From Treponema primitia ZAS-2 (GTDB taxonomy: Bacteria; Spirochaetota; Spirochaetia; Treponematales; Breznakiellaceae), in contig NC_015578.1 in the NCBI RefSeq assembly GCF_000214375.1, forward strand, positions 2,480,001 through 2,544,000: a stretch of DNA of 64,000 nucleotides, given 5' to 3'. Both the position numbers and the translations under genes were made by a program. Shown here in pieces: positions 1 through 64,000 of this stretch (positions are counted from its first letter, which is position 1; the number at the start of each line of letters is the position of its first letter). The notes under the pieces were generated by a model. It searched no databases. It was not told the origin of the DNA and saw only the letters and a list, made by a program, of their open reading frames with translations.

Positions 1-4
1 GAAT

Positions 5-3000
5 ATGAACAAGTCAATAAAAGACACGATAAAAAAAGTCCTGGTCCTTGGTTCCGGGGGCTTGAAGATAGGCCAAGCCGGGGAGTTTGATTACTCCGGG
101 TCCCAGGCCCTCAAGGCACTGCGGGAAGAGGGCATTAAAACTGTTCTTATCAACCCCAATATCGCTACCATCCAGACCAGCGAGGGCATGGCGGATTCCA
201 CCTACTTTCTGCCCGTAACTCCCGAGTATGTCAGGCAGGTGATCGAAAAGGAAAAGCCCAACGGCCTCCTCCTCTCCTTTGGGGGACAGACCGCCCTGAA
301 CTGCGGGGTTGAGCTGGACCGGGACGGGACCCTGTATAAGTACGGGGTCAAGGTGCTGGGCACGCCGGTTAAGGCTATCGAAGATACCGAGGACCGGGAG
401 CTGTTCGTAAACCGGCTCAATGAGATCGGGGCGCTGACACCCCGCAGTATCGCTGCTACAAACACTGATGCTGCGGCAGCGGCGGCTGAAAAGATAGGCT
501 ACCCCGTGATGGTCCGTATCGCCTATGCCCTGGGAGGGGCCGGTTCGGGGATCTGCCGCAATGAAGGAGACATACGCCGCCGCTGCGACCGGGCCTTTGC
601 CCATACAACCCAGGTGCTGGTGGAGGAATGGCTGGGGGGCTGGAAGGAAATTGAGTACGAAGTGGTGCGGGACAGGTTTGATAACTGTATCACCGTTTGT
701 AATATGGAAAATTTTGACCCCCTGGGCATACATACCGGAGAGAGTATCGTTATTGCCCCTTCACAAACACTCACCGATTCTGAGTACCACAAACTCAGGC
801 GTATTGCCATTGAGGTGATCCGCCACCTGGGCATCGTGGGGGAATGTAATGTCCAGTACGCCCTGGACCCGGAATCGGAAGACTACCGCATCATCGAAGT
901 GAACGCCCGGCTTTCCCGAAGTTCCGCCCTGGCTTCCAAGGCCACAGGCTACCCCTTAGCTTTTGTGGCGGCAAAACTCGCCCTGGGCTATTCCCTGGTG
1001 GATATAGAAAACCGCATTACCAGGGTTACCAAATCCTGCTTTGAACCCGCCCTGGACTACTGCGTAGTAAAGGTACCCCGCTGGGACCTGAGCAAGTTTA
1101 AAAATGTAGACCTCCGCATCGGTTCTGAGATGAAGTCCGTAGGGGAGGTGATGTCCATAGGCCGCAGTTTTGAAGAAGCCCTGCAAAAGGCCCTGCGTAT
1201 GACCGGCATCGGGGCGCCCGGGCTTTCCGCCGATGACGCCCTCTGCGGCGGGGGTCTCAGCAATATCCGGGACGCCCTGGTCAAGCCCACGGACCGGCGC
1301 ATCTTCATCATTTACCGGGCCTTACTGGACGGCTGGACCGTGGAACGGATCCACAGGCTTACTAAAATTGACAAGTGGTTCCTCTACAAAATCGCCAATG
1401 CTTTGAATACGGAGAAGGAACTGCGGGAAGCAGGGAAACTGGATAAAGAAGCGGGCAGTAAAGGTGCGTCCCTGAACCGGAACCTCCTTGCCCGGGCCAA
1501 AGGCCTCGGGTTTTCAGATTTCAGGATCGGTGAATTTCTCGGGCTATCGGAAATGCAGATCCGGACCATACGGGAAGGATTTAGGATACGGCCCCAGATT
1601 AAACAGATCGACACCTTAGCTGCGGAATACCCCGCAAAAACCAACTACCTGTACATGAGCTACGGCAGTTCGGCTCCGGGAAGCGGGGCCAGTGATGATG
1701 TGGCGCCTTCAGGGCGGGGGGTGATGGTCCTGGGTTCAGGGGCTTACCGGATCGGGAGCAGCGTTGAATTTGACTGGTGCTGCGTCAACGCCGTGGAGAC
1801 CGCACGAAAACTGGGGCGCTATTCCATCATGGTGAACTGCAATCCTGAAACTGTGTCCACAGATTACGATATGTGCGACCGGCTCTACTTTGAAGAACTT
1901 ACCCTAGAACGGGTGCTGGATATCTATGAACGGGAACGGCCCGAGGGAGTAATACTCTCCATGGGCGGCCAGATACCCAACAACCTTGCTACCAAGCTCT
2001 ACGATTCCGGGGTGCTGATCTACGGCACCACTCCTGCATCAATAGATATGGCGGAGGACCGGAACAAATTTTCCGCCCTCCTGGACAAACTGGGTATTGA
2101 GCAGCCCGAATGGAAGGAACTCACCGATCTCCCATCAGCTAAAGCCTTTGCCGCACAGGTAGGCTATCCGGTGCTTATCCGGCCCAGTTATGTGCTCTCC
2201 GGCGCCGCCATGAACGTGGCCTGGAGCGACGAAACCTTGGAAGAATTCCTGGGCCTTGCAGCGGATGTGTCGGCGGAACACCCGGTGGTGATCTCCAAGT
2301 TTATCGAAAATTCCAAGGAAATCGAAATCGACGCAGTGGCAAAACGGGGAGAGATACTCTACCACGCCATCACGGAACACGTGGAAAATGCAGGGATCCA
2401 TTCCGGGGACGCCACAGTAGTACTGCCCGCACAACGGCTCTACCTCCAGACGGTCCGGAAGATCCGCAAGATCAGCTCCGAGATTGCCCGGGCCCTGGAC
2501 ATCACCGGGCCCTTCAACATCCAGTTCCTGGCCCAGCGCACCCGGGTACGGGTCATCGAATGCAACCTCCGGGCCAGCCGGAGTTTCCCCTTCTGTTCCA
2601 AAGTGAGCCGGGTAAACATGATCGATATGGCGGTCCGGGCCATGCTGGACGAGCCTTCAAACACCGACCCTGCTCGGAATACTCCCTCATCCGCCCTGGA
2701 CCTGGACTGGGTGGGAGTCAAAGCCGCCCAGTTCAGTTTCTCCCGGCTCCACGGCGCAGACCCGGTGAGCGGGGTGGAGATGGCCTCCACCGGGGAAGTG
2801 GGCTGCATAGGCACAGAAATGAACGACGCCTTCCTCAAAGCCCTGCTTTCGGTAGGCTACCGTATCCCTAAAAAGCGGATACTCCTTTCCACGGGCCCCC
2901 TGGAGGACAAACTGGACTTCCTGGATTCCGCCAAAGCCCTGGTAGCCATGGGCTACGAACTCTACGCATCCCGGGGCACCGCCAAGTTCCTGGCCTCCAA

Positions 3001-3274
3001 CGGGGTTCCCTCCCAGGCCCTGAACTGGCCCCTGGAATCCAAGGAGCCCAATATTGCGGGCTACATCAAGCGCCGGGAACTGGACATGATCATCAACATC
3101 CCCAAGAACAACCGGGAAACGGAACTGAAAAACGACTACATCATCCGCCGCATGGCAGTAGACTTCGACATCCCCCTGTTTGCCAACATAAAAATGGCCC
3201 GCCAATTCATCGACGCCATAGCCGACTTCCGCACCAAGGGGCTGGAAATCAAAGCATGGGAAGAGTATCGCTAG
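5..3274 (+). CDS. carB: Carbamoyl-phosphate synthase large subunit
   Basis: 1089 residues, the usual CarB length. It makes carbamoyl phosphate from bicarbonate, ATP and ammonia delivered by the small subunit, feeding pyrimidine and arginine synthesis in the cytoplasm. Both halves carry the duplicated ATP-grasp core: the first begins LVLGSGGLKIGQAGEFDYSG, the second near residue 570 begins VMVLGSGAYRIGSSVEFDW. The C-terminal 140 residues form an MGS-like allosteric domain. The second half departs from textbook CarB in several places, for example SSVEFDWCCVNA and NCNPETVSTDYDMCDRLYFE, but the pattern is intact. carA is not in the window; it could lie just upstream, since only four bases precede this ATG. 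The function call is firm. Confidence 0.97.
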   Translation: MNKSIKDTIKKVLVLGSGGLKIGQAGEFDYSGSQALKALREEGIKTVLINPNIATIQTSEGMADSTYFLPVTPEYVRQVIEKEKPNGLLLSFGGQTALNCGVELDRDGTLYKYGVKVLGTPVKAIEDTEDRELFVNRLNEIGALTPRSIAATNTDAAAAAAEKIGYPVMVRIAYALGGAGSGICRNEGDIRRRCDRAFAHTTQVLVEEWLGGWKEIEYEVVRDRFDNCITVCNMENFDPLGIHTGESIVIAPSQTLTDSEYHKLRRIAIEVIRHLGIVGECNVQYALDPESEDYRIIEVNARLSRSSALASKATGYPLAFVAAKLALGYSLVDIENRITRVTKSCFEPALDYCVVKVPRWDLSKFKNVDLRIGSEMKSVGEVMSIGRSFEEALQKALRMTGIGAPGLSADDALCGGGLSNIRDALVKPTDRRIFIIYRALLDGWTVERIHRLTKIDKWFLYKIANALNTEKELREAGKLDKEAGSKGASLNRNLLARAKGLGFSDFRIGEFLGLSEMQIRTIREGFRIRPQIKQIDTLAAEYPAKTNYLYMSYGSSAPGSGASDDVAPSGRGVMVLGSGAYRIGSSVEFDWCCVNAVETARKLGRYSIMVNCNPETVSTDYDMCDRLYFEELTLERVLDIYERERPEGVILSMGGQIPNNLATKLYDSGVLIYGTTPASIDMAEDRNKFSALLDKLGIEQPEWKELTDLPSAKAFAAQVGYPVLIRPSYVLSGAAMNVAWSDETLEEFLGLAADVSAEHPVVISKFIENSKEIEIDAVAKRGEILYHAITEHVENAGIHSGDATVVLPAQRLYLQTVRKIRKISSEIARALDITGPFNIQFLAQRTRVRVIECNLRASRSFPFCSKVSRVNMIDMAVRAMLDEPSNTDPARNTPSSALDLDWVGVKAAQFSFSRLHGADPVSGVEMASTGEVGCIGTEMNDAFLKALLSVGYRIPKKRILLSTGPLEDKLDFLDSAKALVAMGYELYASRGTAKFLASNGVPSQALNWPLESKEPNIAGYIKRRELDMIINIPKNNRETELKNDYIIRRMAVDFDIPLFANIKMARQFIDAIADFRTKGLEIKAWEEYR

Positions 3275-3292
3275 GATTTAGGGTATCACTAA

Positions 3293-3324
3293 AAACACTG
3301 AATTCCGTTAGGCATTCAGTGTTT
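3293..3324. terminator. Bidirectional terminator between carB and the PilZ gene
   Basis: A perfect 11-bp inverted repeat (AAACACTGAAT and its complement) with a 10-base loop. It has an A-rich 5' flank and T-rich 3' end and lies between two convergent genes. It could stop transcription from either side. Confidence 0.75.
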
Positions 3325-3348
3325 CGCTAGAATTGCTATATTCCAGGC

Positions 3349-4116
3349 TCACACCTGAAGGGAATCAATATAGCGCTGGAGACTCTCTTTGATAAAATGG
3401 TGGATTGCCCGTTTGGTTTCCAGGCTCATATTACTGGTGTCAAAGAGGAATACCCATATTGCGTTATTGTTGGGACGGGAACCCAGGCAGGCCAAATCCG
3501 CCGTAACCTGTGCGGGCCCCAGTTTTAGCCGGGCCCCCTTCAGTTTGGTATCTTTGGTTATACCCTGGACGCCGTCAGCCGCCACTTTCAGGGCAAAGCC
3601 GTCAGAGCTGATATCCAGGAGTTTTCCCTGAACTTGCCCCGCTTCTCCCCGGTATCCCAGGGCGGCGCTCCCCTCTTCAACAATCGCCCGGAAGCTCTTC
3701 CGGCGGCCCTTGGCTTCGTTAACCCGAAGGGTTTCGTCCACTATATGAGTGCTATCCTGGAGGCCATGCTTCAGCTGCACATAGCCGCAGGGCACCCCGA
3801 TTTCCATGAGGTACTTTTCCATCAGGGCCCGGTCGGTATTATAGGAAAAAATACCCAAAGAGACATTGATATCCTGATTACCTTGAATTTCCCGGATATA
3901 GGTATCCCATTCCCGTTCTTCCAACTTCTCATCAATATTGATGAACATGATGGATCCGGGGAACCGTTCTATAAGACGACGCGCCCGCAGGTGGTCTCTG
4001 AGGACATAAACCTCATATCCACTGATAACCAGTTCGTCAAGCATTTCTTCCTGCATGACGCTATGCGGGTAGAGAAAAAAGACCTTCCGGCCTTCTAAGG
4101 GTGCTTCTGTTTTCAT
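3349..4116 (-). CDS. PilZ-domain protein, probable cyclic-di-GMP receptor
   Basis: 255 residues with no signal peptide. The C-terminal half carries both parts of the PilZ cyclic-di-GMP signature: RKSFR (RxxxR) near residue 139 and DISSDG ([D/N]xSxxG) near residue 168. The N-terminal 120 residues look like a response-regulator-like alpha/beta domain (KVFFLYPHSVMQEEMLDELV) but I see no clear phosphoacceptor set. It therefore probably links cyclic-di-GMP to motility or envelope behaviour; the actual partner cannot be told. The gene stands alone, convergent with carB. The start ATG has no convincing Shine-Dalgarno; a TATACT box ends 7 bases upstream. Confidence 0.85.
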   Translation of the reverse strand: MKTEAPLEGRKVFFLYPHSVMQEEMLDELVISGYEVYVLRDHLRARRLIERFPGSIMFINIDEKLEEREWDTYIREIQGNQDINVSLGIFSYNTDRALMEKYLMEIGVPCGYVQLKHGLQDSTHIVDETLRVNEAKGRRKSFRAIVEEGSAALGYRGEAGQVQGKLLDISSDGFALKVAADGVQGITKDTKLKGARLKLGPAQVTADLACLGSRPNNNAIWVFLFDTSNMSLETKRAIHHFIKESLQRYIDSLQV

Positions 4117-4123
4117 TGCTTAC

Positions 4124-4129
4124 AGTATA
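4124..4129 (-). promoter_or_regulatory. Possible -10 box of the PilZ gene
   Basis: TATACT on the minus strand, 7 bases before the ATG. No acceptable -35 hexamer is visible at 17-18 bases. If used, the transcript would be almost leaderless. Weak call. Confidence 0.3.
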
Positions 4130-4188
4130 TACCTTTCCTTAATAAATTCTATTATTTTTCATATAAAAATGCAAAATAATACAAAAAA

Positions 4189-6504
4189 CTATTCAGGGTG
4201 TTTATAATAATTGATCAGACACCCATCCGCCAGTATATGCCGTTCCGTGTCCGTAAGTGAACCCAGGGATACCCGGATTTCAGATGCGCCGCCGCGGGCT
4301 CTGCCACCCGCGGGGGCAAGGTCTGGCTCGGTAGACAATACATAGGCCTTTATGGCATCCGCCTTACCTAGCAGGGCTTCCCGTATACTGGGCAAAAACA
4401 CAAAATCTCCGGTTTTCAGGGCTGAAGGGTCCTGAACCAGGAAGGGCAGTATGCCCCAGTTGATCAGGTTGGACCGGTAGCGCTTGGTGGCGTATTCCCG
4501 GGCGAAGTTGGCCGAGGCCCCCAGTACCCGCTGGCAGGAGGCGGCCTGTTCCCGGGCTGAACCGTCCCCGGGTTTATTGGCGTAAATGGCACTGCCCAGA
4601 GCCGCCTGTTCCGGCTTGGCGTCCTCATACCCTAGAATGGATTTTATTCTTTCATAGATTAATACTAAATCCGGGGTAATGTTAGCCTTTTGACGGCCCT
4701 GCTCCAGGGCCTGAACCGCCTTTGCTTTGCCCACATATTCCGGGTCCCGCCTGCTCAGAGTAAATTCCGCCAGCCTCAGGGGGTTTGAGCGGTAAGAAGA
4801 TGTTTCCCCCGAGGGGATAAGTTCGTCCGTGGTGGTCACCGGATCGTCTATATAGCTGACTATCCTGAGCAGCAGATCCTCTGTCAGTTCCGGCAAAGGG
4901 GGCCAGTCCTTGATATTCGGGCCTGTGATCAGGGCCTTCTCGGGCGCCGGTTTCCCGCTTCCATCGTAGACCCGCTTGGCGTAGATGCCCCGGTCAAAGA
5001 AGTAGCTGGGCTTGGGGTTGTACCCTTCGCCTTCGCCGGCGGCGGTAAGCCTGCCTCCGTTGGCGGCGGTGGCGGCTATGGAACGGGCGTCCATCAGGGC
5101 CACCGAGGCAATTTGCCCGTCGGAAGGCTTGGAGCCCTCACGGTTCGGGAAGTTGCGGGTGGTATGTCGTATGGAGAAGCCCCCGTTGGCCGGGGTGTCC
5201 CCGGCGCCGAAACAGGGGCCGCAGAAGGCTGAGCGGACTATGGCCCCGGCGGCGATCAATTTTCCTATGGCACCGTTCTTCACCAGTTCTGCAAAAACCG
5301 GCTGGCTGTCCGGGTATACGCTCAGGGAGAATTCCCGGTTGCCCACGGAAGCGCCTTCAAGGATATCCGCAGCGGCCATGATATTGTTGAAGGTGCCCCC
5401 GGAACAGCCGGCGATGATACCCTGGTCAACAAATATTTCGCCTCCCCGCAGTTTTTCCCGCAGCTTTACTGAGAGGCCCGGCACGCCGATAGCCTTATTC
5501 GCCTCTTCCTCGGTTTTGGCGAGTATATCTGCGGCGTTCTCCTTAAGTTCCCGGATGGTAAACACCTTTGAAGGATGGAAGGGCATGGCAATGGAAGGCT
5601 CAATTGTTGAAAGGTCTACCAGGATAACCCCGTCATAATAGGAGCCCTCTGAGGGAGACAGTTCCCGGTAGTCCTCTCCCCTTCCGTGTGTTTCCAGGTA
5701 CTCCCGCACCTTGCCGTCGGTTTTCCAGATCGACGACCAGCAGGTAGTTTCAGTGCTCATCACGTCAATGCCGTTCCGGAAATCCACCGGCAAGTTTGCA
5801 ATGCCGTCGCCGATAAATTCCATCACCTTGTTTTTTACGAAGCCCTTTTCAAATACTGCGGCAATAATTGCCAGGGAAACATCATGGGGCCCCACGCCGT
5901 TCCGGGGACTCCCGGTAAGGTATACCGCCACCACTTCCGGGCGGGCCATGTCGTAGGTCCTGCCCACCAGCTGCTTGGCAAGCTCGCCGCCCCCTTCGCC
6001 CACCGCCATGGTTCCCAGGGCGCCGTAGCGGGTGTGGCTGTCTGAGCCAAGGATCATCTTTCCGCAGCCTGCCATCATTTCCCGGTTATAGGAATGGATC
6101 ACCGCCAGGTGGGGGGGCACATAGATACCGCCGTATTTTTCCGCTGCCGAAAGGGCAAACACATGGTCGTCCTCGTTGATGGTGCCCCCCACAGCGCAGA
6201 GGGTGTTGTGGCAGTTGGTAAGCACATAGGGAACAGGAAAACTGTCCATGCCGCTTGCCCGGGCAGTTTGTATGATCCCCACATAGGTAATATCATGGGA
6301 AGTCATGGAATCAAATTTGAGCTTAAAATTCTGCTCATCACCACTGTTGTGGGCCGACAGTATGGCCCAGGACATGGTCTTCTTCCGGCCATCATCAGGA
6401 GAAACTACTCTGCCAAGGCGCTTCAATTCTGCCACACCCTTTTCATCATCAGGGATCAGCTTTCCATTGATTAAAAACGCGCCACCCTTGAAAATTTCCA
6501 CCAT
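4189..6504 (-). CDS. Aconitase-superfamily hydratase (YbhJ-like)
   Basis: 771 residues, aconitase superfamily. Visible signatures are GSDSHTRYGALG (substrate and cluster region), GCSGGTFNN near residue 370 and FCGPCFGAG near residue 430, supplying the three cysteines expected for a [4Fe-4S] cluster. These are followed by TTRNFPNREGSK, the counterpart of the NRNF arginine motif. The C-terminal swivel domain contains GILPF. Length and order resemble the uncharacterised YbhJ-type hydratases rather than AcnA or AcnB, so the substrate is uncertain; citrate/isocitrate is only one possibility. A strong Shine-Dalgarno (GGAGGT) lies 8 bases before the ATG. No promoter is visible between it and the terminator just upstream, so expression may depend on readthrough from the Lol-type genes. 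Confidence 0.85.
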   Translation of the reverse strand: MVEIFKGGAFLINGKLIPDDEKGVAELKRLGRVVSPDDGRKKTMSWAILSAHNSGDEQNFKLKFDSMTSHDITYVGIIQTARASGMDSFPVPYVLTNCHNTLCAVGGTINEDDHVFALSAAEKYGGIYVPPHLAVIHSYNREMMAGCGKMILGSDSHTRYGALGTMAVGEGGGELAKQLVGRTYDMARPEVVAVYLTGSPRNGVGPHDVSLAIIAAVFEKGFVKNKVMEFIGDGIANLPVDFRNGIDVMSTETTCWSSIWKTDGKVREYLETHGRGEDYRELSPSEGSYYDGVILVDLSTIEPSIAMPFHPSKVFTIRELKENAADILAKTEEEANKAIGVPGLSVKLREKLRGGEIFVDQGIIAGCSGGTFNNIMAAADILEGASVGNREFSLSVYPDSQPVFAELVKNGAIGKLIAAGAIVRSAFCGPCFGAGDTPANGGFSIRHTTRNFPNREGSKPSDGQIASVALMDARSIAATAANGGRLTAAGEGEGYNPKPSYFFDRGIYAKRVYDGSGKPAPEKALITGPNIKDWPPLPELTEDLLLRIVSYIDDPVTTTDELIPSGETSSYRSNPLRLAEFTLSRRDPEYVGKAKAVQALEQGRQKANITPDLVLIYERIKSILGYEDAKPEQAALGSAIYANKPGDGSAREQAASCQRVLGASANFAREYATKRYRSNLINWGILPFLVQDPSALKTGDFVFLPSIREALLGKADAIKAYVLSTEPDLAPAGGRARGGASEIRVSLGSLTDTERHILADGCLINYYKHPE

Positions 6505-6518
6505 ACCCTTTTACCTCC

Positions 6519-6555
6519 AAAAAACGTGGAGAAAATTGCTAGCAATTTTCTCCAC
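6519..6555 (-). terminator. Palindromic intrinsic terminator directly before the hydratase
   Basis: A 30-bp perfect palindrome at 6526-6555 is followed on the minus strand by G and six T residues (6519-6524). The hydratase Shine-Dalgarno starts immediately after the T-run. This would end the Lol-type operon or attenuate the hydratase. Confidence 0.75.
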
Positions 6556-6592
6556 GGAGGTTTAAAAATCCCATCGGGATTTTTAAACCTCC
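6556..6592 (-). promoter_or_regulatory. 17-bp perfect hairpin abutting the terminator
   Basis: Arms 6556-6572 and 6576-6592 are perfectly complementary with a 3-base loop. The hairpin starts right after the stop of the permease gene and touches the palindrome at 6555. On the minus strand the proximal arm begins GGAGG. The whole 88-base intergenic gap is thus two hairpins, a T-run and a ribosome binding site. Confidence 0.6.
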
Positions 6593-7852
6593 CTAATACT
6601 TTCGCAGCAATTCTATCGGGGGAATGGCCCCAGCCCGCCGGGCGGGAATCCAGGAAGCCAACATGGACGCCAGGATGGTGCCTATACCGATATTGAAAAT
6701 CGAAGACCAGTCCATAACCAGGGGAATATTCTCCAGATAATAGCCCGGGTCCAGAATCTTCACTTCTCCGCCACGGAAAAGGGAGGAGAAAAAACCCAGT
6801 ATCTTCTCAAGGCCATGTATGATGGGGTTGATGCAGGATCCTATTCCCAGTCCCAAAGCTATGCCTATAACAGCCCCGGTAAGGCCCGTCAGGAAGGCGC
6901 ACCAGATAAAGATCCGGCGTATACCACCCGGACTGGTCCCAAAGGCCTTCAGCACCGCGATATCCCGCTGCCGTTCTATGGCCAGCATAGATGTGGCTGA
7001 AGACACGTTTACTGCCGCCACTATTACTATCAGGGCCATGATAAACAAGAGAAGCTGCCTGGTGGATTCATAGGAACTGTATTGAGAAAGCTGAAGTTCC
7101 TTCCAGGTATAAATTCCGTAGCCCATACCCAATTTATTGTAGAGTCCGTATGCCATAGCATCCGCCCCTTTATAAGGATCATCGATCTTAAGCATCAGGT
7201 AGGAGGAGGATAAGTCTGCTGAAAGTATACGCAGCCCCGACTCATAGTTCATGATACACCAGAGTGAATCAAGCTCCCGGTACCCGGAAGAAACAATACC
7301 CCTGATGGTGAATGGGAAAAGCCGGGGTATACTTCTGCCATCATCGGCTATACGCAGGGTCATGATTCGCAGAGTATCTCCCACTTCTGCCCCCAGGTTC
7401 TCTGCCAGGGCTTCCCCGAGCAGCACATCATTGGGTCCCTCGAGGCTTGCGCTTCCCGACAGGGTTTTCAGGAAACGCCGGCTCCCGGGATCTTCCCAAA
7501 AGGAACTGTCTGTGGCCCTGATGGTGGCACCGACCCTGCCTTTTTTACCTACCAGCACCCCCAGACCCTGGCGCTCCCGCCAGACCCCCCGAAGCCCCGG
7601 GGTATCAGGGGGAACAGGTATATTCTCAATACCCTGGTCCAGGAAGTCGAAAATCTGTATATGCCCGGTCCCCAATTCCAGGTAACGGTCGGTGATGCCC
7701 CGGATCATCCCGTCTGCCACCATAAGGGTAACAATGATGGGGATCAAGCCCAGGGCAATACCTCCGGCGGCGCCACGGAGATAGCGGCCCCCTTCTTTGG
7801 CCCGGCCCAGAAGGTAGCGCAGGGCAATGAAAAAGAGAGGACCCGCCTTCAA
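6593..7852 (-). CDS. LolC/LolE-family ABC transporter permease
   Basis: 419 residues, FtsX/MacB-type permease of the lipoprotein-releasing family. One membrane helix lies near residues 25-45, followed by a large periplasmic domain of about 200 residues. Three C-terminal helices follow, starting with LLLFIMALIVIVAAVNVSSA. The ending LASWIPARRAGAIPPIELLRKY is the typical PxxxLR-type tail. It most likely works with the ATPase upstream and the second permease to release lipoproteins from the inner membrane. Its ATG overlaps the ATPase stop by four bases (ATGA), so the two are translationally coupled. Confidence 0.88.
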   Translation of the reverse strand: MKAGPLFFIALRYLLGRAKEGGRYLRGAAGGIALGLIPIIVTLMVADGMIRGITDRYLELGTGHIQIFDFLDQGIENIPVPPDTPGLRGVWRERQGLGVLVGKKGRVGATIRATDSSFWEDPGSRRFLKTLSGSASLEGPNDVLLGEALAENLGAEVGDTLRIMTLRIADDGRSIPRLFPFTIRGIVSSGYRELDSLWCIMNYESGLRILSADLSSSYLMLKIDDPYKGADAMAYGLYNKLGMGYGIYTWKELQLSQYSSYESTRQLLLFIMALIVIVAAVNVSSATSMLAIERQRDIAVLKAFGTSPGGIRRIFIWCAFLTGLTGAVIGIALGLGIGSCINPIIHGLEKILGFFSSLFRGGEVKILDPGYYLENIPLVMDWSSIFNIGIGTILASMLASWIPARRAGAIPPIELLRKY

Positions 7853-8592
7853 TTCACAACTCCATCTTGAGGAAAATCGGCCGACTGGGGTCCGCTTAGT
7901 AATACTCCCGCCGCCAGGGTATAGTGGGTTTTCGCCCGGTCCGCCACCTGCATATCGTGGGTGACCACCAGGAGGGTCTTACCCCATTTCTCGGCCCCCG
8001 AGTAGAGCAGTTCCGCCACCAGGGCGCTGTTCCGGGAATCCAGGTTTCCTGTGGGCTCGTCAGCCAGAATCAGGTCCGGATCGTTCATCATGGACCGGGC
8101 CACGGCGACCCGCTGCCGCTCCCCACCGGAAAGCTGTGAGGGATAGTGCTCAAGCCTATCCAGGAGCTGCACATCCCCCAGGAGGAGCCTGGCCTTTTCC
8201 ACAGCGTCCTTCTTTTTCATCCCCGCGATATAGGCAGGGAGCATCACATTTTCCAGAGCGGTAAAATCCTTCAATAAATAGTGAAACTGAAAGATAAATC
8301 CGATACGTTTACTGCGGTATGAGCTGAGGGCTGATTCGGAAAGCCCGGCGATATCTGTGTCCCCCACGGTAACAGACCCGGAATCGCTGCGGTCAAGTCC
8401 TCCCAAAATATTGAGAAGGGTACTCTTACCGCTGCCGCTTTCACCGGTAACCGCCGCCGAAGTTCCCCGTTTAATATCCAGGCTGATACCCCGGAGTATA
8501 TGGAGCGTTTCTGCTCCGGATGTATAGTCCTTCACCAAATTCTTAACCGAAACAAGGACCCCAGCATCAGGGGGCGCATCATTATTATTCAT
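7849..8592 (-). CDS. lolD: LolD-type ABC transporter ATPase
   Basis: 247 residues. Walker A is GESGSGKST, the signature motif is [13 protein letters not shown], and Walker B is [14 protein letters not shown], the LolD/MacB-class form. A longer reading frame opens at 8640, but the ATG at 8592 is chosen because GGAGGT lies about 9 bases upstream at 8602-8607. The start overlaps the end of the upstream permease gene by 8 bases. The ATPase sits between its two permeases, the arrangement of a LolCDE lipoprotein exporter. Confidence 0.9.
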
Positions 8593-9934
8593 ACCGCAGT
8601 ACCTCCGCAGGCCTTGTCCGGGAGACCCTGCCCGAGGCAAACCAGGCCGACAAAAGGGCGGACAGGAAGCCGAATAGAAAAATAATCAACACCTCATGGG
8701 GGATGGGCCGTGATGGTATCGCCTTAATATAAAAAATTGTTGGAGAAAAAATGGCAAACCCTTCCCCTGCAACTCCTCCCCCGCCCATGAAGGCCGAGGA
8801 AATAAGGTTCAGTATACTGATAAAGAAATTCACCGTACCCTCCAGAATGGTAAAAAATGTTTGAATGTTAAAGGATATGAGCAATCCCAGGATCATACCA
8901 CCACCGGCGCCAAGCCCTCCGATGATGAAACCGTCCCAGACGAATACCAGGCGAACCGCCATATCCGAAGCTCCCATAGCCCGGAGCAGCCCAATCTCTT
9001 CCCGCCGTTCAAGAACACTGCGCCGCTGGGCCTGAAAAATATTCAGCCCTACCACAATAAAGATAAGCCCCACCAGAAGAAACATGAATAGTTTTTCTGT
9101 CCTCAGGGCTCCGAAGAAAGCCCGGTTATAATCCCTCCAGGAGGAAACCTTAAGCCCCTCCTCACCCTGTTCTTCCAACAGTATCCGCAGTTGTTCCACA
9201 CCTGCGTGATCCTGCCAGCGGTTCTTCAGTTTAATGCCCAGGGACAGATCCGAGGTTCCACCGGAATCTGGGGTAACGCCGTTCAGGATTCCCGCACGGT
9301 TTATATTGATAAAGGCCCAGCCCAGATCGTATTCGTAAAAATCGGACCGAAAAATCCCGGTAACAAAAAACCGGGAATTTGCCGCACCCTCCCCTTCTGT
9401 ACCGAAGAGATCCCCCGCCACGGATACCAGGCTGATCCAGTCCCCCACCCGGGCTTCAAGCCGCCGGGCAAGCTCCGCACCCAGAATTATATTACCCCCA
9501 TCCTCCAGGTTAAAGGAACCGGCTTCAAGGGCCAGCTTCGATGCCATACCCGGATCCTGCTCCAAGGCATCCGGCCCCAGGCCCCGGGTTACCACCCCGC
9601 GCTGGCCAGGATGGTTCCCCCGGGCCAAGCCCTGAACATCCCGGAAAGGCACCGCTGATTTGATGGCTGGAAGCTCTATGATCTTTACCAGCAGTTCCTC
9701 TCCCCGCTCGCCTGAAGGGAATGATTCTATCCGCAGATGGTAGGAGGATATTTCCAAAATACTTTCGATAAATCCCAGTTGAAACCCGTTCATTACCGAG
9801 ATGATCACCGTTAAAGCCAGTACCCCGGTGGCTATGCCAATTATACCCAGCACCGGTGCGGGGGAAGAACGGTTCCGGCGGCGGCCACGGAAATAACGGA
9901 CCGCCACAAAGCCTATCCAGCGCTGAAAAGCCAT
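8585..9934 (-). CDS. LolC/LolE-family ABC transporter permease, second subunit
   Basis: 449 residues. There is an N-terminal helix near residues 30-50 (GIATGVLALTVIISVMNGFQ), a long periplasmic domain, and three C-terminal helices, the first being MFLLVGLIFIVVGLNIFQA. The tail [12 protein letters not shown] is typical of the family. The C-terminal part carries an unusual inserted stretch of about 70 residues between the last two helices. Which subunit corresponds to LolC and which to LolE cannot be decided by eye. The ATG overlaps the stop of the preceding gene by one base. Confidence 0.88.
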   Translation of the reverse strand: MAFQRWIGFVAVRYFRGRRRNRSSPAPVLGIIGIATGVLALTVIISVMNGFQLGFIESILEISSYHLRIESFPSGERGEELLVKIIELPAIKSAVPFRDVQGLARGNHPGQRGVVTRGLGPDALEQDPGMASKLALEAGSFNLEDGGNIILGAELARRLEARVGDWISLVSVAGDLFGTEGEGAANSRFFVTGIFRSDFYEYDLGWAFININRAGILNGVTPDSGGTSDLSLGIKLKNRWQDHAGVEQLRILLEEQGEEGLKVSSWRDYNRAFFGALRTEKLFMFLLVGLIFIVVGLNIFQAQRRSVLERREEIGLLRAMGASDMAVRLVFVWDGFIIGGLGAGGGMILGLLISFNIQTFFTILEGTVNFFISILNLISSAFMGGGGVAGEGFAIFSPTIFYIKAIPSRPIPHEVLIIFLFGFLSALLSAWFASGRVSRTRPAEVLRYE

Positions 9935-11400
9935 TATTCACCCTCCCCGGCGGTCGATTCCGGCCTGACCTCTCCGGCTGAAGCCGGGGCCGGAAGCCTT
10001 GGGCGGGAAGAAGCCGGGCGGACCCGTTCTTCCAACACCTTACGGCCGTCTTCCCAGAGAGCCCGCAGTATTACTGTTCCATTCATATAAAGTTCCTCCA
10101 CATCCCGTTCCCCCTCCCGGCGGACGGTTCGTTCCAGAACCCCATTCCTGAAATTCCGCTCAAAAACCCTGTCCCCTTCCTGGTTATAATCGTACTCTAT
10201 AAGTCGCTCTTCAGCATCGGCGATCCAGAGCACCGATGCAAGCCTGTCTCCGGCCCAGGTATTCCGCACTTCCCCCAGCACTATATCGTTCCCATCCCGC
10301 CGGATCTCGCTAATAACCCTGCCCCGTTCATCGGTGGTATAGATGATCCTGTCTCCGGAACTGATAATCACGTCCTCAAAAAATTCAGAGCTGAAGGCCG
10401 ATCCGGGCTGAACAAATTCATTTTCCCCGCCGACCCCGAGGATGAGCTGGGGAAATTTAAGGAGCACCGGCGCCCGCTCGTCCGCGAGGAATTCTCCGGC
10501 AGAATCCGGCTCCGGAAGTACCGGCGGAGTCCGGTGAAAACGCCGCTCCACCCCTCTCAGTGCATAGGAACGGGTATACCGATAATAATCGGTCCAAAGA
10601 TCCTCAGTGCCGTCCCCGTCTCCCCCGCCGGATGCAACAGGTGGAGTTACCGACACGGGAACCGGAACAGCTTCTATGTCGGAATCAACCAACCCAAGAA
10701 CTTGCTTCGCAAGGGAGGCAGAGCGGCCGGGGTATGGTTGTTCTTTAGAGGTATTAGACTCGGGTACAGACCCTCGCTGCGAATCAAGGGCCGGCCCCGA
10801 TGCGGCTGACATCGGGACGGTTGATGCCGCATCGGAGCTTTCATCAGCCGGAAGATCTTCCACTTCAACTATTGGCGGGGTCGGGGTAAAAAGGGAGGTC
10901 ACCGCCCGGATCAGGAAGCTATTGTTGTAAAAATAGCGGATGATAAATTCCGAGCCGTCCCGGTCTAACTGACGGGCTTCCGTGATAAGCCCTTGGGCGT
11001 CGAAGATCTCTATAAACCCCGATTTATCCTCATTCAGGACAGCAACCATCCTGGTTGCATTCTTTTCATCCCTGAATGACCATTGGCGGCGGGACAGCTC
11101 TCCCTCCTCATAGAGGGACCTGAGCTCCACCCGGAAGGGAGCCTCCACCTCTTCGTCCTCCGGATCCTGATACCGGTTAGTTGTATTGTAATACTGGAGC
11201 AACCTGAAGGGCACATCCATGAGGGAAGCGTTTTCTACCGAAAGGGCGTATTTACTCCGCAGGGCAAGCCGGGAAAAAGCAGGCTCCAATGCCATGCCCC
11301 CGGAGTTGGAAATATACCAGTCCTCTGCAAAGGCAAGAGAAGCGGCCATTCCAAAGGCCAAACAAAAAAAATGTTTTTTTAATATATCCGGTTTATTCAA
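9934..11400 (-). CDS. Exported protein of unknown function
   Basis: About 488 residues from a TTG start at 11400, overlapping the ftsY stop. This start gives a clean signal peptide (charged LKK, hydrophobic FFCLAFGMAASL, cleavage after AFA before EDW). The ATG at 11475 would lie deep inside ftsY. AAGGA lies about 12 bases upstream of the TTG. The mature protein has no recognised domain. Its middle, roughly residues 185-300, is low complexity with many Ser, Pro and Asp. The C-terminal third holds short repeating beta-hairpin-like units of the YD-repeat kind (ERLIEYDYNQEGDRVFERN). Position between ftsY and the Lol-type system suggests an envelope role, but that is inference only. Confidence 0.7.
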   Translation of the reverse strand: MNKPDILKKHFFCLAFGMAASLAFAEDWYISNSGGMALEPAFSRLALRSKYALSVENASLMDVPFRLLQYYNTTNRYQDPEDEEVEAPFRVELRSLYEEGELSRRQWSFRDEKNATRMVAVLNEDKSGFIEIFDAQGLITEARQLDRDGSEFIIRYFYNNSFLIRAVTSLFTPTPPIVEVEDLPADESSDAASTVPMSAASGPALDSQRGSVPESNTSKEQPYPGRSASLAKQVLGLVDSDIEAVPVPVSVTPPVASGGGDGDGTEDLWTDYYRYTRSYALRGVERRFHRTPPVLPEPDSAGEFLADERAPVLLKFPQLILGVGGENEFVQPGSAFSSEFFEDVIISSGDRIIYTTDERGRVISEIRRDGNDIVLGEVRNTWAGDRLASVLWIADAEERLIEYDYNQEGDRVFERNFRNGVLERTVRREGERDVEELYMNGTVILRALWEDGRKVLEERVRPASSRPRLPAPASAGEVRPESTAGEGE

Positions 11401-12274
11401 TGCCGATAAATTCCTTTGTATATTCCCGGGGATCAAAGGGCTTGATATCCCCGTAAGATTCCCCGTTACAGACAAAAATCACGGGCAGGGAGAGTTCCGC
11501 AGACAGGGAAAAGGCAGCGCCCCCCCGGGCACTGGAATCGAATTTGGTAAGGATAACCCCGTCCAGGGGCACCGCCTGGTGAAAGGTTTCCGCCTGGGCC
11601 AGGGCGTTTCTCCCGGTGGTGGCGTCCAGGACCAGATACCGTATATAGACAGAGCCGGGAGCCCTGGATTCCACTACCCGGTCGATCTTCTTCAGCTCCT
11701 CTACCAAAGCAGTTTTGGTGTGCATACGCCCTGCGGTATCGGCAATGATCAGATCCCCACCTCCTGCCCGGGCTGCCTCTATGGCATCGTAGACTACCGC
11801 CGCAGGATCACCCCCGTGCTTGTGGGCCACCACCCGCACCCCCAGGCGCTCTCCGTGTATCTTCAGCTGATCGATAGCCGCCGCCCGGAAGGTATCTGCT
11901 GCCGCCAGGATGGGTCTTTTGTTATACTGCCGCCTGTAAAGATCCGACAGTTTTGCTGCGGTGGTGGTTTTTCCCACTCCATTCACCCCCAGAAGGAGTA
12001 TCACCGTGAGCGCCGAATCCGGGGGGACAAATGTCGGGGCGGGACAGAGGCCGGCTTCCAGCAGGACCGCAAGCCTTTGACGCACCCCATCATTTTCTGA
12101 GATTTTCTCTTTTTTGCACACTGAGCGGAGCTCATCCACAGTTTTAAAAGCCTGAGCAGCGCCAAAATCCCCTTCTACCAGAAGATCCGCCAAATCGTCA
12201 AAAAACTCATCCGAAACCTGAGTTCTCAGACCGAAAAAATTTTTTATCCGTTCAGCAAAACCAGAAGTGCCCAT
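11393..12274 (-). CDS. ftsY: Signal recognition particle receptor FtsY
   Basis: 293 residues, SRP-type GTPase. A four-helix N domain occupies residues 1-80. The G domain shows P-loop GVNGVGKTTTAAKL, DTFRAAAIDQL, DTAGRMHT and TKFDSSARGG. It docks the ribosome-SRP complex at the inner membrane and hydrolyses GTP together with Ffh. The acidic N-terminal A domain of E. coli FtsY is missing, as in many bacteria. It ends at EYTKEFIGIE and its stop overlaps the TTG of the next gene. Confidence 0.95.
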   Translation of the reverse strand: MGTSGFAERIKNFFGLRTQVSDEFFDDLADLLVEGDFGAAQAFKTVDELRSVCKKEKISENDGVRQRLAVLLEAGLCPAPTFVPPDSALTVILLLGVNGVGKTTTAAKLSDLYRRQYNKRPILAAADTFRAAAIDQLKIHGERLGVRVVAHKHGGDPAAVVYDAIEAARAGGGDLIIADTAGRMHTKTALVEELKKIDRVVESRAPGSVYIRYLVLDATTGRNALAQAETFHQAVPLDGVILTKFDSSARGGAAFSLSAELSLPVIFVCNGESYGDIKPFDPREYTKEFIGIE

Positions 12275-12285
12275 GGTTAACCATC

Positions 12286-13752
12286 CTATTTTTTCAGCAG
12301 TGCCGGAACACTTTTACTAGCCGTGCGGGTATACCGGAAAATACGGTAAAAGGATTCTGCCGTAATAAGACCTAATCCAATCCATGCACCGATGGAAACC
12401 GCGTTCAGAATCTGGTAGGTATTACCCACATCCGGGTCCTTCCCCACGATGTAGGCGTTTTCGTAGGTGGAGGACACCCCGGAAATCATAAATGCCACGG
12501 GCAGGGCGATCCAGAACCTGGTCCAGGCGCCATAATACCTGTCACGGGCCGTACCCAGAGGCTTCGGGTCTTTCCCTTGGGGAGTCGGGAGCGGCAGGGT
12601 TACCATGTCCCCGGTCTGCCCTGCCCGGAAAATCGCCGAACTGGTTCTTCCCCCGGGAGTTTCGGCATGAATATACTCGAATTGGTTTAAGGGCGCCGTA
12701 ACGGTTAGGGGAGAAGTCCCCAGGTAGAGGGACCCCTGGTATATGGACGCCCTCTCATTTCCCGGTAAATCAATTTCAAAACTGGTTTCCTGCACTGGTT
12801 GGAGGCTGAACTGTAGTTCCGTAAGTTCCCCAGGCGCCAGATCCACCATGGCTTGCGCCCCGTTATACCCATCGGCAAAAACCGCCACATCCGTCGGCCC
12901 CGGGGGATACTCCATGACCCCCGTATCGCCCTGGCCGGCAAAGGATTCCTTGACTAGAATAATTGCCCCCTCAGGCTGGGCCTTTACGGCGATTGCCGCA
13001 GACCGCCCGCCGGAAATCACCGCTATCAGCCGGCCGGTTAACTCTTCCCTAATCTGGGCCATATCGTCGGTAGAAAAAATGAAACTATCCTCGTATTCAA
13101 AGGAACGGGTATACAGAGTATACATCCGGATACTAAGCAGTATCCTTCCGTGAAATTCTACTATTTCCCCGGTAATAAAAGCATCCGCCTTCTGGGTCAC
13201 ACAGAAACGGTACTCGCCGCCGGCCGAAGGAGGAGTAGGAAAAGTGCCCCCTGTATTTTCTGAAGTCAGTATAAAAGAGGGGGCCGGAGCAATTTCCAGC
13301 AGCGCCTCTTCCGCCTGGTGATACTCCTCCTCCAGGGTTACTATGGACTTATCAATGGTTTTAATTTCATTTTTATACCGCCACCGGGGGTATCCTTTAT
13401 AGAGGAGCTGATCCCGTTCAGTCCGCTTGGCTGAAAGTTTTTTCCCCGCATCCCCCAGGGTTCGTACCCAAGCCACATCCTTGTAATAGGCAAATTCTTC
13501 GGACACCCTAATCCGGTGGTGCAGGTCCGCCAGGGATTCCGCCAAATTCCGGACCATAAGTTCCCCGAGAATTTTCTGGGCAGGGGGAAGGGCGGAAACA
13601 TCCAATGCGGTGATACAAAGCGCCCATTCGGGATTAAGGGGATCAATTACAGCCTCTTCGACCTTACCCTTTGACCATGCGGAAACAGAAAGGACAAACA
13701 AAAACAGAAAAACTGCGAAAAATTTGGAATCCCTAACAAGGTTATTGATCAT
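12286..13752 (-). CDS. Exported PEGA-domain protein
   Basis: 488 residues from the ATG at 13752. A signal peptide with hydrophobic FFAVFLFLFVLSVSAWS follows MINNLVRDSK. A longer frame opens at 13824 inside prfB and is rejected. Residues 95-160 form a charged helical, possibly coiled-coil, segment. Near residues 265-340 is a PEGA-like repeat (EGAIILVKESFAGQGD, YPPGPTDVAVFADGY) typical of surface-layer or envelope proteins. The C-terminal 80 residues contain two probable membrane helices. The gene sits 28 bases after prfB and 11 before ftsY. Its role is unknown; a periplasmic envelope protein is most likely. Confidence 0.75.
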   Translation of the reverse strand: MINNLVRDSKFFAVFLFLFVLSVSAWSKGKVEEAVIDPLNPEWALCITALDVSALPPAQKILGELMVRNLAESLADLHHRIRVSEEFAYYKDVAWVRTLGDAGKKLSAKRTERDQLLYKGYPRWRYKNEIKTIDKSIVTLEEEYHQAEEALLEIAPAPSFILTSENTGGTFPTPPSAGGEYRFCVTQKADAFITGEIVEFHGRILLSIRMYTLYTRSFEYEDSFIFSTDDMAQIREELTGRLIAVISGGRSAAIAVKAQPEGAIILVKESFAGQGDTGVMEYPPGPTDVAVFADGYNGAQAMVDLAPGELTELQFSLQPVQETSFEIDLPGNERASIYQGSLYLGTSPLTVTAPLNQFEYIHAETPGGRTSSAIFRAGQTGDMVTLPLPTPQGKDPKPLGTARDRYYGAWTRFWIALPVAFMISGVSSTYENAYIVGKDPDVGNTYQILNAVSIGAWIGLGLITAESFYRIFRYTRTASKSVPALLKK

Positions 13753-13780
13753 TTTTGTTTTTCTTTCACTCCAGATATCT

Positions 13781-14903
13781 TCACTTCTGTGCATTACTCC
13801 AGGCAAAACGCAAATATTCTTCAATAAACGGGTCTATATCCCCATCCATCACCGCCTGGATATTGCCCATCTCCGTCTTGGTCCGGTAATCCTTTACCAT
13901 GGTATAGGGCTGGAACACATAGGACCGTATCTGGTTTCCCCAGGAAATATCCTTTTTCTCCTGGGCAAATTTTTCATTTTCTTTTTCTTTTTCCTGCCGG
14001 TAGTATTCGTAGAGCCGGGACTTGAGTATGCTCATGCCGATGGCCCGGTTCATGGTCTGGCTCCGCTCGCTCTGGCAGGCTACCACGATCCCCGTGGGCA
14101 GGTGGGTAAAGCGCACAGCGCTGTCGGTCTTGTTTACATGCTGCCCCCCGGCACCGCCGGAACGGTAGGTGTCCACCCGCAGGTCCTCGGGGCGTATGTC
14201 CACTTCAATGGAATCGTCGATCACCGGGAACAGGTACACCGAGGCGAAGGAGGTATGCCGCCGGGAATTGGCGTCAAAAGGGGAGATACGCACCAGCCGG
14301 TGCACCCCGGATTCGCCCTTGAGGTAGCCGTAGGCGTAGTCCCCGTCGATGCGGCAGGTGGCGGATTTGATCCCCCCCTCGGCATCCAGGCGGTCCAGTT
14401 CCTCCGCGGCAAAACCCCGGCGCTCAGCCCAGCGGAGGTACATACGGTAGAGCATCTGGGACCAGTCGCAGGCCTCGGTACCACCAGCGCCTGCATGGAT
14501 GGTGAGGAAGCAGCCGTTTTTGTCCACCTCCCCGCCCATAAGTTCATAGATGTTTTGTTTTTCATAGCGAGCCCCCATTTCCTTAAGGGTGGACTCTATT
14601 CCTTTCCCTTCGGACTCGTCCTTTTCTTCCCCGGCCATCTGGTGGAGCAGTTCCAGCTCATCAATATCCGCCACCAGGGCCTTCCAGGGCTCATACCGGG
14701 CCTTGAGGGCCTTGAGTTCCCCCATAAGCTTCTCCGCCCGGCTACCGTCGTTCCAAAAATCCCCAGCCCCGCTCAGGGCCTCAATTTCCGCGATGCGCTG
14801 GGCAAAGGGTGTTCCCGAAGCGGGCTTTTCAAAGCCGCCTCCAGGTATCGTAGATTTTTGCCTTGAGCTCCGCGATGGGAGCCCCTAATTCTGATAATAA
14901 CAT
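13781..14903 (-). CDS. prfB: Peptide chain release factor 2 with programmed +1 frameshift
   Basis: RF2 ends translation at UGA and UAA. The zero frame runs from the ATG at 14903 for 24 codons (starts MLLSELGAP, ends TWRRL) to an in-frame TGA at 14831-14829. Shifting +1 on CTT-TGA joins it to the long frame (EKPASGTPFAQ...), giving 373 residues, the usual RF2 length. The GGQ motif (SGGAGGQHVNKTDSAVR) and the RF2-specific SPF tripeptide (RISPFDANSRRH) are present. The shift site is followed by the expected RF2 sequence ALSGAGDFWND, so this is programmed recoding and not a broken gene. Low RF2 lets the ribosome pause at UGA and shift, giving autoregulation. No Shine-Dalgarno precedes the ATG; a promoter ends 6 bases before it. 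Confidence 0.95.
14829..14842 (-). promoter_or_regulatory. RF2 programmed +1 frameshift site
   Basis: On the minus strand GGAGG (14842-14838) is followed by CGG, then CTT (14834-14832) and TGA (14831-14829). An internal Shine-Dalgarno three bases before CTT-TGA is the same layout as the known E. coli prfB site. The base after TGA is A rather than the C found in E. coli. Confidence 0.93.
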
Positions 14904-14909
14904 AGGCTT

Positions 14910-14938
14910 AGAATAGGGGTTTTTGGGAAAATTGTCAA
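14910..14938 (-). promoter_or_regulatory. prfB promoter, leaderless configuration
   Basis: TTGACA (14938-14933), a 17-base spacer, then TATTCT (14915-14910), and only 6 bases before the prfB ATG. The expected start of transcription falls on or next to the ATG, which fits the missing Shine-Dalgarno. Confidence 0.7.
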
Positions 14939-14984
14939 ACCATTAAGCGTCCGGATATACCTACCACTACCCAAAACTAAGAGG

Positions 14985-15857
14985 CTATTTAACAGTATCC
15001 CCCACAAATTTCTTTACAAAACCTATGGGCCGGTAAGTCATTTTAGCCTGCCTGAGCCCTTCATCCCCCAGATCCTGTTCCCGATTAATAAATGTATAAT
15101 AATGAGGCAGGGAAGCGGCAAAGGTATGATTTATATATTGATAGATCCCTTTATATTGATTAAGCCCTTTTTCAAAATGGACGGCAAACATCCTGCCCTT
15201 AGCAAGCCCTTCCCCCAAACAAAACCCGACAGCCCGGTCATTCACATAATATACCAGGCCCTTAAGTTTTAATTCTTTGAAAAGGTTGATAGCTTCAAAA
15301 GCTGCTTCATAATCTCCATCGGCGCCTTTCTCCACCCTCCACTGTTCCAAAACCGTTACTGCTTCCGGGATGAGGGCTTTAGTTAATACTTTTTCTGAAT
15401 GACAGTAAGTATTCATAAATAAATTTACCAGGTTACGTTTTTTATGAAATTTCTTACCTGCTAATTCAGTAAGATCTGTTCTTAGATAAAGATAATCAAA
15501 ATTATTAGGGTCTTCTGTTATTTTTATTCCCCATTTCATTAAATCATCCTGACAGGAATTCAAGACATCTTCAGAGATACCTTTCCAATAATCGTGGGTC
15601 TTAAAAAGATCCTGCAATATATCCTGCGGAGGGGCTGCACAGGGGGTACAAAAAAACTTTTTTCCTTCTTTTTCACCGGACAGGATAAATGTTTTTCCGG
15701 GTATTTGAGAAACCTGATACTTATAATTTTTCCTGAACAAATACAAATTGGCAAAGGTATATTCAGAAACCCCGTTTGGGGTTAGGGATAAATGGGGGTG
15801 CATATCGGATTTGTGATCAAGGGTCAGGGGGGTAAAACTCGGGTAATTTGGTATCAT
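14985..15857 (-). CDS. DUF2156-family protein (GNAT-like fold)
   Basis: 290 residues, soluble, no signal peptide. The layout matches the DUF2156 / phosphatidylglycerol-lysyltransferase C-terminal family: SEYTFANLYLFRKNYKYQVS near the N-terminus, then DYLYLRTDLTELAGKKFHKKR, and VGFCLGEGLAKGRMFAVHFE followed by YQYINHTFAASLP and NREQDLGDEGLRQAK. These proteins have tandem acetyltransferase-like folds; most members have no known substrate. It lacks the membrane helices of MprF, so it is not a flippase. Its base composition is visibly more AT-rich than its neighbours, which may point to a separate origin. Confidence 0.8.
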   Translation of the reverse strand: MIPNYPSFTPLTLDHKSDMHPHLSLTPNGVSEYTFANLYLFRKNYKYQVSQIPGKTFILSGEKEGKKFFCTPCAAPPQDILQDLFKTHDYWKGISEDVLNSCQDDLMKWGIKITEDPNNFDYLYLRTDLTELAGKKFHKKRNLVNLFMNTYCHSEKVLTKALIPEAVTVLEQWRVEKGADGDYEAAFEAINLFKELKLKGLVYYVNDRAVGFCLGEGLAKGRMFAVHFEKGLNQYKGIYQYINHTFAASLPHYYTFINREQDLGDEGLRQAKMTYRPIGFVKKFVGDTVK

Positions 15858-15891
15858 AATAAAGCCTCACAATAATTAAATTCTCTTCCGT

Positions 15892-16956
15892 CTATGTTTT
15901 TGCGCCCCGCAGCAGGAGAAGGCCGATGATGATAAAGACCAGTACAGGAAACCATGCTCCCACAATGGGCGGAATATACCCCAGCCGGGCCATCATCATA
16001 GTAATCATCTCGGTAACATAAAAAACCACCGCTGCTACCAGGCTCGCAAGGAGGCTCATAAGGAGTATGTTTTTCCTGAACCGGCCCCCCATGGAAATGG
16101 AAAGCACCATCACTACCAGAGAAACTGCGGAAAAAGAATAACGATGATAATACTCCGCCAGGGCGCCGATAAATGGAAGCCCGGCGGCCCGGAGGTCCTG
16201 TACCAGGAAGCCCGCGTCCCGGACACGGAGATCCTCCACCGCCACGGCATTGCGCCTGAAGGTATCCGGCTGCTCACGGAAATCATCCGACCCTTCAAGG
16301 GGGCGTACCCGGAGCAGCCCGTCTTCCCAGCGGTAGATTAGGGCATTGGAAAGAGCCCAGTGTTCCCCGGTCCAATTTGCCCGGGGGGCGCGTATCAGGG
16401 CTATAAAGGCGCCCTTTTCATCCTGCTCAATAATATTGAGGCCATTCAGAGTATTGGTATTAACATCATAGTAATCTACCGAATAGATCAGCTCCCCGTT
16501 ACGGGCCTTAATGACAATGTCAGAATTATTCTCGGTCCGCTGCTGGTGCAGCAGGAGCCTACCCATATCATTTTTAACTTTAAAAGTTGGAACCACCAGG
16601 CGGTCCTCGAAAAAAAAGGCGAAGGCCGAAGCCAGAAGACCCACCGCCACCAGGGGAAGGGCAAAACGCCAGAAGGGTATTCCTGAAGAAAAAATTGAGG
16701 TGAGCTCGTTTCTGGCATAGAGATCCCCCAGGGTATAGGCGGAGGCAAAGAGCAGGGATATTGGCAGGGCATAGGAACAGCTTTTGGGAAGGTAGTACAG
16801 GCAAACCCGGAGTATCTCTTTTAAGGGAACCTCGTAGTTAAGGTAACGCCACAGGTTTGCGAAGAGATCTATCAGGGAGAGGAGCATCACGAACATGGTT
16901 ATGGCTACGATAAACACGGGGAAAAACTGACGCAGGAGATACCGATCCAGGATCAT
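15892..16956 (-). CDS. LptF/LptG-family permease (second of pair)
   Basis: 354 residues, YjgP/YjgQ family. It opens MILDRYLLRQFFPVFIVAIT, has two to three N-terminal helices, a periplasmic beta domain of about 150 residues, and three C-terminal helices (GALAEYYHRYSFSAVSLVVM marks their start). The pair normally forms the inner-membrane core that hands lipopolysaccharide to the LptB ATPase complex. It overlaps the previous permease by four bases (ATGA). The lipid moved in this organism is uncertain, because some treponemes lack classical LPS. Confidence 0.88.
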   Translation of the reverse strand: MILDRYLLRQFFPVFIVAITMFVMLLSLIDLFANLWRYLNYEVPLKEILRVCLYYLPKSCSYALPISLLFASAYTLGDLYARNELTSIFSSGIPFWRFALPLVAVGLLASAFAFFFEDRLVVPTFKVKNDMGRLLLHQQRTENNSDIVIKARNGELIYSVDYYDVNTNTLNGLNIIEQDEKGAFIALIRAPRANWTGEHWALSNALIYRWEDGLLRVRPLEGSDDFREQPDTFRRNAVAVEDLRVRDAGFLVQDLRAAGLPFIGALAEYYHRYSFSAVSLVVMVLSISMGGRFRKNILLMSLLASLVAAVVFYVTEMITMMMARLGYIPPIVGAWFPVLVFIIIGLLLLRGAKT

Positions 16957-18236
16957 CGTTTAATCCTTATAAGGCCCATGATCATCCCCACACTCATGGC
17001 GAGTATATTGGGAAGCCACATGGACCAGAAGGGTGAATAACCCAGGCGTATGCCCATGGTTTGCCCCCCCAGGAGCAGTGCCCAGTAGATGACGGAGATA
17101 AGCAGGCCGAAGATGAAGCCCACGGTTTGCCCGCTCTTCTTAGCCAGAAGCCCCAGGGATACTGCGAGGAAAACAAAGGACAGGGCGCCAAAGGGTATGG
17201 AAAATTTCTTATAAAATTCAAGCCGGTACACAAGGATGCTCCGATCACGCTTCAGTACTTCCGCAGCTTCGGCTTCCCGTAAAAAATTCAGGGTATAATT
17301 GGTCCGCCGATTCCATTCCGCATTATCCGGGCCCTTGCGCAGTGCCAATTCCAGGGACATGGCATGGTTCAGAGCCCGGTTATACCGCTGATCAAGCCTG
17401 ACCCTGAGGGCCTCTTCCTTTACCTTTATTTCCCGCCACACATCAATGGAACTCATCTCCCGGGGGCCTATGGAAGAGACTGCCTGGATAAGGTCCTCCT
17501 GGGGAACCCAGTAGCGCAAGAACCCTGAGGAGCCATAATCATAATCCCGCCGGGCCAGCTCCTTGGAGGACTGGATGAAGGCCTCGTCCAGATCCAGGCT
17601 CAGGCCCTGCCTGCCCCCGTCTTTAAGCTCCGCGCTTCTTGCCATGATCACCCGCCGCTCACCATCACTGGTTTTGTCCAGAATGAGCACATCGCTGATG
17701 GCGTTACCCGTAACATCTCCGGTTACCACTACTGTGTCCTTAAAACGTTTGACCGAATTGGCCTCCAGTTCCAGGGCCGGGGTGGACACCAGGATGCGTC
17801 GATAGAGCCGGGAAAACTGTACCGTTCCTGCGGGGAGCAGTACATCATTGGCATAAAAGGACACCAGGGATATGAGTATCCCTACCAGCAGGGCGGGGAG
17901 AAATATATTCCGGTAGGATAATCCCGATGACAGGAGTACCAGGACCTCATTATCGGAACTCAGCCGCCCCACAGTCATCAGGGTTCCTACCAGGGAGGCA
18001 AAAGGGGCAGCCATAGCGATTATTGATGGAAGGGAGTAGAGGACCAACAGGGCCACCTGGTTAAAGGGCACCCGCTTGGTAAGAATTTCCTGGGCCATGA
18101 GCAGAAGCTGATTTACAAAAAAGATAAAAAAGAAAAAAAGAAAGGATACAAAAAATGAGAATAGTGTTTCTGAAACAATGTAAAAAAATATGGTTCGGGA
18201 AAGGGAACGTTCACTTTCAATAGCGCCTCTTATCAT
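16953..18236 (-). CDS. LptF/LptG-family permease (first of pair)
   Basis: 427 residues, same family as the following gene. N-terminal helices include TLFSFFVSFLFFFFIFFVNQ. A periplasmic jellyroll-like domain lies at roughly 135-320, with an extra charged helical insertion (ALRVRLDQRYNRALNHAMS). The C-terminal helices begin FSIPFGALSFVFLAVSLGLL, a typical LptF/LptG signature. It starts one base after the dut stop and is presumably co-transcribed with pnp and dut. Confidence 0.88.
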   Translation of the reverse strand: MIRGAIESERSLSRTIFFYIVSETLFSFFVSFLFFFFIFFVNQLLLMAQEILTKRVPFNQVALLVLYSLPSIIAMAAPFASLVGTLMTVGRLSSDNEVLVLLSSGLSYRNIFLPALLVGILISLVSFYANDVLLPAGTVQFSRLYRRILVSTPALELEANSVKRFKDTVVVTGDVTGNAISDVLILDKTSDGERRVIMARSAELKDGGRQGLSLDLDEAFIQSSKELARRDYDYGSSGFLRYWVPQEDLIQAVSSIGPREMSSIDVWREIKVKEEALRVRLDQRYNRALNHAMSLELALRKGPDNAEWNRRTNYTLNFLREAEAAEVLKRDRSILVYRLEFYKKFSIPFGALSFVFLAVSLGLLAKKSGQTVGFIFGLLISVIYWALLLGGQTMGIRLGYSPFWSMWLPNILAMSVGMIMGLIRIKR

Positions 18237-18237
18237 A

Positions 18238-18687
18238 TTATATACCGGTAGATCCGAAGCCCCCCTCCCCCCGCTCTGTTTCTGTAAGAGAAAGGGCCTG
18301 AGTCATTTCAGCTCTTGTAACCGGAGCAAACACCAGCTGGGCTATCCGGTCTCCATTCTGAATCGTAAAGGGCTCCTGCCCCAGGTTGATCAGGATCACC
18401 TCCAGTTCTCCCCGGTAATCGGAGTCTATGGTTCCCGGGGCGTTCAGCACCGTAATGCCACTGCGAGCCGCCAGGCCCGACCGGGGCCGCACTTGGGCTT
18501 CAAAGCCCGGGGGGATTTCCAGGGCCAGCCCAGTGGGTATACGGGCCCGGCCCAATGGAGGTATCACCCGGGCCTCGGTAATCCTGGCCCGGAGATCCGC
18601 CCCTGCGGCGCCGGGAGTCTCGTACTCCGGAAGCCGGGCGCCGCTGTCTTTTTTCAACACCTTTACTACAGGGTTCAGTTTGTCCAT
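18238..18687 (-). CDS. dut: dUTP diphosphatase
   Basis: 149 residues from the ATG at 18687; a TTG at 18702 is an alternative start. The trimeric dUTPase motifs are in order: PGAAGADLRA, RPRSGLAARSG, NAPGTIDSDYRGEL, GDRIAQLVFAPV, and the C-terminal RGEGGFGSTG that closes the active site. It converts dUTP to dUMP, keeping uracil out of DNA and supplying thymidylate synthesis. It follows pnp by 21 bases. Confidence 0.96.
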   Translation of the reverse strand: MDKLNPVVKVLKKDSGARLPEYETPGAAGADLRARITEARVIPPLGRARIPTGLALEIPPGFEAQVRPRSGLAARSGITVLNAPGTIDSDYRGELEVILINLGQEPFTIQNGDRIAQLVFAPVTRAEMTQALSLTETERGEGGFGSTGI

Positions 18688-18708
18688 GAGACCCCCGTAC
18701 AATTCACC

Positions 18709-20898
18709 CTAGTAACGGCGGGGCCGTTCATCCCGGCGGCGGCTGTCCCCTCCACGGTTATCGCCTCCGCTGTGCCTGTCCCCGCTGTCATCACTGGTGC
18801 CGTTGGGATCAATGGCGTCGATATAGGAAAGGTTGAGCCGCCCCATCTTGTCGACTTCAAGCAGTTTCACCGGAATTTCCTGGCCTTCCTTTATAACATC
18901 CGTAACATTATTGATTCTCTCACGGGAAAGCTTGGAAATGTGGACCAGCCCTTCCTTGCCCGGGAGTATTTCTACGAAGGCGCCGAAGTCCATGATCCGC
19001 TTGACCGTGCCGTTGTAAACCCTGCCCGGTTCGGGGTCCATCACGATGCCCAGTACCGCTGCTTTGGCATCCTCGGAGTTCTTGCTATTCTTGCCGAAGA
19101 TGGTGACCGTGCCGTCATCATCGGTGTTGATCTTCACGCTGAACTGTTCGCAGAGGGCCTTGACGTTTTTGCCGCCGGGACCTATGAGGGCGCCGATCTT
19201 GTCCACGTCGATACGAAGGGACACGATCTTAGGGGCGTACTCGCTGATCTGGGCCACCGGCTTGTTGATGGTCTGGTTCATGATGCCCAGGATGTGCAAG
19301 CGTCCCCGCTTGGCCTGATCCAGGGCTTTCCGCATCACCTCGGGGCTGACCCCGGCGATTTTGATGTCCATCTGGAAACCGGTGATCCCTTCTTCGGTGC
19401 CGGCTACTTTAAAGTCCATGTCCCCCAGGTGATCCTCATCCCCTAGGATGTCAGAAAGCACCGCATAACGGTCCCCGGGGCCGCCCTTGCCTTCGGTGAT
19501 AAGCCCCATGGCGATGCCCGCTACAGGTTTCTTCATGGGAACCCCGGCCTGGAGCATGGAAAGGGTGCCCCCGCAGACCGAAGCCATGGAGGAGGAGCCG
19601 TTGGACTCCATTATTTCCGAAACTATCCGGATGGTGTAGGGGAATTCTGTCTTTGGAGGAACCATGGCTTCCAGGGAACGGCGGGCCAGGTTGCCATGAC
19701 CGATTTCCCGGCGGCCTGTGCCCATACGGCCGGTTTCACCTACTGAATAGGGAGGGAAGTTGTAATGGAGAAGGAAATTTGAGCGCTTGTCCCCTTCGAT
19801 ATCGTCGAAGATCTGCTCGTCAAAAGCGGTGCCCAATGTGGTGACCACCAGGGCCTGGGTCTCTCCCCGGGTAAAGAGGGCGGAACCGTGGGTGCGGGGC
19901 AGTATGTTTACCTCGCAGCTAATGTCCCGAATATCCTCGGTACCCCGGCCGTCCACCCGGACTCCCTTGTCAAGGATAGAATTCCTGAGTATCTCGTATT
20001 GCAAATCTTCAAAAAGAGCATCAAAGAGTTTCTTCTGGTTTTCGTCCTCAAGCTGGGCCTTGTACTGGGCGGCAAAATCTGCCTTAACCGCAGAGATGGC
20101 GTCATGGCGGTCCTGCTTGCTCTTGAGGAAGCAGGCGGTTTCCAGCCGGGGATAGGCGGCGGAACGGATGGCGTCTTTATTTTCCAGGGTAAAGGCAATC
20201 TCCGTGAGGGGAAGTTTTGACTTCCCCGCCAGTTCCCGGAGTTTGTCCTGCAAATTACAGAGATCCGTTATCGCCTGCTGGGCCTTTTCCAGGGCGGCGA
20301 TTATCAGGTCCTCGTCCACTTCCTTGCCGCCCCCTTCAACCATGGTGATGCCTTCTTTGGTGCCGGCTACCACGATCTCAAGCTTTGACTTTTCGATTTC
20401 TTCGTAGGTGGGGTTGACGATGAGCTGGCCATCCACGGAACAGACCCGCACCCCCGCAATGGGGCCACCGAAGGGTATGTCAGAAATATGCACCGCCGCG
20501 GAGGAGGCGATAATCGCCAGCATATCCGGGGGGTTAACCATGTCCGCAGAAATAGTGGTGGGCACCACCTGGATTTCCCGGCCAAAGCGCTTGTCAAAGA
20601 GGGGCCGCATGGGCCGGTCAATGAGCCGGGACACCAGAATTTCCTTGTCCTTAGGGCGGCTTTCCCGTTTGATGAAACCCCCGGGGATTTTCCCGGCGGC
20701 GTAGTATTTCTCGTTATAATCCACCGTGAGGGGCACATAGTCCAGGCCCTCCACAGCATCATGAGATGAACACACCGTGGCGATTACCACGGAACCGGCG
20801 TACTGGGCAAACACGGCCCCGCCGGCCTGTTTCGCGATTTTACCGGTTTCAAGGATCAGTTCCTTGCCGGCAATTTGATAGCTTACTCTTTGTATCAT
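18709..20898 (-). CDS. pnp: Polynucleotide phosphorylase
   Basis: 729 residues. Two RNase PH-like domains are separated by a helical domain; the second carries GKRSNFLLHYNFPPYSVGETGR-type sequence (split here as DKRSNFLLHYNF, then PPYSVGETGR). They are followed by a KH domain (IGALIGPGGKNVKALCEQF) and an S1 domain (GRVYNGTVKRIMDFGAFVEI). It degrades RNA 3' to 5' by phosphorolysis. The C-terminal tail is Arg-, Asp- and Gly-rich (SGGDNRGGDSRRRDERPRRY), probably flexible and RNA-contacting. AGGAGT lies 2-3 bases before a short spacer to the ATG. The order rpsO-pnp is the classical one, with hairpins between. Confidence 0.97.
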   Translation of the reverse strand: MIQRVSYQIAGKELILETGKIAKQAGGAVFAQYAGSVVIATVCSSHDAVEGLDYVPLTVDYNEKYYAAGKIPGGFIKRESRPKDKEILVSRLIDRPMRPLFDKRFGREIQVVPTTISADMVNPPDMLAIIASSAAVHISDIPFGGPIAGVRVCSVDGQLIVNPTYEEIEKSKLEIVVAGTKEGITMVEGGGKEVDEDLIIAALEKAQQAITDLCNLQDKLRELAGKSKLPLTEIAFTLENKDAIRSAAYPRLETACFLKSKQDRHDAISAVKADFAAQYKAQLEDENQKKLFDALFEDLQYEILRNSILDKGVRVDGRGTEDIRDISCEVNILPRTHGSALFTRGETQALVVTTLGTAFDEQIFDDIEGDKRSNFLLHYNFPPYSVGETGRMGTGRREIGHGNLARRSLEAMVPPKTEFPYTIRIVSEIMESNGSSSMASVCGGTLSMLQAGVPMKKPVAGIAMGLITEGKGGPGDRYAVLSDILGDEDHLGDMDFKVAGTEEGITGFQMDIKIAGVSPEVMRKALDQAKRGRLHILGIMNQTINKPVAQISEYAPKIVSLRIDVDKIGALIGPGGKNVKALCEQFSVKINTDDDGTVTIFGKNSKNSEDAKAAVLGIVMDPEPGRVYNGTVKRIMDFGAFVEILPGKEGLVHISKLSRERINNVTDVIKEGQEIPVKLLEVDKMGRLNLSYIDAIDPNGTSDDSGDRHSGGDNRGGDSRRRDERPRRY

Positions 20899-20918
20899 AG
20901 ACTCCTGTCCAATTTTAA

Positions 20919-20978
20919 GGGGAACCTTTGTTCCCCCAATTACGGGTACACCAAAACTAGCCCGGCGAAAAAGCCGGG
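20919..20978 (-). promoter_or_regulatory. pnp leader with two hairpins
   Basis: Two stem-loops lie between the rpsO terminator and pnp: CCCGGC / GCCGGG at 20961-20978, and GGGGAAC / GTTCCCC at 20919-20936. In E. coli the pnp leader hairpin is the target of RNase III and of PNPase autoregulation, so these are candidates for a similar role. I see no convincing promoter in the gap. Confidence 0.45.
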
Positions 20979-20993
20979 AAATGGACCCGATTG

Positions 20994-21038
20994 AAAAAAA
21001 ACCCGGGCCGGCCTGTTACTAGTCCGGCCGGTTCCGGG
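20994..21038 (-). terminator. Intrinsic terminator after rpsO
   Basis: A GC-rich stem (CCGGCC paired with GGCCGG, extended by CCCGG / CCGGG) is followed on the minus strand by eight T residues at 21001-20994. It lies 8 bases after the rpsO stop, so pnp needs readthrough or its own promoter. Confidence 0.85.
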
Positions 21039-21046
21039 CAATACGA

Positions 21047-21316
21047 TTACTTGCGGAGACCTAACTCTTTGATCAGGCCCCGGTATTTTTCCAGATTGGT
21101 CCGCTGAAAATATTTCAGCATACGCCGGCGCTGGCCGACCAGGATCAACAAGCCCCGCTGACTGGACTTATCCTTCTTGAATTGCTTACAATGCTCGGTG
21201 AGCTGGTTGATCCGCTCGGTGAGCAGGGCAATTTGTACTTCCGATGTGCCGGTGTCTTTTTCGTTTTTACCGAACTTGTTTACGATGGAAGTTACATTTT
21301 CTTTGTTTAAAGCCAT
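21047..21316 (-). CDS. rpsO: 30S ribosomal protein S15
   Basis: 89 residues, exact family length. Typical S15 features are GTSEVQIALLTERINQLTEH and the C-terminal RGLLILVGQRRRMLKYF followed by YRGLIKELGLRK. It binds the central domain of 16S rRNA early in 30S assembly. The ATG at 21316 is preferred over a GTG at 21328; AGGAGT lies 10 bases upstream. Confidence 0.97.
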   Translation of the reverse strand: MALNKENVTSIVNKFGKNEKDTGTSEVQIALLTERINQLTEHCKQFKKDKSSQRGLLILVGQRRRMLKYFQRTNLEKYRGLIKELGLRK

Positions 21317-21340
21317 ATGTTTATACACTCCTATTGGGAA

Positions 21341-22141
21341 CTATGCAAATTCAATGCGTACCGCATTGAAGGGCGCAGGAACAAAAAGTCCTTCCGGGAC
21401 CATGGAAACTTCCGTCTCCATTCCTACTGGGGAATTTTTCTCAAAAAGCAAAACCGGGTACCGGCCCTGGGGCGGCGTTATTTGTTGCCGGGAAGCAGGA
21501 TGAAAATAAACTCCGCCGGGTCCGGGGGTAACGGATAAACCGGAAAGGTCAATTTCAACCCTTCGACCGAGAAGCGCCGCCGCCTCAACGAGGCTGCCGG
21601 CGGCTATCGCGGCGCGGATACGGCTGGAACTGATGCGCTCCCCCCCGGCCAAAATAGGTTCCACCACATCCGTGGTGATCCCCCCGGCCCGGGTCATCGC
21701 TTTGATGGAAGGCGCATCCGTATCATGCCGGTATCCGCAACGAAAATTGCTGCCAATTACCAAATAACGCAGATTTCCCCGATCTTTTAGCAGATCGATA
21801 AATTCCTTGCCACTTAGTTTACTGAATTTTTCAGAAAAGTCAATCATGACCGTAAGGCCTATGCCCATTTGCTCCAAAATACGGAGCTTTTGGTCCTCCC
21901 CCAGGATATCCCCCTCGTCGGTTTCAGGGCGCAGTACAAATTTGGGACTCCGCTTGAAAGTTACCGCCACCGGGAACAGGGCGGACTGGAGCACCCGTTC
22001 CAGGAGCAGCCGGTGGCCCAGGTGTACGCCGTCAAAGACCCCGATGGTCATGGCGCTTCCGCCGGGCATGGAAAAGCCGGGGGCATCCAGGCCATTTTCG
22101 GCAAACTCCGCCCAGTCAAGCACCTGCATTGACGTATCCAT
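21341..22141 (-). CDS. ribF: RibF-like FMN adenylyltransferase lacking a recognisable riboflavin kinase domain
   Basis: About 266 residues from the ATG at 22141; 22129 is also possible. Both overlap the truB stop. Residues 30-210 form the FAD synthetase nucleotidyltransferase domain: GVFDGVHLGHRLLLE (FDGxHxGH), VIGSNFRCGYRHD and ISSSRIRAAIAAGSL. In bifunctional RibF the kinase domain follows with GRxxGFPTAN-type and PxxGVY motifs. Here only about 70 residues remain, with a loose GPGGVYF but no kinase nucleotide motif. It may therefore make FAD from FMN but not FMN from riboflavin, unless the tail is a degenerate kinase. It lies between truB and rpsO, the usual order. Confidence 0.82.
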   Translation of the reverse strand: MDTSMQVLDWAEFAENGLDAPGFSMPGGSAMTIGVFDGVHLGHRLLLERVLQSALFPVAVTFKRSPKFVLRPETDEGDILGEDQKLRILEQMGIGLTVMIDFSEKFSKLSGKEFIDLLKDRGNLRYLVIGSNFRCGYRHDTDAPSIKAMTRAGGITTDVVEPILAGGERISSSRIRAAIAAGSLVEAAALLGRRVEIDLSGLSVTPGPGGVYFHPASRQQITPPQGRYPVLLFEKNSPVGMETEVSMVPEGLFVPAPFNAVRIEFA

Positions 22142-23075
22142 AGGACCAGCGGTTTTCGACGCCGGGCTTTTTTTCAATAAGCGCAACAAAAGCGCCGCTG
22201 CCACTTGCAGGGAACTCTCTGACTAAAGTCGGTGTTGCACGGGAAACTTCGTTGCAAGAAGTGCAAAAAACAGCCACCGCAGTTTCCGGGCCGGAAACCG
22301 GGTTTCCCCCCAGGAGCGCGTCCAGGGGTTTCCCATGGGCCATGTTCCGGGCAACGGCTTCGTCCACGGTGATACAGGGGATACCCAGGGCCTGAAAAGT
22401 TTCAGGACTGACTGGATGCAGGGCACCGGCCAGATCCGGGGAATCCGGGGAAACTGCGTCGGCCAGGGCAAAGCCCCCCACGGCGGTCCGCTCCAGGGAA
22501 ACCAGGTGGGCCCGGGAACCTGCGGCCAGGGCCAGGTCCCGGGCCAGGGAACGGATATAGGTCCCCTTGGAACAGTGGACATAGATATGGGCCAGGGGAG
22601 GCTCGTAGGAGCGGAGTTCCAGAGCGTGGATAGTCACAGGGCGCTGTTTCATTTCCGGGACCGCACCGGATCGGGCCAGTTCGTGGGCACGTTTCCCTTC
22701 TATATGAATAGCCGAATAGGCCGGGGGCGCCTGGAGTATGTCCCCCCGGAACTGGTCCAGGACCGCTTCAAGCTCAGCCTGCGAAGGGACCGGGCCCTCA
22801 GCCACAACGGCGCCTTCGGGGTCCAGGGTATCGGTTTCAAGGCCGAACTTGATGAACGCCTCATAGCGTTTATCACAACGGTCAAACCAGGGGGTGAGCT
22901 TCAGGGCCCGACCCGAGAGGACCACCAGGAGCCCGGAGGCAAATTTGTCCAGGGTCCCGGTATGGCCCACTTTTCCTGTGCCGAGGGCTTTTTTTATAAT
23001 TCTGAGGGAGTCAAAAGAGGTCAGGCCAGGCTTTTTGCACAACAATAGTAACCCGTTAGTATTACTGTCCGTCAT
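22116..23075 (-). CDS. truB: tRNA pseudouridine-55 synthase TruB
   Basis: 319 residues. The catalytic motif is GHTGTLDKFASGLL (Asp of GTLD), followed by KRYEAFIKFGLETDTLDPEG and CSKGTYIRSLARDLA. It isomerises U55 in the T-loop of tRNAs. The C-terminal region near residues 260-300 contains one interrupted and one complete copy of the 24-bp repeat found elsewhere in the window. There it reads SCNEVSRATPTLVREFPASG, so the tail is probably an insertion rather than conserved TruB sequence. The ATG at 23075 is chosen; a GTG at 23087 is possible. Confidence 0.95.
   Translation of the reverse strand: MTDSNTNGLLLLCKKPGLTSFDSLRIIKKALGTGKVGHTGTLDKFASGLLVVLSGRALKLTPWFDRCDKRYEAFIKFGLETDTLDPEGAVVAEGPVPSQAELEAVLDQFRGDILQAPPAYSAIHIEGKRAHELARSGAVPEMKQRPVTIHALELRSYEPPLAHIYVHCSKGTYIRSLARDLALAAGSRAHLVSLERTAVGGFALADAVSPDSPDLAGALHPVSPETFQALGIPCITVDEAVARNMAHGKPLDALLGGNPVSGPETAVAVFCTSCNEVSRATPTLVREFPASGSGAFVALIEKKPGVENRWSYGYVNAGA
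22204..22258. repeat. 24-bp dispersed repeat, two copies, one interrupted, inside truB
   Basis: A unit split by a 14-15 base palindromic piece (CTGACTAAAGTCGG) is followed by a unit ending CGTTGCAAG. In frame with truB. The same arrangement recurs at 36981-37058. Confidence 0.7.
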
Positions 23076-23436
23076 TCGGTGTTTCACTGTTAGTATTCAC
23101 CAGGCTGTCAATTTTCTGTACTAGTTCAAAACCTTCCCGTATCCCCTGGTCCTCGTGGAAACGGAGCCGGGGTGTATGGCGTATGTGCATCATAGCTGCC
23201 AGCTGGGACTGGATAAACCCGGCGGCGCTCTGCAAGCCCTCAACCCCGGTTGCCAGGCCCGCGGACTTATAACTGGAAACGTAGCAATCGGCGTAGGAAA
23301 GGTCCCGGGACACCGCAACCCTGGTAATGGAGAGAAAGGTATCCACCCTGGGGTCTTTAACCTTTCCCTCCACAATGAGACTTCCTATTTTTTCCTGGAT
23401 AAGCCGCCCTACCCGCTCTGTTCTATATTCTGCCAT
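23062..23436 (-). CDS. rbfA: Ribosome-binding factor A
   Basis: 124 residues, usual RbfA length. Diagnostic parts are RTERVGRLIQEKIGSLIVEG near the N-terminus, then VAVSRDLSYADCYVSSY, and MHIRHTPRLRFHED near the end. It is a KH-fold factor acting on 16S rRNA during late 30S maturation and cold adaptation. It starts 5 bases after infB and overlaps truB, in the classical infB-rbfA-truB order. Confidence 0.95.
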   Translation of the reverse strand: MAEYRTERVGRLIQEKIGSLIVEGKVKDPRVDTFLSITRVAVSRDLSYADCYVSSYKSAGLATGVEGLQSAAGFIQSQLAAMMHIRHTPRLRFHEDQGIREGFELVQKIDSLVNTNSETPNDGQ

Positions 23437-23441
23437 CTCTT

Positions 23442-26261
23442 TTAATTACTGGAAAGCTTTCGCGCCACTTCCACTATTTCAAAGACCTCAAACTGGTCCC
23501 CGACCTGGATGGCGTCAAAGCCCTCAAGGCCAATACCGCATTCGTAGCCTGCGGCAACTTCCCGGGCGTCATCCTTGAAGCGCCTGAGGGAGGCGAGCTT
23601 GCCGGTAAAAATAACGATTTCGTCCCGGATAACATTGGCGCTGGCGCTCCGCTTGACTGTGCCGGTGAGGACATAGCAGCCGGCGATGGTGCCGATCTTG
23701 GGGACCTTGAAGGTTTCCCGAACTTCCACCGAGGCGATGATCTCTTCCTTGGTATCCGGCTTGAGCATCCCCTCCATGGCCAGCTGGATTTCTTCCACCG
23801 CCTTGTAGATGATGTTGTAGCGCCTGATATCCACCTTTTCCTGATCCGCCAGCATCTTTGCCTTGGGCACGGGCCGCACATTGAAGCCGATGATGATGGC
23901 GTTTGAGGCGATGGCCAGGTCCACGTCCCCTTCGTTGATGGCCCCCGGGAGGGCCTGGATGACATTGAGCCGCACTTCCTTGTTGGACAGTTTTTCTAAG
24001 CTTGCCCTGAGAGCCTCAGCGGAACCCTGGACATCGCTCTTGATAATGATCTTCAGTTCCTGGATAGCCCCGGCATTAATGGTGTCCGAAAGGTTGTCCA
24101 GGGTGATCTTCCTGACGTTTTTAGCGTCCTCAAAGCGTTTCAGTTCGTGGCGCTTGGAGGAAATGCCCCGGGCCACTTTTTCGTCTTCCACCACCTGGAG
24201 GGGGTCTCCGGCGTCGGGAACGCCCTCAAAGCCCAGGACTTCCACGGGCATGGCGGGGGTGGCCTCATCGACCTTCTTGCCCTTATCGTCAAAGAGGGCG
24301 CGGACCTTGCCGGGCCAGACCCCGGCCACAAAGGAATCGCCGATCCTGAGGGTGCCTTTTTCGATCATCACCGTGGCTACAACACCCCGGCCATGGTCGA
24401 TCCGGGATTCCAGGACCTTTCCTTCGGCGCTGTGATTGTAATTTGCCTTGAGATCCAGTATTTCTGCTTGCAGTAAAATTGCGTCGATCAGTTTGTCGAT
24501 GCCCTCTTTCCGCAGGGCTGAAAGTTCCACAAACATGGTCTGACCGCCCCAGTCTTCGGGCATGAGCCCCAGATCCGAGAGCTGGCTCTTTACCCGGTCC
24601 GGGTTGGCCTCGGGCTTGTCCATCTTGTTGACCGCCACGATGATGGGAACCTTGGCGTCCTTGGCGTGGTTGATGGCCTCAATGGTCTGAGGCATAACCC
24701 CGTCATCGGCGGCCACCACTAATACTACGATGTCCGTTACCTGGGCGCCGCGGGCCCGCATGTGGGTAAAGGCCTCATGGCCCGGGGTGTCCAGAAAGGC
24801 GATGCGCCCCTTTGGGGTATCCACCGTATAGGCCCCGATATGCTGGGTAATGCCGCCGAACTCACCGGAAACCACATCGGCGCTGCGTATGGCATCCAGA
24901 AGTTTTGTCTTTCCGTGATCCACGTGGCCCATCACGGTAACTACCGGGGACCGTGGGCTCATGGAAGCTTCATCGTCAGCTTCAGTGGTGATTAACGTTT
25001 CGTCATAGAGGCTGACTATCTTCACGTCCGCCCCAAATTCCGCCGCCAATATGGTTGCGGTTTCCGCATCTATCTGCTGGTTGATGGAAACCATCATGCC
25101 CATGCTCATCAATTTGTGGATCAGATCAGAAGCCTTGAGGTTCATCTTTTTGGCAAGCTCGGAAACCGATATCACTTCCATAATATCAATGGATTTGGGT
25201 ACCGGGTTGGCTATCTGGGCGATCTTCTTTTTGGTCTGGAGGAGTTTTTCCTCCATTTCCTGTTCCTTCCGCTGGTAAACGGTTCTCTTGACCTTAAAGG
25301 ACTTCTTGATCGGCCCTTTACCTTCGCCCAGGGGAGAAGGGGAGCTTGTGCTGCCGCCGGGCCGGGGCCTGCCGGGGCCGCCGGGCCCTCCAGGCCGGGG
25401 ACCGCCGGGACCGCGATTGGGGCCAAAACCGCCGGGTCTGCCGCCGCCGCCCATGCCAGGGCGGGGAGGACCGTTAAAGGGACGGGGGGGACCATTGTAG
25501 GGAGGACGGGGGCCTCCGCCGCTGTTGTTATAAGGACGGGGACCCTGGCCTCCGGGACTATCAGGAGGACGGCTGTTACCCACAGGTCTGCCGCCGACCC
25601 TGCCGGCTGCTCCGGTGGGTCTTTGGGGGAAGGGGGAACCACCGGGCCTGCCCTGGGGGCCTTCGCTCCGGTAGGTTCGGGGGGGGGGCGGGCCTACGGG
25701 CCGGCCGCCGACCCTGCCGGCAGCAGCCACCGGCCGCTGGGTAATGGGCAGGGAACTGACCCGGTTTTCTCCGGGTTTTACCCCTGCCGGAGCTTTGGTT
25801 TCTCCTGCCGCTGGGGGCGCAGGAGTTTCTTGAACCGGAGTTTCCACTTGCGCGGGAAACTTCGTTGCACTTTGAGGCTTTGCATGCGGTGACGCCGCCC
25901 CAGATACAGGCGCAGGCGGGGCTGAAGCCGGTACTTCCGACGGAGCTTCCTTTAGCACGGCAGCAGCCTTTGCAACAGGGGATGAAACTGTAACAGCCCC
26001 CTCCCCTTCGGGGCTTACATTTCGGGAAGCGACCACGATCTTTGGCTGAGGTTTCTTCGCAGGTCCCGGAGCAGGGGCAGCAGGAGGGGCGGGTTTTTTC
26101 TTGACCACCACCACCTTACGGCGAGCGCTCTCTTTGAGCGCCTGGTCGCTATGTTCCTGAACAGGACTCTTAGCCTTCCCCTCCGAAGACTCAGGCTCAC
26201 TTTTTTGATGCTTAATGAGCTCTACCTTTGGTTTTTGTGTAGCGTCTAATTCCTCAGCCAT
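23442..26261 (-). CDS. infB: Translation initiation factor IF-2
   Basis: 939 residues from the ATG at 26261, which has AGGTGG a few bases upstream; the frame extends 27 codons further but without support. The N-terminal 380 residues are low complexity: first Lys/Ala/Pro-rich, then Gly/Pro/Arg-rich ([19 protein letters not shown]). The conserved core has an IF2-N domain ([20 protein letters not shown]) and G motifs [27 protein letters not shown] and NKMDKPEA. Domains II, III and C2 follow. It places initiator tRNA on the 30S subunit. The variable N-terminus near residues 130-145 includes one copy of the dispersed 24-bp repeat ([11 protein letters not shown]). Confidence 0.97.
25850..25872. repeat. 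24-bp dispersed repeat, single copy inside infB
   Basis: Left half GCGCGGGAAACT and right half TCGTTGCACTT on the + strand. In frame within the variable IF-2 N-terminus, read on the complementary strand as ATKFPAQV. Confidence 0.65.
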
Positions 26262-26322
26262 GATCCACCTTTGTTCCGTTATTCCATTCGTGGGGTACAA
26301 TACCCCGCTACTGCGGGGTTCT

Positions 26323-27870
26323 TCATTCTTCCTCAAATTCAAAACTCAGTCCGATACCGCAATTCGGACAATTGGTCATATCCACAGTTATCTTAGCCCC
26401 GCATTCAGGGCACTCATACTCTTCCGCCTCAGCCTCAGCTTCAGCTTCAGCTTCGTCCCCAGCGCTCGCATCTTCTGGGGCTTCCCCTTCCGAAGCTTCC
26501 GGCCCGGCATCCTCAACAGCTATTTCGCCGACTTCTTCGTCCTCAGGGGCTTCCTCGTCGTAGGCTTCCTCTTCCACCACTTCTACAAACTCTTCTATGA
26601 GCTGCCTGAGTGAGGCAATCTGTTCAGCCGAAATCCCCTTAAGCTGGGCCATTTCCTCTTCCGCCAGGGCAAGAAAATCTTCGATAAAGTCAATATTGTT
26701 TTCCAGCAGGAGAGCTGCAACCTGGGCGTCCACTCCGGGAAGTTCGGAAATCCGGGAGAGTTCCTCCCCGTACCCTTCGGCGTCCCCAAAGAGTTCCGAT
26801 ACTGCCCGCCGGGATTCGGAGGCGATGTCCATTTCCCCAAACTGGGCGTCGGTCTTAACATCGATGTTCCAGTCCACCAGGCGGTTTGCCAGGCGCACAT
26901 TGAGCCCCTGCTTGCCTATGGCCAGGGAAAGCTGGGAATCGTTAACCACCGCCAGGGCCTGATGCTTTCCTTCGTCCAGGACGATCACGTCCCGCACTTC
27001 CGCCGGGGACAGGGCGTTTTTGATAAAGCGCCGGGGATCCGGATCGTATTTGAGGATGTCGATTTTTTCGCCCTCAAGCTCCCGGATCACCGCCTGGATA
27101 CGCACACCCTTGAGGCCCACGCAGGCCCCCACAGGGTCCACATCATCCCGGTTGGAATACACCGCAAGTTTGGTACGGTACCCGGGTTCCCGGACTATTT
27201 TGTGGATCTCCACGGTTTTATCGTATACCTCGGGCACTTCAAGTTCAAAAATAGCCCGGACAAAATCTGTGTGGGTCCGGGAAAGCACCACCTGAAGCCC
27301 TGCAGGAGTTTTGTTCACCTCGGTGATCAGGGCTTTGATACGATCATTAACGTGGTATACCTCCCGGGGGGACTGGTATTTCTTGGGGAGTATCCCTTCG
27401 ACTTTACCCAGGTCCACATAAATGGTCCCGTTCCGTTCCCGCTGATAGTACCCGATGATGATCTCCCCCACCTTGTCCTTGTATTCCGAATACAGGGTAT
27501 CTTTCTGGATTTCCCGTATGGACTGGTGGGCGGTCTGCTTGGCGCTCTGCACCGAAATACGGTCAAAATCCCTGGGGTCCACTTCAATGAGGAGTTCATC
27601 CCCCACATCCGCTTCCGGGTTAAGTTCCCGGGCTTCCTCCAGGTCTATCTCCGAAACCGGATCGTAGACCCCGTCAACGATTTTTTTCTGCGCATAGATT
27701 GATACTTCCGTATTCGTATCATCGAACCGGACAATGGCGTTATCCGCATTGCCAAAACGCCGCTTATAGGCCGCCAAAAGGGTACTTTCTATGGTCCGGA
27801 GGACAAGTTCCTCGGACATACCCCGGTCCTGAATAAGCTGGTGGATTGCCTCTGACATATCTGTTGCCAC
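26323..27870 (-). CDS. nusA: Transcription factor NusA with acidic tail and C-terminal zinc ribbon
   Basis: 515 residues. NusA N-terminal domain, S1 domain near 135-200 and two KH domains (VGACVGLKGVRIQAVIRELE; LAIGKQGLNVRLANRLVDW) are in order. A helix-hairpin-helix AR-like region follows (ISELPGVDAQVAALLLENN). The last 80 residues are unusual: a long Glu/Ala stretch and then CPECGAKITVDMTNCPNCG, a four-cysteine zinc ribbon. It modulates pausing, termination and antitermination. The GTG at 27870 is the best start, with GGAGGT 8 bases upstream, only 4 bases after the rimP stop. Confidence 0.95.
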   Translation of the reverse strand: MATDMSEAIHQLIQDRGMSEELVLRTIESTLLAAYKRRFGNADNAIVRFDDTNTEVSIYAQKKIVDGVYDPVSEIDLEEARELNPEADVGDELLIEVDPRDFDRISVQSAKQTAHQSIREIQKDTLYSEYKDKVGEIIIGYYQRERNGTIYVDLGKVEGILPKKYQSPREVYHVNDRIKALITEVNKTPAGLQVVLSRTHTDFVRAIFELEVPEVYDKTVEIHKIVREPGYRTKLAVYSNRDDVDPVGACVGLKGVRIQAVIRELEGEKIDILKYDPDPRRFIKNALSPAEVRDVIVLDEGKHQALAVVNDSQLSLAIGKQGLNVRLANRLVDWNIDVKTDAQFGEMDIASESRRAVSELFGDAEGYGEELSRISELPGVDAQVAALLLENNIDFIEDFLALAEEEMAQLKGISAEQIASLRQLIEEFVEVVEEEAYDEEAPEDEEVGEIAVEDAGPEASEGEAPEDASAGDEAEAEAEAEAEEYECPECGAKITVDMTNCPNCGIGLSFEFEEE

Positions 27871-27874
27871 GAGC

Positions 27875-28384
27875 CTAAACCTCCCGCAAATAATCTAGTG
27901 TATAGTCTAACTTCGCCTTGGCGATAAGTTCGTAAACGATTTCTGTCATACCATCCTTTCCTTTTAAAACAACACCCTTTTCATCCGCAGATTCGAGGAT
28001 TCCCCCGGTCCAGTCGGATATATCCGTGCGGTAACATTTAATCCCACGGCCCAGGTAATAGACAAATTCCGATCCGTCCTTGATCACCCGGTCTATGCCC
28101 GGGGAACCAACTTCTACATACATATCCTGGCCTGGAAAAACCAATTCCAGGCGGGGAAGCAATGCACGATGCGCCCGGGAACAATCATCCACCCCGACAT
28201 TTCCGCCCCCGGCTTTGCACACCACCAGCCGGACCTGGACACTGCTTTTGTGCCTGGAAAGGGCCAGTTCCACAATGGCCAACCCTAAACCACGGACAAC
28301 CGGCTCCAGGGTCTCAAACAAGGAAATTTGGTCCCCGGAACCAAGCTGGTCCCCGGTATTTGCCTGTCTGGGGGTATACCGCAT
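27875..28384 (-). CDS. rimP: Ribosome maturation factor RimP
   Basis: 169 residues. Recognisable parts are LEPVVRGLGLAIVELALSR at the N-terminus, GVDDCSRAHRALLPRLE and YVEVGSPGIDRVIKDGSEFVYYLGR, the RimP core signature. It helps mature the 30S subunit. First gene of the rimP-nusA-infB-rbfA-truB-ribF-rpsO operon. A weak Shine-Dalgarno (AAGG) precedes the ATG. Confidence 0.93.
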   Translation of the reverse strand: MRYTPRQANTGDQLGSGDQISLFETLEPVVRGLGLAIVELALSRHKSSVQVRLVVCKAGGGNVGVDDCSRAHRALLPRLELVFPGQDMYVEVGSPGIDRVIKDGSEFVYYLGRGIKCYRTDISDWTGGILESADEKGVVLKGKDGMTEIVYELIAKAKLDYTLDYLREV

Positions 28385-28415
28385 ACATCAACCTTTTTGA
28401 AATCCGAAAAATCTG

Positions 28416-28442
28416 AAAAAAAAGGGCCGTTCGGAACGGCCC
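28416..28442 (-). terminator. Intrinsic terminator in the rimP-nusA leader (putative attenuator)
   Basis: GGGCCGTTC and GAACGGCCC form a strong stem. On the minus strand eight T residues follow at 28423-28416. The hairpin is also flanked by T residues on the + strand. It lies about 32 bases before rimP and downstream of the promoter at 28474-28502, so it would cut the operon transcript before its first gene unless antitermination occurs. Confidence 0.85.
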
Positions 28443-28473
28443 TTTTTAGATGAATTTTCCGAATGTCCTAGTT

Positions 28474-28502
28474 ACTGTATCTTTTGTGGACAATATTGTC
28501 AA
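28474..28502 (-). promoter_or_regulatory. Promoter of the rimP-nusA-infB operon with palindromic -35 region
   Basis: TTGACA (28502-28497), 17-base spacer, TACAGT (28479-28474). The -35 box overlaps a perfect 12-base palindrome, GACAATATTGTC (28489-28500), which could be an operator. Confidence 0.6.
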
Positions 28503-28614
28503 CTGGGCAAGGCATAAAAATCCGCAAAATCACGGAAAATATGCTAAAAAGCGGGCTTTTTGGGAGAATCGGGCGGAGGCGGAGGCAGAGGACAGGGAGG
28601 AAGAAACGTATCCC

Positions 28615-29591
28615 CTACCCTATACTTACCACCTCTTCCAGGGAAAGCCCCATAGCCGCGGCAATTTGTTCATCCGGAAGCCCCAGGGCTTTAAAATTTC
28701 GTATCGACTGGCGCATCACTTCCCGGTTGCGTTTTTCCGATTCCCGGTTGCGTTTTTCCGATTCCCGGTTACGCTTTTCTGCTTCCTCGGCACGCTGTTC
28801 CGCTTCCTCGGCATGAATTCTCAGTTCCTCAAGATACTTATGCTCCCTGAGCATTTCGTCAAAATCTATCATGAATTTTACCTCCTCATATTCTTCATAA
28901 CCCTTGTACAACTCGGTAAACAAACGGCCCATAAGCTTTCCGGCCTCGGCCGCATCTCCCGGCACAATATCTCCCGCTTGCTGCGCCCGGTCTATGGCCT
29001 CCACTATCTCAGCGTGTAACGCGGGCAATTCCCGGAACAGTTCTTTCCGCCGCTCCAGCGTACGGGCCGTAGCTATCTGTTTCCGCAGCTTCAGGGCGTG
29101 CATGGGCAGCAGGATGACCATGTGCAGTACTGTACATGAGCATCCCGGTCCGGAAACTTGAATACCGATACCTCAAAATCATAATACGCCTCTTTTGTAA
29201 ATTGCAAGCGAATTTTTATCAGGTCCGGGGTTCGACGGCTGGTCTCCCAGTAGATTACCCGGACCTGAGGAAAGGTCAGGGTGAGCAGAGTCTCCCTGGC
29301 GGAATATTCCGCCCCTTCCAGGGCATACCGGAAGATCCGGGTAGCAATGTGCATGTCGTCGCCTATCTGTGTTTCGATAAGGTAGCTGTCCTTACCGATA
29401 GTGACGATCAGGTCCGAGACGGTTTTGCTTAATCCGGCGCCGACCTTTTCGGTTTCCAGGTAACTCACCGGGCTGTCCAGGGGGTGGTTGGTTCCGAAAA
29501 GACCGTTGATTACATTGATAACCGCCCTATTTGAGAGATGCATAAGAAACTTGAACGATCGATCAAAGATATCGTGTGTGGTTCTATCCAT
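28615..29591 (-). pseudogene. Rpn/YhgA-like PD-(D/E)XK nuclease, frameshifted
   Basis: Two adjacent frames make up one family member. The 5' part (ATG at 29591, GGAGG 6-7 bases upstream) encodes the nuclease domain: DIFDRSFKFLMHLSNRAVI and DSYLIETQIGDDMHIATRIFRYA. The 3' part (28615-29121) continues with TVLHMVILLPMHALKLRKQI, a helical region and a charged coiled coil. The frame has to shift by -1 (or +2) near 29125-29135 to join them. Whether this is a mutation, a sequencing error or recoding is open. Such genes occur in many variable copies in some bacteria. The tail holds a 21-bp tandem repeat coding SEKRNRE. Confidence 0.8.
28720..28782. repeat. 21-bp tandem repeat, three copies
   Basis: Units at 28720-28740, 28741-28761 and 28762-28782; the first two are identical, the third differs at several bases. 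They encode SEKRNRE heptads of the coiled-coil tail of the Rpn-family protein. Confidence 0.9.
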
Positions 29592-29736
29592 CGATAGCCT
29601 CCTTAACACAGGGTTTAGGGGTAAATACGAGGGATTTGCTTTAATGGGACGGGAAAAAATATGAAAGAAGGAAGAGAAAGCGCAAAAACCGGGGGGTAGC
29701 GGAAGACCACAGGTCTGGAGCGTAGGGGGGCCGGAC

Positions 29737-29775
29737 AAAAAAACGCCGTTTCTGGAAAATAGGCCTGGAAACAGC
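29737..29775 (-). terminator. Intrinsic terminator after the GH57-like gene
   Basis: GCTGTTTC and GAAACGGC pair over 8 bp with one G-U and a 15-base loop, followed on the minus strand by G and seven T residues (29743-29737). It begins 10 bases after the stop codon. Confidence 0.65.
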
Positions 29776-29784
29776 CCCCCCCTC

Positions 29785-31677
29785 CTAATGAGAAATTGTA
29801 AGTTTAAACTCGGTCTCCCAGCGCTCCTCGCTTTTCAGGCTCAGGGCCAGGGCGGGCATGAGGCAGGTGGATTGGTACTGGTCTGTCACGGTATCACGGA
29901 TTTTTAACTTCGTGCGGATGGGTAAAATCCAGGCGTTAAAATCCCGGTCTGCGGTAAGGCCCAGGGTAAGTTCATTTTTGATGTCACGGAATTCAATGCC
30001 CCGGACATTGCTAATCTCTGCGCCCCCTCGTATAGCCGGCTCCGGGTCCTGGGCATGGGAGCGGTATACCTTGAGAAGTTCCTCCCCGTCTCCGGAAAAA
30101 GACAGATCAAGCTGGGGTATGAACTTAAAGGACGACTGAGCTTCACCCCGGTTGATTAGAGCGTAGCGTACCATTAGGGTATCCTGTTTCAGCACATAAC
30201 TCTTTTCAATTTCAATCCAGGAAAGATACGGGGTGGTCCCGGCTTGTTTGTTGACCGGGAGGCGGAAGGCGGCTTTTCCGTGGGATCGATCCATCTCCAC
30301 AAGCTCGTAGCTGTCCTTACCGCAGAACCGGGAAGCGGCAAAACGTCCCTCCAGGGCATCCTTGAAGGAAAAGTCCGGGGGTACCAGGCGGTCCACAAAG
30401 GCAGTCCTCCGGTAACCGTCCTCAATTCCTGGTTCCATCTGGAGTGTATCAAGGCGGCGGGAAAAGGTGTCCAGGTAATTCCAGGTTTTGGGAAGGTAAT
30501 CAAGTTCAAAAATGCTGGCCCCGGAGCTTTTTACATAGCAGTTAATGTTTCTGTCCTGGAAGAGATATTCAGGCCGGCCGTCAAGATCAAAATCAAAGGC
30601 CAGCAGGGAAGGGACAAACTTTCCCCCGGTCCGGCATATCTTTTCTGCGGCCAAGATGGACTTGTAAGCAGCTTTTCTGAAGGAGGAACGGCGAATGCCG
30701 CCGTGGGTATCGGCATCACAGAACAGGGAATAGCCCTGGGCTTTCCAAAGTTCTTCCCGGGCGCTCTGCTTCCGGGATTTATCCCCCCGCAGTTGATTGA
30801 TCTGAGAATGGGTGAATATCATCTTCACGTAAATCCCATTGGCTTCGGGGAAGGCGATTAAAAACTTCCTTTCCTGATCCCCTGGGAAATAGGCCTTTTT
30901 AAGCTTTCCCTGGGTTTTATATACCTTTCCCGGGGTGGTGAATTCCAGGTTTTTTGAAGCCTCAGCCAGGGCTTCAAAAAACCGCCCGTAGGTAGTTTCA
31001 GGGGTTTCCCCGGGATCCTCAGGGTGCAGCTGATTCGGAAAAACCGTAACCAGGGCGCCGGGGCTCAGATTCCGGATCAGGCGCTCCAGGACTGCCTTGG
31101 GGTTCTCCCGGGTAAATTCCCAGCTCAAGGCGGCGGCCAGGGGGAACACGGTGCTGATCTTCCCCTGGTTTTCACTAATAACTGGGGCGCTTAGGCCTGC
31201 TTGGTCCGGGCTTTCAGGTACGCCGAAATGATCCTCGTCTAAAAAAGTATAGCCCATGCCACAGGTATTCAGGACCCCCACCAGCTGTTGTTCCCAGGCA
31301 GCTCCGGGGATCCAGCAGCCCTGGGGCCGTTTACCGAATTTTTTACGGAGGTAGGCGGTTAGCATTTCTATCTGCCCTATCTTATCTGATTGGGGCAGTA
31401 GGGGCATCATGGGTTCATAGAATCCCCCGCCCAGAATTTCCACCTGTTTCCGGGAAATCATATCCCCCAGGAGCATGGTTAATTCAGGATGGGAATTTTC
31501 AAGCCAGGTGAGCAGGGACCCCGAATAGTGCAGCGCCGCAGGGATCTTAGGGTATTGATTAAGGGTCTGAATGAACGGCTTCAACCGGGTGGCGTACAGG
31601 TATTCTCCCTCATCATCGCCTGAGCCAATGGGAATATGATTATGCGAACCTAAAATAAAACCCGGTTTCTCGTTCAT
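29785..31677 (-). CDS. GH57 glucanotransferase-like protein, probably catalytically inactive
   Basis: 630 residues. N-terminal GSHNHIPIGS is the HNHxP motif of glycoside hydrolase family 57. Further family landmarks are EILGGGFYEPMMPLLP and QGCWIPGAAWEQQLV, then GMGYTFLDEDHFGVPE. The C-terminal half (from about 380) resembles the beta-sandwich domain of GH57 4-alpha-glucanotransferases. In the active family the third landmark, as I recall it, reads TERVWxPEL with a catalytic Glu; here GAAW replaces it. The DDGEKFG region carrying the acid/base Asp also looks missing (VTVFPNQLHP). It may be a regulatory or glucan-binding pseudoenzyme. ATG at 31677; the Shine-Dalgarno is weak and distant. Confidence 0.75.
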   Translation of the reverse strand: MNEKPGFILGSHNHIPIGSGDDEGEYLYATRLKPFIQTLNQYPKIPAALHYSGSLLTWLENSHPELTMLLGDMISRKQVEILGGGFYEPMMPLLPQSDKIGQIEMLTAYLRKKFGKRPQGCWIPGAAWEQQLVGVLNTCGMGYTFLDEDHFGVPESPDQAGLSAPVISENQGKISTVFPLAAALSWEFTRENPKAVLERLIRNLSPGALVTVFPNQLHPEDPGETPETTYGRFFEALAEASKNLEFTTPGKVYKTQGKLKKAYFPGDQERKFLIAFPEANGIYVKMIFTHSQINQLRGDKSRKQSAREELWKAQGYSLFCDADTHGGIRRSSFRKAAYKSILAAEKICRTGGKFVPSLLAFDFDLDGRPEYLFQDRNINCYVKSSGASIFELDYLPKTWNYLDTFSRRLDTLQMEPGIEDGYRRTAFVDRLVPPDFSFKDALEGRFAASRFCGKDSYELVEMDRSHGKAAFRLPVNKQAGTTPYLSWIEIEKSYVLKQDTLMVRYALINRGEAQSSFKFIPQLDLSFSGDGEELLKVYRSHAQDPEPAIRGGAEISNVRGIEFRDIKNELTLGLTADRDFNAWILPIRTKLKIRDTVTDQYQSTCLMPALALSLKSEERWETEFKLTISH

Positions 31678-31791
31678 TTTTTTATTATTTTCCTATTGCA
31701 GCCTATTCTATACTATTTTCTCTTACCTGAGAAGCGACGCCCAAGGAAAATTGAAAAAAATCCACCCTGGGGCAGTAGCCCGCCTAAACCC

Positions 31792-32421
31792 CTAGAAAAC
31801 CCCCAAAACCCGGAGGAAAATAGCCGAAATAGAGGAAAAGATCAGGGAAAGGAGCCCCATGGATATGAGGATCAGGGGAGAACCCCGCAGGACCCGGGGA
31901 ACCGCTTCCAGGGAAGACCGTTTCCGTATCTCCCGGAGGATCAGCACCGACACCAGGCAGCCCAGGGTAAAGCCCAGGTCCAGTACCACCGCCTCCACGA
32001 AGCTTAGGGCCAAACGCAGGGTAAGCAGCAACGCCCCCAGGGCCAAGCCGTTACCCGAGGAAAGGGAGCTGAAAAATTTCAGATCCGGAAAACCGCCGGC
32101 TCCCCCGGATTTTTTCTGTTTCCAGCGCCTTCCCCCGGGGGAAAAGAGATAATCAAAAAGCAGTTCAAGCCCTGTTAAGGCCGCTGCGACTGCGGGGAAA
32201 AGCAGAAAGGACTCGAGAAACCCGAAGGCAGGAGCGCTCAGGATAAACGTAAAAAAAAGCCACAGGATTAGTACGGTTAAAAAAAGGATGATCCATTGCC
32301 GGGGGGAAAAAGTTTTCCCGTCATTGCGATCCGCAATAATGTCGGAAAGCCCAAGCCCTGTCTGGAGCATCAAGTTCAGGGAAAGGCCGGAAAAAATTGC
32401 CAGGGCGCCCAGGGCGATCAT
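31792..32421 (-). CDS. RnfA-like membrane protein lacking conserved cysteines
   Basis: 209 residues, about six membrane helices. Order in the cluster (C, D, G, E, A) and the sequence VVLDLGFTLGCLVSVLILREIRKR support an RnfA assignment; true RnfA has a similar GFtlal...iRE stretch. RnfA normally has a cysteine in an LGLCPFxGV motif that binds a membrane [2Fe-2S] cluster. Here the equivalent reads LNLMLQTGLGLSDII with no Cys. Only one Cys exists in the protein, near residue 160. The start overlaps the rnfE-like stop by four bases. Confidence 0.65.
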   Translation of the reverse strand: MIALGALAIFSGLSLNLMLQTGLGLSDIIADRNDGKTFSPRQWIILFLTVLILWLFFTFILSAPAFGFLESFLLFPAVAAALTGLELLFDYLFSPGGRRWKQKKSGGAGGFPDLKFFSSLSSGNGLALGALLLTLRLALSFVEAVVLDLGFTLGCLVSVLILREIRKRSSLEAVPRVLRGSPLILISMGLLSLIFSSISAIFLRVLGVF

Positions 32422-33044
32422 TGATCATCCTCCCACTGTTTCTTGAAACGCCTGAAGAGGGCAAGGCCGTAACCCAGGAGCAGGAGCCCCCCGGAGGAAC
32501 CGACGATTATCGAAATAGGGAAGTACAGATCATCCCCCAGGCGGAATAGTTCTACTATGCCTTGGGATCCTCCGGGAAGAGAAAGGGAACCGAAACCCAG
32601 GGGTTCCCTGATCAAGGCCATGGCGATGAACAACCCCCCCAGGACCAGGGCTTCTATCAGGGACTTGGTGATAGCTTCTTCGGGTTCAATGTCCGCTATA
32701 CGCCGGCATACCCCTGACCCGATGAAGGACAGGGGAACCAGGATGATTATAAAAAGTGTTTCCATTGCCAAATAGGGGCTGATAAAATAAAAAAGCATGA
32801 GGTATATGCTGCTCAAAAAACTGGACAGAAACACCCAGACTATATCCCGCCCCTTTAAAGGCAGTATGGGTTTCGCGAAGGCCGCTACAAGCGCGGCGAT
32901 CCCATACACCCAGATCAGGGCCCCTGCGGCGGTGATGGCAAAAGCCAGCCGCGCCGAGGCTATGATCATCAAGGCGGCGCTGGCAAGGGTGGAAAGAGGG
33001 GCGTTACTCCCCCAAAAGGGATGGGATTCCCGTTTAGCGCTCAT
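32418..33044 (-). CDS. RnfE-like membrane protein lacking conserved cysteines
   Basis: 208 residues from the ATG at 33044, with a run of G about 6 bases upstream; a longer frame opens at 33158. About six helices. It aligns by position with RnfE: PLSTLASAALMIIASARLAF at the N-terminus and ALIREPLGFGSL in the C-terminal half (RnfE has REllGfGtl there). The LGLCP and VNCAxLGRAEAF cysteine motifs of RnfE are replaced (ASAALMI; LVPLSFIGSGVCRRIADIEP). One Cys remains one turn away. Its start overlaps the rnfG-like gene by 11 bases. Confidence 0.68.
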   Translation of the reverse strand: MSAKRESHPFWGSNAPLSTLASAALMIIASARLAFAITAAGALIWVYGIAALVAAFAKPILPLKGRDIVWVFLSSFLSSIYLMLFYFISPYLAMETLFIIILVPLSFIGSGVCRRIADIEPEEAITKSLIEALVLGGLFIAMALIREPLGFGSLSLPGGSQGIVELFRLGDDLYFPISIIVGSSGGLLLLGYGLALFRRFKKQWEDDQ

Positions 33045-33534
33045 TTTCATCCCCCCGGCTGTTTCGTATGATGGCCTCACCAGCCTCAATACGCCGTATA
33101 TGGGTTTGCAGCTCCCCCGGGGGCAGCCGTTCCAGCAAACGGGCCGAATGGGCGCCAAGGGGAATTGGGGGGCCCAGTTCCCCTTGGGGGGAAATCAACA
33201 CCACAAAGGGGGCCAGGATGCCCCCGGACATAAACGAAAAAACTGCCGCACTGCCCTTGCCATCCTCCAGGGTATACCAGCTGCCAATTTGGGAAAGTTT
33301 CCCCGCCTTCCACCGCTTAAGCTTTCCTCCAAAGGCAAGGGGGCCTTCCAGTTCCCGGGATTCTCCGGCAGCCAAAATAGAACGGTTAATATTTCTGATA
33401 ACGAACCTGGTCCGTACCGGTTGGGTGAGGAACCAGGTCAAGCCGCCTATGAGAAACAATCCGGCTAGCCAGCCCAGGAAGATACCCGCCTCTTTCAACT
33501 TGCCCGTGATTTCCGGAGATCCAAAAAGCGTCAT
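33034..33534 (-). CDS. Short RnfG-like membrane-anchored protein without flavin site
   Basis: 166 residues. One N-terminal helix (AGIFLGWLAGLFLIGGLTWFL) and a periplasmic domain, the topology of RnfG. It occupies the RnfG slot between D and E. The C-terminal SGATxSS motif that covalently carries FMN in RnfG is absent, and the protein ends before where it would lie. Sequence similarity alone would not identify it; the call rests on position and topology. Its ATG overlaps the rnfD-like stop by four bases. Confidence 0.55.
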   Translation of the reverse strand: MTLFGSPEITGKLKEAGIFLGWLAGLFLIGGLTWFLTQPVRTRFVIRNINRSILAAGESRELEGPLAFGGKLKRWKAGKLSQIGSWYTLEDGKGSAAVFSFMSGGILAPFVVLISPQGELGPPIPLGAHSARLLERLPPGELQTHIRRIEAGEAIIRNSRGDENER

Positions 33535-34682
33535 AGCCGGTCCTCCCCTGGGGGAATTTCACCGGAACTTCTCCTGCTGAAACCAAGGTCGGAAGTACCA
33601 TCATGAAGGTAGAGCCTCCGGGTCTCAAAGTACCGTAATAGGGGAATAAGGGCATTGATCAGGAGAGTTGCGAAAAAGGCGCCGTAGGGTTCAACCCCCC
33701 GGTAACGGAACACAAAACTGAAAAAACCCGCCAGCACCGAGGCCGCCAGAACGCCGATATGGGACTTTGGCCCCGTGGAGGGATCCGCTGCCAGCAGAAA
33801 TGCTGCGACCAAGGTTCCCCCGGTGAAAAAACCGAAAAGTATATCCCCGTTACCCCGGAGATCCCCAAAGGGCAGGCCGCCAAAAAGCCGGATGAGCAAA
33901 CCAAATATTCCCAGAAAGGAAAGGGGAACCCAGGCATGGCTTACCTGGCTGGCGCTAATAATAATCGTCCCAAGGAGGAGGGCCAGCACCCCCCGGTCGG
34001 CGATAATGCCCGGACCGGAATACACCAGTAGATCGATATACCCCCCGGGAAGCTCCGCCCCAGTGATCGAAAAAATAGTTTTATTAAGGAAGGGCGTAAG
34101 AATACTATCCAGTGTACCGGGAGCGAAAATCTCTGCTCCTGCATTAATAATTTCCAGAGGCGAACCATGGGCGGCGCCTGCATTCAGACTGTTCGTAAGA
34201 ACACCCAGGGAGGAACCTTCCAATGCGGCATTGAACGCCCCGGGCCAGCCGAAACGGACAAAGAGCCAACCCCCCAGGGCGGGATTAACCCAATTGGTCC
34301 CCAGCCCGCCAAAACTGTGCTTAACCACCAGCATGGCGAAGAGGGCGCCCAGGAAGGCAAGGAAGGGGTGTATATGATTGGGCAAGAGCAGCGTCAAGAT
34401 CAGTGCTGAAGCCACGGCGCTGCCATCCTGAAAAACGGCCCCGGGAATTGTCCGGCCTGAAACATGGCTTATCAGCAGTTCTGCCATCAGAGCGCCGAGT
34501 ACCGCAAAAAGGGCAATGAACATCGAAGAAAACCCATCGGTCAGGGATGATTGCAAGATGGTGAACCCCGCACAAATACTAACCAGCCACATCCGGGCGG
34601 AGGTGGAACGGGCCAGGTTTATCTGGGGTTTCTGAAAAGGCTGGGGGAATAAACTCCGGAACCAGGGCGTGATTTTAGACAT
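33531..34682 (-). CDS. RnfD-like membrane protein
   Basis: 383 residues from the ATG at 34682, overlapping the rnfC-like TGA by one base; the frame continues upstream into rnfC. About nine helices. The RnfD/NqrB signature is strong: QDGSAVASALILTLLLP and KHSFGGLGTNWVNPALGGW. In RnfD an SGAT motif after the NPA region carries covalent FMN on Thr. Here the region reads ALEGSSLGVLTNS, with no SGAT, although a Ser could in principle replace the Thr. A second conserved patch is LAADPSTGPKSHIGVL. It would form part of the ion-translocating core. Confidence 0.82.
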   Translation of the reverse strand: MSKITPWFRSLFPQPFQKPQINLARSTSARMWLVSICAGFTILQSSLTDGFSSMFIALFAVLGALMAELLISHVSGRTIPGAVFQDGSAVASALILTLLLPNHIHPFLAFLGALFAMLVVKHSFGGLGTNWVNPALGGWLFVRFGWPGAFNAALEGSSLGVLTNSLNAGAAHGSPLEIINAGAEIFAPGTLDSILTPFLNKTIFSITGAELPGGYIDLLVYSGPGIIADRGVLALLLGTIIISASQVSHAWVPLSFLGIFGLLIRLFGGLPFGDLRGNGDILFGFFTGGTLVAAFLLAADPSTGPKSHIGVLAASVLAGFFSFVFRYRGVEPYGAFFATLLINALIPLLRYFETRRLYLHDGTSDLGFSRRSSGEIPPGEDRL

Positions 34683-36178
34683 CAGTGGCCCCTCCGGGAG
34701 CTGTTTTCCGTTACTTGCAACGTAGTCTCCCGCGCTACTTGCAACGTAGTTTCCCGCGCTACTTGCAACGAAGTTTCCCGCGCAAATTGCAACGAAGTTT
34801 CCCGCGCAGCATTGGTGATCACCGTACTCAGGGGCAGCCGTGAAGGGCAAACCAGTTCACAACAGCCGCAGCCGTGACATTTACCCGCCGACGACTCCAG
34901 TAGTTTTACCGGATCAGAAGAAGGAAAACGGACAGATATTTCATCCTGATCATCTTTCATCTCCAGGGAAACCCCGACGGCCTTAAAAAGTTCCTCCGGG
35001 TCCAAGCCCACAGGGCACACGGCCCGGCATTCCCCGCAGCTGATACAGCTCCCTGAGCGGCTTCCCCCTGTCTGGCCTTCCAGCAGGGCAAATATGGCGT
35101 AGCTGGTTTTGATAACCGGCTCATCCAGGTCCGTCACGGTGCGGCCCAACAGGGGGGAGCCTGAGGCTATCCGTTTCGGTTTGTCAATAAAGCCGCCGCA
35201 TTCGTCAAAGAGTTCCCCCATACGGGTGCCGATTCGTACCTTCATCACCTGGGGATGGACCACTGCGGATCCGCCTACTGCAATATACCGGTCCAGAATG
35301 GGTTTTTTCAGTTTGACCGCATCGTAAATCGCCGCCAGGGTAGCCGGCCCCAGGGGCAGGATGGAACCCAGTTCAAAATTTTCTTTCTTGGCATACATGC
35401 GGAGAACCATTTCTAGTTCCCGCCGGTTTCGTTGGGGATACCGGGAACCCACCAGGGCAACCGATGCGGGGATATCATAGGAAGCCGCTTCCGCAAGGAA
35501 CAATTCCCCCAGTTCCCGTTCCTTCCGGGAAATCGCATAAATGATGCGATCCGCCTTTCCCGCCTTGCCCGCAATGACGCTGCCCTCCACCACTACCTTG
35601 AGCCGTTCCTTGCAGAGCACATAATCTGCCGCAAGCCAAGGATCATCAAATACGCAGTTGACCACCAGGGCATGGGGCTCCTCCAGGGCGCAAAAAACTG
35701 ACAGGAGTTCCGACACCGAAAGGCCGGACCCTTCCATCTCCACCACCCCATATTCTGCAATAAGCCCCTGGAGTTCCCGGGGGGACAGGCCTTCCCAGGG
35801 ATACTCCTCCTCCCGGCGGCCCAGTTTATCAAAGGCCCCTTCCAGGCGTATTACCAGGGCGTCATTGGGGTACCCTTCGAGCATATCCCAGGAAACGGTA
35901 CGCACCACCCTACCCGGCACGGTGGCGTGGACATTTGCCAAACCCGCTCCCCCCTGGCCGATAAGCATCCCCTCTTTAACCAAATCCCCGCTTTTCACCA
36001 CCGGTACAGCCCGGCCTCCGGAAGAAACTACACCGGAAGTTCCGGTTTGCTGAACCAGGGGTATGATGGACAGGGCCGGCAGAAAGGCGGTTACACTGGC
36101 ATCCCGGGAAGGGGCAAAGGGATCCTCATAATGAATCCCCCCCCGGGGGAATGAATAGACTCGTTGTTTTCCTATCAT
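34682..36178 (-). CDS. RnfC-like iron-sulfur protein with altered flavin/NADH site
   Basis: 498 residues. The N-terminal barrel-sandwich is RnfC-like (VVKSGDLVKEGMLIGQGG; VHATVPGRVVRTV). Two 4Fe-4S sites are intact: CISCGECRAVCPVG near residue 375 and CHGCGCCELVCPS near residue 440. The RnfC flavin/NADH signature (GGAGFPTHVK and ECEPYLTAD) is replaced by EMEGSGLSVSELL and VFDDPWLAADY. The protein could thus pass electrons without reacting with NADH. The last 35 residues are a four-fold repeat (ARETSLQF, ARETSLQV, ARETTLQV twice) coded by the dispersed 24-bp repeat. The start overlaps the upstream gene by four bases. Confidence 0.82.
   Translation of the reverse strand: MIGKQRVYSFPRGGIHYEDPFAPSRDASVTAFLPALSIIPLVQQTGTSGVVSSGGRAVPVVKSGDLVKEGMLIGQGGAGLANVHATVPGRVVRTVSWDMLEGYPNDALVIRLEGAFDKLGRREEEYPWEGLSPRELQGLIAEYGVVEMEGSGLSVSELLSVFCALEEPHALVVNCVFDDPWLAADYVLCKERLKVVVEGSVIAGKAGKADRIIYAISRKERELGELFLAEAASYDIPASVALVGSRYPQRNRRELEMVLRMYAKKENFELGSILPLGPATLAAIYDAVKLKKPILDRYIAVGGSAVVHPQVMKVRIGTRMGELFDECGGFIDKPKRIASGSPLLGRTVTDLDEPVIKTSYAIFALLEGQTGGSRSGSCISCGECRAVCPVGLDPEELFKAVGVSLEMKDDQDEISVRFPSSDPVKLLESSAGKCHGCGCCELVCPSRLPLSTVITNAARETSLQFARETSLQVARETTLQVARETTLQVTENSSRRGH
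34713..34808. repeat. 24-bp dispersed repeat, four tandem copies at the 3' end of the rnfC-like gene
   Basis: Units at 34713-34736, 34737-34760, 34761-34784 and 34785-34808 differ by only a few bases. Read on the minus strand each starts GCGCGGGA and contains CGTTGCAA, encoding AREtsLQv octapeptides. Confidence 0.92.
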
Positions 36179-37764
36179 GCGGCGATCCGTTTATCCATAT
36201 ATTTTGAAAGTTTACCCCTTGTACTATGCCCCCGCCGGTCCCAAAAAATCAGGGGAATGCAGAGGCCCAGGCCAATCAGGGCTGAAAACAGATCCCCATG
36301 ACCGGATCCTCCTGGGACACCCCCGGCAGGAGAAACCATTCCACCATCAGTATAGGAGTAATGGTCAAGAAAATCTATCAGTCCCTCCAGGGGGAAGGGG
36401 GGAATCGCGTCCACCGAAGAAGCCACAGTTTCGCCGAAAACAAGAGTTTCGGGAAGACCGGCGATGAGCCCGTCCGTCCCAAGGGAATAGCGCCCATACC
36501 CGGAGCCCTGGCCCGGAGCTGTATTATACAGGGGGAGGAAGGAGAATTGGCTTTGAAACTCCCCATGCTTCCGGTAAATCTCGGCATTGATATTCCGCCG
36601 AGTATCCCAATCCCTTCCCCGCCCCAGGCTTGTACCAGCCGACGAGGCATTGAAAAGGGGCCCCAAAAACAGCAAGGCCAGGGAAGCCAGGGCAAAGGGG
36701 AACAGTATTCGGGAATATAATGGCGGTTTAAGGGCAATATCCGTAATCTGAACCGGAAGAAACCGTATGTGTCCCTGGTTTGCCCCGCGATTCGATTCGC
36801 TCCAGAGGGAAAGCCCCAGGAGGAACAGGAAAAAAACTGTTTCAAGAAGAAAAATGAGAGGCCCAAGCCCCCCTAAAATGGCAATAGCCCCGCAGGCCCC
36901 CAGGAATACCGCACCAAGTACCCAGAAATCCCTAAAGTAATTGAATAATTTCCTGAGGGAGGCCGGGCTGGAACCCCCCTGCGCGGGAAACTCCGTTGCA
37001 AGTGGCGCGGGGAACTTGCCGACTGAAGTCGGGCCGACTTCAGTCGGCGTTGCAAGTGCCGCCTTTTCATAACGCCGGGAGATAAAATATTCCCGAACCG
37101 GTTCCCCCAGCAGCCGTGAAAGTGCGGCCTGGGCTGCAATGAGGGCAAACCCAGGAACCCCCATCCCCGCCAGGACTGCCCAGAGGGGGAGGAAAAGGGC
37201 GGTAATCAGGGGAGCCGCCGAAAAGAACAGGGTAATGGCCGCAGCAACCAGGAAAAGAAGGGCCGGTAACAATAGGGAGCGGGGGGCTGTAAGGACTTCA
37301 AGGGAAAAGGGGATGTTTTTTAAAGCCGCCCCGACCCGGTCCTCCATACCCAGTCTGAGGGGGATAAAGAGCCGCCGTTTCCCCCGGGAAACAAAAAAGG
37401 AACGAAGCTTTTCCGCATACCCGTCATCCCGGGGATCAAAGGGCTCCACCCGGTCCCTATAAGCTTCCAGGGGCACCTTCTCCATTTCCCCAAAATCGTC
37501 CAGCAGCACCCACTGGGTGGATTCCCCGATGGAATCCCTTACCCCCTGGCCTTCCAGCAGATCCCGGATAAGGCTGTCCGGGTAGGAAGCGTCCAGACTA
37601 AGCAGGGCATAGGCCTTTCCTGACCCCCCGATGCTTCGCGGCACTTCCCGCGTTCCGGTTAAAGCCGGCGCTGTCTGGGGCACGCCATAGTTTATGAGAA
37701 AGAACAAACCCCCAAGAATCAGAGAGACTGCCATTGAAAGTACAAGCGATTTTAGAAAAGACAT
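36175..37764 (-). CDS. Large membrane protein of the Rnf-like cluster, unknown function
   Basis: 529 residues. One N-terminal helix (LVLSMAVSLILGGLFFLINY), then a soluble domain of about 120 residues. Four or five helices follow in the middle (LLLPALLFLVAAAITLFFSA and onward), then a periplasmic or cytoplasmic loop and further helices up to the tail FSALIGLGLCIPLIFW. No domain is recognised and it is not RnfB: there is no ferredoxin cysteine motif. It is translationally coupled to the rnfC-like gene (ATGA overlap), suggesting a subunit specific to this cluster. Residues 235-270 come from the dispersed repeat with a palindromic insert. Confidence 0.6.
   Translation of the reverse strand: MSFLKSLVLSMAVSLILGGLFFLINYGVPQTAPALTGTREVPRSIGGSGKAYALLSLDASYPDSLIRDLLEGQGVRDSIGESTQWVLLDDFGEMEKVPLEAYRDRVEPFDPRDDGYAEKLRSFFVSRGKRRLFIPLRLGMEDRVGAALKNIPFSLEVLTAPRSLLLPALLFLVAAAITLFFSAAPLITALFLPLWAVLAGMGVPGFALIAAQAALSRLLGEPVREYFISRRYEKAALATPTEVGPTSVGKFPAPLATEFPAQGGSSPASLRKLFNYFRDFWVLGAVFLGACGAIAILGGLGPLIFLLETVFFLFLLGLSLWSESNRGANQGHIRFLPVQITDIALKPPLYSRILFPFALASLALLFLGPLFNASSAGTSLGRGRDWDTRRNINAEIYRKHGEFQSQFSFLPLYNTAPGQGSGYGRYSLGTDGLIAGLPETLVFGETVASSVDAIPPFPLEGLIDFLDHYSYTDGGMVSPAGGVPGGSGHGDLFSALIGLGLCIPLIFWDRRGHSTRGKLSKYMDKRIAA
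36981..37058. repeat. 24-bp dispersed repeat, two copies, one with a 30-bp palindromic insert
   Basis: A complete unit lies at 36981-37004. The second unit (37005-37058) is split after 12 bases by two 15-base pieces, GCCGACTGAAGTCGG and GCCGACTTCAGTCGG. Total insert is 30 bases, so frame is kept. Confidence 0.85.
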
Positions 37765-37776
37765 GAACCGAAAAAC

Positions 37777-38265
37777 CTACAGAAAAGCGTATGCCGCAGC
37801 AATAAATATACCCAAAAGCGCCCCAACAACCACTTCCAGAGGGGCGTGCCCCTGTACCTCTTTGACCGCATGGTACTCAATGCCCAGTCGGTCCTCCATA
37901 CTATGCCCCAAATTGTTGAGGGATTTAGCCTGCATACCCGATGAACGGCGAACCCCCATGGCATCCCTCATAACGATGAGGGACATAAAAAAGGACACCG
38001 CAAACAGGTTGGAACGTACTCCTTCTATAATAGCTATTGATGTGGTCATTGCGGATACCATAGACGCATGGCTTGAGGGCATACCCCCGGTGCGCCAGAT
38101 TATGGTTTCCAACAGTTCCCTGCCGTTTCTTTTTTTTGTCTTAAGCAACAACACCACAGCCTTGACCATCTGGGCTAAGAACCAACTGGTAACGGCGGAT
38201 AAAAAAATGGGACTTTCGACAAAAAACTCAATCGAGTCGGTCCGTACTGACATTGCCAAAGACAT
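37777..38265 (-). CDS. Divergent PAP2 family (DUF212, YuiD-like) membrane protein
   Basis: 162 residues with several membrane helices. Family signatures are WFLAQMVKAVVLLL, GGMPSSHASMVSAMTTSIAI and VQGHAPLEVVVGALLGIFIA, with the paired His residues of acid phosphatase-like PAP2 enzymes. The usual role is dephosphorylation of lipid phosphates, but the substrate for this subfamily is unknown. It is the first gene of the run leading into the Rnf-like cluster, 12 bases before the next start. No Shine-Dalgarno is seen at the ATG. Confidence 0.88.
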   Translation of the reverse strand: MSLAMSVRTDSIEFFVESPIFLSAVTSWFLAQMVKAVVLLLKTKKRNGRELLETIIWRTGGMPSSHASMVSAMTTSIAIIEGVRSNLFAVSFFMSLIVMRDAMGVRRSSGMQAKSLNNLGHSMEDRLGIEYHAVKEVQGHAPLEVVVGALLGIFIAAAYAFL

Positions 38266-38352
38266 TATTGATTAACAATTCCCTAGGAAAGGGAATTTGT
38301 CAATATGGTAATGCAGTAATGCCAGAGTCTATTTAACGAATAGTGGCTCATT

Positions 38353-38496
38353 CTCCGGGAGGGACGGGGATGCAAGCACCAACATGTTGAGTCCGCCTCC
38401 GTCAGCCCCGCTTTGCGGGTCTGCTACCTCCCTCGCGCAAGCGAGTTTTTGGGAATTCCATAGACGCCCCCAGGAACATCCCCGCCCCTCCCGGAG
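38353..38496. repeat. 144-bp element with 20-bp terminal inverted repeats; candidate structured RNA or small mobile element
   Basis: Arms 38353-38372 and 38477-38496 match at 19 of 20 bases. The 104-base interior carries two small hairpins: CCCGC-TTT-GCGGG (38407-38419) and CTCGC-GCAA-GCGAG followed by five T (38432-38450). It lies in the 392-bp gap between two divergent genes; the rest of that gap shows only a small hairpin near 38274-38297 (TTCCC / GGGAA). No flanking direct repeats and no known RNA family were recognised. Confidence 0.6.
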
Positions 38497-38657
38497 GCTT
38501 GGGTCAATATAGAAAACAGGTATTGCGTTTTGTTTGTTTAGGGGCTTGCCTCTATCCCTGTATACCTAACATAAAGGGCTGCTATTTCAACGGTAAGGAA
38601 TACCTGGGAATTGCTGATGGCTCTGGTTTTTATGTTCCTGGGGGGGTATATTTTCTT

Positions 38658-39656
38658 ATGCTTCCTTTTCTGACCCTGACAGCTGCTGCTGACGATGATG
38701 ATCGCCGGCTGGACCGTATTTTGCGTAAGGCCCTGCCGGATATGCCCCTCTCGGCGGTCCACCGGCTTTTACGCAAGGGGCGGGTTCTGGTAAACGGCAC
38801 CCCAGGGAAGGCCGCTGACCGGATACGGGCCGGCTCGGTGATACAGATACGGGACGAAAAAGCAAACGCCAACCCTCAGGCACCGGGCAGGGAGACGAAA
38901 AGCGGGGAATCATTGCCGGACCTGGACATACTCTGGGAAGGGCCGGAGTTCCTGGCCCTGAATAAGCCCGCAGGCTTGGCAGCCCACGGCCCGGAAAGCC
39001 TGGAAACCCGGGTACAGGTTTACCTGGCGGATAAACTCCCCCCATCCCTTTCCTTTAAACCCGGGCCCCTCCACCGGCTGGACAAGCCCACCAGCGGGAT
39101 CATCCTTTTCTCAAAAAGCCTGGAAGGCGCCCGGTATTTCAGTGGTTTGTTTCAGGAACGGAACATACGGAAGCAATACCTTGCCCTATTGGAGGGGGTT
39201 CTGGAAAGGGACGAAACCTGGGAGGATGTCCTGATCAGAGACCGGGAAAGCCGGAAAAGCTTCACCGCCCCAGAAGCCGCCGGGAACGCCGGCCCCGAAA
39301 CAGGGCGTATTGCCCGGACCCGGTCCTTTCCCCTGGCTGCAAAGGGTGGTTATACCCTGGTTATACTGGAATTGGACACCGGCAGGACCCACCAGATCCG
39401 CGCCCAGGCCGCTGCCCGGGGCCACCCCCTGGCTGGGGACCGCAAATACGGCGGTAGGCCAGAGCAAGTCGGGCTTCTGCTCCACGCCTGGAAGCTGGAA
39501 TTGCCGGAAGAGGCTGAGCCCCTGGCTGGGCAGAAAGCCTTACCGGAAATGCCCCATCATCTGGAGGCGCCGCTGCCGGAAAATTTCAGACGGCGCATAC
39601 GGGAGCTGTTCGGAGAAGGGGTGCTTGACAGTATAGGCTGCAATACTAAAAAATGA
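38658..39656 (+). CDS. RluA-family pseudouridine synthase with S4 domain
   Basis: 332 residues from the ATG at 38658; the frame extends 53 codons upstream without support. An N-terminal S4 RNA-binding domain (RRLDRILRKALPDMPLSAVH) is followed by the catalytic domain. The catalytic motif is HRLDKPTSGIILFSK, with Asp as nucleophile; other landmarks are ALNKPAGLAAHG, LELDTGRTHQIRAQ and GDRKYGG. It makes pseudouridine in rRNA or tRNA; which position (RluC-, RluD- or RluB-like) cannot be told. The start codon has only a distant G-run upstream. Confidence 0.9.
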   Translation: MLPFLTLTAAADDDDRRLDRILRKALPDMPLSAVHRLLRKGRVLVNGTPGKAADRIRAGSVIQIRDEKANANPQAPGRETKSGESLPDLDILWEGPEFLALNKPAGLAAHGPESLETRVQVYLADKLPPSLSFKPGPLHRLDKPTSGIILFSKSLEGARYFSGLFQERNIRKQYLALLEGVLERDETWEDVLIRDRESRKSFTAPEAAGNAGPETGRIARTRSFPLAAKGGYTLVILELDTGRTHQIRAQAAARGHPLAGDRKYGGRPEQVGLLLHAWKLELPEEAEPLAGQKALPEMPHHLEAPLPENFRRRIRELFGEGVLDSIGCNTKK

Positions 39657-39681
39657 GCGCAAAAGAACGAGGAGAAGCTAT

Positions 39682-41652
39682 ATGAACGTAAAAAACAAGG
39701 CAAGGCGGACGGTAAGTTCCCTGCTGGCGGTACTGCTGGTATTTTTGGCAGGCTGCGCAAGTACTGGAGGCGGAGGCGGCAGTTCCACGGTGGATATTGC
39801 CATTTTTGCAAGTTCGGATATCCATAATTACTATTTGGATTATGACTACTTTACCGATTTGCCCACGGAACAAAACGGGCTGGTCCGGCTTGCGTCGGCC
39901 ATGATTGAGGAGCGGAAAACCAATCCCAATGTGCTCTATTTTGATAACGGCGACTTTATCCAGGGGAACCCCTTTGGGGAATACCTGTCAAAGAACCCAC
40001 CCCAAAAGGGGGCCATCAGCCCCATCATGACCCTGCTCAACGCGCTGAAAACCGACGCTATGACCACGGGGAACCATGAATTTAACTTCGGCCTGCCCTA
40101 CCTGGATACGGTTATCAAGGGGGCCAAGTTCCCCGTGGTATGCGCCAATGTGGTAAAGGCCGGTACCGAGGAGCCCTATTTCCGCCCCTATGCCATCCTG
40201 AACCGGACTTTCCTGGATACGGCGGGTAAACGCCAGCGTATCAAGATAGGGGTCCTGGGACTCACTCCCCCCCAGATTATAACCTGGGACGGTTCCCTGC
40301 TCCAGGGCAAGGTAGAAACCCGGGACGGCTATGAAACGGCGAAACGGTATATACCGGAAATCAAGGCAGCCGGGGCGGATATCATCGTAGTTTTGGCCCA
40401 TTCGGGGCTGGTGGACTTTCCCCATAAGGGGGGCGAAGAAAACTTCGGCTACTATATCAGTGAAATTCCCGGGGTGGATGTGCTTATCACCGGCCACGTG
40501 CACCAGAAATTCCCCAGTTCAGCCTATACCAGCCTTGCGGGGGCGGATATTGAAAAGGGGACGGTTAACGGTATCCCCACGGTCATGCCCGGCAGTTTTG
40601 CCGACACCCTGGGGCTTGTCAACCTGCGCCTTACCCGGCAGGACGGTACCTGGAAGCGGGAAGACGGGGGTTCCCGGCTGCTGCCCCTCTACGATGCGGC
40701 GGCTAAAAAGAGCAATTACCCTGCGGACAGCGGTTTAAGCAGCCTTTTGGCGAAGGAACATGAGGCGGTCCTGGCCTACATACGGTCCCCGGTGGGTTCC
40801 GAAGAGGGAGGCGCCACCGCCGGCGGCAGCCTTACCGCCCCCTTAAACAGTTTCTTCTCCGTGGTGCGGGATGATTATACGGTACAGATCATCAATGAGG
40901 CCCAAATCTACTATGCCCGTGAGGTGTTGGCGGGAACTGAATACGCTGCCCTGCCCATCCTTTCCGCAGCGGCTCCCTTCAAGGCCGGCGGCAGGCAGGG
41001 GCCCAAGTACTATACCAATATACCCGCCGGCCCCCTGGCGATTAAAAACATTGCCGACCTCTACGTGTATTCAAATACCGTGGTCATCCTGAAACTAAAC
41101 GGCGCGGAGGTCAAGGAATGGCTGGAAATGAGCGCAGGCCAGTTCAATCAGGTCAATCCCCGTTCTCAGGAAGCCCAATACCTTATCAATGACGACTTCC
41201 CCACCTACCTCTTCGATGTTATCGACGGCGTCAGCTACAAAATCGATATCACCCAGCCGGCCCGGTACAACCCCAACGGCAGTATGCGGGATCAGGCTTC
41301 AGAACGGATCAAAGATCTCCGTTTCCAGGATAAACCCATCGACCCAGCCCAGGAATTTGCGGTGGTTTCCAATAACTATCGGTCCTACGGGGGCGGCAAC
41401 TTCCCCAACGTCGGCCCTGCAAAGATCATCCTCGCTTCACCGGATGAAAGCCGCCAGGTTATCCTGAAATATATGGAGCTTAAACAGGAAATAGTCCCCC
41501 AATGGGACGACAACTGGTCCCTGGCCCTGCCCTCGGGCTCAGGTCCCCTGCTTTTCCTCAGTTCCCCCCAGGCCCAGGATTTCCTGCTTCCGGGTATTAG
41601 CTACGAAGGAACTAACGAAGCGGGTTACGGGATTTACCGGATACAGCCCTAA
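39682..41652 (+). CDS. 5'-nucleotidase / UshA-family lipoprotein
   Basis: 656 residues. The lipoprotein signal peptide ends in VFLAGC, followed by a Gly/Ser linker. The metallophosphoesterase domain has all five motifs: SSDIH, DNGDFIQG, TTGNHEFNFG, VVLAHSGL and ITGHVHQKF. The C-terminal half is the 5'-nucleotidase substrate domain (NVGPAKIILASP; FAVVSNNYRSYGGG). It likely hydrolyses nucleotides or related phosphates in the periplasm for nucleoside salvage. AGGAG lies 7-8 bases before the ATG. It follows the pseudouridine synthase by 25 bases. Confidence 0.93.
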   Translation: MNVKNKARRTVSSLLAVLLVFLAGCASTGGGGGSSTVDIAIFASSDIHNYYLDYDYFTDLPTEQNGLVRLASAMIEERKTNPNVLYFDNGDFIQGNPFGEYLSKNPPQKGAISPIMTLLNALKTDAMTTGNHEFNFGLPYLDTVIKGAKFPVVCANVVKAGTEEPYFRPYAILNRTFLDTAGKRQRIKIGVLGLTPPQIITWDGSLLQGKVETRDGYETAKRYIPEIKAAGADIIVVLAHSGLVDFPHKGGEENFGYYISEIPGVDVLITGHVHQKFPSSAYTSLAGADIEKGTVNGIPTVMPGSFADTLGLVNLRLTRQDGTWKREDGGSRLLPLYDAAAKKSNYPADSGLSSLLAKEHEAVLAYIRSPVGSEEGGATAGGSLTAPLNSFFSVVRDDYTVQIINEAQIYYAREVLAGTEYAALPILSAAAPFKAGGRQGPKYYTNIPAGPLAIKNIADLYVYSNTVVILKLNGAEVKEWLEMSAGQFNQVNPRSQEAQYLINDDFPTYLFDVIDGVSYKIDITQPARYNPNGSMRDQASERIKDLRFQDKPIDPAQEFAVVSNNYRSYGGGNFPNVGPAKIILASPDESRQVILKYMELKQEIVPQWDDNWSLALPSGSGPLLFLSSPQAQDFLLPGISYEGTNEAGYGIYRIQP

Positions 41653-41675
41653 GCGCTACCCGGATTTCCCGGAAA

Positions 41676-41714
41676 TGCCGCAAGTCGGAGCTGACAGAGC
41701 TCCGACTTGCGGCA
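41676..41714. repeat. 17-bp perfect hairpin after the 5'-nucleotidase gene
   Basis: Arms 41676-41692 and 41698-41714 are perfectly complementary with a 5-base loop. There is no T-run after it on either strand, so it is not a classical intrinsic terminator. It contains AAGTCGG / CCGACTT, as in the palindromes nested in the 24-bp repeats. Confidence 0.7.
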
Positions 41715-41773
41715 CCCATCCGTCTTGACAGGAAACTTAAATCCCCCTGATGATTAAAGGTAGGGAGACTAAA

Positions 41774-42874
41774 ATGAGTACACTTGATATATACCGGAAA
41801 CGATGGGAAGGGGTAAGGAAAACAATGCAGGAGCAAGGGATTAGTTCCTTGCTCCTAGGTCCGGGTTCTGATTTATATTACCTTACTGGCTTTTTCGGGC
41901 ATATCTCTGAACGGCTGACCTGTTTTATCCTGACCCATGATGATGCTTTTTTTCTCTACCCTGGTTTTGAAAAGAACCGTATCAATCCGGAACTGGCGGA
42001 TCTGGCGGAATGCCGGGCCCATACCGATGGGGATGATCCCCATGGAATCCTTGTTTCTTTTATAAAGGAAAAAGCCGGAACCGCCGCAATAGATAACCGT
42101 ATGTGGGCGGAAACCCTCATCAAGATACAGGAACGGCTCCCCTCATATCGCTGGGATCTTGCATCCCGGATTATCTCCCCCATGCGAATGTGCAAAGATG
42201 AGGAAGAGTACCGCTGCCTCAAGGAGGCCCAACTCAAGGCCGGCAGGGCATTGGGGGAACTCTACAAATGGGGCCTTGAGGGGCGTACCGAAAAGGAAGC
42301 GGCGGTAAAACTTACCGAATTCTGCACCCGGGAGGGGCTTAAAAAGGCATCCTGGGGTCCAATAGTGGCTTCAGGCCCCAGCGGAGAAAGCCCCCACCAT
42401 TCTACCGGGGACCGGATCATCAAGAAAGGAGATCCGGTGATTATCGACTTCGGGGGGGTATACCTGGGCTACCAGGCGGATATGACCCGGACCCCGGTAA
42501 TCGGCAAGGCTGACGGGAAATTTAAAGAAGTGTATGAAACCGTGCTTAGGGCAAACCAAGCCGCTTTTCAAGCAGCCAAGCCCGAAGCGCCCTGTGAAAC
42601 GGTGGATGCTGCCGCCCGGGGAGTGATAGACCAGGCGGGGTATGGGGAATTTTTTACCCACCGTTTGGGGCATGGCCTGGGGTTGGATATTCACGAAGAC
42701 CCCTATATGGTACGGGGCAATACCCTACCCATAAAAGCGGGGATGAGCTTTTCCGATGAACCGGGGATATACCTGCCGGGAAAATTCGGCGTTAGGATAG
42801 AGGATATCCTTTTTATAGGGCAGAACGGGGCGGAACGGCTGACAGAATTCCCCCTTACTTTTATGGAATTATAA
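41774..42874 (+). CDS. M24-family Xaa-Pro aminopeptidase/dipeptidase
   Basis: 366 residues from the ATG at 41774 (GGGAG 8 bases upstream); the frame opens 8 codons earlier. An N-terminal creatinase-like domain is followed by a pita-bread peptidase domain. Metal ligands are visible: VIIDFGGVYLGYQADMTRT (two Asp), HRLGHGLGLDIHEDP (His), SDEPGIYLPG (Glu) and GVRIEDI (Glu). It cleaves peptides with proline in the second position, probably to use peptides as nutrients. No signal peptide, so cytoplasmic. Confidence 0.93.
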   Translation: MSTLDIYRKRWEGVRKTMQEQGISSLLLGPGSDLYYLTGFFGHISERLTCFILTHDDAFFLYPGFEKNRINPELADLAECRAHTDGDDPHGILVSFIKEKAGTAAIDNRMWAETLIKIQERLPSYRWDLASRIISPMRMCKDEEEYRCLKEAQLKAGRALGELYKWGLEGRTEKEAAVKLTEFCTREGLKKASWGPIVASGPSGESPHHSTGDRIIKKGDPVIIDFGGVYLGYQADMTRTPVIGKADGKFKEVYETVLRANQAAFQAAKPEAPCETVDAAARGVIDQAGYGEFFTHRLGHGLGLDIHEDPYMVRGNTLPIKAGMSFSDEPGIYLPGKFGVRIEDILFIGQNGAERLTEFPLTFMEL

Positions 42875-42925
42875 TGAGCCAAGAGGGGACCGGGATAAAC
42901 CTGAAAGCTTAAATCCCCGCGGCCC

Positions 42926-42955
42926 TTGTAAGAACGCGCTCCTGCCCCCTATAAT
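42926..42955 (+). promoter_or_regulatory. Promoter for the P-loop gene, leaderless configuration
   Basis: TTGTAA (42926-42931), 18-base spacer, TATAAT (42950-42955). Six bases separate it from the ATG at 42962, so transcription would begin at or within a base or two of the ATG. No Shine-Dalgarno exists. Confidence 0.7.
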
Positions 42956-42961
42956 AAGCTC

Positions 42962-43825
42962 ATGATCCTTGATTTTCTGTTCCTGCCCCTACGGAGAATC
43001 CGCATCTTCGCCCTCATTGGAGAAAGCGGGACCGGAAAGAGTTTCCGGGCCAAGCTTGTGGCAGAAAAATACGGGATCGAGTATATCATCGACGACGGGC
43101 TCCTGATCCGGGATAACCGTATCCTGGCAGGTCATTCAGCCAAAAAGGAAAAGACCTTTATGGCCGCAGTAAAGGTGGCCCTTTTTGACGAGAAGGGGCA
43201 GCGGGACGAGGTGGCCAGGAAGCTCCAGACTGAAAAAACCAAGAAGATACTTATTCTGGGAACCTCTGAAAAAATGGTAAATAAGATCGCCACCCGGCTC
43301 CAATTGCCCGCTATCAGCAAGATCATCAAGATTGAGGATATCGCCACCCAGGAAGAAATTGAACGGGCCATACGGACCCGAAAGATCGAAGGAAAACATG
43401 TAATTCCCGTGCCCTCCATTGAGGTAAAGCGGAACTACCCCAATATTTTTTACGATGCCATCAGGATATTCAAACACCGGAAGGGCGGCGCCCCGGGTAC
43501 GGGGGTGCATGAAAAATCGGTGGTACGGCCTGAGTATTCAAAACGGGGAAAAGTGATCATCTCCGAGACGGCCCTGAGCCAGATGGTAATCCACTGCGTG
43601 GATGAGTATAATCAGAACATCAGAATTAAAAAAATAGTAGTGAAAGATGACGAAGCAGGATACCGGCTGGTAATTACCATTGATGTGCCCTATGGGACCC
43701 AGTTAGGGGGAAATATTCATGAGCTGCAGCAATATATTATTGATAACATTGAGCGGTATACGGGGATTTTGATTGAAGAGGTTAACATCATTATTGATAA
43801 ATTTATCCAGAGCGGCGGGGCTTAG
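42962..43825 (+). CDS. P-loop protein with C-terminal Asp23/Gls24-like domain
   Basis: 287 residues. A Walker A motif, GESGTGKS, lies at residues 19-26. The following 150 residues look like a nucleotide-binding domain with a Lys-rich stretch (TEKTKKILILGTSEKM) but no clear Walker B. The C-terminal 100 residues (ISETALSQMVIHCVDEY, then VTIDVPYGTQLGGN-like sequence and NIERYTGILIEEVNI) resemble the Asp23/Gls24 alkaline-shock fold. The combination is uncommon; function unknown. Read from position only, it could be an envelope or stress-linked ATP-binding protein. It ends 16 bases before the next gene. Confidence 0.65.
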   Translation: MILDFLFLPLRRIRIFALIGESGTGKSFRAKLVAEKYGIEYIIDDGLLIRDNRILAGHSAKKEKTFMAAVKVALFDEKGQRDEVARKLQTEKTKKILILGTSEKMVNKIATRLQLPAISKIIKIEDIATQEEIERAIRTRKIEGKHVIPVPSIEVKRNYPNIFYDAIRIFKHRKGGAPGTGVHEKSVVRPEYSKRGKVIISETALSQMVIHCVDEYNQNIRIKKIVVKDDEAGYRLVITIDVPYGTQLGGNIHELQQYIIDNIERYTGILIEEVNIIIDKFIQSGGA

Positions 43826-43841
43826 AGAATGGGAGGATTTG

Positions 43842-45602
43842 ATGAAAAAAAGTATTGCTGCGGCATTGGTGCTTTTTGGACTAACAGGGATACTGTCGGC
43901 CCAGGATTTTGATTATGCTTGGGACGACCTTGACTATGACTGGGACACGGAAATAGAGGAACCCCCGGATTTTGTAGACCCCTACGCCCCCGCCACTCAG
44001 GTGCCAACTCAGGCAGCTCCGGCCCCTTCCCCGGCCCCCATGCAAACTGCGCCCGCCCCGGCAGCAGCGCCTCCCGCACCGGTTGCGCCATCCCCGCCCC
44101 CCAGACAAGCGGCGCCCTCCCCTGCTGCACCGGCTCCGATAGCGGCGCCAACCCAGGCCCAGGATTTTGATTATGCCTGGGACGACTCTGAATATGACTG
44201 GAACATGGTAATAGAGGAGCCCCCGGATTTTGTTGACCCCTACGCCCCCGCCACGCCAACCCCGGTTGCTCCCGCCACACCGGCGCCTGCTCCCACCCCT
44301 CAGGCGCCCGCTCAGCTTGCTCCCGCTCCGGTTACGCCCCCCGCAACGCCGCCGTTTGATCCGGCCCCCGCTCCCAGACAGGCCTCCCCTACCCAGTCTG
44401 CCCCATCGCCGGTTTTTGCGGAACCCGCGGATAGGCCGACCCCTGTACCGGCGTATATTCCGGCGGAACCGGACCAGCCTACACTCCGGGGAAAGTTTTA
44501 TACCCTGGTGTATGACGGGGATGAGAAAGACGCAGCATTACTATTAGATGAATTTGAACAGCGTTTCAATATCTATACCCAGCTCTTCCATTTTGACCCG
44601 GCCGCCATAACCGGCCCCCTGTTGATCAGGGCCATTGGGGATAATGCAGCCTACGAAGACTATGTAAACACCAAGCTGCATATGGTACCGGAAGGGGCGG
44701 TATATATCCACTACAACCAGGAAACCAAGCGGGAACTGGTGATTAACCGAGCGGCGTTCAATGGAGCCTCGGACTCCGGGGATACCTTGCAGACCTTTCT
44801 TGCCCACCAGGCCTTTATCCAGTACCTCAGGGCCTTTATCCCCCGCCCGCCCGCCTGGATGCGGGAAGGGTTCGGGATTTTTTTCAGCACCCTGAAATTC
44901 GATCCCGCAACAAAGCTGTTAAAGTTTGATGAAAACCTTTCCTGGCTGGACATGGTAAAAAGCTTAGGCGACCAGGCTCCGGAACCGAAGACCCTGCTCC
45001 TGGCGGATACCGGAGAATATCCCCCTGAAATAACAGGCCCCTTCCAGGCCGCCTCCTGGGCCTTGGCTTCCTTCCTGGTGAATAACAGTGATGAAAACTA
45101 TTTCCGCACCCTGGCCGAAGTCTTCATGGTCCTTTCCCCCACAGCCGGGGCCGGTGAGAATGCCCAGGCGGTGGAAAAGCGGCTGACCCTCTGGACCGGC
45201 TACGACACCTTTGCTGCGGACTACCGGAATTATCTTGCTTCCCGCAAAACCCTGACAGAACTGTTAGTCGCCGGGCAGAAAGCCTATTCCTCCGGAGACC
45301 GTAAAGCTGCGGAGCTAAATTTTACTGAAGCCCGGGCAATAAAGGAGGACCAAGGCGTTCCCTGCTACTACCTGGGACTTTTGGCCTATAATGACAGGGA
45401 CTTCGCAAAGGCCGGAGAGCTGTTCAATGCCGCCCTGGAATACGGCGTTGACCCGGCCTTGGTCCGCTACGCCCTGGGGCTCAACGCAATATCCGCAGGC
45501 CGCAATGCCGAAGGCATAGGCTGGCTGGAACAGGCGGCGGAAGCAGCGCCGGACCGGTACAGAGAAAAGACAGGGAAACTAATCGGACAGCTGCGGCCTT
45601 AG
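43842..45602 (+). CDS. Exported Pro/Ala-rich protein with degenerate peptidase-like and TPR regions
   Basis: 586 residues from the ATG at 43842 (GGGAGG upstream); signal peptide cleaved after LTGILSA. Two nearly identical acidic segments (DFDYAWDDLDYDWDTEIEEP and its copy, about 90 residues apart) are separated by Pro/Ala-rich linkers. Residues 230-410 resemble a peptidase MA (gluzincin) domain, ending in PPAWMREGFGIFF. The zinc motif HExxH is replaced by HQAFIQ, so catalysis is unlikely. TPR-like helices fill the last 110 residues (AYSSGDRKAAELNFTEARAI). Probably a periplasmic or surface scaffold. Confidence 0.72.
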   Translation: MKKSIAAALVLFGLTGILSAQDFDYAWDDLDYDWDTEIEEPPDFVDPYAPATQVPTQAAPAPSPAPMQTAPAPAAAPPAPVAPSPPPRQAAPSPAAPAPIAAPTQAQDFDYAWDDSEYDWNMVIEEPPDFVDPYAPATPTPVAPATPAPAPTPQAPAQLAPAPVTPPATPPFDPAPAPRQASPTQSAPSPVFAEPADRPTPVPAYIPAEPDQPTLRGKFYTLVYDGDEKDAALLLDEFEQRFNIYTQLFHFDPAAITGPLLIRAIGDNAAYEDYVNTKLHMVPEGAVYIHYNQETKRELVINRAAFNGASDSGDTLQTFLAHQAFIQYLRAFIPRPPAWMREGFGIFFSTLKFDPATKLLKFDENLSWLDMVKSLGDQAPEPKTLLLADTGEYPPEITGPFQAASWALASFLVNNSDENYFRTLAEVFMVLSPTAGAGENAQAVEKRLTLWTGYDTFAADYRNYLASRKTLTELLVAGQKAYSSGDRKAAELNFTEARAIKEDQGVPCYYLGLLAYNDRDFAKAGELFNAALEYGVDPALVRYALGLNAISAGRNAEGIGWLEQAAEAAPDRYREKTGKLIGQLRP

Positions 45603-45628
45603 GTCAACTTGCCGCCTTCTTCTCTGTT

Positions 45629-45907
45629 TTACTCAGGTTTCTTGGGGAACCATCCCCGTTCAACCCTTTTGCGCTGGTGGAATAATTCGTTAATACTCCA
45701 GAAACAGCAAAAGGCAATGATCCCCAAGATAGAACTGATTAGTATATTTTTAACGAGCAATGAAATTGTACATAATATAATTCCGGCTATAAGAAAGGCC
45801 GGCCAAATTTTTACCCCAAAATGGTATTCGCCATATATAATAAGAGGATGAAACAGGCCGATTATCATAAACGAGACGAAGCCAACAATTATCCCATATA
45901 ACGACAC
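45629..45907 (-). CDS. DUF4491 small membrane protein
   Basis: 92 residues, three membrane helices. The family pattern is clear: LYGIIVGFVSFMIIGLFHPL, then IIYGEYHFG, and the tail ELFHQRKRVERGWFPKKP. The function of DUF4491 proteins is unknown. A GTG start at 45907 has GAGGAA about 6 bases upstream. It is convergent with the exported protein gene on its left. Confidence 0.85.
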   Translation of the reverse strand: MSLYGIIVGFVSFMIIGLFHPLIIYGEYHFGVKIWPAFLIAGIILCTISLLVKNILISSILGIIAFCCFWSINELFHQRKRVERGWFPKKPE

Positions 45908-45931
45908 GTAAATTTCCTCACATTGCAGGCT

Positions 45932-47155
45932 TTATTCCCCGCTGTTCCCCGAATCCGGCTTGGGCGCAGTATTACTGCGGGACCGGTGTCTGCGGCGGCG
46001 TTTCCTCATCGGTTCGGCAGACGGGGAAAGGGCCGCCGCTGGGACGAGGGGGCCGGGAAAATCCGCTTCGACAACGGCTTCCCGCTCAGCCATCCGGGGC
46101 TTACCCCGTTCAAAGAGGCGTTTTTTCTTGATGGTCTGACCGTGCTCATTGAAGATGAGCCTGACTGCCTGGTCCAGTTCAATCCGGGGGGGGTTCATGG
46201 GGAGCACAAACTGCCGGGCGGCCAAAAAGGCGATCTTGTAGTTTTCCGTGAGCCCCGCATCCCAGTCCACAAAGTCGGTCAGGTAATCCCGAATCAGGGC
46301 AGCCATGGCTTCCCCGGGTTTGGCCTCACCATCCTGGTTCAGATCAGAAAGGCCCTTCAGATACCGGGAGCGAAATAGTTCATTTTCCTTCATCAACCGG
46401 GAAAGGTTGGGCTGAAGGTACTCGTAGAGGCCGAAGGATTCCAGGCTTTCGGTAATCACCGCAGCGCTGGGGGAATGGAGTATCTTGAAAATCTCCTCGG
46501 TAAGCCGCGAGGGGGATATGGGGGCCAGGAGATGGGCCTGTTTTTTTATCGTCCAGCGCAGGGTCAGGGGGAGTTTGAAACCCGTAGTGGCGGCGTACTT
46601 TACCGCCCGGATCATCCGCACTGGATCGTCCTTAAAAATAAAGGACAGGGGAATAATGGGGCGTATACGTTTTTCCCGTATGTCCTTCATACCCCCCACA
46701 TAGTCCACCACAACCTGTTTCCCGGGATCGTAAAAAAGGGCGTTCAGAGAAAAATCCCGGCGCAGCACATCCTCTTCAATGGTACCATAGGTATTGCTGG
46801 TAGGACCGTCCTTGAGGGAACGGAAGGTGCAGACCTCGAAAATTTTAGGGCCAAAGTACACATGGACCAGCCGGAAACGGCGGCCTATGACCCGGGCGTT
46901 GCGGAATATCTTTTTGATCCTGCTGGGGGTGGCATCACTGACGATATCAAAATCCTTGGGTTTCTTGCCCAGCATCAGGTCCCGGACCGCCCCGCCGACT
47001 ATATACGTTTCAAAGCCGTTAGCCCGCAAACGGGAGGTAATATTTACCGCATCGCTGTCCACATCGGAAAAGTTAATACCATGTTCATTCTGGGTGTAAA
47101 CAATAGCTTTCTTAACCGGTTTGCCGTCCTGTTCCGCCCCATATCGGATGCGCAA
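45932..47155 (-). CDS. pcnB: PcnB-type poly(A) polymerase / tRNA nucleotidyltransferase family
   Basis: About 407 residues from a TTG at 47155, which has AAGGAGG 4-5 bases upstream; the ATG at 47209 lies inside the neighbouring hydrolase. The class II nucleotidyltransferase head is GFETYIVGGAVRDLMLGK, then PKDFDIVSDATP, with the catalytic Asp pair. RNA-binding and helical domains follow (RRDFSLNALFYD; DPVRMIRAVKYAATTGF). The Arg-rich tail (MRKRRRRHRSRSN) is like that of E. coli PcnB, favouring poly(A) polymerase over the CCA-adding enzyme. It adds 3' A tails that promote RNA decay, a natural partner of PNPase. Confidence 0.88.
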   Translation of the reverse strand: MRIRYGAEQDGKPVKKAIVYTQNEHGINFSDVDSDAVNITSRLRANGFETYIVGGAVRDLMLGKKPKDFDIVSDATPSRIKKIFRNARVIGRRFRLVHVYFGPKIFEVCTFRSLKDGPTSNTYGTIEEDVLRRDFSLNALFYDPGKQVVVDYVGGMKDIREKRIRPIIPLSFIFKDDPVRMIRAVKYAATTGFKLPLTLRWTIKKQAHLLAPISPSRLTEEIFKILHSPSAAVITESLESFGLYEYLQPNLSRLMKENELFRSRYLKGLSDLNQDGEAKPGEAMAALIRDYLTDFVDWDAGLTENYKIAFLAARQFVLPMNPPRIELDQAVRLIFNEHGQTIKKKRLFERGKPRMAEREAVVEADFPGPLVPAAALSPSAEPMRKRRRRHRSRSNTAPKPDSGNSGE

Positions 47156-47168
47156 AGGTCCCTCCTTA

Positions 47169-48134
47169 TCAATATTCCTTGCAATGCCGGGTAAGCCAGT
47201 CAAGCACACTGGACATCACTTCCTCCCGGTTGGTCTCGTTTAATAGTTCATGCCGGGCATCGGGGTAAACCACGAATTCCAGATCCTTAATTCCCATAGC
47301 CCTATAGCCGTTCACCAGGGCGGTAGGGCTTTCCCCCATATCCCCCACCGGGTCGGCGCTGCCGCAAAACACATAGATAGGCAAATTCCGGGGTATCCCT
47401 TCCATGGCCTCCCGCCGGTGTGTCCTGTTCAGCCCATCCGTCAGATCCCGGTAAAACCCGGAAGAGCAGAGGTTGCCGCAAAGGGGATCCGCAGCAAAGG
47501 CGTCCACCTGTGATTCATCCCGGGAAAGCCAGTCAAAAGGGGTGCGGTTGGGTTTAAAGGGATTATTGTAGGGGCCGTCCCCTAGGGCGAAGGCCAGCTT
47601 TGAACCCCTGCGGCTGCCCTTGAAAGCGGCGATAAGCCCCATCACAGAAGCACCAAATGCATATTTCAAGCCCCCGGGGCCTCTGGTTCCTGAAAGCAGA
47701 CACCCCGCAAGCCGGTCCCCATGGGCTTCAATGTAGCTCTGGGTAAGGAAGGAACCCCAGGAATGGCCCAGGATGAACAGTGGAAGCTCCGGCCGGGCCT
47801 GCTTGATAGTATCCACCAGGATATCAAGGTCAGCTACCACCCGGCGGAACCCCTGTTTATCCGCGCAATGCCCCAGGAGGCCGCCCTTACCGGGATCGTT
47901 CACTGTACGGTCCGCAGTCAGGCCGTGCCCCCGGGCATCTGCCGCCCAGGACTCAAACCCGGCTTCAGCCAGGCGCAATGCCAGGGGCTCATACCGGCGA
48001 GAATGCTCCGCCATACCATGCACAATAAGCACGGTCGCCCGGGGAGAACGGGAGGACATCCAACGCCTGGTAAAAAGCCGTGTACCGTCATCGGTATTTG
48101 TCCAACTGGTATTTTTTAAGATCTCTTGAGCCAT
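47169..48134 (-). CDS. Alpha/beta hydrolase, monoacylglycerol lipase-like
   Basis: 321 residues. The oxyanion and nucleophile motifs are LIVHGMAEHSRRYEPLA and LGHSWGSFLTQSY (Ser). FCGSADPVGD supplies Asp and YPDARHELLNE the His. This set is typical of serine aminopeptidase S33 / lysophospholipase family proteins. Likely cytoplasmic lipid ester hydrolase; the exact substrate is unknown. It starts 58 bases from the divergent methyltransferase gene and lacks a visible Shine-Dalgarno. Confidence 0.88.
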   Translation of the reverse strand: MAQEILKNTSWTNTDDGTRLFTRRWMSSRSPRATVLIVHGMAEHSRRYEPLALRLAEAGFESWAADARGHGLTADRTVNDPGKGGLLGHCADKQGFRRVVADLDILVDTIKQARPELPLFILGHSWGSFLTQSYIEAHGDRLAGCLLSGTRGPGGLKYAFGASVMGLIAAFKGSRRGSKLAFALGDGPYNNPFKPNRTPFDWLSRDESQVDAFAADPLCGNLCSSGFYRDLTDGLNRTHRREAMEGIPRNLPIYVFCGSADPVGDMGESPTALVNGYRAMGIKDLEFVVYPDARHELLNETNREEVMSSVLDWLTRHCKEY

Positions 48135-48174
48135 ATAAGTTATGTATTCCCTATACTATTATATCTTACAATAT

Positions 48175-48183
48175 TGATATAAT
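48175..48183 (+). promoter_or_regulatory. Extended -10 promoter of the RNA methyltransferase gene
   Basis: TGATATAAT, an extended -10 element (TGnTATAAT), ending 9 bases before the ATG at 48193. No matching -35 and no Shine-Dalgarno. The mRNA leader would be only 1-3 bases. Confidence 0.55.
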
Positions 48184-48192
48184 ATCCCATAA

Positions 48193-49446
48193 ATGGCAAT
48201 GGGTGAAATCTTTACTTCTCTGGTCGAACATATAAGCTCAGGCGGAGCGGGTGTCCTGAATTTCCAGGGAAAACGGGTTTTTATGGATTTTACCGCCCCC
48301 GGGGACCTGGCTGTAGGGCGGATTATAGAAGACAAGCGCAGTTGGGCCCGGGCGGAACTCCTGGAACTGTCCGAGGCTTCACCGCTCAGGGCCAGCCCGG
48401 CCTGCCCCCTCTACGGAACCTGCGGGGGCTGCTCCCTCCAGCACCTGAACTATAAGACCCAGGTCGCGGAAAAGGCGCTCATACTTCAGGACGCCTTCAA
48501 GCACATCGGGGGTATTACCCTACCACCTGCTTTCGACTTTATCCCCTCCCCGCCCTGGAACTACCGGAACCGGATGCAATTGCATTGTATTCTCCAAAAT
48601 CGCCCTCAGGCAAAAAATCACCGGGCCGGGACACATTCCGGACTACTTGCAACGCAGTTCCCCGCGCCTCTTGCAACGCAGTTCCCCGCGCAAAACCGGT
48701 TGGGCTTTATGGGCCGGAAAAGCGGCGATATCATCCCGGTTGACCGCTGCCCGGTGGCCGATCCGGGGATAGCTTCGGCCTTGCAGGAAGGCGCCATCCT
48801 TCCGCCCCCGGCAAAGGACCGGTTTACCGTCTTTTCATTTGAAACCACCCTTTTGAGCGAAGGAACTATCCGGGGAAAGGCCCAAAGCCGGGGCACGGTA
48901 ACCCTGCTGGGAAAGGAACTGCGCATGGACGCCGGGGTGTTTTTCCAGAGCAACTGCGGCATGTTGGAACGGCTCATTGGGGATCTGGCCCAAATCGCCG
49001 GTACAACAGACCGGACCCTTCCCATGGCGGACCTGTACTGCGGGGTGGGTACCTTCGCAGCCTTCCTGGGGGAACAATTCCCCCGTATCGATCTGGTGGA
49101 GGAAAACCCCGAGGCCATAGTCCTGGCCCGGGAAAATATTCGCGGCCAGGATGGGCGGCTATTCGCCCAAACTGGTGATCTCTGGGCAAAGGGCTGTACC
49201 ATGGACAGCAGCTACGGCTTCATGGTGGCGGACCCGCCCCGGCAGGGCCTGTCCCCGGCACTGCGCCGGGCCCTGGCCGAAAAAGGCCCACCGGTACTGG
49301 CCTACGTTTCCTGCGATCCCGGAACCCTGGCCCGGGACTGCGGGGAATTATTAGCCGGGGGGTACCGGCTGGAAATGCTGCGGGGCTACGATTTCTACCC
49401 CCAGACTGCGCACATTGAAAGCCTGGCGGTGTTTAGGAAGGGATGA
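48193..49446 (+). CDS. RlmD/TrmA-family 23S rRNA or tRNA m5U methyltransferase
   Basis: 417 residues. An N-terminal TRAM-like domain is followed by the iron-sulfur motif CPLYGTCGGCSLQHL. SAM-binding motifs are FQSNCGMLERLI, DLYCGVGTFAAFLGE and VEENPEA. The catalytic region is VADPPRQGLSPALR and AYVSCDPGTLARD (nucleophilic Cys). It makes 5-methyluridine in 23S rRNA or tRNA; which target is not clear. Residues about 150-167 (LLATQFPAPLATQFPA) are two copies of the dispersed 24-bp repeat, inserted between the Fe-S and catalytic domains. Confidence 0.92.
   Translation: MAMGEIFTSLVEHISSGGAGVLNFQGKRVFMDFTAPGDLAVGRIIEDKRSWARAELLELSEASPLRASPACPLYGTCGGCSLQHLNYKTQVAEKALILQDAFKHIGGITLPPAFDFIPSPPWNYRNRMQLHCILQNRPQAKNHRAGTHSGLLATQFPAPLATQFPAQNRLGFMGRKSGDIIPVDRCPVADPGIASALQEGAILPPPAKDRFTVFSFETTLLSEGTIRGKAQSRGTVTLLGKELRMDAGVFFQSNCGMLERLIGDLAQIAGTTDRTLPMADLYCGVGTFAAFLGEQFPRIDLVEENPEAIVLARENIRGQDGRLFAQTGDLWAKGCTMDSSYGFMVADPPRQGLSPALRRALAEKGPPVLAYVSCDPGTLARDCGELLAGGYRLEMLRGYDFYPQTAHIESLAVFRKG
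48645..48692. repeat. 24-bp dispersed repeat, two tandem copies inside the methyltransferase gene
   Basis: Units 48645-48668 and 48669-48692, each containing TTGCAACGCAGTTCCCCGCG. In frame, encoding LATQFPAP and LATQFPAQ. Confidence 0.92.
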
Positions 49447-50813
49447 TACTTAAAAAATTTCCGGTTTCAAGCGTTTTCCTCTGGCTGCTAATTATGGCCG
49501 GCTGCGCAACCACCATCCCGGTGGAGGTAACCCGGCTTCCCACCCTGGATACTGGCGGCATTGAGCGGCTTGCGGTGGAACCCTTTGACCCCGGCGAAAC
49601 CGGGGCGGCTCAAATTGCCCGGGACTTAACCAACCTGATAAATGAGGCGGTTCTTGCTACAAAAGTATTTACCCTGGTTTCCTGGGAAGAATTTAGTAGG
49701 GTCCGAAATTCCGCGGGAAGCTACGCTGGAAGTTCCGCGGGAAGCTACGCTGGAAGTTCCGCGGGAAGCTACGCTGGAAGTTCTGGGGGCAGTATCGCTA
49801 ACTTTGCGGATGCGGTCATTTCAGGGGAACTCACCAGGTATGAAGCAGCGGTGAATACCCGGCAGGATGAACGGGTAAATGCCCGCGGGCTGAGCTATAA
49901 GGTAACCCAGTACAAGCAGGAACTAACCCTGAGCTATGTTTTCAGGCTGACCCGGACCCGGGATGGGTCCGTTATCGGCCAGATTAGCCGGGAAGGTTCC
50001 GATGAGGGTGTTTGGGAAGATTCAAGGAATAAGGTTCCCCATGAACGGGATGTGGCAAGGTCGATTATCGCGGATCTAACAAAAACCCTGGGCAAGGATA
50101 TTGCCCCCTGGAAGGAAAAAGAAAACAGGACCCTGGAAAAGGATAAGGCCCGGGACCCCCGGATGAAGGAAGCCAATTCCCAGGCTAAGGCCCGCCATTA
50201 CCGTTCCGCCTTTACTATCTATAAAGAAGTTTACCAAGACTCAGGCAACTTTGCCGCCGGATTTAACGCGGCGATCCTTGCAGAAGCCCTGGGGAATCAC
50301 GGGGAAGCCCTTGAGCTGATGGGCCGGCTTGTGAAAGAGACAGGAAACCCCAGGGCGGGAACGGAACTGGAGCGGATGAAAAGGACCCTGGCTGAAGCCC
50401 GGGAGGCGGAGGAAAAGTTTAACTCCCCCTTGGTGGGAGGACCGACAACCAACGCTATCAGAAAGGTATTGGAGGCTTTGCAAACCCAGCTTCCCTGGAA
50501 CAGCACTATTGCTGTTCTGAACACCGATTCCGCCGACCAGCAGCTCAGCGACTATATCGTTGAAGAGCTGAGCGCCGGATTAGCCAGGACCGTGGGGTTA
50601 ACCATGGCGGATCGCGGGAAGCTCAGTCTGCGCCGGGCGGAACATCCCGGGGAACTCAGCGATGAAGCGGCTATCTCCATCGGCAGGATGCTTGGCTGCC
50701 GGATAGTGATCACCTGCGCGCTAGTCGGGTCCGGCAACCAGCGCCGCCTACTGGTCAAAACCTTCGTGGTTGAAACCGGGGCCCTGACATACCAGGCTTC
50801 GGAAGAAATTTAG
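49443..50813 (+). CDS. Lipoprotein with LpoB/CsgG-like domain
   Basis: 456 residues. The lipobox is LIMAGC at residue 19. The first 200 residues (GGIERLAVEPFDPGETGAAQ; KVFTLVSWEEF) resemble a CsgG/LpoB-like fold, interrupted by the Ser/Gly/Tyr repeat. A helical, TPR-like segment lies at 235-315. A second LpoB-like unit follows (STIAVLNTDSADQQLSDYIV; LAISIG-type helix; CRIVITCALVGSGN). Such proteins act at the envelope, in LpoB's case by activating peptidoglycan synthases. The repeat encodes AGSYAGSS three times, near residues 91-114. The ATG overlaps the methyltransferase stop by four bases. Confidence 0.72.
   Translation: MILKKFPVSSVFLWLLIMAGCATTIPVEVTRLPTLDTGGIERLAVEPFDPGETGAAQIARDLTNLINEAVLATKVFTLVSWEEFSRVRNSAGSYAGSSAGSYAGSSAGSYAGSSGGSIANFADAVISGELTRYEAAVNTRQDERVNARGLSYKVTQYKQELTLSYVFRLTRTRDGSVIGQISREGSDEGVWEDSRNKVPHERDVARSIIADLTKTLGKDIAPWKEKENRTLEKDKARDPRMKEANSQAKARHYRSAFTIYKEVYQDSGNFAAGFNAAILAEALGNHGEALELMGRLVKETGNPRAGTELERMKRTLAEAREAEEKFNSPLVGGPTTNAIRKVLEALQTQLPWNSTIAVLNTDSADQQLSDYIVEELSAGLARTVGLTMADRGKLSLRRAEHPGELSDEAAISIGRMLGCRIVITCALVGSGNQRRLLVKTFVVETGALTYQASEEI
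49711..49782. repeat. 24-bp dispersed repeat, three perfect tandem copies inside the lipoprotein gene
   Basis: Three identical units start at 49711, 49735 and 49759. Left half CCGCGGGAAGCT and right half ACGCTGGAAGTT. They encode SAGSYAGS cycles and keep the frame. Confidence 0.95.
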
Positions 50814-50886
50814 ATCCCCCCGCCCCATGTACCGGTATAGCGCCCGCCCCCCATCATGGGCTATACTAAGCCCCGAGGAGACCACA

Positions 50887-51399
50887 ATGAAACAGACTTT
50901 TCTAATGTACGCGAAGTACCTTCAGGACAAGGACAAGAAAATTGCTGCCCTGCTGGACGGGCTTTCCAATGATGAGCGGGAAAAGGACCGGGGAAGCTAC
51001 TACAAGAGCCTTTCCGGGCTTTTCCGGCACGTAACCGGAGCTCAGGGCTTCTTCCTGGGGACCCTGCAATCATCCCTACCCGGGAACTCCAAGGCGAAAT
51101 TGGTTCCCTTGCCTGATGCCAAGGCTCTTCCCGAGGGGATTCTAACCGAAGCTCAGTGGAAGGAGCTTAAGGCGTTCAGCGAAAAGGCCGACCAGGCGCT
51201 GGTTGATTTTCTCAGCGCCCTAAGCGATGAGGATCTGAAAATCCATGCCAAGTGGTTCAGCGGCGACATGGTTCCCCTGTCCTTCATGCTGAGCCAGCTC
51301 CTGGTACATGCGGTGCATCACCAGGGGGCGATATCCCAGATACTGGATGAGATGAAGATCGACAACGACTTCTCCGGCATAGGCGTAAAATTTTTGTAA
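50887..51399 (+). CDS. DinB-family protein
   Basis: 170 residues, four-helix bundle type. The metal-binding histidines fit the family: FRHVTGAQGFF near residue 48 and HAVHHQGAISQIL near residue 142. DinB/YfiT-like proteins are often thiol-dependent enzymes or metal-binding proteins; the reaction here is unknown. The ATG at 50887 has GAGGAG 8 bases upstream; the frame begins 20 codons earlier. A TATACT lies about 20 bases before the start. Confidence 0.85.
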   Translation: MKQTFLMYAKYLQDKDKKIAALLDGLSNDEREKDRGSYYKSLSGLFRHVTGAQGFFLGTLQSSLPGNSKAKLVPLPDAKALPEGILTEAQWKELKAFSEKADQALVDFLSALSDEDLKIHAKWFSGDMVPLSFMLSQLLVHAVHHQGAISQILDEMKIDNDFSGIGVKFL

Positions 51400-51421
51400 G
51401 AGAGACTTCAAGGCCGGGGGC

Positions 51422-52498
51422 TTAGAACACCGGAAAGGATTCGAAGCCCGCGTCTTTAAGTCGTAAAATGGTCTGGTTAGGATTTTCCCCCGGGGAAATG
51501 GTCACCGCCCAGTAGGTGATGCCGTTTACCAGTTTTTGTGTGACCCCCCCGGTAAATCCCCTGGCAGCAAGCCGGGACACCATGGCTTGGGCGTTTTCCT
51601 CCCTGCTGAAAAGGCCGGTTTGCAGGGCCTTAACACCGCTGGAATTTCCGGCCCGGTTAGGGGCAGCCGGGGCGCTATAAGCCTGAGAGGGTTGGGCAAG
51701 CGGAGCGGAACGCACCGGGACGGATGCGCTGATCACGGCGTTTTCCCGGCCCGGAAAGAAAAACCACAGGGGCCGGGGGTAAACAGAAACAGCAATACTG
51801 TTGGGACCCGCAGGTCCGCTATTCGCAGTATTACTGCCTGAGGCAAGGGCCTCTTCACTTTCCAGGATCCGTGCCTCAGGGCTGTTGGGAAATTCCGAAA
51901 GTATCTGAGCCTTGTAACCCGGTGCGGAGAAAATGCGCCAGAAAGTATAGTAAATAGCCGGCCTGAAATCCATAAATTCCGGGTTTCCCAGAAGGGCGTA
52001 CAGGGTGATGGGGTTTCCGGTGCGGAACACATCGATCTGAGCAGCGATATACCGGGCATCACGGAGTAAAACCTGATCGCCAGCGACATTATCGCTGGCG
52101 ACCAGGTCGCTGGCCGAACCAAGGATCCCCTGCAGGGCGTCTTCGGCGGCCTCATACTCCCCCAGGGTGAGGAAGCAGAGGGCGGATTCCAGGGAACTGG
52201 CATGGTCCCGGTTTTCCGGATCTGCCCGGACAGCTTCAAGCCAGGCCCGGGCAGAGGCATCGATATTTCCCGAAAGCCTCTGGAGCCGGGCCAGCTCTAT
52301 ATAGGCCTCCCGCCTTTCAGCGCCACTCCGGGCAGAATCGGCCAGTTTCCATTCAATAGTCCGAATCTCCTGTTCCAGGGAAAGCTTCACCGGAATATCC
52401 GCACTTTGCCCGTGGAGCCCCCCCGCAAGGACAAAGAAGAGGGGCATAAACAGGAAGGACCGGGAACGGAACGCCCGGGAAATATCAATCAATGCCAT
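51422..52498 (-). CDS. Exported SPOR-domain protein
   Basis: About 358 residues from the ATG at 52498; one at 52510 is also possible. The signal peptide runs through FLFMPLFFVLAGGLHG. TPR-like helices follow (RREAYIELARLQRLSGNIDA). The C-terminal 75 residues are a SPOR domain (KALQTGLFSREENAQAMVSR), which binds denuded peptidoglycan at division septa. Residues near 150-170 (SDLVASDNVAGDQVL) look like another inserted repeat. A cell-wall or division role is probable. Confidence 0.8.
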   Translation of the reverse strand: MALIDISRAFRSRSFLFMPLFFVLAGGLHGQSADIPVKLSLEQEIRTIEWKLADSARSGAERREAYIELARLQRLSGNIDASARAWLEAVRADPENRDHASSLESALCFLTLGEYEAAEDALQGILGSASDLVASDNVAGDQVLLRDARYIAAQIDVFRTGNPITLYALLGNPEFMDFRPAIYYTFWRIFSAPGYKAQILSEFPNSPEARILESEEALASGSNTANSGPAGPNSIAVSVYPRPLWFFFPGRENAVISASVPVRSAPLAQPSQAYSAPAAPNRAGNSSGVKALQTGLFSREENAQAMVSRLAARGFTGGVTQKLVNGITYWAVTISPGENPNQTILRLKDAGFESFPVF

Positions 52499-52817
52499 AA
52501 GGTCCGCCATTGGGAAAATCCCCCGGAGCGCCCTTGCCCCGCTTTTTTGGCGGGGGCATACCGGGAATATCAAAAACCGGAAACTCACCGGCCTTTGCCT
52601 CCTTATTCTTTTTAGCCCGTCTCAGCTCCATAGAAACTGCGAAGGGAATAGAACAAAGCAGACCGAAAACAAAGGAAGCAAAAATGGGAAGATACACCGG
52701 AACCGCCGGCAGGGTAGAAAACCCGAAGGAAATATCGCAGCGGTTATCCAGGTTCAAACCGATAAAAACAAGAAAAATCACCAGGATCAGGACCAGACCA
52801 ATCAATCTCCAAGGCAT
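52485..52817 (-). CDS. LapA-domain membrane protein
   Basis: 110 residues. Two helices (LIGLVLILVIFLVFIGLN and PIFASFVFGLLCSIPFAVS) match the LapA (DUF1049) family, which in enterobacteria takes part in regulating lipopolysaccharide synthesis. The C-terminal half is cytoplasmic, basic, then Pro/Gly-rich. It starts 9 bases after miaB and overlaps the SPOR gene by about 14. Confidence 0.75.
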   Translation of the reverse strand: MPWRLIGLVLILVIFLVFIGLNLDNRCDISFGFSTLPAVPVYLPIFASFVFGLLCSIPFAVSMELRRAKKNKEAKAGEFPVFDIPGMPPPKKRGKGAPGDFPNGGPYGID

Positions 52818-52826
52818 AGTTAACTC

Positions 52827-54170
52827 CTATTTAGCGCGGAAGGTATTCCCCCGCAATGACGAAAGGGTCAACTCGGTAAAACTTCCGATAGTCCGCGGGT
52901 CGCCGGGGACCACAACCATTTCGTCCCGTTCAGTACGGGCTATTAATTCATCGGCATTTTTTCGGGAAATTCCTTCAATTAATACCTGCTCACGGGAACC
53001 GACCCGGGCTTTCAGCAGTTCCTGGGTGTGTTTCTTTTGAAGGGCCATGACCCGGCTTAGGCGCTTTCGTTTGAGTTCCTCCCCGATACGGTCCGGCAAG
53101 GCGTATGCTGCGGTTCCTTCCCGGGGATTGTAGTGGTAGGTATAGGCATAGAGGAATTTGACCCGCTCCATCAGGTCCAGGGTAAGCTCCAGGTCTTCCT
53201 CGGTTTCTCCGGGGAAGCCCACCAGGATATCCGTGGACAGGGTAATGTCCGGCATGGCCTCCCGGATTTCGGCAACCAGTTCCAGGTAGCGTTCCCGAGT
53301 ATAGCGGCGGTTCATGGCGGAAAGAATGGCATTGGAGCCATGCTGGACACAGAGGTGGAGGTGCCGGCAAAACACGGGGTTTTCCGCCATCACCTGTATG
53401 GCTCGGGAGGAAAGGTCCTTGGGGTGGCTAGACAGGAAGCGGACCCAGCGTATGGGTGTGCCTGCGGTTTCCCGGGCAACCAGTTCCAGGAGGCCGGGAA
53501 AATCCAGGGCATCCTCAAAGCGGTAGGAGTTGACATTCTGCCCAAGAAGGGTGATCTCCCGGACCCCTCGTTCTGCCAGCAAATGAATTTCTTCGGCAAT
53601 GGAAGCAGGGCTGCGGGAAATTTCCCGGCCCCGGACATAGGGGACGATGCAGTAGGAACAGTAATTGTTGCAGCCATGCATGATGGGAACAAAACTGCGA
53701 AAATTTTGTTCCGGCCCTTCCTCTTCCAGATGAAAGGGCGAAAAGGAAAAGGCAGGCTTTTCCTCAAGCAGATCAAGTTCCGTGAGCAGAGGCTTTTCCC
53801 CGGGAAGCGCCCTTTCCAGGATTTCCAGGATAAAGGGAAAAACCGAACGGCCCCCGGTACCCATCACATAATCCACCGCCCCCTGTTCCTTCAGGGCCTC
53901 CCCCAGTCGCTGGGCCATACAGCCCGCTAGGATCAAAGTGAAGGGGTTTCCGCCAATAGAACGCTTTTTCTTTAAAGCATGATAATGGGCCAGCCGGCCT
54001 AAAACCCGCTGTTCCGCGGTCTGCCGCACCGAGCAGGTGTTGAGGAGCACCAGGTCGGCCCCCTCCCCGTTTTCCGCTGCGGACCAACCCCGCTCCCGGA
54101 GCACCAGGATCAGGGCTGCGGACTCGGCAGTATTCATCTGACATCCGTAGGTTTCAAAAAAGTAGGTCAC
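52827..54170 (-). CDS. miaB: tRNA-2-methylthio-N6-isopentenyladenosine synthase MiaB
   Basis: 447 residues. The N-terminal UPF0004 domain binds an auxiliary [4Fe-4S] cluster (YGCQMNTAES; NTCSVRQTAEQR; LAGCMAQRLGE). The radical SAM motif is GCNNYCSYCIVPYVRGRE. A C-terminal TRAM domain begins near residue 375. It adds a methylthio group to i6A37 of tRNAs reading UNN codons. The start is GTG with GGCGG close upstream. Confidence 0.95.
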   Translation of the reverse strand: MTYFFETYGCQMNTAESAALILVLRERGWSAAENGEGADLVLLNTCSVRQTAEQRVLGRLAHYHALKKKRSIGGNPFTLILAGCMAQRLGEALKEQGAVDYVMGTGGRSVFPFILEILERALPGEKPLLTELDLLEEKPAFSFSPFHLEEEGPEQNFRSFVPIMHGCNNYCSYCIVPYVRGREISRSPASIAEEIHLLAERGVREITLLGQNVNSYRFEDALDFPGLLELVARETAGTPIRWVRFLSSHPKDLSSRAIQVMAENPVFCRHLHLCVQHGSNAILSAMNRRYTRERYLELVAEIREAMPDITLSTDILVGFPGETEEDLELTLDLMERVKFLYAYTYHYNPREGTAAYALPDRIGEELKRKRLSRVMALQKKHTQELLKARVGSREQVLIEGISRKNADELIARTERDEMVVVPGDPRTIGSFTELTLSSLRGNTFRAK

Positions 54171-54191
54171 AGGCCGCCCTTGATAACGGTC

Positions 54192-54563
54192 TTAAGACCG
54201 GCGTTTCAGTCCCTTAAAAAATTTGATACCGCTCCAGGCGCCCACCACCAGCATCCCCAGGGCGCTTATACTCAGCAATGTCCCCGCCAGGGGGCGGATG
54301 ATGCCGATCCGGGACAGGATAGAAAGCCCCCCGGCCACCGTCGCCAGAAGGCCGAACTTTCGGTCATCCTTATCCTTGGAGATAATGCCCCCGATACCGA
54401 GTATCCCCACCACAAGCCCGGCAATAATTCCCAGAACCGGAGGCAGGGCCCGCATGATCATAAGAACCGCCCCCCCTACGATTCCGCCCACAGCGGTCAT
54501 GCCCTGCTTTGCCAGGGTATTGGTGGACGGATAGTTTTCATTACCGGGTAACAAATCATTCAT
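54192..54563 (-). CDS. Small membrane protein of unknown function
   Basis: 123 residues from the ATG at 54563 (AGGGGAAAGCC upstream); the frame opens earlier at 54611. Three to four helices, among them LPPVLGIIAGLVVGILGIGG and LLSISALGMLVVGAW. Gly-rich membrane segments and a short basic tail. No family recognised. Confidence 0.6.
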   Translation of the reverse strand: MNDLLPGNENYPSTNTLAKQGMTAVGGIVGGAVLMIMRALPPVLGIIAGLVVGILGIGGIISKDKDDRKFGLLATVAGGLSILSRIGIIRPLAGTLLSISALGMLVVGAWSGIKFFKGLKRRS

Positions 54564-54709
54564 GGCTTTCCCCTTACCATTCAATATACATATACCCGGA
54601 AAAATCTTCAAGGAATACCCTATTAAATCCGGTAATTCCCTGAGCCACTTTTGTTAACCTGAGAATTATTCATAATCCGCCATAATATGCCGATAGTTTA
54701 TTAATAAGT

Positions 54710-55153
54710 ATGGGTAAACGCATTAACTTTGAAGATAATATATTCATCCTCAATACCCGGATACGGATGATTCGGGATTTGCTTATCCTGGACACGGATC
54801 CGGATATTTTTCTGGATAAAACCCTGACGGATGTAGACTTTATCGACGCCGCCCTGGCTTTGCTTTTACGGAACCTCATCGACAATACCCGGCTCATTGA
54901 ACGGAATGAGCAATTCTATAACCTCTACGAAACTGAACAGCAGTTTCTCTCCACCCTCTGGGACCTTGCCAACGGGCCGGGTACCATATCGGTTTCCTCC
55001 TACCCAGTGCTCCAGGATAAGATCGCCATACTGAGGGAACATTCCCTGGAACGGCGGAAAACCGTAGAAGACCATATCAGCACCGGCGAAACCCCCTCTT
55101 CTGAGCCGGTGGTCAGCTCCGATGAACTCAATGAACTGCTCAGGGATTTTTAG
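54710..55153 (+). CDS. Conserved-looking helical protein, unknown function
   Basis: 147 residues, acidic, all-helical by composition, no signal peptide. It opens MGKRINFEDNIFILNTRIR. No domain recognised. It sits 9 bases before rsmD with the same direction, so it is presumably co-transcribed. No Shine-Dalgarno is visible; the upstream region is very AT-rich. Confidence 0.6.
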   Translation: MGKRINFEDNIFILNTRIRMIRDLLILDTDPDIFLDKTLTDVDFIDAALALLLRNLIDNTRLIERNEQFYNLYETEQQFLSTLWDLANGPGTISVSSYPVLQDKIAILREHSLERRKTVEDHISTGETPSSEPVVSSDELNELLRDF

Positions 55154-55162
55154 CAGAAAGCC

Positions 55163-55693
55163 ATGAGGATCACCGGTGGCTTTCTGGTTGGCAGGCAGGT
55201 GGAAGTCCCCCCGGGGGTGATACGGCCCGCCATGGACCGGATGCGGGAATCGGTTTTTGCCGTCCTGGGAGACCTGACCGGGCAGTCATTTCTGGACATT
55301 TTTTCCGGCTCAGGGATTATCGCCCTGGAAGCGGTTTCCCGGGGGGCAAACCCGGTGGAGGTGGTGGAGATGGACAGCCAAAAGCGGAAAACCCTGATTC
55401 AGAATGTCTCCATGGCCCCGACCCGGGTGCAATGCCACTTTATGGCAGCGGAGCTCTATGTGAAGCGGGCTAAAAAACAATTCGATATTATTTTCTGCGA
55501 TCCCCCCTTCCCGTATAAATTTAAGTGGGAACTGGCGGCTTCCATAGCGGCTTCCCCTCTGATGGGGCCGGGTTCCCGGCTGCTTATCCACCGTCCCCGG
55601 GAAGATGCTTACGATTCCCCCCCTCAGGGGCTTACATTTGAAAGTTCCCGGGTCTACGGCCGATCGGTTGTGGATTTTTTCATGAAATTTTAG
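55163..55693 (+). CDS. rsmD: 16S rRNA m2G966 methyltransferase RsmD
   Basis: 176 residues, normal length. It opens MRITGGFLVGRQVEVPPGV; the RsmD N-terminus usually has RIIGG. SAM motif LDIFSGSGIIALEAVSRGA and catalytic IIFCDPPFPYKF are intact. It methylates guanine 966 of 16S rRNA during 30S assembly. Confidence 0.93.
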   Translation: MRITGGFLVGRQVEVPPGVIRPAMDRMRESVFAVLGDLTGQSFLDIFSGSGIIALEAVSRGANPVEVVEMDSQKRKTLIQNVSMAPTRVQCHFMAAELYVKRAKKQFDIIFCDPPFPYKFKWELAASIAASPLMGPGSRLLIHRPREDAYDSPPQGLTFESSRVYGRSVVDFFMKF

Positions 55694-55756
55694 TTGTATT
55701 TTTTGGAAATGTGGTAAATAATATTACTATATTAGTATATTTTGATCAGGGTTAAG

Positions 55757-56104
55757 ATGGATTATAAAAAAGTATTCGGTCGTTTTGAGGGGCAAAACGG
55801 GTTTATAAAAACCATCGCAAGACCCTCTATGGACGGCAGCCAGAAGGCTGCACTGAATCGCAAAGGTAATGTTCTGTATAACTCCGGTGATATTGAAGGG
55901 GCCAGACGGATCTTTCTCACCACCGGGTATTCCGACGGCTTATCCAGGGTCGGGGACTATTATAAGTCCCAGGGCAGGGATCTGGATGCCCTGCGCATGT
56001 ACTGGATGGCCCCGGACAAACACAAGGCAGAACCGATTGTCCAGCGATTGTCCGTTGTAATACAGCAGCTAATACACGAAGAAGAGGTTCGTTCTGATGA
56101 GTGA
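55757..56104 (+). CDS. Small helical protein before a TPR gene
   Basis: 115 residues from the ATG at 55757 with AGGGTT a few bases upstream; a TTG opens the frame at 55742. It has a TPR-like pattern (NRKGNVLYNSGDIEGARRIF; LSRVGDYYKSQGRDLDALRM). It overlaps the next gene by 8 bases, so the two products probably work together. Function unknown. Confidence 0.65.
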   Translation: MDYKKVFGRFEGQNGFIKTIARPSMDGSQKAALNRKGNVLYNSGDIEGARRIFLTTGYSDGLSRVGDYYKSQGRDLDALRMYWMAPDKHKAEPIVQRLSVVIQQLIHEEEVRSDE

Positions 56105-57254
56105 TGAAGTAAAACAGATTCCGGCGGAGCTTCTTAGTGAAGCCAGGCCGGAGCTTTCCGTTTCAGAAGCTTTCAACCAGGAAGTTTCGGAAATATCCGA
56201 GCTGTCCAAGAAGGGCTACCAATTTTTAAAAGAGAACAGGATTGCCGATGCCATAGACAGTTTTGGCAAGATCCTGATGGTTGATGAGAACAACAACTAT
56301 GCCCTGGTAGGCATGGGGGACGCTACCCGCAAACGGGGCTCCTTCCATGATGCGGTGGAGTACTATCGGCGCTGCCTGGCCCATCACCCGGGAAAAAATT
56401 ATGCCCTATTCGGCCTGGCTGATTGCTATAAGGCCCTGAACCAGTACCATAAGGCCATAGAAATCTGGGAACAGTACCTGCTTCACGACGATAAAAACAT
56501 CACCGTCCTTACCCGGGTGGCCGACGCTTACCGCAAGGTACGGGATTTCAAACATTCTAAGGAAGTTTACCTCCGGGTTCTGGATATGGAAGAGCATAAT
56601 CCCTACGCCATCATCGGCCTGGGACATCTGCACTACGATTTTAAGGAATACCGGGACGCCCTGTTCTACTGGGAAAAGATGGTAGAGTACAACAAGGAAG
56701 GGGTGGATATCCGGGTGCTGACCTCCATAGGGAACTGCCACCGGAAGCTCAAGACCTTTGAAAGCGGTATCCCCTACTTTGAGAAGGCCATGCATCGGGA
56801 CCCCGGTAATTTTTACGCCCTCTTCGGCCTGGCGGACTGCTACCGGGGCTTAAACCAGCAATACCGTTCCCTGGATTACTGGAACCGCATCCTGGAGCAG
56901 GACCCCCGGAACAAGGTGATCCTCACCCGGGCCGGGGACGCCTACCGGAACCTGAACGATTTTGAGAAGGCGGTAGACTATTACCGCCGGGCTCTTAACA
57001 TCGAATTCGATACCTACGCAGTGCTGGGACTATCGGTGGTCTCCAAAGCCCAGGGCAAATACGAGGAATCCATCGAATCCCTGCGCCGGCTCATCCAGCA
57101 GGACCCGAAGAACTACCGACTCTATGTAGAATTAGCGGACTGTTGGGTGAAACGGGGCGACAGAAATCAGGCCATTGAAATTCTGGGGGCATTCCAGAAA
57201 TTCGGAATACGGAACCTGTTTGTCACAGAACTGCTGGACAAACTCAGGCCCTGA
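56097..57254 (+). CDS. TPR-repeat protein
   Basis: 385 residues, no signal peptide, at least eight tetratricopeptide repeats. Examples are NYALFGLADCYKALNQYHKA (residue 100) and NFYALFGLADCYRGLNQQYR (residue 240). Such solenoids bind partner proteins. Its neighbours are a small helical protein (coupled) and rlmN (one-base overlap). Confidence 0.8.
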   Translation: MSDEVKQIPAELLSEARPELSVSEAFNQEVSEISELSKKGYQFLKENRIADAIDSFGKILMVDENNNYALVGMGDATRKRGSFHDAVEYYRRCLAHHPGKNYALFGLADCYKALNQYHKAIEIWEQYLLHDDKNITVLTRVADAYRKVRDFKHSKEVYLRVLDMEEHNPYAIIGLGHLHYDFKEYRDALFYWEKMVEYNKEGVDIRVLTSIGNCHRKLKTFESGIPYFEKAMHRDPGNFYALFGLADCYRGLNQQYRSLDYWNRILEQDPRNKVILTRAGDAYRNLNDFEKAVDYYRRALNIEFDTYAVLGLSVVSKAQGKYEESIESLRRLIQQDPKNYRLYVELADCWVKRGDRNQAIEILGAFQKFGIRNLFVTELLDKLRP

Positions 57255-58339
57255 TGGCGCCGGACGAAAAACCCCTTACTCAGGATAAACCAGCCCTTTC
57301 GGGGCTGCCCCTGGAAGAGCTGGAAAAATTCCTCACCCCCCTGCCCCCGTTCCGGGCCCGCCAGATCTTCCGTTGGATAGCCAGGGGCGCCCAAAGCTTT
57401 GCCGACATGACCGACCTTTCTCTGGACCTGCGGGAAAAGCTTGCCGCCGGGTATACCCTCAGGAGCAGTGTTATTGCCGCCAGGCTGGATGATCCCGACG
57501 GGACGGTAAAACTCAAGATAGGCCTGGCGGACGGCGCGGGTATTGAGGCGGTACTGCTCCGGGACGGCGAGGGCCGGCAAACAGCCTGCCTCTCTACCCA
57601 GGCAGGCTGTCCCGTGGGCTGCGTGTTTTGTAAAACCGGGTCCCTGGGTTTCCTCCGCAACCTGGAAGCCTCGGAGATTGTGGAACAGTTCCTCGCTATC
57701 CGCTCTGTAAGTCCGGACATTGCCAATGTGGTCATCATGGGCATGGGGGAGCCCCTGCTCAACCTGGAGGAACTCCGGAAAGCCCTGGATATACTCACGG
57801 ATAGTGAAGGAATCGGCCTTTCAAAACGGCGCATAACCCTTTCCACCAGCGGCATAATCCGGGGCATTCAGGAATTGGCCGACCAGGGGCCGGATCTGCG
57901 CCTGGCAGTTTCCCTGACCACGGCGGATCCGGCACTGCGGGAAGAACTCATGCCCATAGCCCGGACCAATTCCCTCCCGGCCCTGAAAAGCGCCCTGCAA
58001 TACTACCAGGCAAAGCAGGGCCGGCGCATTACCCTGGAGGCGGTCCTGCTGGGAGGCGTCAATACCCGGAAAGAGGACAGCGCCGCCCTGGCAGACTTTG
58101 CCCATGGGCTGGACGCGGTGGTGAACCTCATACCCTGGAACCCCGTGGAGGGGCTGGAATTCCGGGGTAAGCCCCTGCGGGAGCCCGGGGCAGGGGAAAT
58201 TGCCGGCTTTACCCGGGAGCTGGCCCGGCGGGGGATCAAGGTAACCCGGCGCTACCGCAAGGGCCGGCTTGTAGCCGGAGCCTGTGGGCAATTAGGGGAA
58301 TTGCCTACAGGCCACCCAGGCGAATTCGAGACAAGCTAA
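57254..58339 (+). CDS. rlmN: Dual-specificity RNA methyltransferase RlmN
   Basis: 361 residues. The radical SAM motif is CPVGCVFCKTG (CxxxCxxC), preceded by QTACLSTQAG. MGMGEPLLNLEEL and VSLTTADPALREELMPI are RlmN signatures. The catalytic C-terminal Cys lies in VAGACGQLG. It makes 2-methyladenosine at A2503 of 23S rRNA and A37 of tRNAs. Start and preceding stop share one base. Confidence 0.96.
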   Translation: MAPDEKPLTQDKPALSGLPLEELEKFLTPLPPFRARQIFRWIARGAQSFADMTDLSLDLREKLAAGYTLRSSVIAARLDDPDGTVKLKIGLADGAGIEAVLLRDGEGRQTACLSTQAGCPVGCVFCKTGSLGFLRNLEASEIVEQFLAIRSVSPDIANVVIMGMGEPLLNLEELRKALDILTDSEGIGLSKRRITLSTSGIIRGIQELADQGPDLRLAVSLTTADPALREELMPIARTNSLPALKSALQYYQAKQGRRITLEAVLLGGVNTRKEDSAALADFAHGLDAVVNLIPWNPVEGLEFRGKPLREPGAGEIAGFTRELARRGIKVTRRYRKGRLVAGACGQLGELPTGHPGEFETS

Positions 58340-58415
58340 GAAATCTGTTTGAAAAGAACAGGTCCAGGCTCTGACGGTAAATCTTCCCCCGTATCTCCCC
58401 GCCTAAAACTGACCC

Positions 58416-58444
58416 TTGCAAAACCAGGCATCCCCCTTTATAGT
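58416..58444 (+). promoter_or_regulatory. Promoter of prs
   Basis: TTGCAA (58416-58421), 17-base spacer, TATAGT (58439-58444). Transcription would begin near 58451, about 20 bases before the prs ATG. Confidence 0.65.
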
Positions 58445-58470
58445 AGTCCTATGAAAGCGGGGTACCCAAA

Positions 58471-59571
58471 ATGGTGAATGAATTTGTCATAGCCGCCACC
58501 CGGTCTATGAAAAAGTACGCCGCCAAAGTTGTGGAGGATTTGGCAAAATTTCCCAGTTTTGCCTCCCATGCGGATTCAATTAACGGCGTCCAGGCCCTAA
58601 AAACGGACCTGTTTGCCGACGGGGAAATGGAAGTTTCGGTCAAGGAATCCCTCCGGGGCAGGGATGTGGTCCTCTTTACCAACTGCGCCAGAAATGAAGC
58701 GGGTATCGGGGTTGAAGAAGCAAAGATAGAGCTGTACCACACCATAGACGCCCTGAAACGGTCCCAGGCGGAACGGATCATCGTGTTTGAGCCCTTTGTA
58801 TCCTGTTCCCGGTCGGACCGGACCACCCGCCGCAGTTCCGTGGGCCTCTGGGTGCACTTCAAGATGCTGGCAACCCTGGGGACCAACCATATTATCACCT
58901 ACCAGCTCCATTCGGACAAATCCCGGTCCATGCTGGACCCCACGATCTGCCTTATTGATGATATGCCTGCCCTGACCTTACTCAAGAAGTACCTCTGCGA
59001 TAACTATATCCGGGATTTGCAAACCCTCCAGGGGGAGGTGCGCAACAACTGGGCCTTCTGTTCCGTGGACGCCGGGGGGGAAAAACTGGGCCGGCAGTTT
59101 GCCAATGCCTTTATGGCGCCCCTAGTGGTGGCCCACAAGCAGCGGGATTATTCCAAGTCCAATACCATTGAATCGATCAATATCCTTTCGGCAGAACCCA
59201 TTGCAGGGAAGGTGCTATGGATAGTAGACGACATGGTGGACACCGCCGGCTCCGTAGTCAGCCTCATCAGAGCCCTTACGCCCTTTAAGCCCGCTGAAAT
59301 CAACATCATTTCTACCCACGCCGTATTCTCCCCCCCTGCGGGGGAACGGCTTTCCGCACTTTTTGAGGAAGGGCTGCTGAAACATATTATTGTTACCGAC
59401 ACGGTGTACAAGGGCCAGGAAAAAATTCCCAACCTGGAAGTGGTTCCCTCCACGAGCCTTTCCGCCAAGGTAATCAGTACCATTATTACAGATAGTTCCT
59501 TGAGCAAATTGATGGATCCCTTTAATGCAGAGGCTTATTTCAAGGCGCCATATCTGTTTAATCAGAGTTAG
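58471..59571 (+). CDS. prs: Ribose-phosphate pyrophosphokinase family protein
   Basis: 366 residues, longer than the usual 315. The PRPP-binding loop is VDDMVDTAGSVVSLIRAL; the catalytic flap region reads RSDRTTRRSSVG, diverged from the standard YARQDRK form. DAGGEKLGRQFANAF matches the family DxGG motif. It makes PRPP from ribose 5-phosphate and ATP for nucleotide, His and Trp synthesis. The divergence suggests a class II-like or spirochaete variant. GGGG lies about 10 bases before the ATG. Confidence 0.88.
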   Translation: MVNEFVIAATRSMKKYAAKVVEDLAKFPSFASHADSINGVQALKTDLFADGEMEVSVKESLRGRDVVLFTNCARNEAGIGVEEAKIELYHTIDALKRSQAERIIVFEPFVSCSRSDRTTRRSSVGLWVHFKMLATLGTNHIITYQLHSDKSRSMLDPTICLIDDMPALTLLKKYLCDNYIRDLQTLQGEVRNNWAFCSVDAGGEKLGRQFANAFMAPLVVAHKQRDYSKSNTIESINILSAEPIAGKVLWIVDDMVDTAGSVVSLIRALTPFKPAEINIISTHAVFSPPAGERLSALFEEGLLKHIIVTDTVYKGQEKIPNLEVVPSTSLSAKVISTIITDSSLSKLMDPFNAEAYFKAPYLFNQS

Positions 59572-59581
59572 AAAATTCTTC

Positions 59582-60712
59582 TTATTGTCGGCCGTTGCCC
59601 AGGGAGGATGCCTGGTGAAGGGCGATCCCTTCCAGGCGTATGTCCTCTTCCCCGCCGGGCAGGGACACGGGGATTACCCGGCCCAGGACTTCCAGGGGCC
59701 GCTCCAGGTTGAGGGGCGCCGCAAAATCAAATACCACCGGGACCCTTCCTTCCAGAGTGGTGCGGGTGTCGTATCCTACCAATAGTTCAAAGCTCATGCC
59801 GTTTTCCCGTTCGTCCAGGTTGGCGGCCATTCCCCGCCAGATTACATAACAGTTCCGGTACAGCGCCGGGTCCTTGAGTACTTCCAAATATGGATACCGA
59901 TCCTTGAGGGTGTCAAAGCCGGGAACATCCATATATGAAAGGAGCAGCCGGGCCTTGTTTTTGACCCCATCGGAAGCGTTGGATTCTATGAGCCGGTTCA
60001 GGGAAAGCTTGGCCGCCTCGTCCCGGTAGGCGGTAAACAATTTGCGTGCCTCTTCGTAGGTATCCAGGACCTGGTTCCGGGTCAGAATATACCGGTAACT
60101 GCCCCCTGGTTGGACCGGCGTTTCCCGGTCCTCGGATTCCAGGCTTATGCCCTCATAGCCGCTCCGTTCGGTTTCCGCAGCTTTGCCCAGGGGAATGACC
60201 TGCAATTTCACCAGCAGGCCACCGATCAGAACCAGGGTGAGCAGTATTCCTGCGATGGGGGCAATGATGCTGCCCAGGGTAGGGGGCAATTCCGGGAGGG
60301 GCGGGAAGAGGGAGGCGGGTTTTCCCGAATCAATCCAGCCCTGGAGAGCATCGGTGCCGCTGTACTTCCGCAGCACCCCCAGGGCTTTTTTGGCGATCCG
60401 GTTCCGGGGCTCCAGGTCCTGCACTTCCAGGTAGAGGTCCACCGCCTTCTCGGTCTCGCCCCGGTGGAGGTGGTAGAGCGCCATGCCCAGCAGGGCCGGG
60501 GGTTCCAGCATCTTGATCTCCCTGGCCCGCTTAAAGTAGGTAAAGCCCCCGCCCAGGTCCCCCGCCCGCAGGCATGCGCCCCCCAAAATCAGGTAATAGG
60601 TGTACGAATCGTGGTACCGGACCACTTCGGGCTGGAGCAGGGAAATGGCATCCCCGTATTTTCCCCGCTTGACCATACGTACCGCCTTGGTCAGGGTAGG
60701 TTCGAGTTTCAT
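59582..60712 (-). CDS. Membrane-anchored TPR protein
   Basis: 376 residues from the ATG at 60712; a GTG at 60721 is possible. N-terminal TPR-like helices (YTYYLILGGACLRAGDLGGG; LLGMALYHLHRGETEKAVDL) are followed by one helix (LGSIIAPIAGILLTLVLIGG) near residue 160. A second domain follows (IETNRLIESNASDGV-like helices, then beta-rich C-terminus). No catalytic motif. It is presumably an envelope protein, downstream of another TPR protein and overlapped closely with it. Confidence 0.68.
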   Translation of the reverse strand: MKLEPTLTKAVRMVKRGKYGDAISLLQPEVVRYHDSYTYYLILGGACLRAGDLGGGFTYFKRAREIKMLEPPALLGMALYHLHRGETEKAVDLYLEVQDLEPRNRIAKKALGVLRKYSGTDALQGWIDSGKPASLFPPLPELPPTLGSIIAPIAGILLTLVLIGGLLVKLQVIPLGKAAETERSGYEGISLESEDRETPVQPGGSYRYILTRNQVLDTYEEARKLFTAYRDEAAKLSLNRLIESNASDGVKNKARLLLSYMDVPGFDTLKDRYPYLEVLKDPALYRNCYVIWRGMAANLDERENGMSFELLVGYDTRTTLEGRVPVVFDFAAPLNLERPLEVLGRVIPVSLPGGEEDIRLEGIALHQASSLGNGRQ

Positions 60713-60717
60713 AAACT

Positions 60718-61740
60718 TCACTGGGCCCCCGGGGCGTTTCCGGAACTTTCGGCACCGACTTTAGTCGGCAAGCTCCCCGCGGAACTTCCAGCGGAGCTTC
60801 CCGCGGAAAGCTCATCGCGCAGCTTCTCCGCTGCGGCCTTCAACTCCCGGATGCGCCTGAGGCTTTCCACCTCTGGGGCAAACACGCTTTCCTGGATCGC
60901 CGGAGCAGTTTGCTGACCCAAAAGTCGGGTCTCCAAGTCCTTAATCCGCAAATCTGCATCCGCAAGAAGCCGCCGGTATTCGACGCTCACTTCCTCCGGA
61001 ATCCGGCTGGCAGTTTTCAATAAATCATCCACCTGCTGCTGGTATGCTTTGATAGTGTGATCATAGGCATCTTCGCGCTGTCGGTATTCCTCCACGGTTT
61101 TCAGGTACTCGTCGTAGCTCCATTTCAGCATGTCCAGAAGTTCTACTTGCATTTTATTTTGTTTGATCATGTCCAGACGGTAAGAGGCAGCTTCGTATTT
61201 TTCACTCCGAGGATTGGTGTTTACCACCCGGGTAAAGAGTATCCCCGCCCGGTCGATCTGGTTCAGGGCAAAAAAACATTCCCCCATCCAGTAGAAAACC
61301 AGGGATTTCCTGGCAAGCCCTTCCCGGGTTCCTGTATCGGTACGATCCAGGATATCCCCATAAGTCCTGAACAGGTTCAGCGCCTCATCGTAGCGGTTTT
61401 TATAATAGAGAATCCGTCCTTTATAATAGAGGATTGTATCAATCCTAAGCCCCACCGGGGCGATGCGCTGCAACTGGTCTATGTCCCTGAGGGATGCGTC
61501 ATATTCCCCCAGGGCAAATTCTGTCAGAGCGGTCCAGTACAGGATCTCCGCAAGCTGTCCGGGGTTAGCCGCCTCCATCTGGGAGCGGCGTAGTTCCAGG
61601 ACCGCTTCGCTCCACCTTCCCGCCCGGTACAGATTGATCCCCAGTTCCAGCCGGGAAGGGTAAACCTGAGCCGAACCCCACCCTATGCCCCATAAAAAGG
61701 CAAAACCGGCGAGAAAAAACAAAAATCGGCGGCGTTTCAT
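60718..61740 (-). CDS. Exported TPR/coiled-coil protein
   Basis: 340 residues from the ATG at 61740, with GAGGA 9 bases upstream; the ATG at 61749 is too close to it. The signal peptide spans FLFFLAGFAFLWGIGWGSA. TPR-like repeats occupy residues 25-210 (LAEILYWTALTEFALGEYDA). A charged coiled coil follows (YRRLLADADLRIKDLETRL). The last 30 residues (SAGSSAGSSAGSLPTKVG) are coded by the dispersed 24-bp repeat with a palindromic insert. It resembles YbgF/BamD-like envelope proteins only in outline. Confidence 0.72.
   Translation of the reverse strand: MKRRRFLFFLAGFAFLWGIGWGSAQVYPSRLELGINLYRAGRWSEAVLELRRSQMEAANPGQLAEILYWTALTEFALGEYDASLRDIDQLQRIAPVGLRIDTILYYKGRILYYKNRYDEALNLFRTYGDILDRTDTGTREGLARKSLVFYWMGECFFALNQIDRAGILFTRVVNTNPRSEKYEAASYRLDMIKQNKMQVELLDMLKWSYDEYLKTVEEYRQREDAYDHTIKAYQQQVDDLLKTASRIPEEVSVEYRRLLADADLRIKDLETRLLGQQTAPAIQESVFAPEVESLRRIRELKAAAEKLRDELSAGSSAGSSAGSLPTKVGAESSGNAPGAQ
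60743..60808. repeat. 24-bp dispersed repeat, about two copies, one with a 15-bp palindromic insert
   Basis: Coding-strand units begin CCGCGGGAAGCT and CCGCGGGGAGCT. The second is split by GCCGACTAAAGTCGG (15 bases). The first differs from the units at 49711-49782 by one base. Confidence 0.82.
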
Positions 61741-61767
61741 TGGGAACATTCCTCTTCTAGTATCGGC

Positions 61768-61789
61768 AAAAAATCCCGAAAATCGAGAT
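61768..61789 (-). terminator. Intrinsic terminator after rpe
   Basis: ATCTCGA and TCGGGAT pair over 7 bp with one G-U and a TTT loop, followed on the minus strand by about six T residues. It separates rpe from the exported TPR gene. Confidence 0.6.
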
Positions 61790-61825
61790 TGAGGGTGAAA
61801 CCCGATTAGGTTTTTTTAAAGCCCA

Positions 61826-62476
61826 TCAGCCCTTTAAGCACCGGACCAGGGCGGCCTTATCCTGGGCGCCAAAAAACGCCGAACCGGCCACCATAACGTC
61901 CACCCCCGCTTCACGGGCCATAGCAGCGGTAGCCTCATTAATGCCCCCGTCCACGGAGATAAGGTAGTTCCCCTTCCCCGCCGCCCTAAGCTGCACCAGG
62001 GTCCGGACCTTTTCCAGACATTCGGGGATCAGGGGCTGCCCCCCGTAGCCGGGATTAACGGTCATCACCAGAATCAGGTCAATAAAGGGCAATAGGGGCT
62101 CTATGGCAGAAACCGCCGTGCCAGGCACGATGCTGATCCCCGCTTTTTTTCCCTTTTCGTGGATGATCTGGAGTATGCGGTGGGAATGGACCGCCGCTTC
62201 CGCATGAAAAGTGATATAATCCGCCCCGGCTTTAATAAAATCACCCACTAAATTCTCTGGGTTTTGCACCATAAGGTGCACATCAAAGATTTCCGAAGCA
62301 TGGGGCCTGATATCCGCCACCAATTTGGGGCCAAAGGTCAGGTTGGGGACAAAAACACCGTCCATCACATCCAGATGGACCCATTCTGCCCCGGATGGCC
62401 CGATAAGGGCCACCGCCTGGGCCATGGCGGAAAAATCAGCGGAAAGCACCGAGGGTGCAATGATTGGTTTACCCAT
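61826..62476 (-). CDS. rpe: Ribulose-phosphate 3-epimerase
   Basis: 216 residues from the ATG at 62476 (MGKPIIAPSVLSADFSAMAQ); the frame opens 33 codons earlier without support. A TIM barrel with family motifs HLDVMDGVFVPNLTFGP, VHLMVQNPENLVGDF, MTVNPGYGGQPLIP and ISVDGGINEATAAM. It interconverts ribulose and xylulose 5-phosphate in the pentose phosphate pathway, supplying ribose for prs. No Shine-Dalgarno; a promoter ends 9 bases upstream. Confidence 0.95.
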   Translation of the reverse strand: MGKPIIAPSVLSADFSAMAQAVALIGPSGAEWVHLDVMDGVFVPNLTFGPKLVADIRPHASEIFDVHLMVQNPENLVGDFIKAGADYITFHAEAAVHSHRILQIIHEKGKKAGISIVPGTAVSAIEPLLPFIDLILVMTVNPGYGGQPLIPECLEKVRTLVQLRAAGKGNYLISVDGGINEATAAMAREAGVDVMVAGSAFFGAQDKAALVRCLKG

Positions 62477-62485
62477 AATACGCTG

Positions 62486-62515
62486 ATAATAGTGTGCCGG
62501 GCCCCCTCTTGTAAA
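62486..62515 (-). promoter_or_regulatory. rpe promoter, near-leaderless
   Basis: TTTACA (62515-62510), 18-base spacer, TATTAT (62491-62486), 9 bases to the ATG. Its -35 box overlaps the -35 of the divergent TPR gene. Confidence 0.65.
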
Positions 62516-62536
62516 GAACCGTAAAAATGGTATAAT
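62509..62536 (+). promoter_or_regulatory. Promoter of the TPR gene at 62558, divergent from rpe
   Basis: TTGTAA (62509-62514), 16-base spacer, TATAAT (62531-62536). The -35 shares bases 62510-62514 with the rpe -35, so polymerase could bind only one promoter at a time. Confidence 0.6.
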
Positions 62537-62557
62537 GGGAAAGATATTTTTATCAGA

Positions 62558-63544
62558 ATGCCGGTATTTATACAAGCCATGAACGAAGAACAGTCTGTAC
62601 AGAGGCTCATTCAGAAAGCCTATGAAAACCTGAAAGCCTCTGATGCGGATTCGGCCATTACGGCCCTGGAGGAAGCGCTAAAGATAGATTTTGAGAACCC
62701 TGAGGTGGTATACGCCCTGAAGTGCATACAATGGTGGCTGGACCGTATCAGGGTCACCGAAGATTCGACGCTATTAAAGCAAAGCGATACCTATGCCAGG
62801 GGGGATTTCATCCTTTCTCAATGGGACGCCTTTTATAGTTTTCTGGATCGTATGGGGAATTCAGATGCTAGGGTATACGATCCCTGTCACTATGCGATAA
62901 AGCGGTTTGTTTTTTCCACCGCCCTGCAATCCTTCGAGGATATCCTGGGGGACGGGAAAAACCGGCATGATCCGGGGCTGCTCTTACTGGTAGGCCGCTG
63001 TTACAAGGGGGTGGGGAACTACGAAGAGGCCCTGAAATACCTGGAACAGGCGGTAAAGTTCAAAAGGGAGGACGGGGGGGCCCTGTCGGAACTGGCGGAT
63101 GTAAATGCCCTGATGGAGGAAACCCGAAGCGCCAAGGCGCTGTTCCGGGAGGCATTTTTTATGGATGCCCAGAAGGTGGATCTCCGGTCCATGGAATCAG
63201 AGATGATACTCAGGCTGACCGACAGGGTGAAAGAACTGGGGTATAAAGGCAGGGAGCTTCTGGAATGGATACCCATTTACGGATGCTTGTACGGCATATT
63301 TTCGGTCAAGCGGGAATTAAAGCAGGTTGAACTGGGGCGCTTAAAACAATCCATATTCGCCCTGGAAAACACTGTCCGGGGGGGTCACGAGGATCTGAGC
63401 CTGCTCACCCCCCGGCTGATTAACCGGTATTTTTGGTTAATCGATCACTTTGAAAATATTCAGGAAGATCCCGGGAAGATTGAAGAGACCTTACTGAAAA
63501 TTAAAATTATAGACCCGGCCATATACGAACGGTATATGGGTTAG
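62558..63544 (+). CDS. TPR-repeat protein
   Basis: 328 residues; an ATG at 62579 (MNEEQSVQRLIQKAYENLKA) is an equally good start, neither having a Shine-Dalgarno. TPR units at residues 15-55 and about 135-180 (GLLLLVGRCYKGVGNYEEAL). Residues 230-290 look helical and less regular. No signal peptide. It lies 33 bases before greA and may be in one transcript with it; function unknown. Confidence 0.75.
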   Translation: MPVFIQAMNEEQSVQRLIQKAYENLKASDADSAITALEEALKIDFENPEVVYALKCIQWWLDRIRVTEDSTLLKQSDTYARGDFILSQWDAFYSFLDRMGNSDARVYDPCHYAIKRFVFSTALQSFEDILGDGKNRHDPGLLLLVGRCYKGVGNYEEALKYLEQAVKFKREDGGALSELADVNALMEETRSAKALFREAFFMDAQKVDLRSMESEMILRLTDRVKELGYKGRELLEWIPIYGCLYGIFSVKRELKQVELGRLKQSIFALENTVRGGHEDLSLLTPRLINRYFWLIDHFENIQEDPGKIEETLLKIKIIDPAIYERYMG

Positions 63545-63577
63545 TTTGAGAAGCATGTTAATGCGAGGAGTTACGAG

Positions 63578-64000
63578 ATGTCTGAAGCTCTCCTGAAAAA
63601 TGTACAGGAAATGCTGAACGAGGAGAAATGGACCAGAGCCACCCTCAGCAATTATTCTACCAACCAGTTTAAAGAGCTGGATGTTCTTTTACAGGAAGCC
63701 CGGGATGCGCGGGCCTACGATGAATTAAAGAAACTCTGCGATGAGCACCTGGTGCATACCAAAAACAGTATCATTGCCCTCTATCTTTCCGGGATGATCG
63801 CCCTCTCCCGGCAGCTCATCGACGATTCCGCCCTGATCAACCTGGTTACTATTTTTGTGGATAACCACAAGTGGAACATCGTAAAGTATCTCTGCGAACG
63901 GATCCTGGATCACGGGGAATCGAAGTTCGCCCTCCGCACCCTTTCGGAATGCTACAAAAACGACAACGAGGAAGAGGCAATTTACGGCATCTGGGAACGG
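63578..64000 (+). CDS. greA: Transcription elongation factor GreA, long spirochaetal form, 5' part
   Basis: 141 codons to the window edge, open at the end. The ATG at 63578 has GAGGAG 8 bases upstream. It opens MSEALLKNVQEMLNEEKWTR and ATLSNYSTNQFKEL follows, which matches my memory of the N-terminus of long GreA proteins of Treponema and Borrelia, where a helical region of several hundred residues precedes the GreA domain. The GreA coiled coil itself would lie beyond the window. GreA rescues backtracked RNA polymerase by stimulating cleavage of the transcript. Confidence 0.75.
   Translation, partial: MSEALLKNVQEMLNEEKWTRATLSNYSTNQFKELDVLLQEARDARAYDELKKLCDEHLVHTKNSIIALYLSGMIALSRQLIDDSALINLVTIFVDNHKWNIVKYLCERILDHGESKFALRTLSECYKNDNEEEAIYGIWER

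Follow-up and report, generated by a model that had tools for sequence, protein, structure and literature searches.

The window analysed here, a 64-kb stretch of the Treponema primitia ZAS-2 genome, carries a 24-bp repeat inside seven protein genes: truB, infB, an rnfC-like gene, a gene for a 529-residue membrane protein, an RlmD/TrmA-type methyltransferase gene, an LpoB-like lipoprotein gene and a TPR gene (Table 1). A scan with the pattern CGCGGGAARCTNCGYTGSAAGT, allowing three or fewer mismatches, returned 13 matches: four in the rnfC-like gene, three in the LpoB-like gene, two in the RlmD/TrmA-type gene, and one each in truB, infB, the 529-residue gene and the TPR gene. The chance level, from 100 dinucleotide shuffles of the window, is a mean of 0.02 and a maximum of 1. 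A preliminary description had listed an in-frame repeat in these seven genes; at all seven places the repeat is present, it is in frame, and the host ORF has no stop there. Tandem Repeats Finder reports period-24 arrays at 34712-34807, 48646-48691 and 49705-49783, and the arrays extend in units of 24 bp. The 24-mer has two halves of similar sequence, a likeness that is strongest in the LpoB-like copies, for which a period of 12 was scored too, but the repeating unit as a whole is 24 bp. Besides the 24-mer, the palindrome CCGACTNNAGTCGG is present as a second module in truB (22219, with one mismatch), the 529-residue gene (37019 and 37034) and the TPR gene (60755). Among 40 proteins searched with Pfam, no domain was found in the products of the 529-residue gene, the LpoB-like gene and five other hosts. 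In the RlmD/TrmA-type protein the repeats fall in a stretch, residues 132-166, that is unaligned with the best solved homologue.

Table 1. Copies of the 24-mer and of the palindrome in the 64-kb window, in window coordinates.
Feature	Position	Strand	Residues of host protein
Composite element in truB: degenerate 24-mer remnant, palindrome 22219-22232 (1 mismatch), 24-mer 22237-22260	22200..22261	+ (gene -)	276-296
Single 24-mer in infB	25850..25873	+ (gene -)	157-165
Four tandem 24-mers, C-terminal tail of rnfC-like gene	34712..34807	-	458-489 of 498
24-mer and second unit opened by two 15-bp palindromic units, 529-residue membrane gene	36981..37057	+ (gene -)	236-262
Two tandem CCGACTNNAGTCGG palindromes, nested in the 529-residue-gene element	37019..37047		
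Two tandem 24-mers, RlmD/TrmA-type methyltransferase gene	48644..48691	- (gene +)	151-167
Three identical subfamily-B 24-mers, LpoB-like lipoprotein gene	49711..49782	+	90-114
Subfamily-B 24-mer and palindrome-bearing unit, C-terminal tail of TPR gene	60753..60806	-	315-333 of 343

The repeat had been described as dispersed, and this holds well outside the window. With three or fewer mismatches 172 copies were found genome-wide against 2 for a reversed-pattern control, and exact matches to the 24-mer number 23 against 0. The count is thus far above its control, and the preliminary description passes its own check that the repeat be commoner than base composition predicts. The consensus is GCGCGGGRAACTNCGTTGCAAGTN, and that of subfamily B is CCGCGGGAAGCTNCGCTGGAAGTN. 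A complete list of exact matches to the degenerate pattern holds 81 copies at 62 sites (reversed control 0); by a home-made coding score, 36 of these 62 sites lie within genes and 10 are intergenic or uncertain. A further sample of 129 clusters was compiled, unevenly, from 100 of the 172 matches together with palindrome matches and the window; in 27 of the 129 the palindrome is present without a 24-mer above threshold. More than 100 genomic places hold the element, and protein genes make up about half or more of them. Copies occur on both strands and in all six reading phases. The repeat is thus a unit in the 20-30 nt range with many dispersed copies. Several other Treponema genomes (designated here by G numbers) contain related 24-mers, each species with its own consensus: one Treponema MAG has 127, G004 and G096 are likewise rich, and G032 (99% complete) has 15.

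Mobility is seen at empty sites in relatives. Four sites, from searches of 12 + 13 sites, could be read to the base, and at each the element has added exactly 24 bp, with nothing deleted and no clean duplication of the target. The aligned relatives are exactly 24 bp shorter in 3/3 cases at an M3 peptidase gene (3714520), in 2/2 at an RluD-like gene (676099), in 2/2 at a HisRS-like gene (1484152) and in 2/3 at a permease gene (3898059), where G002 has an additional insert of its own. All four were confirmed by an ungapped check; the aligner's gap at 3898059 and 1484152 lay some bases off and was shifted by eye to the ends of the element. Inserts are also absent from RelA/SpoT in 7/7 aligned relatives and from PrmC in 4/4 relatives with sequence on both sides. 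Elsewhere among the first 12 sites, phosphomannose isomerase (2620587) was ambiguous, the linker being variable in relatives; TrpF (3958469) and an aldolase gene (736718) gave partial readings, and 185305, 303550, 893582, 1219112 and 1674094 had no usable match across the junction. Eight of the further 13 sites aligned, none of them base-exactly: rlmD, 1739210, 3895299, 2315492, gatB and 386227 were too diverged, and the rnfC array and the truB composite were readable as absent or different. The rnfC-like array is absent from G001, G003 and G032, the tail itself having diverged. In truB the insert is absent from G003, a different insert is found in G001 and G002, and G004 has a decayed 24-mer with 5 mismatches. 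No relative alignable across the infB site was found; for infB and the TPR gene the match covered just one flank, and for the 529-residue gene, the LpoB-like gene and 217557 relatives gave no match. The preliminary description held that orthologues with the same peptide at the same place would speak against insertion. Such peptides are absent from the aligned relatives, the truB gene of G004, with its decayed copy at about the same place, being the one partial exception.

Insertion falls mostly at T^SC (S = G or C): most copies lie between T and SC(G). In the sample from 100 of the 172 matches, the left flank is T at -1 in 87% and a pyrimidine at -2 in 78% of 101 clusters, and the right flank is G or C at +1 in 93%, C at +2 in 78% and G at +3 in 73% of 88 clusters, becoming near random past +4. 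Host bases after the element agree with GCG(C) at 79, 78, 73 and 59% by distance. At the four empty sites the post-cut bases are host DNA; base 25 is host-derived at all four and is C at one only, and the left base in relatives is G, not T, at 1484152, with an ambiguous T at 3714520. The ends of the element share only the 4-bp likeness GCGC/GCG(C), and at the four sites the right-hand member belongs to the host. A GCGC target duplication was rejected, because the 3' copy varies and is host DNA at the readable empty sites, whereas the 5' copy is nearly invariant. Terminal inverted repeats and a target site duplication, the classical features of a MITE, were not found. Bases 19 and 25 are complementary in 114 of 122 units of T. 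primitia ZAS-2, in 11/11 units from three loci of two MAGs, in 7 of the 9 G004 units and 5 of the 6 G032 units examined; the rule is broken in 3 of 5 units of G001-G003. The coupling of bases 1, 19 and 25 may reflect few independent events, since it largely follows the two subfamilies.

Copy orientation along the chromosome was considered separately. Among the 100 of 172 matches listed, orientation appeared blocked (p 0.0, 20,000 shuffles), which pointed to strand-biased insertion; this signal was dropped because the list was uneven: from 1.9 to 3.1 Mb it misses five copies on the minus strand. All 81 copies of the complete list together give 32 runs in 63 clusters (p 0.54), so that a dependence of insertion on fork direction is unsupported.

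The 15-bp palindromic unit often opens the middle of the 24-mer, and it is found at 49 sites genome-wide against 0 for the control. Its arms are CCGACT/AGTCGG in T. primitia ZAS-2 and CGGACT/AGTCCG, with one base pair swapped, in 43 of 44 matches of G001-G005; since in the relatives the palindrome is mostly found by itself, its kinship with the ZAS-2 unit is presumed. The palindromic unit is suggestive of a conserved secondary structure. The A-type 24-mer folds no better than its shuffles (z 0.34 as RNA, 0.29 as DNA), and the B-type folds weakly better (z -1.5 as RNA, -0.9 as DNA). Within the 24-mer, base 10 is coupled with base 16, as 19 is with 25, although in G004 three of nine units lack the 10-16 pairing.

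The dispersed repeat of T. primitia ZAS-2 is thus, with good confidence, a non-autonomous micro mobile element of 24 nt. Its moving form would be single-stranded and short, either RNA or DNA, and a putative enzyme supplied in trans would make and insert it. Bases 18-19 (GC or GG) may pair with the first two post-cut bases (GC or CC) and so help in target choice; arrays would grow by insertion beside the element's own GCGC or by slippage, and the element can take in the 15-bp palindromic unit at its centre. A bolder and rather doubtful extension is that the element ranks with the smallest mobile elements known and brings its own guide to the target (C19 for GC and G19 for CC targets), and that it propagates in short single-stranded form into genes, in every phase, across a whole clade of termite-gut spirochaetes. 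An equally tentative special form has a small RNA copied into the target by reverse transcription, primed by the host 3' end CGC on the terminal GCG(C) of the RNA. Movement through RNA has been proposed for the SDR elements of Nostoc. If it holds, the element should be followed by host GCG(C) with a likeness that fades with distance, as seen above, and should have a sharp 5' end without target duplication, but the A-type 24-mer has no strong RNA fold.

It is improbable that the repeat is a REP/REPIN-type element moved by a Y1 (IS200/IS605-like) transposase of the REP-associated kind whose gene lies elsewhere in the genome. Like REPs and REPINs, the 24-mer is short, partly palindromic and clustered with a species-specific consensus; that class would also accommodate its small size, its imperfect palindromy and the absence of a clean target duplication, and PF01797 matches occur three times each in T. 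primitia ZAS-2 and in G004, which also has many copies. However, REPs are mainly extragenic and are found beside RAYT genes (PMC3116915), and the 24-mer is neither: 36 of the 62 sites are within genes, and the seven Y1 loci inspected, 1.7-3.3 kb each (all 3 of T. primitia ZAS-2, 2 of 3 of G004, 1 of G001 and 1 of 9 of G013), contained neither 24-mer nor palindrome. G032, nearly complete, has its copies with no Y1 match; G002 and G003 have no Y1 match either, but are only 69% and 90% complete. A Y1/RAYT mover is accordingly not supported.

A motif favoured by point mutation and selection, such as an uptake signal, a Chi-like sequence or a binding site, would also give many copies on both strands with a species-specific consensus. 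This is very improbable: it is already contradicted by the empty sites, where the length differences to relatives at four loci are exactly 24 bp with the flanks aligned through, and the period-24 tandem arrays speak against it too.

Each in-gene 24-bp copy adds eight amino acids and keeps the frame open. Genes tolerate the element because both unit lengths, 24 and 15, are divisible by three and the consensus is almost without stops: four phases have none, and the other two have one only with A at base 24 or base 13. When the frame was assigned from the flanks alone, the element itself being excluded, 47 clusters in the sample from 100 of the 172 matches had one frame on both sides, and none had a stop in the element; at an expected stop rate of ~0.20 per frame the chance of 0/47 is about 3e-5. 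Since none of those tested adds a stop, this is indirect evidence that in-gene copies are filtered by selection, copies creating a stop or a frame shift being removed. Base usage at positions 13 and 24 is biased according to phase, but this was not taken as evidence of selection, because that class is defined by the absence of a stop; the flanks-only calls were used instead. The earlier view that copies lie only in linkers, tails or low-complexity parts is too narrow: the element is in the middle third of 32 of 57 complete host ORFs (sample from 100 of the 172 matches), and the Pfam matches that enclose copies include SelA, tRNA-synt_His, the phosphomannose isomerase catalytic domain, DeoC, ABC_tran and the permease domain BPD_transp_2. 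Peptides do differ with orientation, as had been noted, and also with phase; all six phases occur, and therefore no single peptide is selected. That selection acts on DNA or RNA and not on a peptide stands as far as propagation at the DNA or RNA level is concerned, and is better worded as DNA that spreads while selection removes copies with stops or frame shifts. That the repeat is a useful linker or tag kept by peptide-level selection, as uneven phase use might suggest (24 and 22 of 75 in-gene units are of the two commonest types, ARGTSLQV and LATKFPAQ, in the sample from 100 of the 172 matches), is very improbable and is contradicted for the family as a whole by the unrelated peptides of the six phases, by the intergenic or uncertain sites and by inserts missing from relatives at readable sites, although a single locus could have gained a use.

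The micro mobile element has partial likenesses among known repeats. The SDRs of Nostoc punctiforme are 21-27 nt long, reach high copy number, nest by insertion and are limited to related species; to our knowledge, no mover has been named for them. The 24-mer resembles them in these properties and differs in lying mostly within protein genes, in its 24-bp tandem arrays and in its T^SC insertion point. SDRs are mentioned by name in PMC3116915. The Rickettsia palindromic elements (RPE), to which the repeat had been likened, insert in frame into conserved genes and also occur between genes (PMC2229807, PMC2996958). That likeness is supported: the 24-mer, like RPE and the protein-coding palindromes of Wolbachia and Methanocaldococcus, is found in frame in conserved protein genes and also in intergenic DNA. 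RPE are, however, four to six times longer, at 105-146 bp with 12-bp terminal inverted repeats (PMC2229807); the 24-mer has neither that length, nor a long stem-loop, nor such termini, and it is read in six phases and forms tandem arrays. PARCEL repeats are also palindromic and protein-coding, but they encode one family of amphipathic peptides (PMC2996958), whereas the 24-mer yields six unrelated ones; the main text of that paper does not name Treponema.

A 24-bp parasite can thus colonise protein genes genome-wide with frames kept open, and it can do so because of its length and its nearly stop-free sequence in every phase. The dozens of natural eight-residue insertions, some in conserved enzyme domains, are a ready means of learning at which places proteins tolerate insertion. 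Such inserts may mislead phylogenies built on spirochaete signature indels. How micro repeats move becomes testable in a bacterium that can probably be grown in culture.

The dispersed 24-bp repeat proves to be real, a micro element confined to its lineage. It is present at all seven window places where the preliminary description had put it, and each copy lies within the open frame of its host. With up to 3 mismatches to the consensus of that description, the window (positions 2,480,001-2,544,000 of a contig of 4,059,867 bases) contains 13 matches, compared to 0.02 in shuffled sequence. The genome-wide search proposed there, run at the same tolerance, gave 172 copies versus 2 in the control, for which the pattern was reversed. 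Stricter searches left the control empty: an exact 22-mer with one free base has 23 copies and the exact degenerate pattern 81 (39 plus, 42 minus). A profile run on 443 kb of this genome found 133 units and 0 in the reversed sequence. No blocks of orientation were seen along the chromosome.

Two types of unit can be distinguished, A (GCGCGGGRAACTNCGTTGCAAGTN) and B (CCGCGGGAAGCTNCGCTGGAAGTN), differing at positions 1, 10, 16 and 19 and in the base after the unit (base 25). Units form arrays with a period of 24 and a maximum of five. The centre of the 24-mer (AACT.N.CGTTG) is sometimes split by 15-bp units, CCGACTNNAGTCGG plus N, of which a cluster has at most three; their length, like 24, is a multiple of three. 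The palindrome CCGACTNNAGTCGG occurs at 49 sites genome-wide (control 0), and by a simple pattern test the context resembles the 24-mer middle at 34 of them. The base directly before the first unit is T in 87%, and a pyrimidine precedes this T in 78%, of 101 clusters. After the last unit (88 clusters) the first base is G in 79% and C in 14%; the next three are mostly C (78%), G (73%) and C (59%), beyond which base use is close to random. Whatever the free bases, four phases of the consensus have no stop; of the other two, one is closed only when base 24 is A (A-type), the other only when base 13 is A. Compared with shuffles, the A-type unit has no folding advantage, the B-type a weak one, and palindrome-bearing units some advantage (z -1.5 to -2.1).

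The complete list of exact degenerate 24-mers comprises 62 sites: 36 in genes, 4 at the 3' part, 12 at the 5' part, of which several are located at the start or ahead of it, and 10 intergenic or uncertain, as classified by our own codon-usage score rather than curated annotation. In a larger sample of 129 clusters, which includes palindrome sites, 68 are in genes. The 58 of these that have a 24-mer are oriented 31 with the gene and 27 against it. Among the in-gene units all six phases are used, by 24, 13 and 6 units read in the gene's direction and by 4, 22 and 6 read against it. When coding was called from the flanks only, 47 clusters had one frame on both sides, and the element introduced a stop in none of them; with a stop chance of ~0.20 per frame, 0/47 has a chance of ~3e-5. 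Different frames on one strand were found in 4 clusters and opposite strands in 1, and 77 lacked a strong coding signal on both flanks. Among the hosts named by Pfam are RelA/SpoT, PrmC, SelA, HisRS-like, GatB-type, TrpF, an RluD-like synthase, phosphomannose isomerase, a penicillin-binding protein and a NifH/nitrogenase-component-1 fusion. In a cysteine-desulfurase-like host the insert falls on an alignment gap relative to the best solved homologue, a short way ahead of the GHK motif with its functional lysine. Two composite hosts, and other repeats seen alongside, are located in the table.

Locations of two host proteins and of other repeats (L-handles are individual sequence stretches; G002 is a relative's genome)
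Feature	Location	Description
Fusion protein	L095:970-3168	NifH-like (3-263) and nitrogenase component 1 (306-712); 24-mer at residues 391-398
GatB-type protein	L125:974-3520	Runs on into asparaginase domain (516-687); composite element between two GatB matches
Another dispersed repeat	L118:4923-4966	CACAAAGGACACAAAG... stretch downstream of RelA/SpoT; nine further matches in G002
Direct repeats	window 43898-43996 and 44156-44254	Two of 99 bp, 91% identical, 258 bp start to start
Tandem repeat	window 28720-28786	A 21-bp unit present about three times in tandem, with no relation to the 24-mer

The element moved after these species separated. The flanks of 12 sites, with the element removed, were searched in four same-genus genomes and the matching ones aligned. 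At the four sites readable to the base, 3714520, 676099, 3898059 and 1484152, the relatives are continuous and 24 bp shorter. The one exception is G002 at 3898059, where its orthologous permease gene (L175) has an extra stretch of its own of about 18 bp. Ungapped identity around the four junctions ranges from 41/71 to 40/43; at 3898059 and 1484152 the aligner placed the gap some bases off the element ends and it was shifted by eye. Relatives already have the sequence that follows the junction (TGYGC, CCGG, GGGC and GCCC); the GCG-like bases on the right are therefore host DNA that was not duplicated upon insertion. The left T is also in the relatives at 676099 and 3898059, is ambiguous at 3714520, and is G in the relatives at 1484152. 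The RelA/SpoT insert is absent in 7/7 relatives aligned, the PrmC insert in 4/4 with sequence on both sides, and the rnfC array of the window in G001, G003 and G032. The comparison with orthologues suggested in the preliminary description thus finds the inserts absent at readable sites, with a partial exception in truB. This site is empty in G003 and has another repeat in G001 and G002, but G004 carries a decayed 24-mer with 5 mismatches; the truB insertion may therefore be older, or the linker may have been hit repeatedly. The truB linker stretch of G001 and G002 (L268/L261), where this genome has a 24-mer composite, is repeat-like, of GCGGATTT...AATCCGTG type.

The exact degenerate pattern occurs in 3/96 relatives' genomes (this one 81, G004 2, G032 1). 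With up to 3 mismatches (control in parentheses) the counts are G004 25 (1), G032 15 (0), G002 4 (0), G020 3 (1), G001 2 (0), G003 2 (3), G025 1 (0), G018 0 (1), G031 0 (0) and G033 0 (0); among these ten chosen relatives only G004 and G032 are clearly above control by number. A single scan of a one-genome-per-species collection, from which records near this genome were possibly left out, found the exact A-type pattern in two MAGs, both Treponema sp., whose genomes contain 127 and 14 copies (1 and 0 in the control) when up to 3 mismatches are allowed. Many copies in the 127-copy MAG end in GCAAAA, not GCAAGT, and a 360-codon open frame at a contig start has three copies in three phases. We take the habitat of this genome's treponeme, G032 and the two MAGs to be the termite gut.

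The palindrome CSGACTNNAGTCSG is present 7-11 times in each of G001-G005 (control 0-2), as the CGGACTNNAGTCCG form in 43/44 matches; elsewhere G020 has 3 (control 2) and G025 2 (control 2), and none was found in G032, G018 or G013. In G001-G005 (L212-L251) the CGGACTNNAGTCCG palindrome is mostly alone, without a 24-mer; some copies are in genes or just ahead of start codons. In the 443 kb of this genome, from stretches partly picked for the CCGACT form, only that form was seen.

Base 10 pairs with base 16 in 121/122 units here and fails to do so in 3/9 of the available units of G004. Base 19 is complementary to base 25 in 114/122 units here, 7/9 of the available units of G004, 5/6 of those of G032, 2/5 in G001-G003 and 11/11, at three loci, in the two MAGs. 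Because base 25 is host DNA at the four empty sites, we infer that this coupling, which derives largely from two subfamilies, may reflect target choice by pairing. This genome has three Y1 transposase genes, and the 24-mer is beside none of them.

RPE are 105-146 bp long with 12-bp inverted repeats and make in-frame fusions (PMC2229807). In-frame coding palindromes are described from Rickettsia, Wolbachia and Methanocaldococcus in PMC2996958, the main text of which does not mention Treponema; REPINs and RAYTs are treated, and SDR mentioned, in PMC3116915 (see also PMC2635572). Among the matches listed for repeats in Treponema primitia, T. azotonutricium and more broadly, in a library with few subscription papers, no title or abstract start describes such a treponeme element. 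What is unusual about the 24-mer is that it is so small, is read in all phases, can have a palindromic unit nested in it and follows a putative target rule.

Follow-up and report, generated by a model that had tools for sequence, protein, structure and literature searches.

Gene content of the locus

The stretch analysed here, called the window, is a region of 64,000 nt from Treponema primitia ZAS-2 (NC_015578.1, positions 2,480,001-2,544,000), which carries on its minus strand, at 31792-37764, a cluster related to the operon of the Rnf complex RnfABCDGE, the Na+/H+-translocating ferredoxin:NAD+ oxidoreductase. A first, sequence-only reading of this DNA had proposed an Rnf-like order C-D-G-E-A devoid of rnfB, and both points held: the ORFs follow that order behind a gene for a membrane protein (protein X), and neither rnfB nor an NqrF-like gene (FAD/[2Fe-2S] reductase) occurs among them. 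Neighbouring ORFs overlap or abut, with 4 nt shared by X and C and another 4 nt by E and A. The more likely starts of RnfD and RnfE are the ATG codons at 34682 (383 aa) and 33050 (210 aa), rather than the upstream TTG codons of the ORF list. The features are the following.

37777..38265, minus strand: DUF212 (divergent PAP2) protein, conserved upstream neighbour; PF02681, E 8e-43; adjoins the cluster in nearly all loci
36175..37764, minus strand: protein X, membrane protein of 529 aa; no Pfam/NCBIfam family; beside rnfC in 74/81 loci
34682..36178, minus strand: RnfC-like subunit (RnfC2), 498 aa; Pfam RnfC_N, Complex1_51K, SLBB and Fer4
35714..35749, minus strand: position of RnfC FMN loop 1, by alignment (canonical GxGGAxFP replaced by GVVEMEGSGLSV); lost in 81/81 loci
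35636..35650, minus strand: position of RnfC FMN loop 2, by alignment (canonical ECEPY replaced by FDDPW)
35015..35047, minus strand: first RnfC 4Fe-4S motif, CISCGECRAVC; kept in 81/81 loci
34847..34879, minus strand: second RnfC 4Fe-4S motif, CHGCGCCELVC; kept in 81/81 loci, the extra Cys being family-typical
33531..34682, minus strand: RnfD-like subunit (RnfD2), 383 aa from ATG 34682; PF03116, E 1.6e-56
33034..33534, minus strand: RnfG-like subunit (RnfG2), 166 aa, lacking SGAT; nearest solved structures to its model are RnfG
32418..33050, minus strand: RnfE-like subunit (RnfE2), 210 aa from ATG 33050; hhalign 96.3%
31792..32421, minus strand: RnfA-like subunit (RnfA2), 209 aa; hhalign 98.4%; TIGR01943, E 3e-10, far under the cut-off
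29785..31677, minus strand: GH57 / 4-alpha-glucanotransferase-like protein, conserved downstream neighbour; PF03065, E 1e-28

Profile-profile comparison with the canonical treponemal subunits (hhalign) gave probabilities of 100 for C, 99.9 for D, 98.4 for A and 96.3 for E, against 0.1-4 in wrong-subunit controls, so that the homology of these four proteins is not a matter of chance. All the same, the scores lie under the curated cut-offs for rnfC (TIGR01945, 195 vs 246 bits), rnfD (TIGR01946, 126 vs 207) and rnfA (TIGR01943, 41 vs 229). For RnfG the same comparison reached only 3%, and homology by sequence is not supported; among solved structures, RnfG chains come nearest to its AlphaFold model (7zc6_G, Z 6.8; 9eri_G, 6.4; 8rb9_G, 6.0). 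The cluster resembles the Rnf complexes of Acetobacterium woodii, Clostridium tetanomorphum and Azotobacter vinelandii in its homologous C, D, G, E and A in the clostridial/bacteroidal order, in the two RnfC 4Fe-4S motifs and in the membrane scaffold, with RnfG included by fold and synteny.

Redox centres retained and lost

RnfC2 retains both CxxCxxCxxxC motifs (residues 378-388 and 434-444), as the sequence-only reading had it, and alignment also bears out that the flavin/NADH motifs are replaced, GGAGFPT by EMEGSGLS and ECEPY by FDDPW. The F, D and D of FDDPW do not vary among the genomes of the window's family (27/27), whose RnfC has acquired new invariant motifs. The C-terminal tail of RnfC2 is made up of a 24-bp repeat that occurs genome-wide. 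PrdC and RsxC are RnfC-type electron-transfer proteins with partners other than ferredoxin:NAD; the RnfC of the window matches the PrdC model TIGR04481 weakly (75 bits vs a cut-off of 490), and the locus holds no proline reductase.

In the membrane subunits the proposed loss of the RnfA/RnfE cysteines was corroborated. All four, which in A. woodii are the [2Fe-2S] ligands (PMC11889175), are gone, RnfA C25/C113 having become Ser/Gly and RnfE C25/C108 Ala/Phe. Known Na+ path residues are not conserved in the window's proteins; RnfE E115 and RnfA T110/T111 are not conserved. The SGAT motif had been described as absent from both the RnfD- and the RnfG-like protein; RnfG indeed has none, and its flavin motif was found in 0/75 of a further set from the window's family, although RnfG2 orthologues in other families retain an SGAT-type motif. 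RnfD lacks the canonical motif but keeps a shortened version with the Ser (AHGSPLEI vs SGATPL), a remnant (HGSPL/GSPL) that is missing in about half of the window's close relatives. RnfD2 also retains Asn and Asp at the A. woodii riboflavin-ligand positions N123/D249, with N123 present in 27/27 proteins of the family and D249 as D/E in 27/27. It is possible that RnfD of the window's family binds riboflavin non-covalently, which would give a short riboflavin-to-[4Fe-4S] relay.

Family-wide, profile-profile and solved-structure alignments with known subunits indicated that a simple shift of the cofactor residues does not explain their absence; misalignment was rejected, since all of them yielded only the GSPL remnant of RnfD. 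The loss of Rnf chemistry is well supported: relative to Rnf, the cluster lacks RnfB, the RnfC FMN motifs, the covalent-flavin motif of RnfG and the RnfA/E [2Fe-2S] cysteines, and the RnfD motif is degenerate. In Na+-NQR (NqrABCDEF), the RnfC homologue NqrA has no redox cofactors, the flavins and the [2Fe-2S] are kept in NqrBCDE, and NqrF has been gained. The window's cluster is the reverse case, with membrane cofactors lost and the two 4Fe-4S motifs of RnfC kept where NqrA is cofactor-free. The two systems are alike in that Na+-NQR has been modelled as a derivative of the rnf operon without rnfB (PMC4014512). In our literature searches, no account of spirochetal Rnf losing its cofactors turned up.

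Conservation and descent in the Spirochaetia

The order DUF212 - protein X - rnfCDGEA(B) - GH57 is shared across Treponematales and turns up again in other Spirochaetia, with a protein of about 630 aa coming after the Rnf-like cluster in nearly all loci. Given this conserved order, the reduced cluster, hereafter Rnf2, is not a case of local decay. A motif survey of 81 loci showed both RnfC 4Fe-4S motifs in 81/81 and FMN loop 1 lost in 81/81, while the state of the remaining redox sites varies from almost intact to missing, the latter in the window's family and in Treponemataceae including T. pallidum. In the window's family (27 loci) and T. pallidum the RnfA/E cysteines, RnfB and the RnfG flavin motif are gone, the only exceptions being, within the family, RnfE C108 in 12 loci and C25 in one; RnfB in the operon was found at 0/27 loci of the family. 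In Treponemataceae the AE1 cysteine set is incomplete, the flavin sites are missing and at most a short RnfB lacking the B8 motif remains (17/25). Certain relatives, in families f4/f5 and f2, retain a nearly complete electron path, and part of the Rnf2 clade may for that reason still move electrons across the membrane. Two outgroup loci with the same synteny (L199 and L202) are intact, with GGATFP, ECEPY, the four AE1 Cys and an RnfB with B8, so the loss of sites is derived.

In the RnfC tree, Rnf2 and canonical treponemal RnfC are split with a support of 99, host families f1 and f3 come out as clades, and the inheritance patterns of Rnf2 are those expected under vertical descent. Values of dN/dS range from 0.05 to 0.39 for all genes, RnfC usually having the lowest, and denote purifying selection, under which the dicluster motifs and the scaffold persist. 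It is highly improbable that Rnf2 is merely what is left of an rnf operon that was duplicated and is now decaying: stepwise loss of sites, the repeated loss of protein X and a split RnfC at locus L206 would fit such decay, but dN/dS is far under 1 for every gene, frames stay open with the order kept across Treponematales families, and new invariant motifs have arisen. Pseudogene status was rejected on the grounds of dN/dS and conservation.

As had been suggested for verification, we looked for a second operon with rnfB, and a complete canonical rnfCDGEAB was found in the same genome, 1.5 Mb away; the possibility that the Rnf-like cluster is the only Rnf of its genome was accordingly rejected. 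Most genomes in the window's family also carry canonical Rnf, a coexistence that would suit a partner that regulates the canonical complex or assembles with it, for instance through subunit-swapping mixed complexes. Such a role is nevertheless very unlikely, given that Rnf2 provides the only RnfC found in seven genomes (T. pallidum G013, and G036, G040, G072, G098, G131 and G135), none of which has canonical RnfA/E. The rule that Rnf2 degenerates only beside a canonical copy was likewise unsupported, as the cluster is stripped where it stands alone in T. pallidum and G036 and near-complete beside canonical Rnf in G007.

The gene of protein X had been singled out for a check in relatives, and proved conserved beside rnfC in 74 of 81 loci. 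It is cleanly missing at some loci, having been lost several times, and in one genome it stays while the rnf genes are gone. Protein X is for these reasons not supported as an obligate subunit; it usually adjoins the cluster but is evolutionarily separable. It has no sequence match in Pfam, NCBIfam or the PDB. Its layout begins with TM1 and a ferredoxin-like domain outside the cytoplasm (about residues 51-158); about six TM helices, a second extracytoplasmic segment and a C-terminal TM follow. The predicted AlphaFold model (pLDDT 79), with TM1, the ferredoxin-like domain and a helical bundle, bears a weak resemblance to the RND superfamily (SecDF, MmpL3, AcrB) that finds no support in sequence; fold searches against RND gave a Foldseek E of 0.11 and VIA Z values up to 7.1, under the informative level of that tool.

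Possible roles of Rnf2

The locus L038 of T. pallidum, the bacterium that causes syphilis, is an orthologue of the window's cluster, and its RnfD and DUF212 correspond to TPASS_0151 and TPASS_0153 (PMC4403809). A 'noncanonical flavin-dependent RNF' has been proposed as the redox pump of this organism (PMC7512555, PMC11717252), although its sequence shows nowhere for the flavins or the [2Fe-2S] cluster that such a pump needs to be attached. That proposal amounts to Rnf2 still being a redox-driven ion pump, with flavodoxin/ferredoxin:NAD or another acceptor, operating via non-covalent flavins, replacement ligands or a borrowed canonical RnfB. The riboflavin-ligand positions of RnfD in the window's family, its GSPL remnant and the near-full path in some f2/f4/f5 members speak for such a pump. 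We nonetheless regard it as unlikely, as the window lacks the four [2Fe-2S] cysteines, RnfB, the RnfG flavin motif and the RnfC FMN motifs, and RnfE E115 and RnfA T110/T111 are not conserved. Besides, T. pallidum, G036 and G040 have neither canonical RnfA/E nor, genome-wide, the B8-type RnfB domain (PF04060), ApbE and FMN_bind have no match anywhere in three Rnf2-bearing genomes (G036, G098 and G135), and in A. woodii the loss of any one of several redox centres by mutation abolishes activity (PMC11889175).

Selection on a scaffold that has lost nearly all redox sites would also agree with a secondary transporter or channel that has no redox function, or a purely structural envelope complex, in which RnfA/E, of alternating-access type fold, and RnfD work electron-free and the RnfC clusters are structural. 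The architecture of RnfA/E is like that of solute symporters (review PMC12174285), and the weakly RND-like arrangement of protein X points the same way. The persistent dicluster could be structural, but both 4Fe-4S motifs are invariant (81/81) while every other redox site drifts, which suggests that the RnfC clusters do something; we consider a non-redox role doubtful.

The reading that we prefer, and to which we give about an even chance, is that Rnf2 is an Rnf-derived membrane complex incapable of ferredoxin:NAD transfer, in which the cytoplasmic [4Fe-4S] dicluster of RnfC possibly serves redox sensing or gating. Rnf2 would be a paralogue descended from a complete spirochetal Rnf, with the transmembrane electron path lost; RnfD, E, A and G would remain as a scaffold in the membrane, stripped of most or all cofactors, and RnfC would stay cytoplasmic with two predicted [4Fe-4S] clusters and no FMN/NAD site. 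The subunits would assemble into one complex. The dicluster may give electrons to, and take them from, a soluble carrier of low potential (ferredoxin or flavodoxin). The redox state of the dicluster, not electron flow through the membrane, would control the membrane part, making it a device for transport or regulation that senses redox state or is gated by it, presumably a new function. The sequence-only reading had envisaged a different electron or ion machine instead of a standard ferredoxin:NAD complex; a nonstandard Rnf derivative with a canonical copy elsewhere is borne out, whereas an electron or ion machine is not established and the Na+ path residues are not conserved.

Finding Rnf in a genome is taken to diagnose ion pumping driven by ferredoxin, and an annotation that relies on gene order would label the window's cluster Rnf. 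Conservation past the loss of the catalytic centres suggests a second use for the Rnf scaffold. It seems to us an evenly balanced proposition that this is a class-wide spirochetal machine, its redox centres progressively removed, which would transfer no electrons across the membrane, would use its cytoplasmic [4Fe-4S] dicluster for sensing or gating, and would include the only 'Rnf' of T. pallidum. If so, T. pallidum would have no Rnf redox pump; the RNF pump of its energy models (PMC7512555, PMC11717252) rests, according to the present search, on an orthologue in which neither a flavin site nor a [2Fe-2S] site can be seen. The intact, intermediate and stripped versions offer a natural series on the role of the Rnf scaffold without electrons.

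Subunit identity and a canonical copy

The window comprises bases 2,480,001–2,544,000 of the complete chromosome of Treponema primitia ZAS-2 (4,059,867 bp) and contains the cluster analyzed here:

31792–37764, minus strand: Rnf-like cluster, with the gene for a 529-residue membrane protein (X) adjoining rnfC

Along this strand the genes follow the order DUF212 (divergent PAP2), X, rnfC, rnfD, rnfG, rnfE, rnfA and a GH57-type gene, those from X through rnfA overlapping or abutting one another. Pfam recognised RnfC and RnfD, as well as RnfA and RnfE weakly, and profile–profile comparison with the canonical treponemal subunits gave 100, 99.9, 98.4 and 96.3 percent for C, D, A and E, respectively, with wrong-subunit controls at 0.1–4 percent. 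RnfG obtained no sequence-level support in this comparison (3 percent); the five solved structures closest to its AlphaFold model (pLDDT 90) were all RnfG chains (Z 6.0–6.8). A second, canonical operon, for which the sequence-only reading had proposed a search, is present as a complete rnfCDGEAB with all signatures at 4,028,093–4,033,197 of the same chromosome, and the window cluster is therefore a paralogue, hereafter Rnf2. Extra full Rnf clusters also appeared in some genomes of the window's family (L214, L215, L216 and L223), their RnfC being 37–45% identical to the canonical one and their FMN loops partly altered (e.g. GGAGYP/ECEPF).

Cofactor sites in the window

Mutagenesis and cryo-EM in A. 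woodii have identified as cofactor sites RnfA C25/C113, RnfE C25/C108, RnfG T185 and RnfD T156, N123 and D249, together with the B8 cluster of RnfB, and for several of these centres single removal abolished activity and autotrophic growth (PMC11889175). The proposed absence of the membrane [2Fe-2S] cysteines from RnfA and RnfE held for the window, where S, G, A and F occupy all four positions. Alignment likewise bore out the replacement of the RnfC flavin/NADH motifs (GGAGFP by EMEGSG, ECEPY by FDDPW). Both CxxCxxCxxxC 4Fe-4S motifs are present in this subunit, and the cluster lacks rnfB. The claim that no SGAT motif is seen stood for RnfG and had to be amended for RnfD, where the flavin-attachment segment survives in a shorter form, GSPL, and both riboflavin-ligand positions are kept. 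RnfE E115 and RnfA T110/T111, which have been proposed to belong to the Na+ path, are unconserved in the window's family. The visible cofactor sites of this operon do not suffice to build the electron path known from Rnf.

Distribution and loss of cofactor sites

RnfC relatives were found by protein search in 148 of the 149 genomes searched in the order, Rnf2 and canonical types being told apart by comparison with a search using canonical RnfC. In f1, the family of termite-gut treponemes to which the window belongs, nearly all genomes carry Rnf2, mostly alongside the canonical copy; about half of those in family f4 show canonical RnfC alone, which means that not every genome of the order has Rnf2. 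We gathered 80 further Rnf2 loci, giving 81 with the window, and a separate collection of 80 additional f1 loci from termite-gut spirochetes. The order DUF212-X-C-D-G-E-A-(B)-GH57 recurs across f1, f3, f4 and f5, and the single f2 locus (L076), on a short contig, reads X-C-D-G-E-A.

Both 4Fe-4S motifs of RnfC (the dicluster) are retained in 81/81 loci, and FMN loop 1 of the same subunit is lost in every one of the 81. The 27 f1 loci are without RnfB, the RnfA cysteines and the RnfG motif, and have an invariant F-D-D in place of ECEPY. In f3 (Treponemataceae; 25 loci plus T. pallidum) the flavin sites are lost, the full set of four RnfA/RnfE cysteines is never present, and RnfB is either missing or shortened to ~200 residues without the B8 motif, the shortened form being an intermediate stage of loss. 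It lacks the B8 domain and matches the ferredoxin-type CxxCxxCxxxC pattern once:

Short RnfB in f3: loci L039, L096, L098–L102, L104–L110, L113 and L114

Families f4 and f5 are intermediate, some members retaining the four cysteines, RnfB and SGAT motifs, and the f2 locus has kept the four cysteines and both SGAT motifs. Among loci of the same synteny in other orders of the class, L199 and L202 are intact (GGATFP, ECEPY, the RnfA/RnfE cysteines and RnfB with B8), and L196, L198, L200 and L201 are stripped. Because intact outgroups share the gene neighbourhood, the simplest reading of these sequences is that cofactor sites were lost repeatedly, in several lineages. In an RnfC tree built by a quick method with midpoint root, where a few long outgroup branches are uncertainly placed, one branch (support 99) divides the canonical treponemal copies from Rnf2, and f1 and f3 were recovered as clades, matching the prediction of vertical inheritance. 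At 6696–7972 of L206 (genome G143, from T. pallidum's genus) the Rnf2-locus RnfC is split into two open frames, by either a frameshift or a sequencing error.

Protein X had no match to any known family in Pfam, NCBIfam or PDB sequences. Besides TM1 and a helical bundle, its AlphaFold model (pLDDT 79) has a ferredoxin-like domain and a second segment outside the cytoplasm, the nearest solved structures being mostly RND proteins, with scores too low to establish homology. The gene adjoins Rnf2 in 74 of the 81 loci, is missing from T. pallidum, several f1 genera and one f4 genome, and was confined to Spirochaetia among the 296 genomes of the phylum searched. In L197 (G266, 5289–9407) the arrangement is DUF212-X-GH57, the rnf genes having gone from between X and GH57, which suggests a role of X apart from Rnf.

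A 24-bp repeat, consisting of TTGCAACGNAGTTTCCCGCGC and a further 3 bp, is dispersed through the genome in 128 copies with ≤2 mismatches (reversed control, 0). It lengthens the RnfC C-terminus as ARETSLQV repeats and also lies within gene X, and has thus inserted in frame into coding sequence. Repeats and broken frames in the window are:

34712–34807 and 36981–37001: 24-bp repeat
22237, 25850 and 48647–48691: further copies of it
28615–29738: two overlapping frames, resembling a single broken nuclease/transposase-type gene
28720–28813: 21-bp tandem repeat within these frames, encoding a charged coiled stretch

Selection and possible function

Across seven pairs of related genomes, dN/dS was 0.05–0.39 for every gene wherever dS was unsaturated, RnfC being usually among the lowest. 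New near-invariant motifs have arisen in RnfC and RnfD of f1; the 78/78 count of FDDPW is biased, since this motif was one of two scan patterns that gathered those loci, and the 27/27 family count is unbiased.

Three genomes that carry Rnf2 in the absence of a canonical copy (G036, G098 and G135; 96–99 percent complete) have no FMN_bind protein and no ApbE detectable genome-wide, which is independent evidence against flavin use by Rnf2. Genome G013, which we take to be T. pallidum, encodes ApbE and two FMN_bind proteins, all outside the Rnf2 cluster; neither canonical RnfA/E nor a B8-type RnfB domain was found in it. T. pallidum has been credited with a 'noncanonical', flavin-based RNF pump (PMC7512555, PMC11717252), and its locus, including RnfD TPASS_0151 and DUF212 TPASS_0153 (PMC4403809), is orthologous to the window cluster. 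No report of cofactor-site loss appeared in the literature covered, outside which the original 2015 proposal lies. NQR, like Rnf2 an rnf-derived complex without rnfB, offers a precedent (PMC4014512), though what it has kept and lost of the cofactors is the reverse of what Rnf2 shows.

One candidate function involves no redox chemistry, Rnf2 serving purely as a structural or transport complex. In f1, a short relay from a riboflavin in RnfD to RnfC might operate, which would not be general because f3 has mostly Trp at the D249 position. We infer that the constant element preserved by selection is the dicluster of RnfC, carried by a scaffold in the membrane, and the simplest functional reading would be that this dicluster exchanges electrons with a soluble carrier and may thereby sense or gate.
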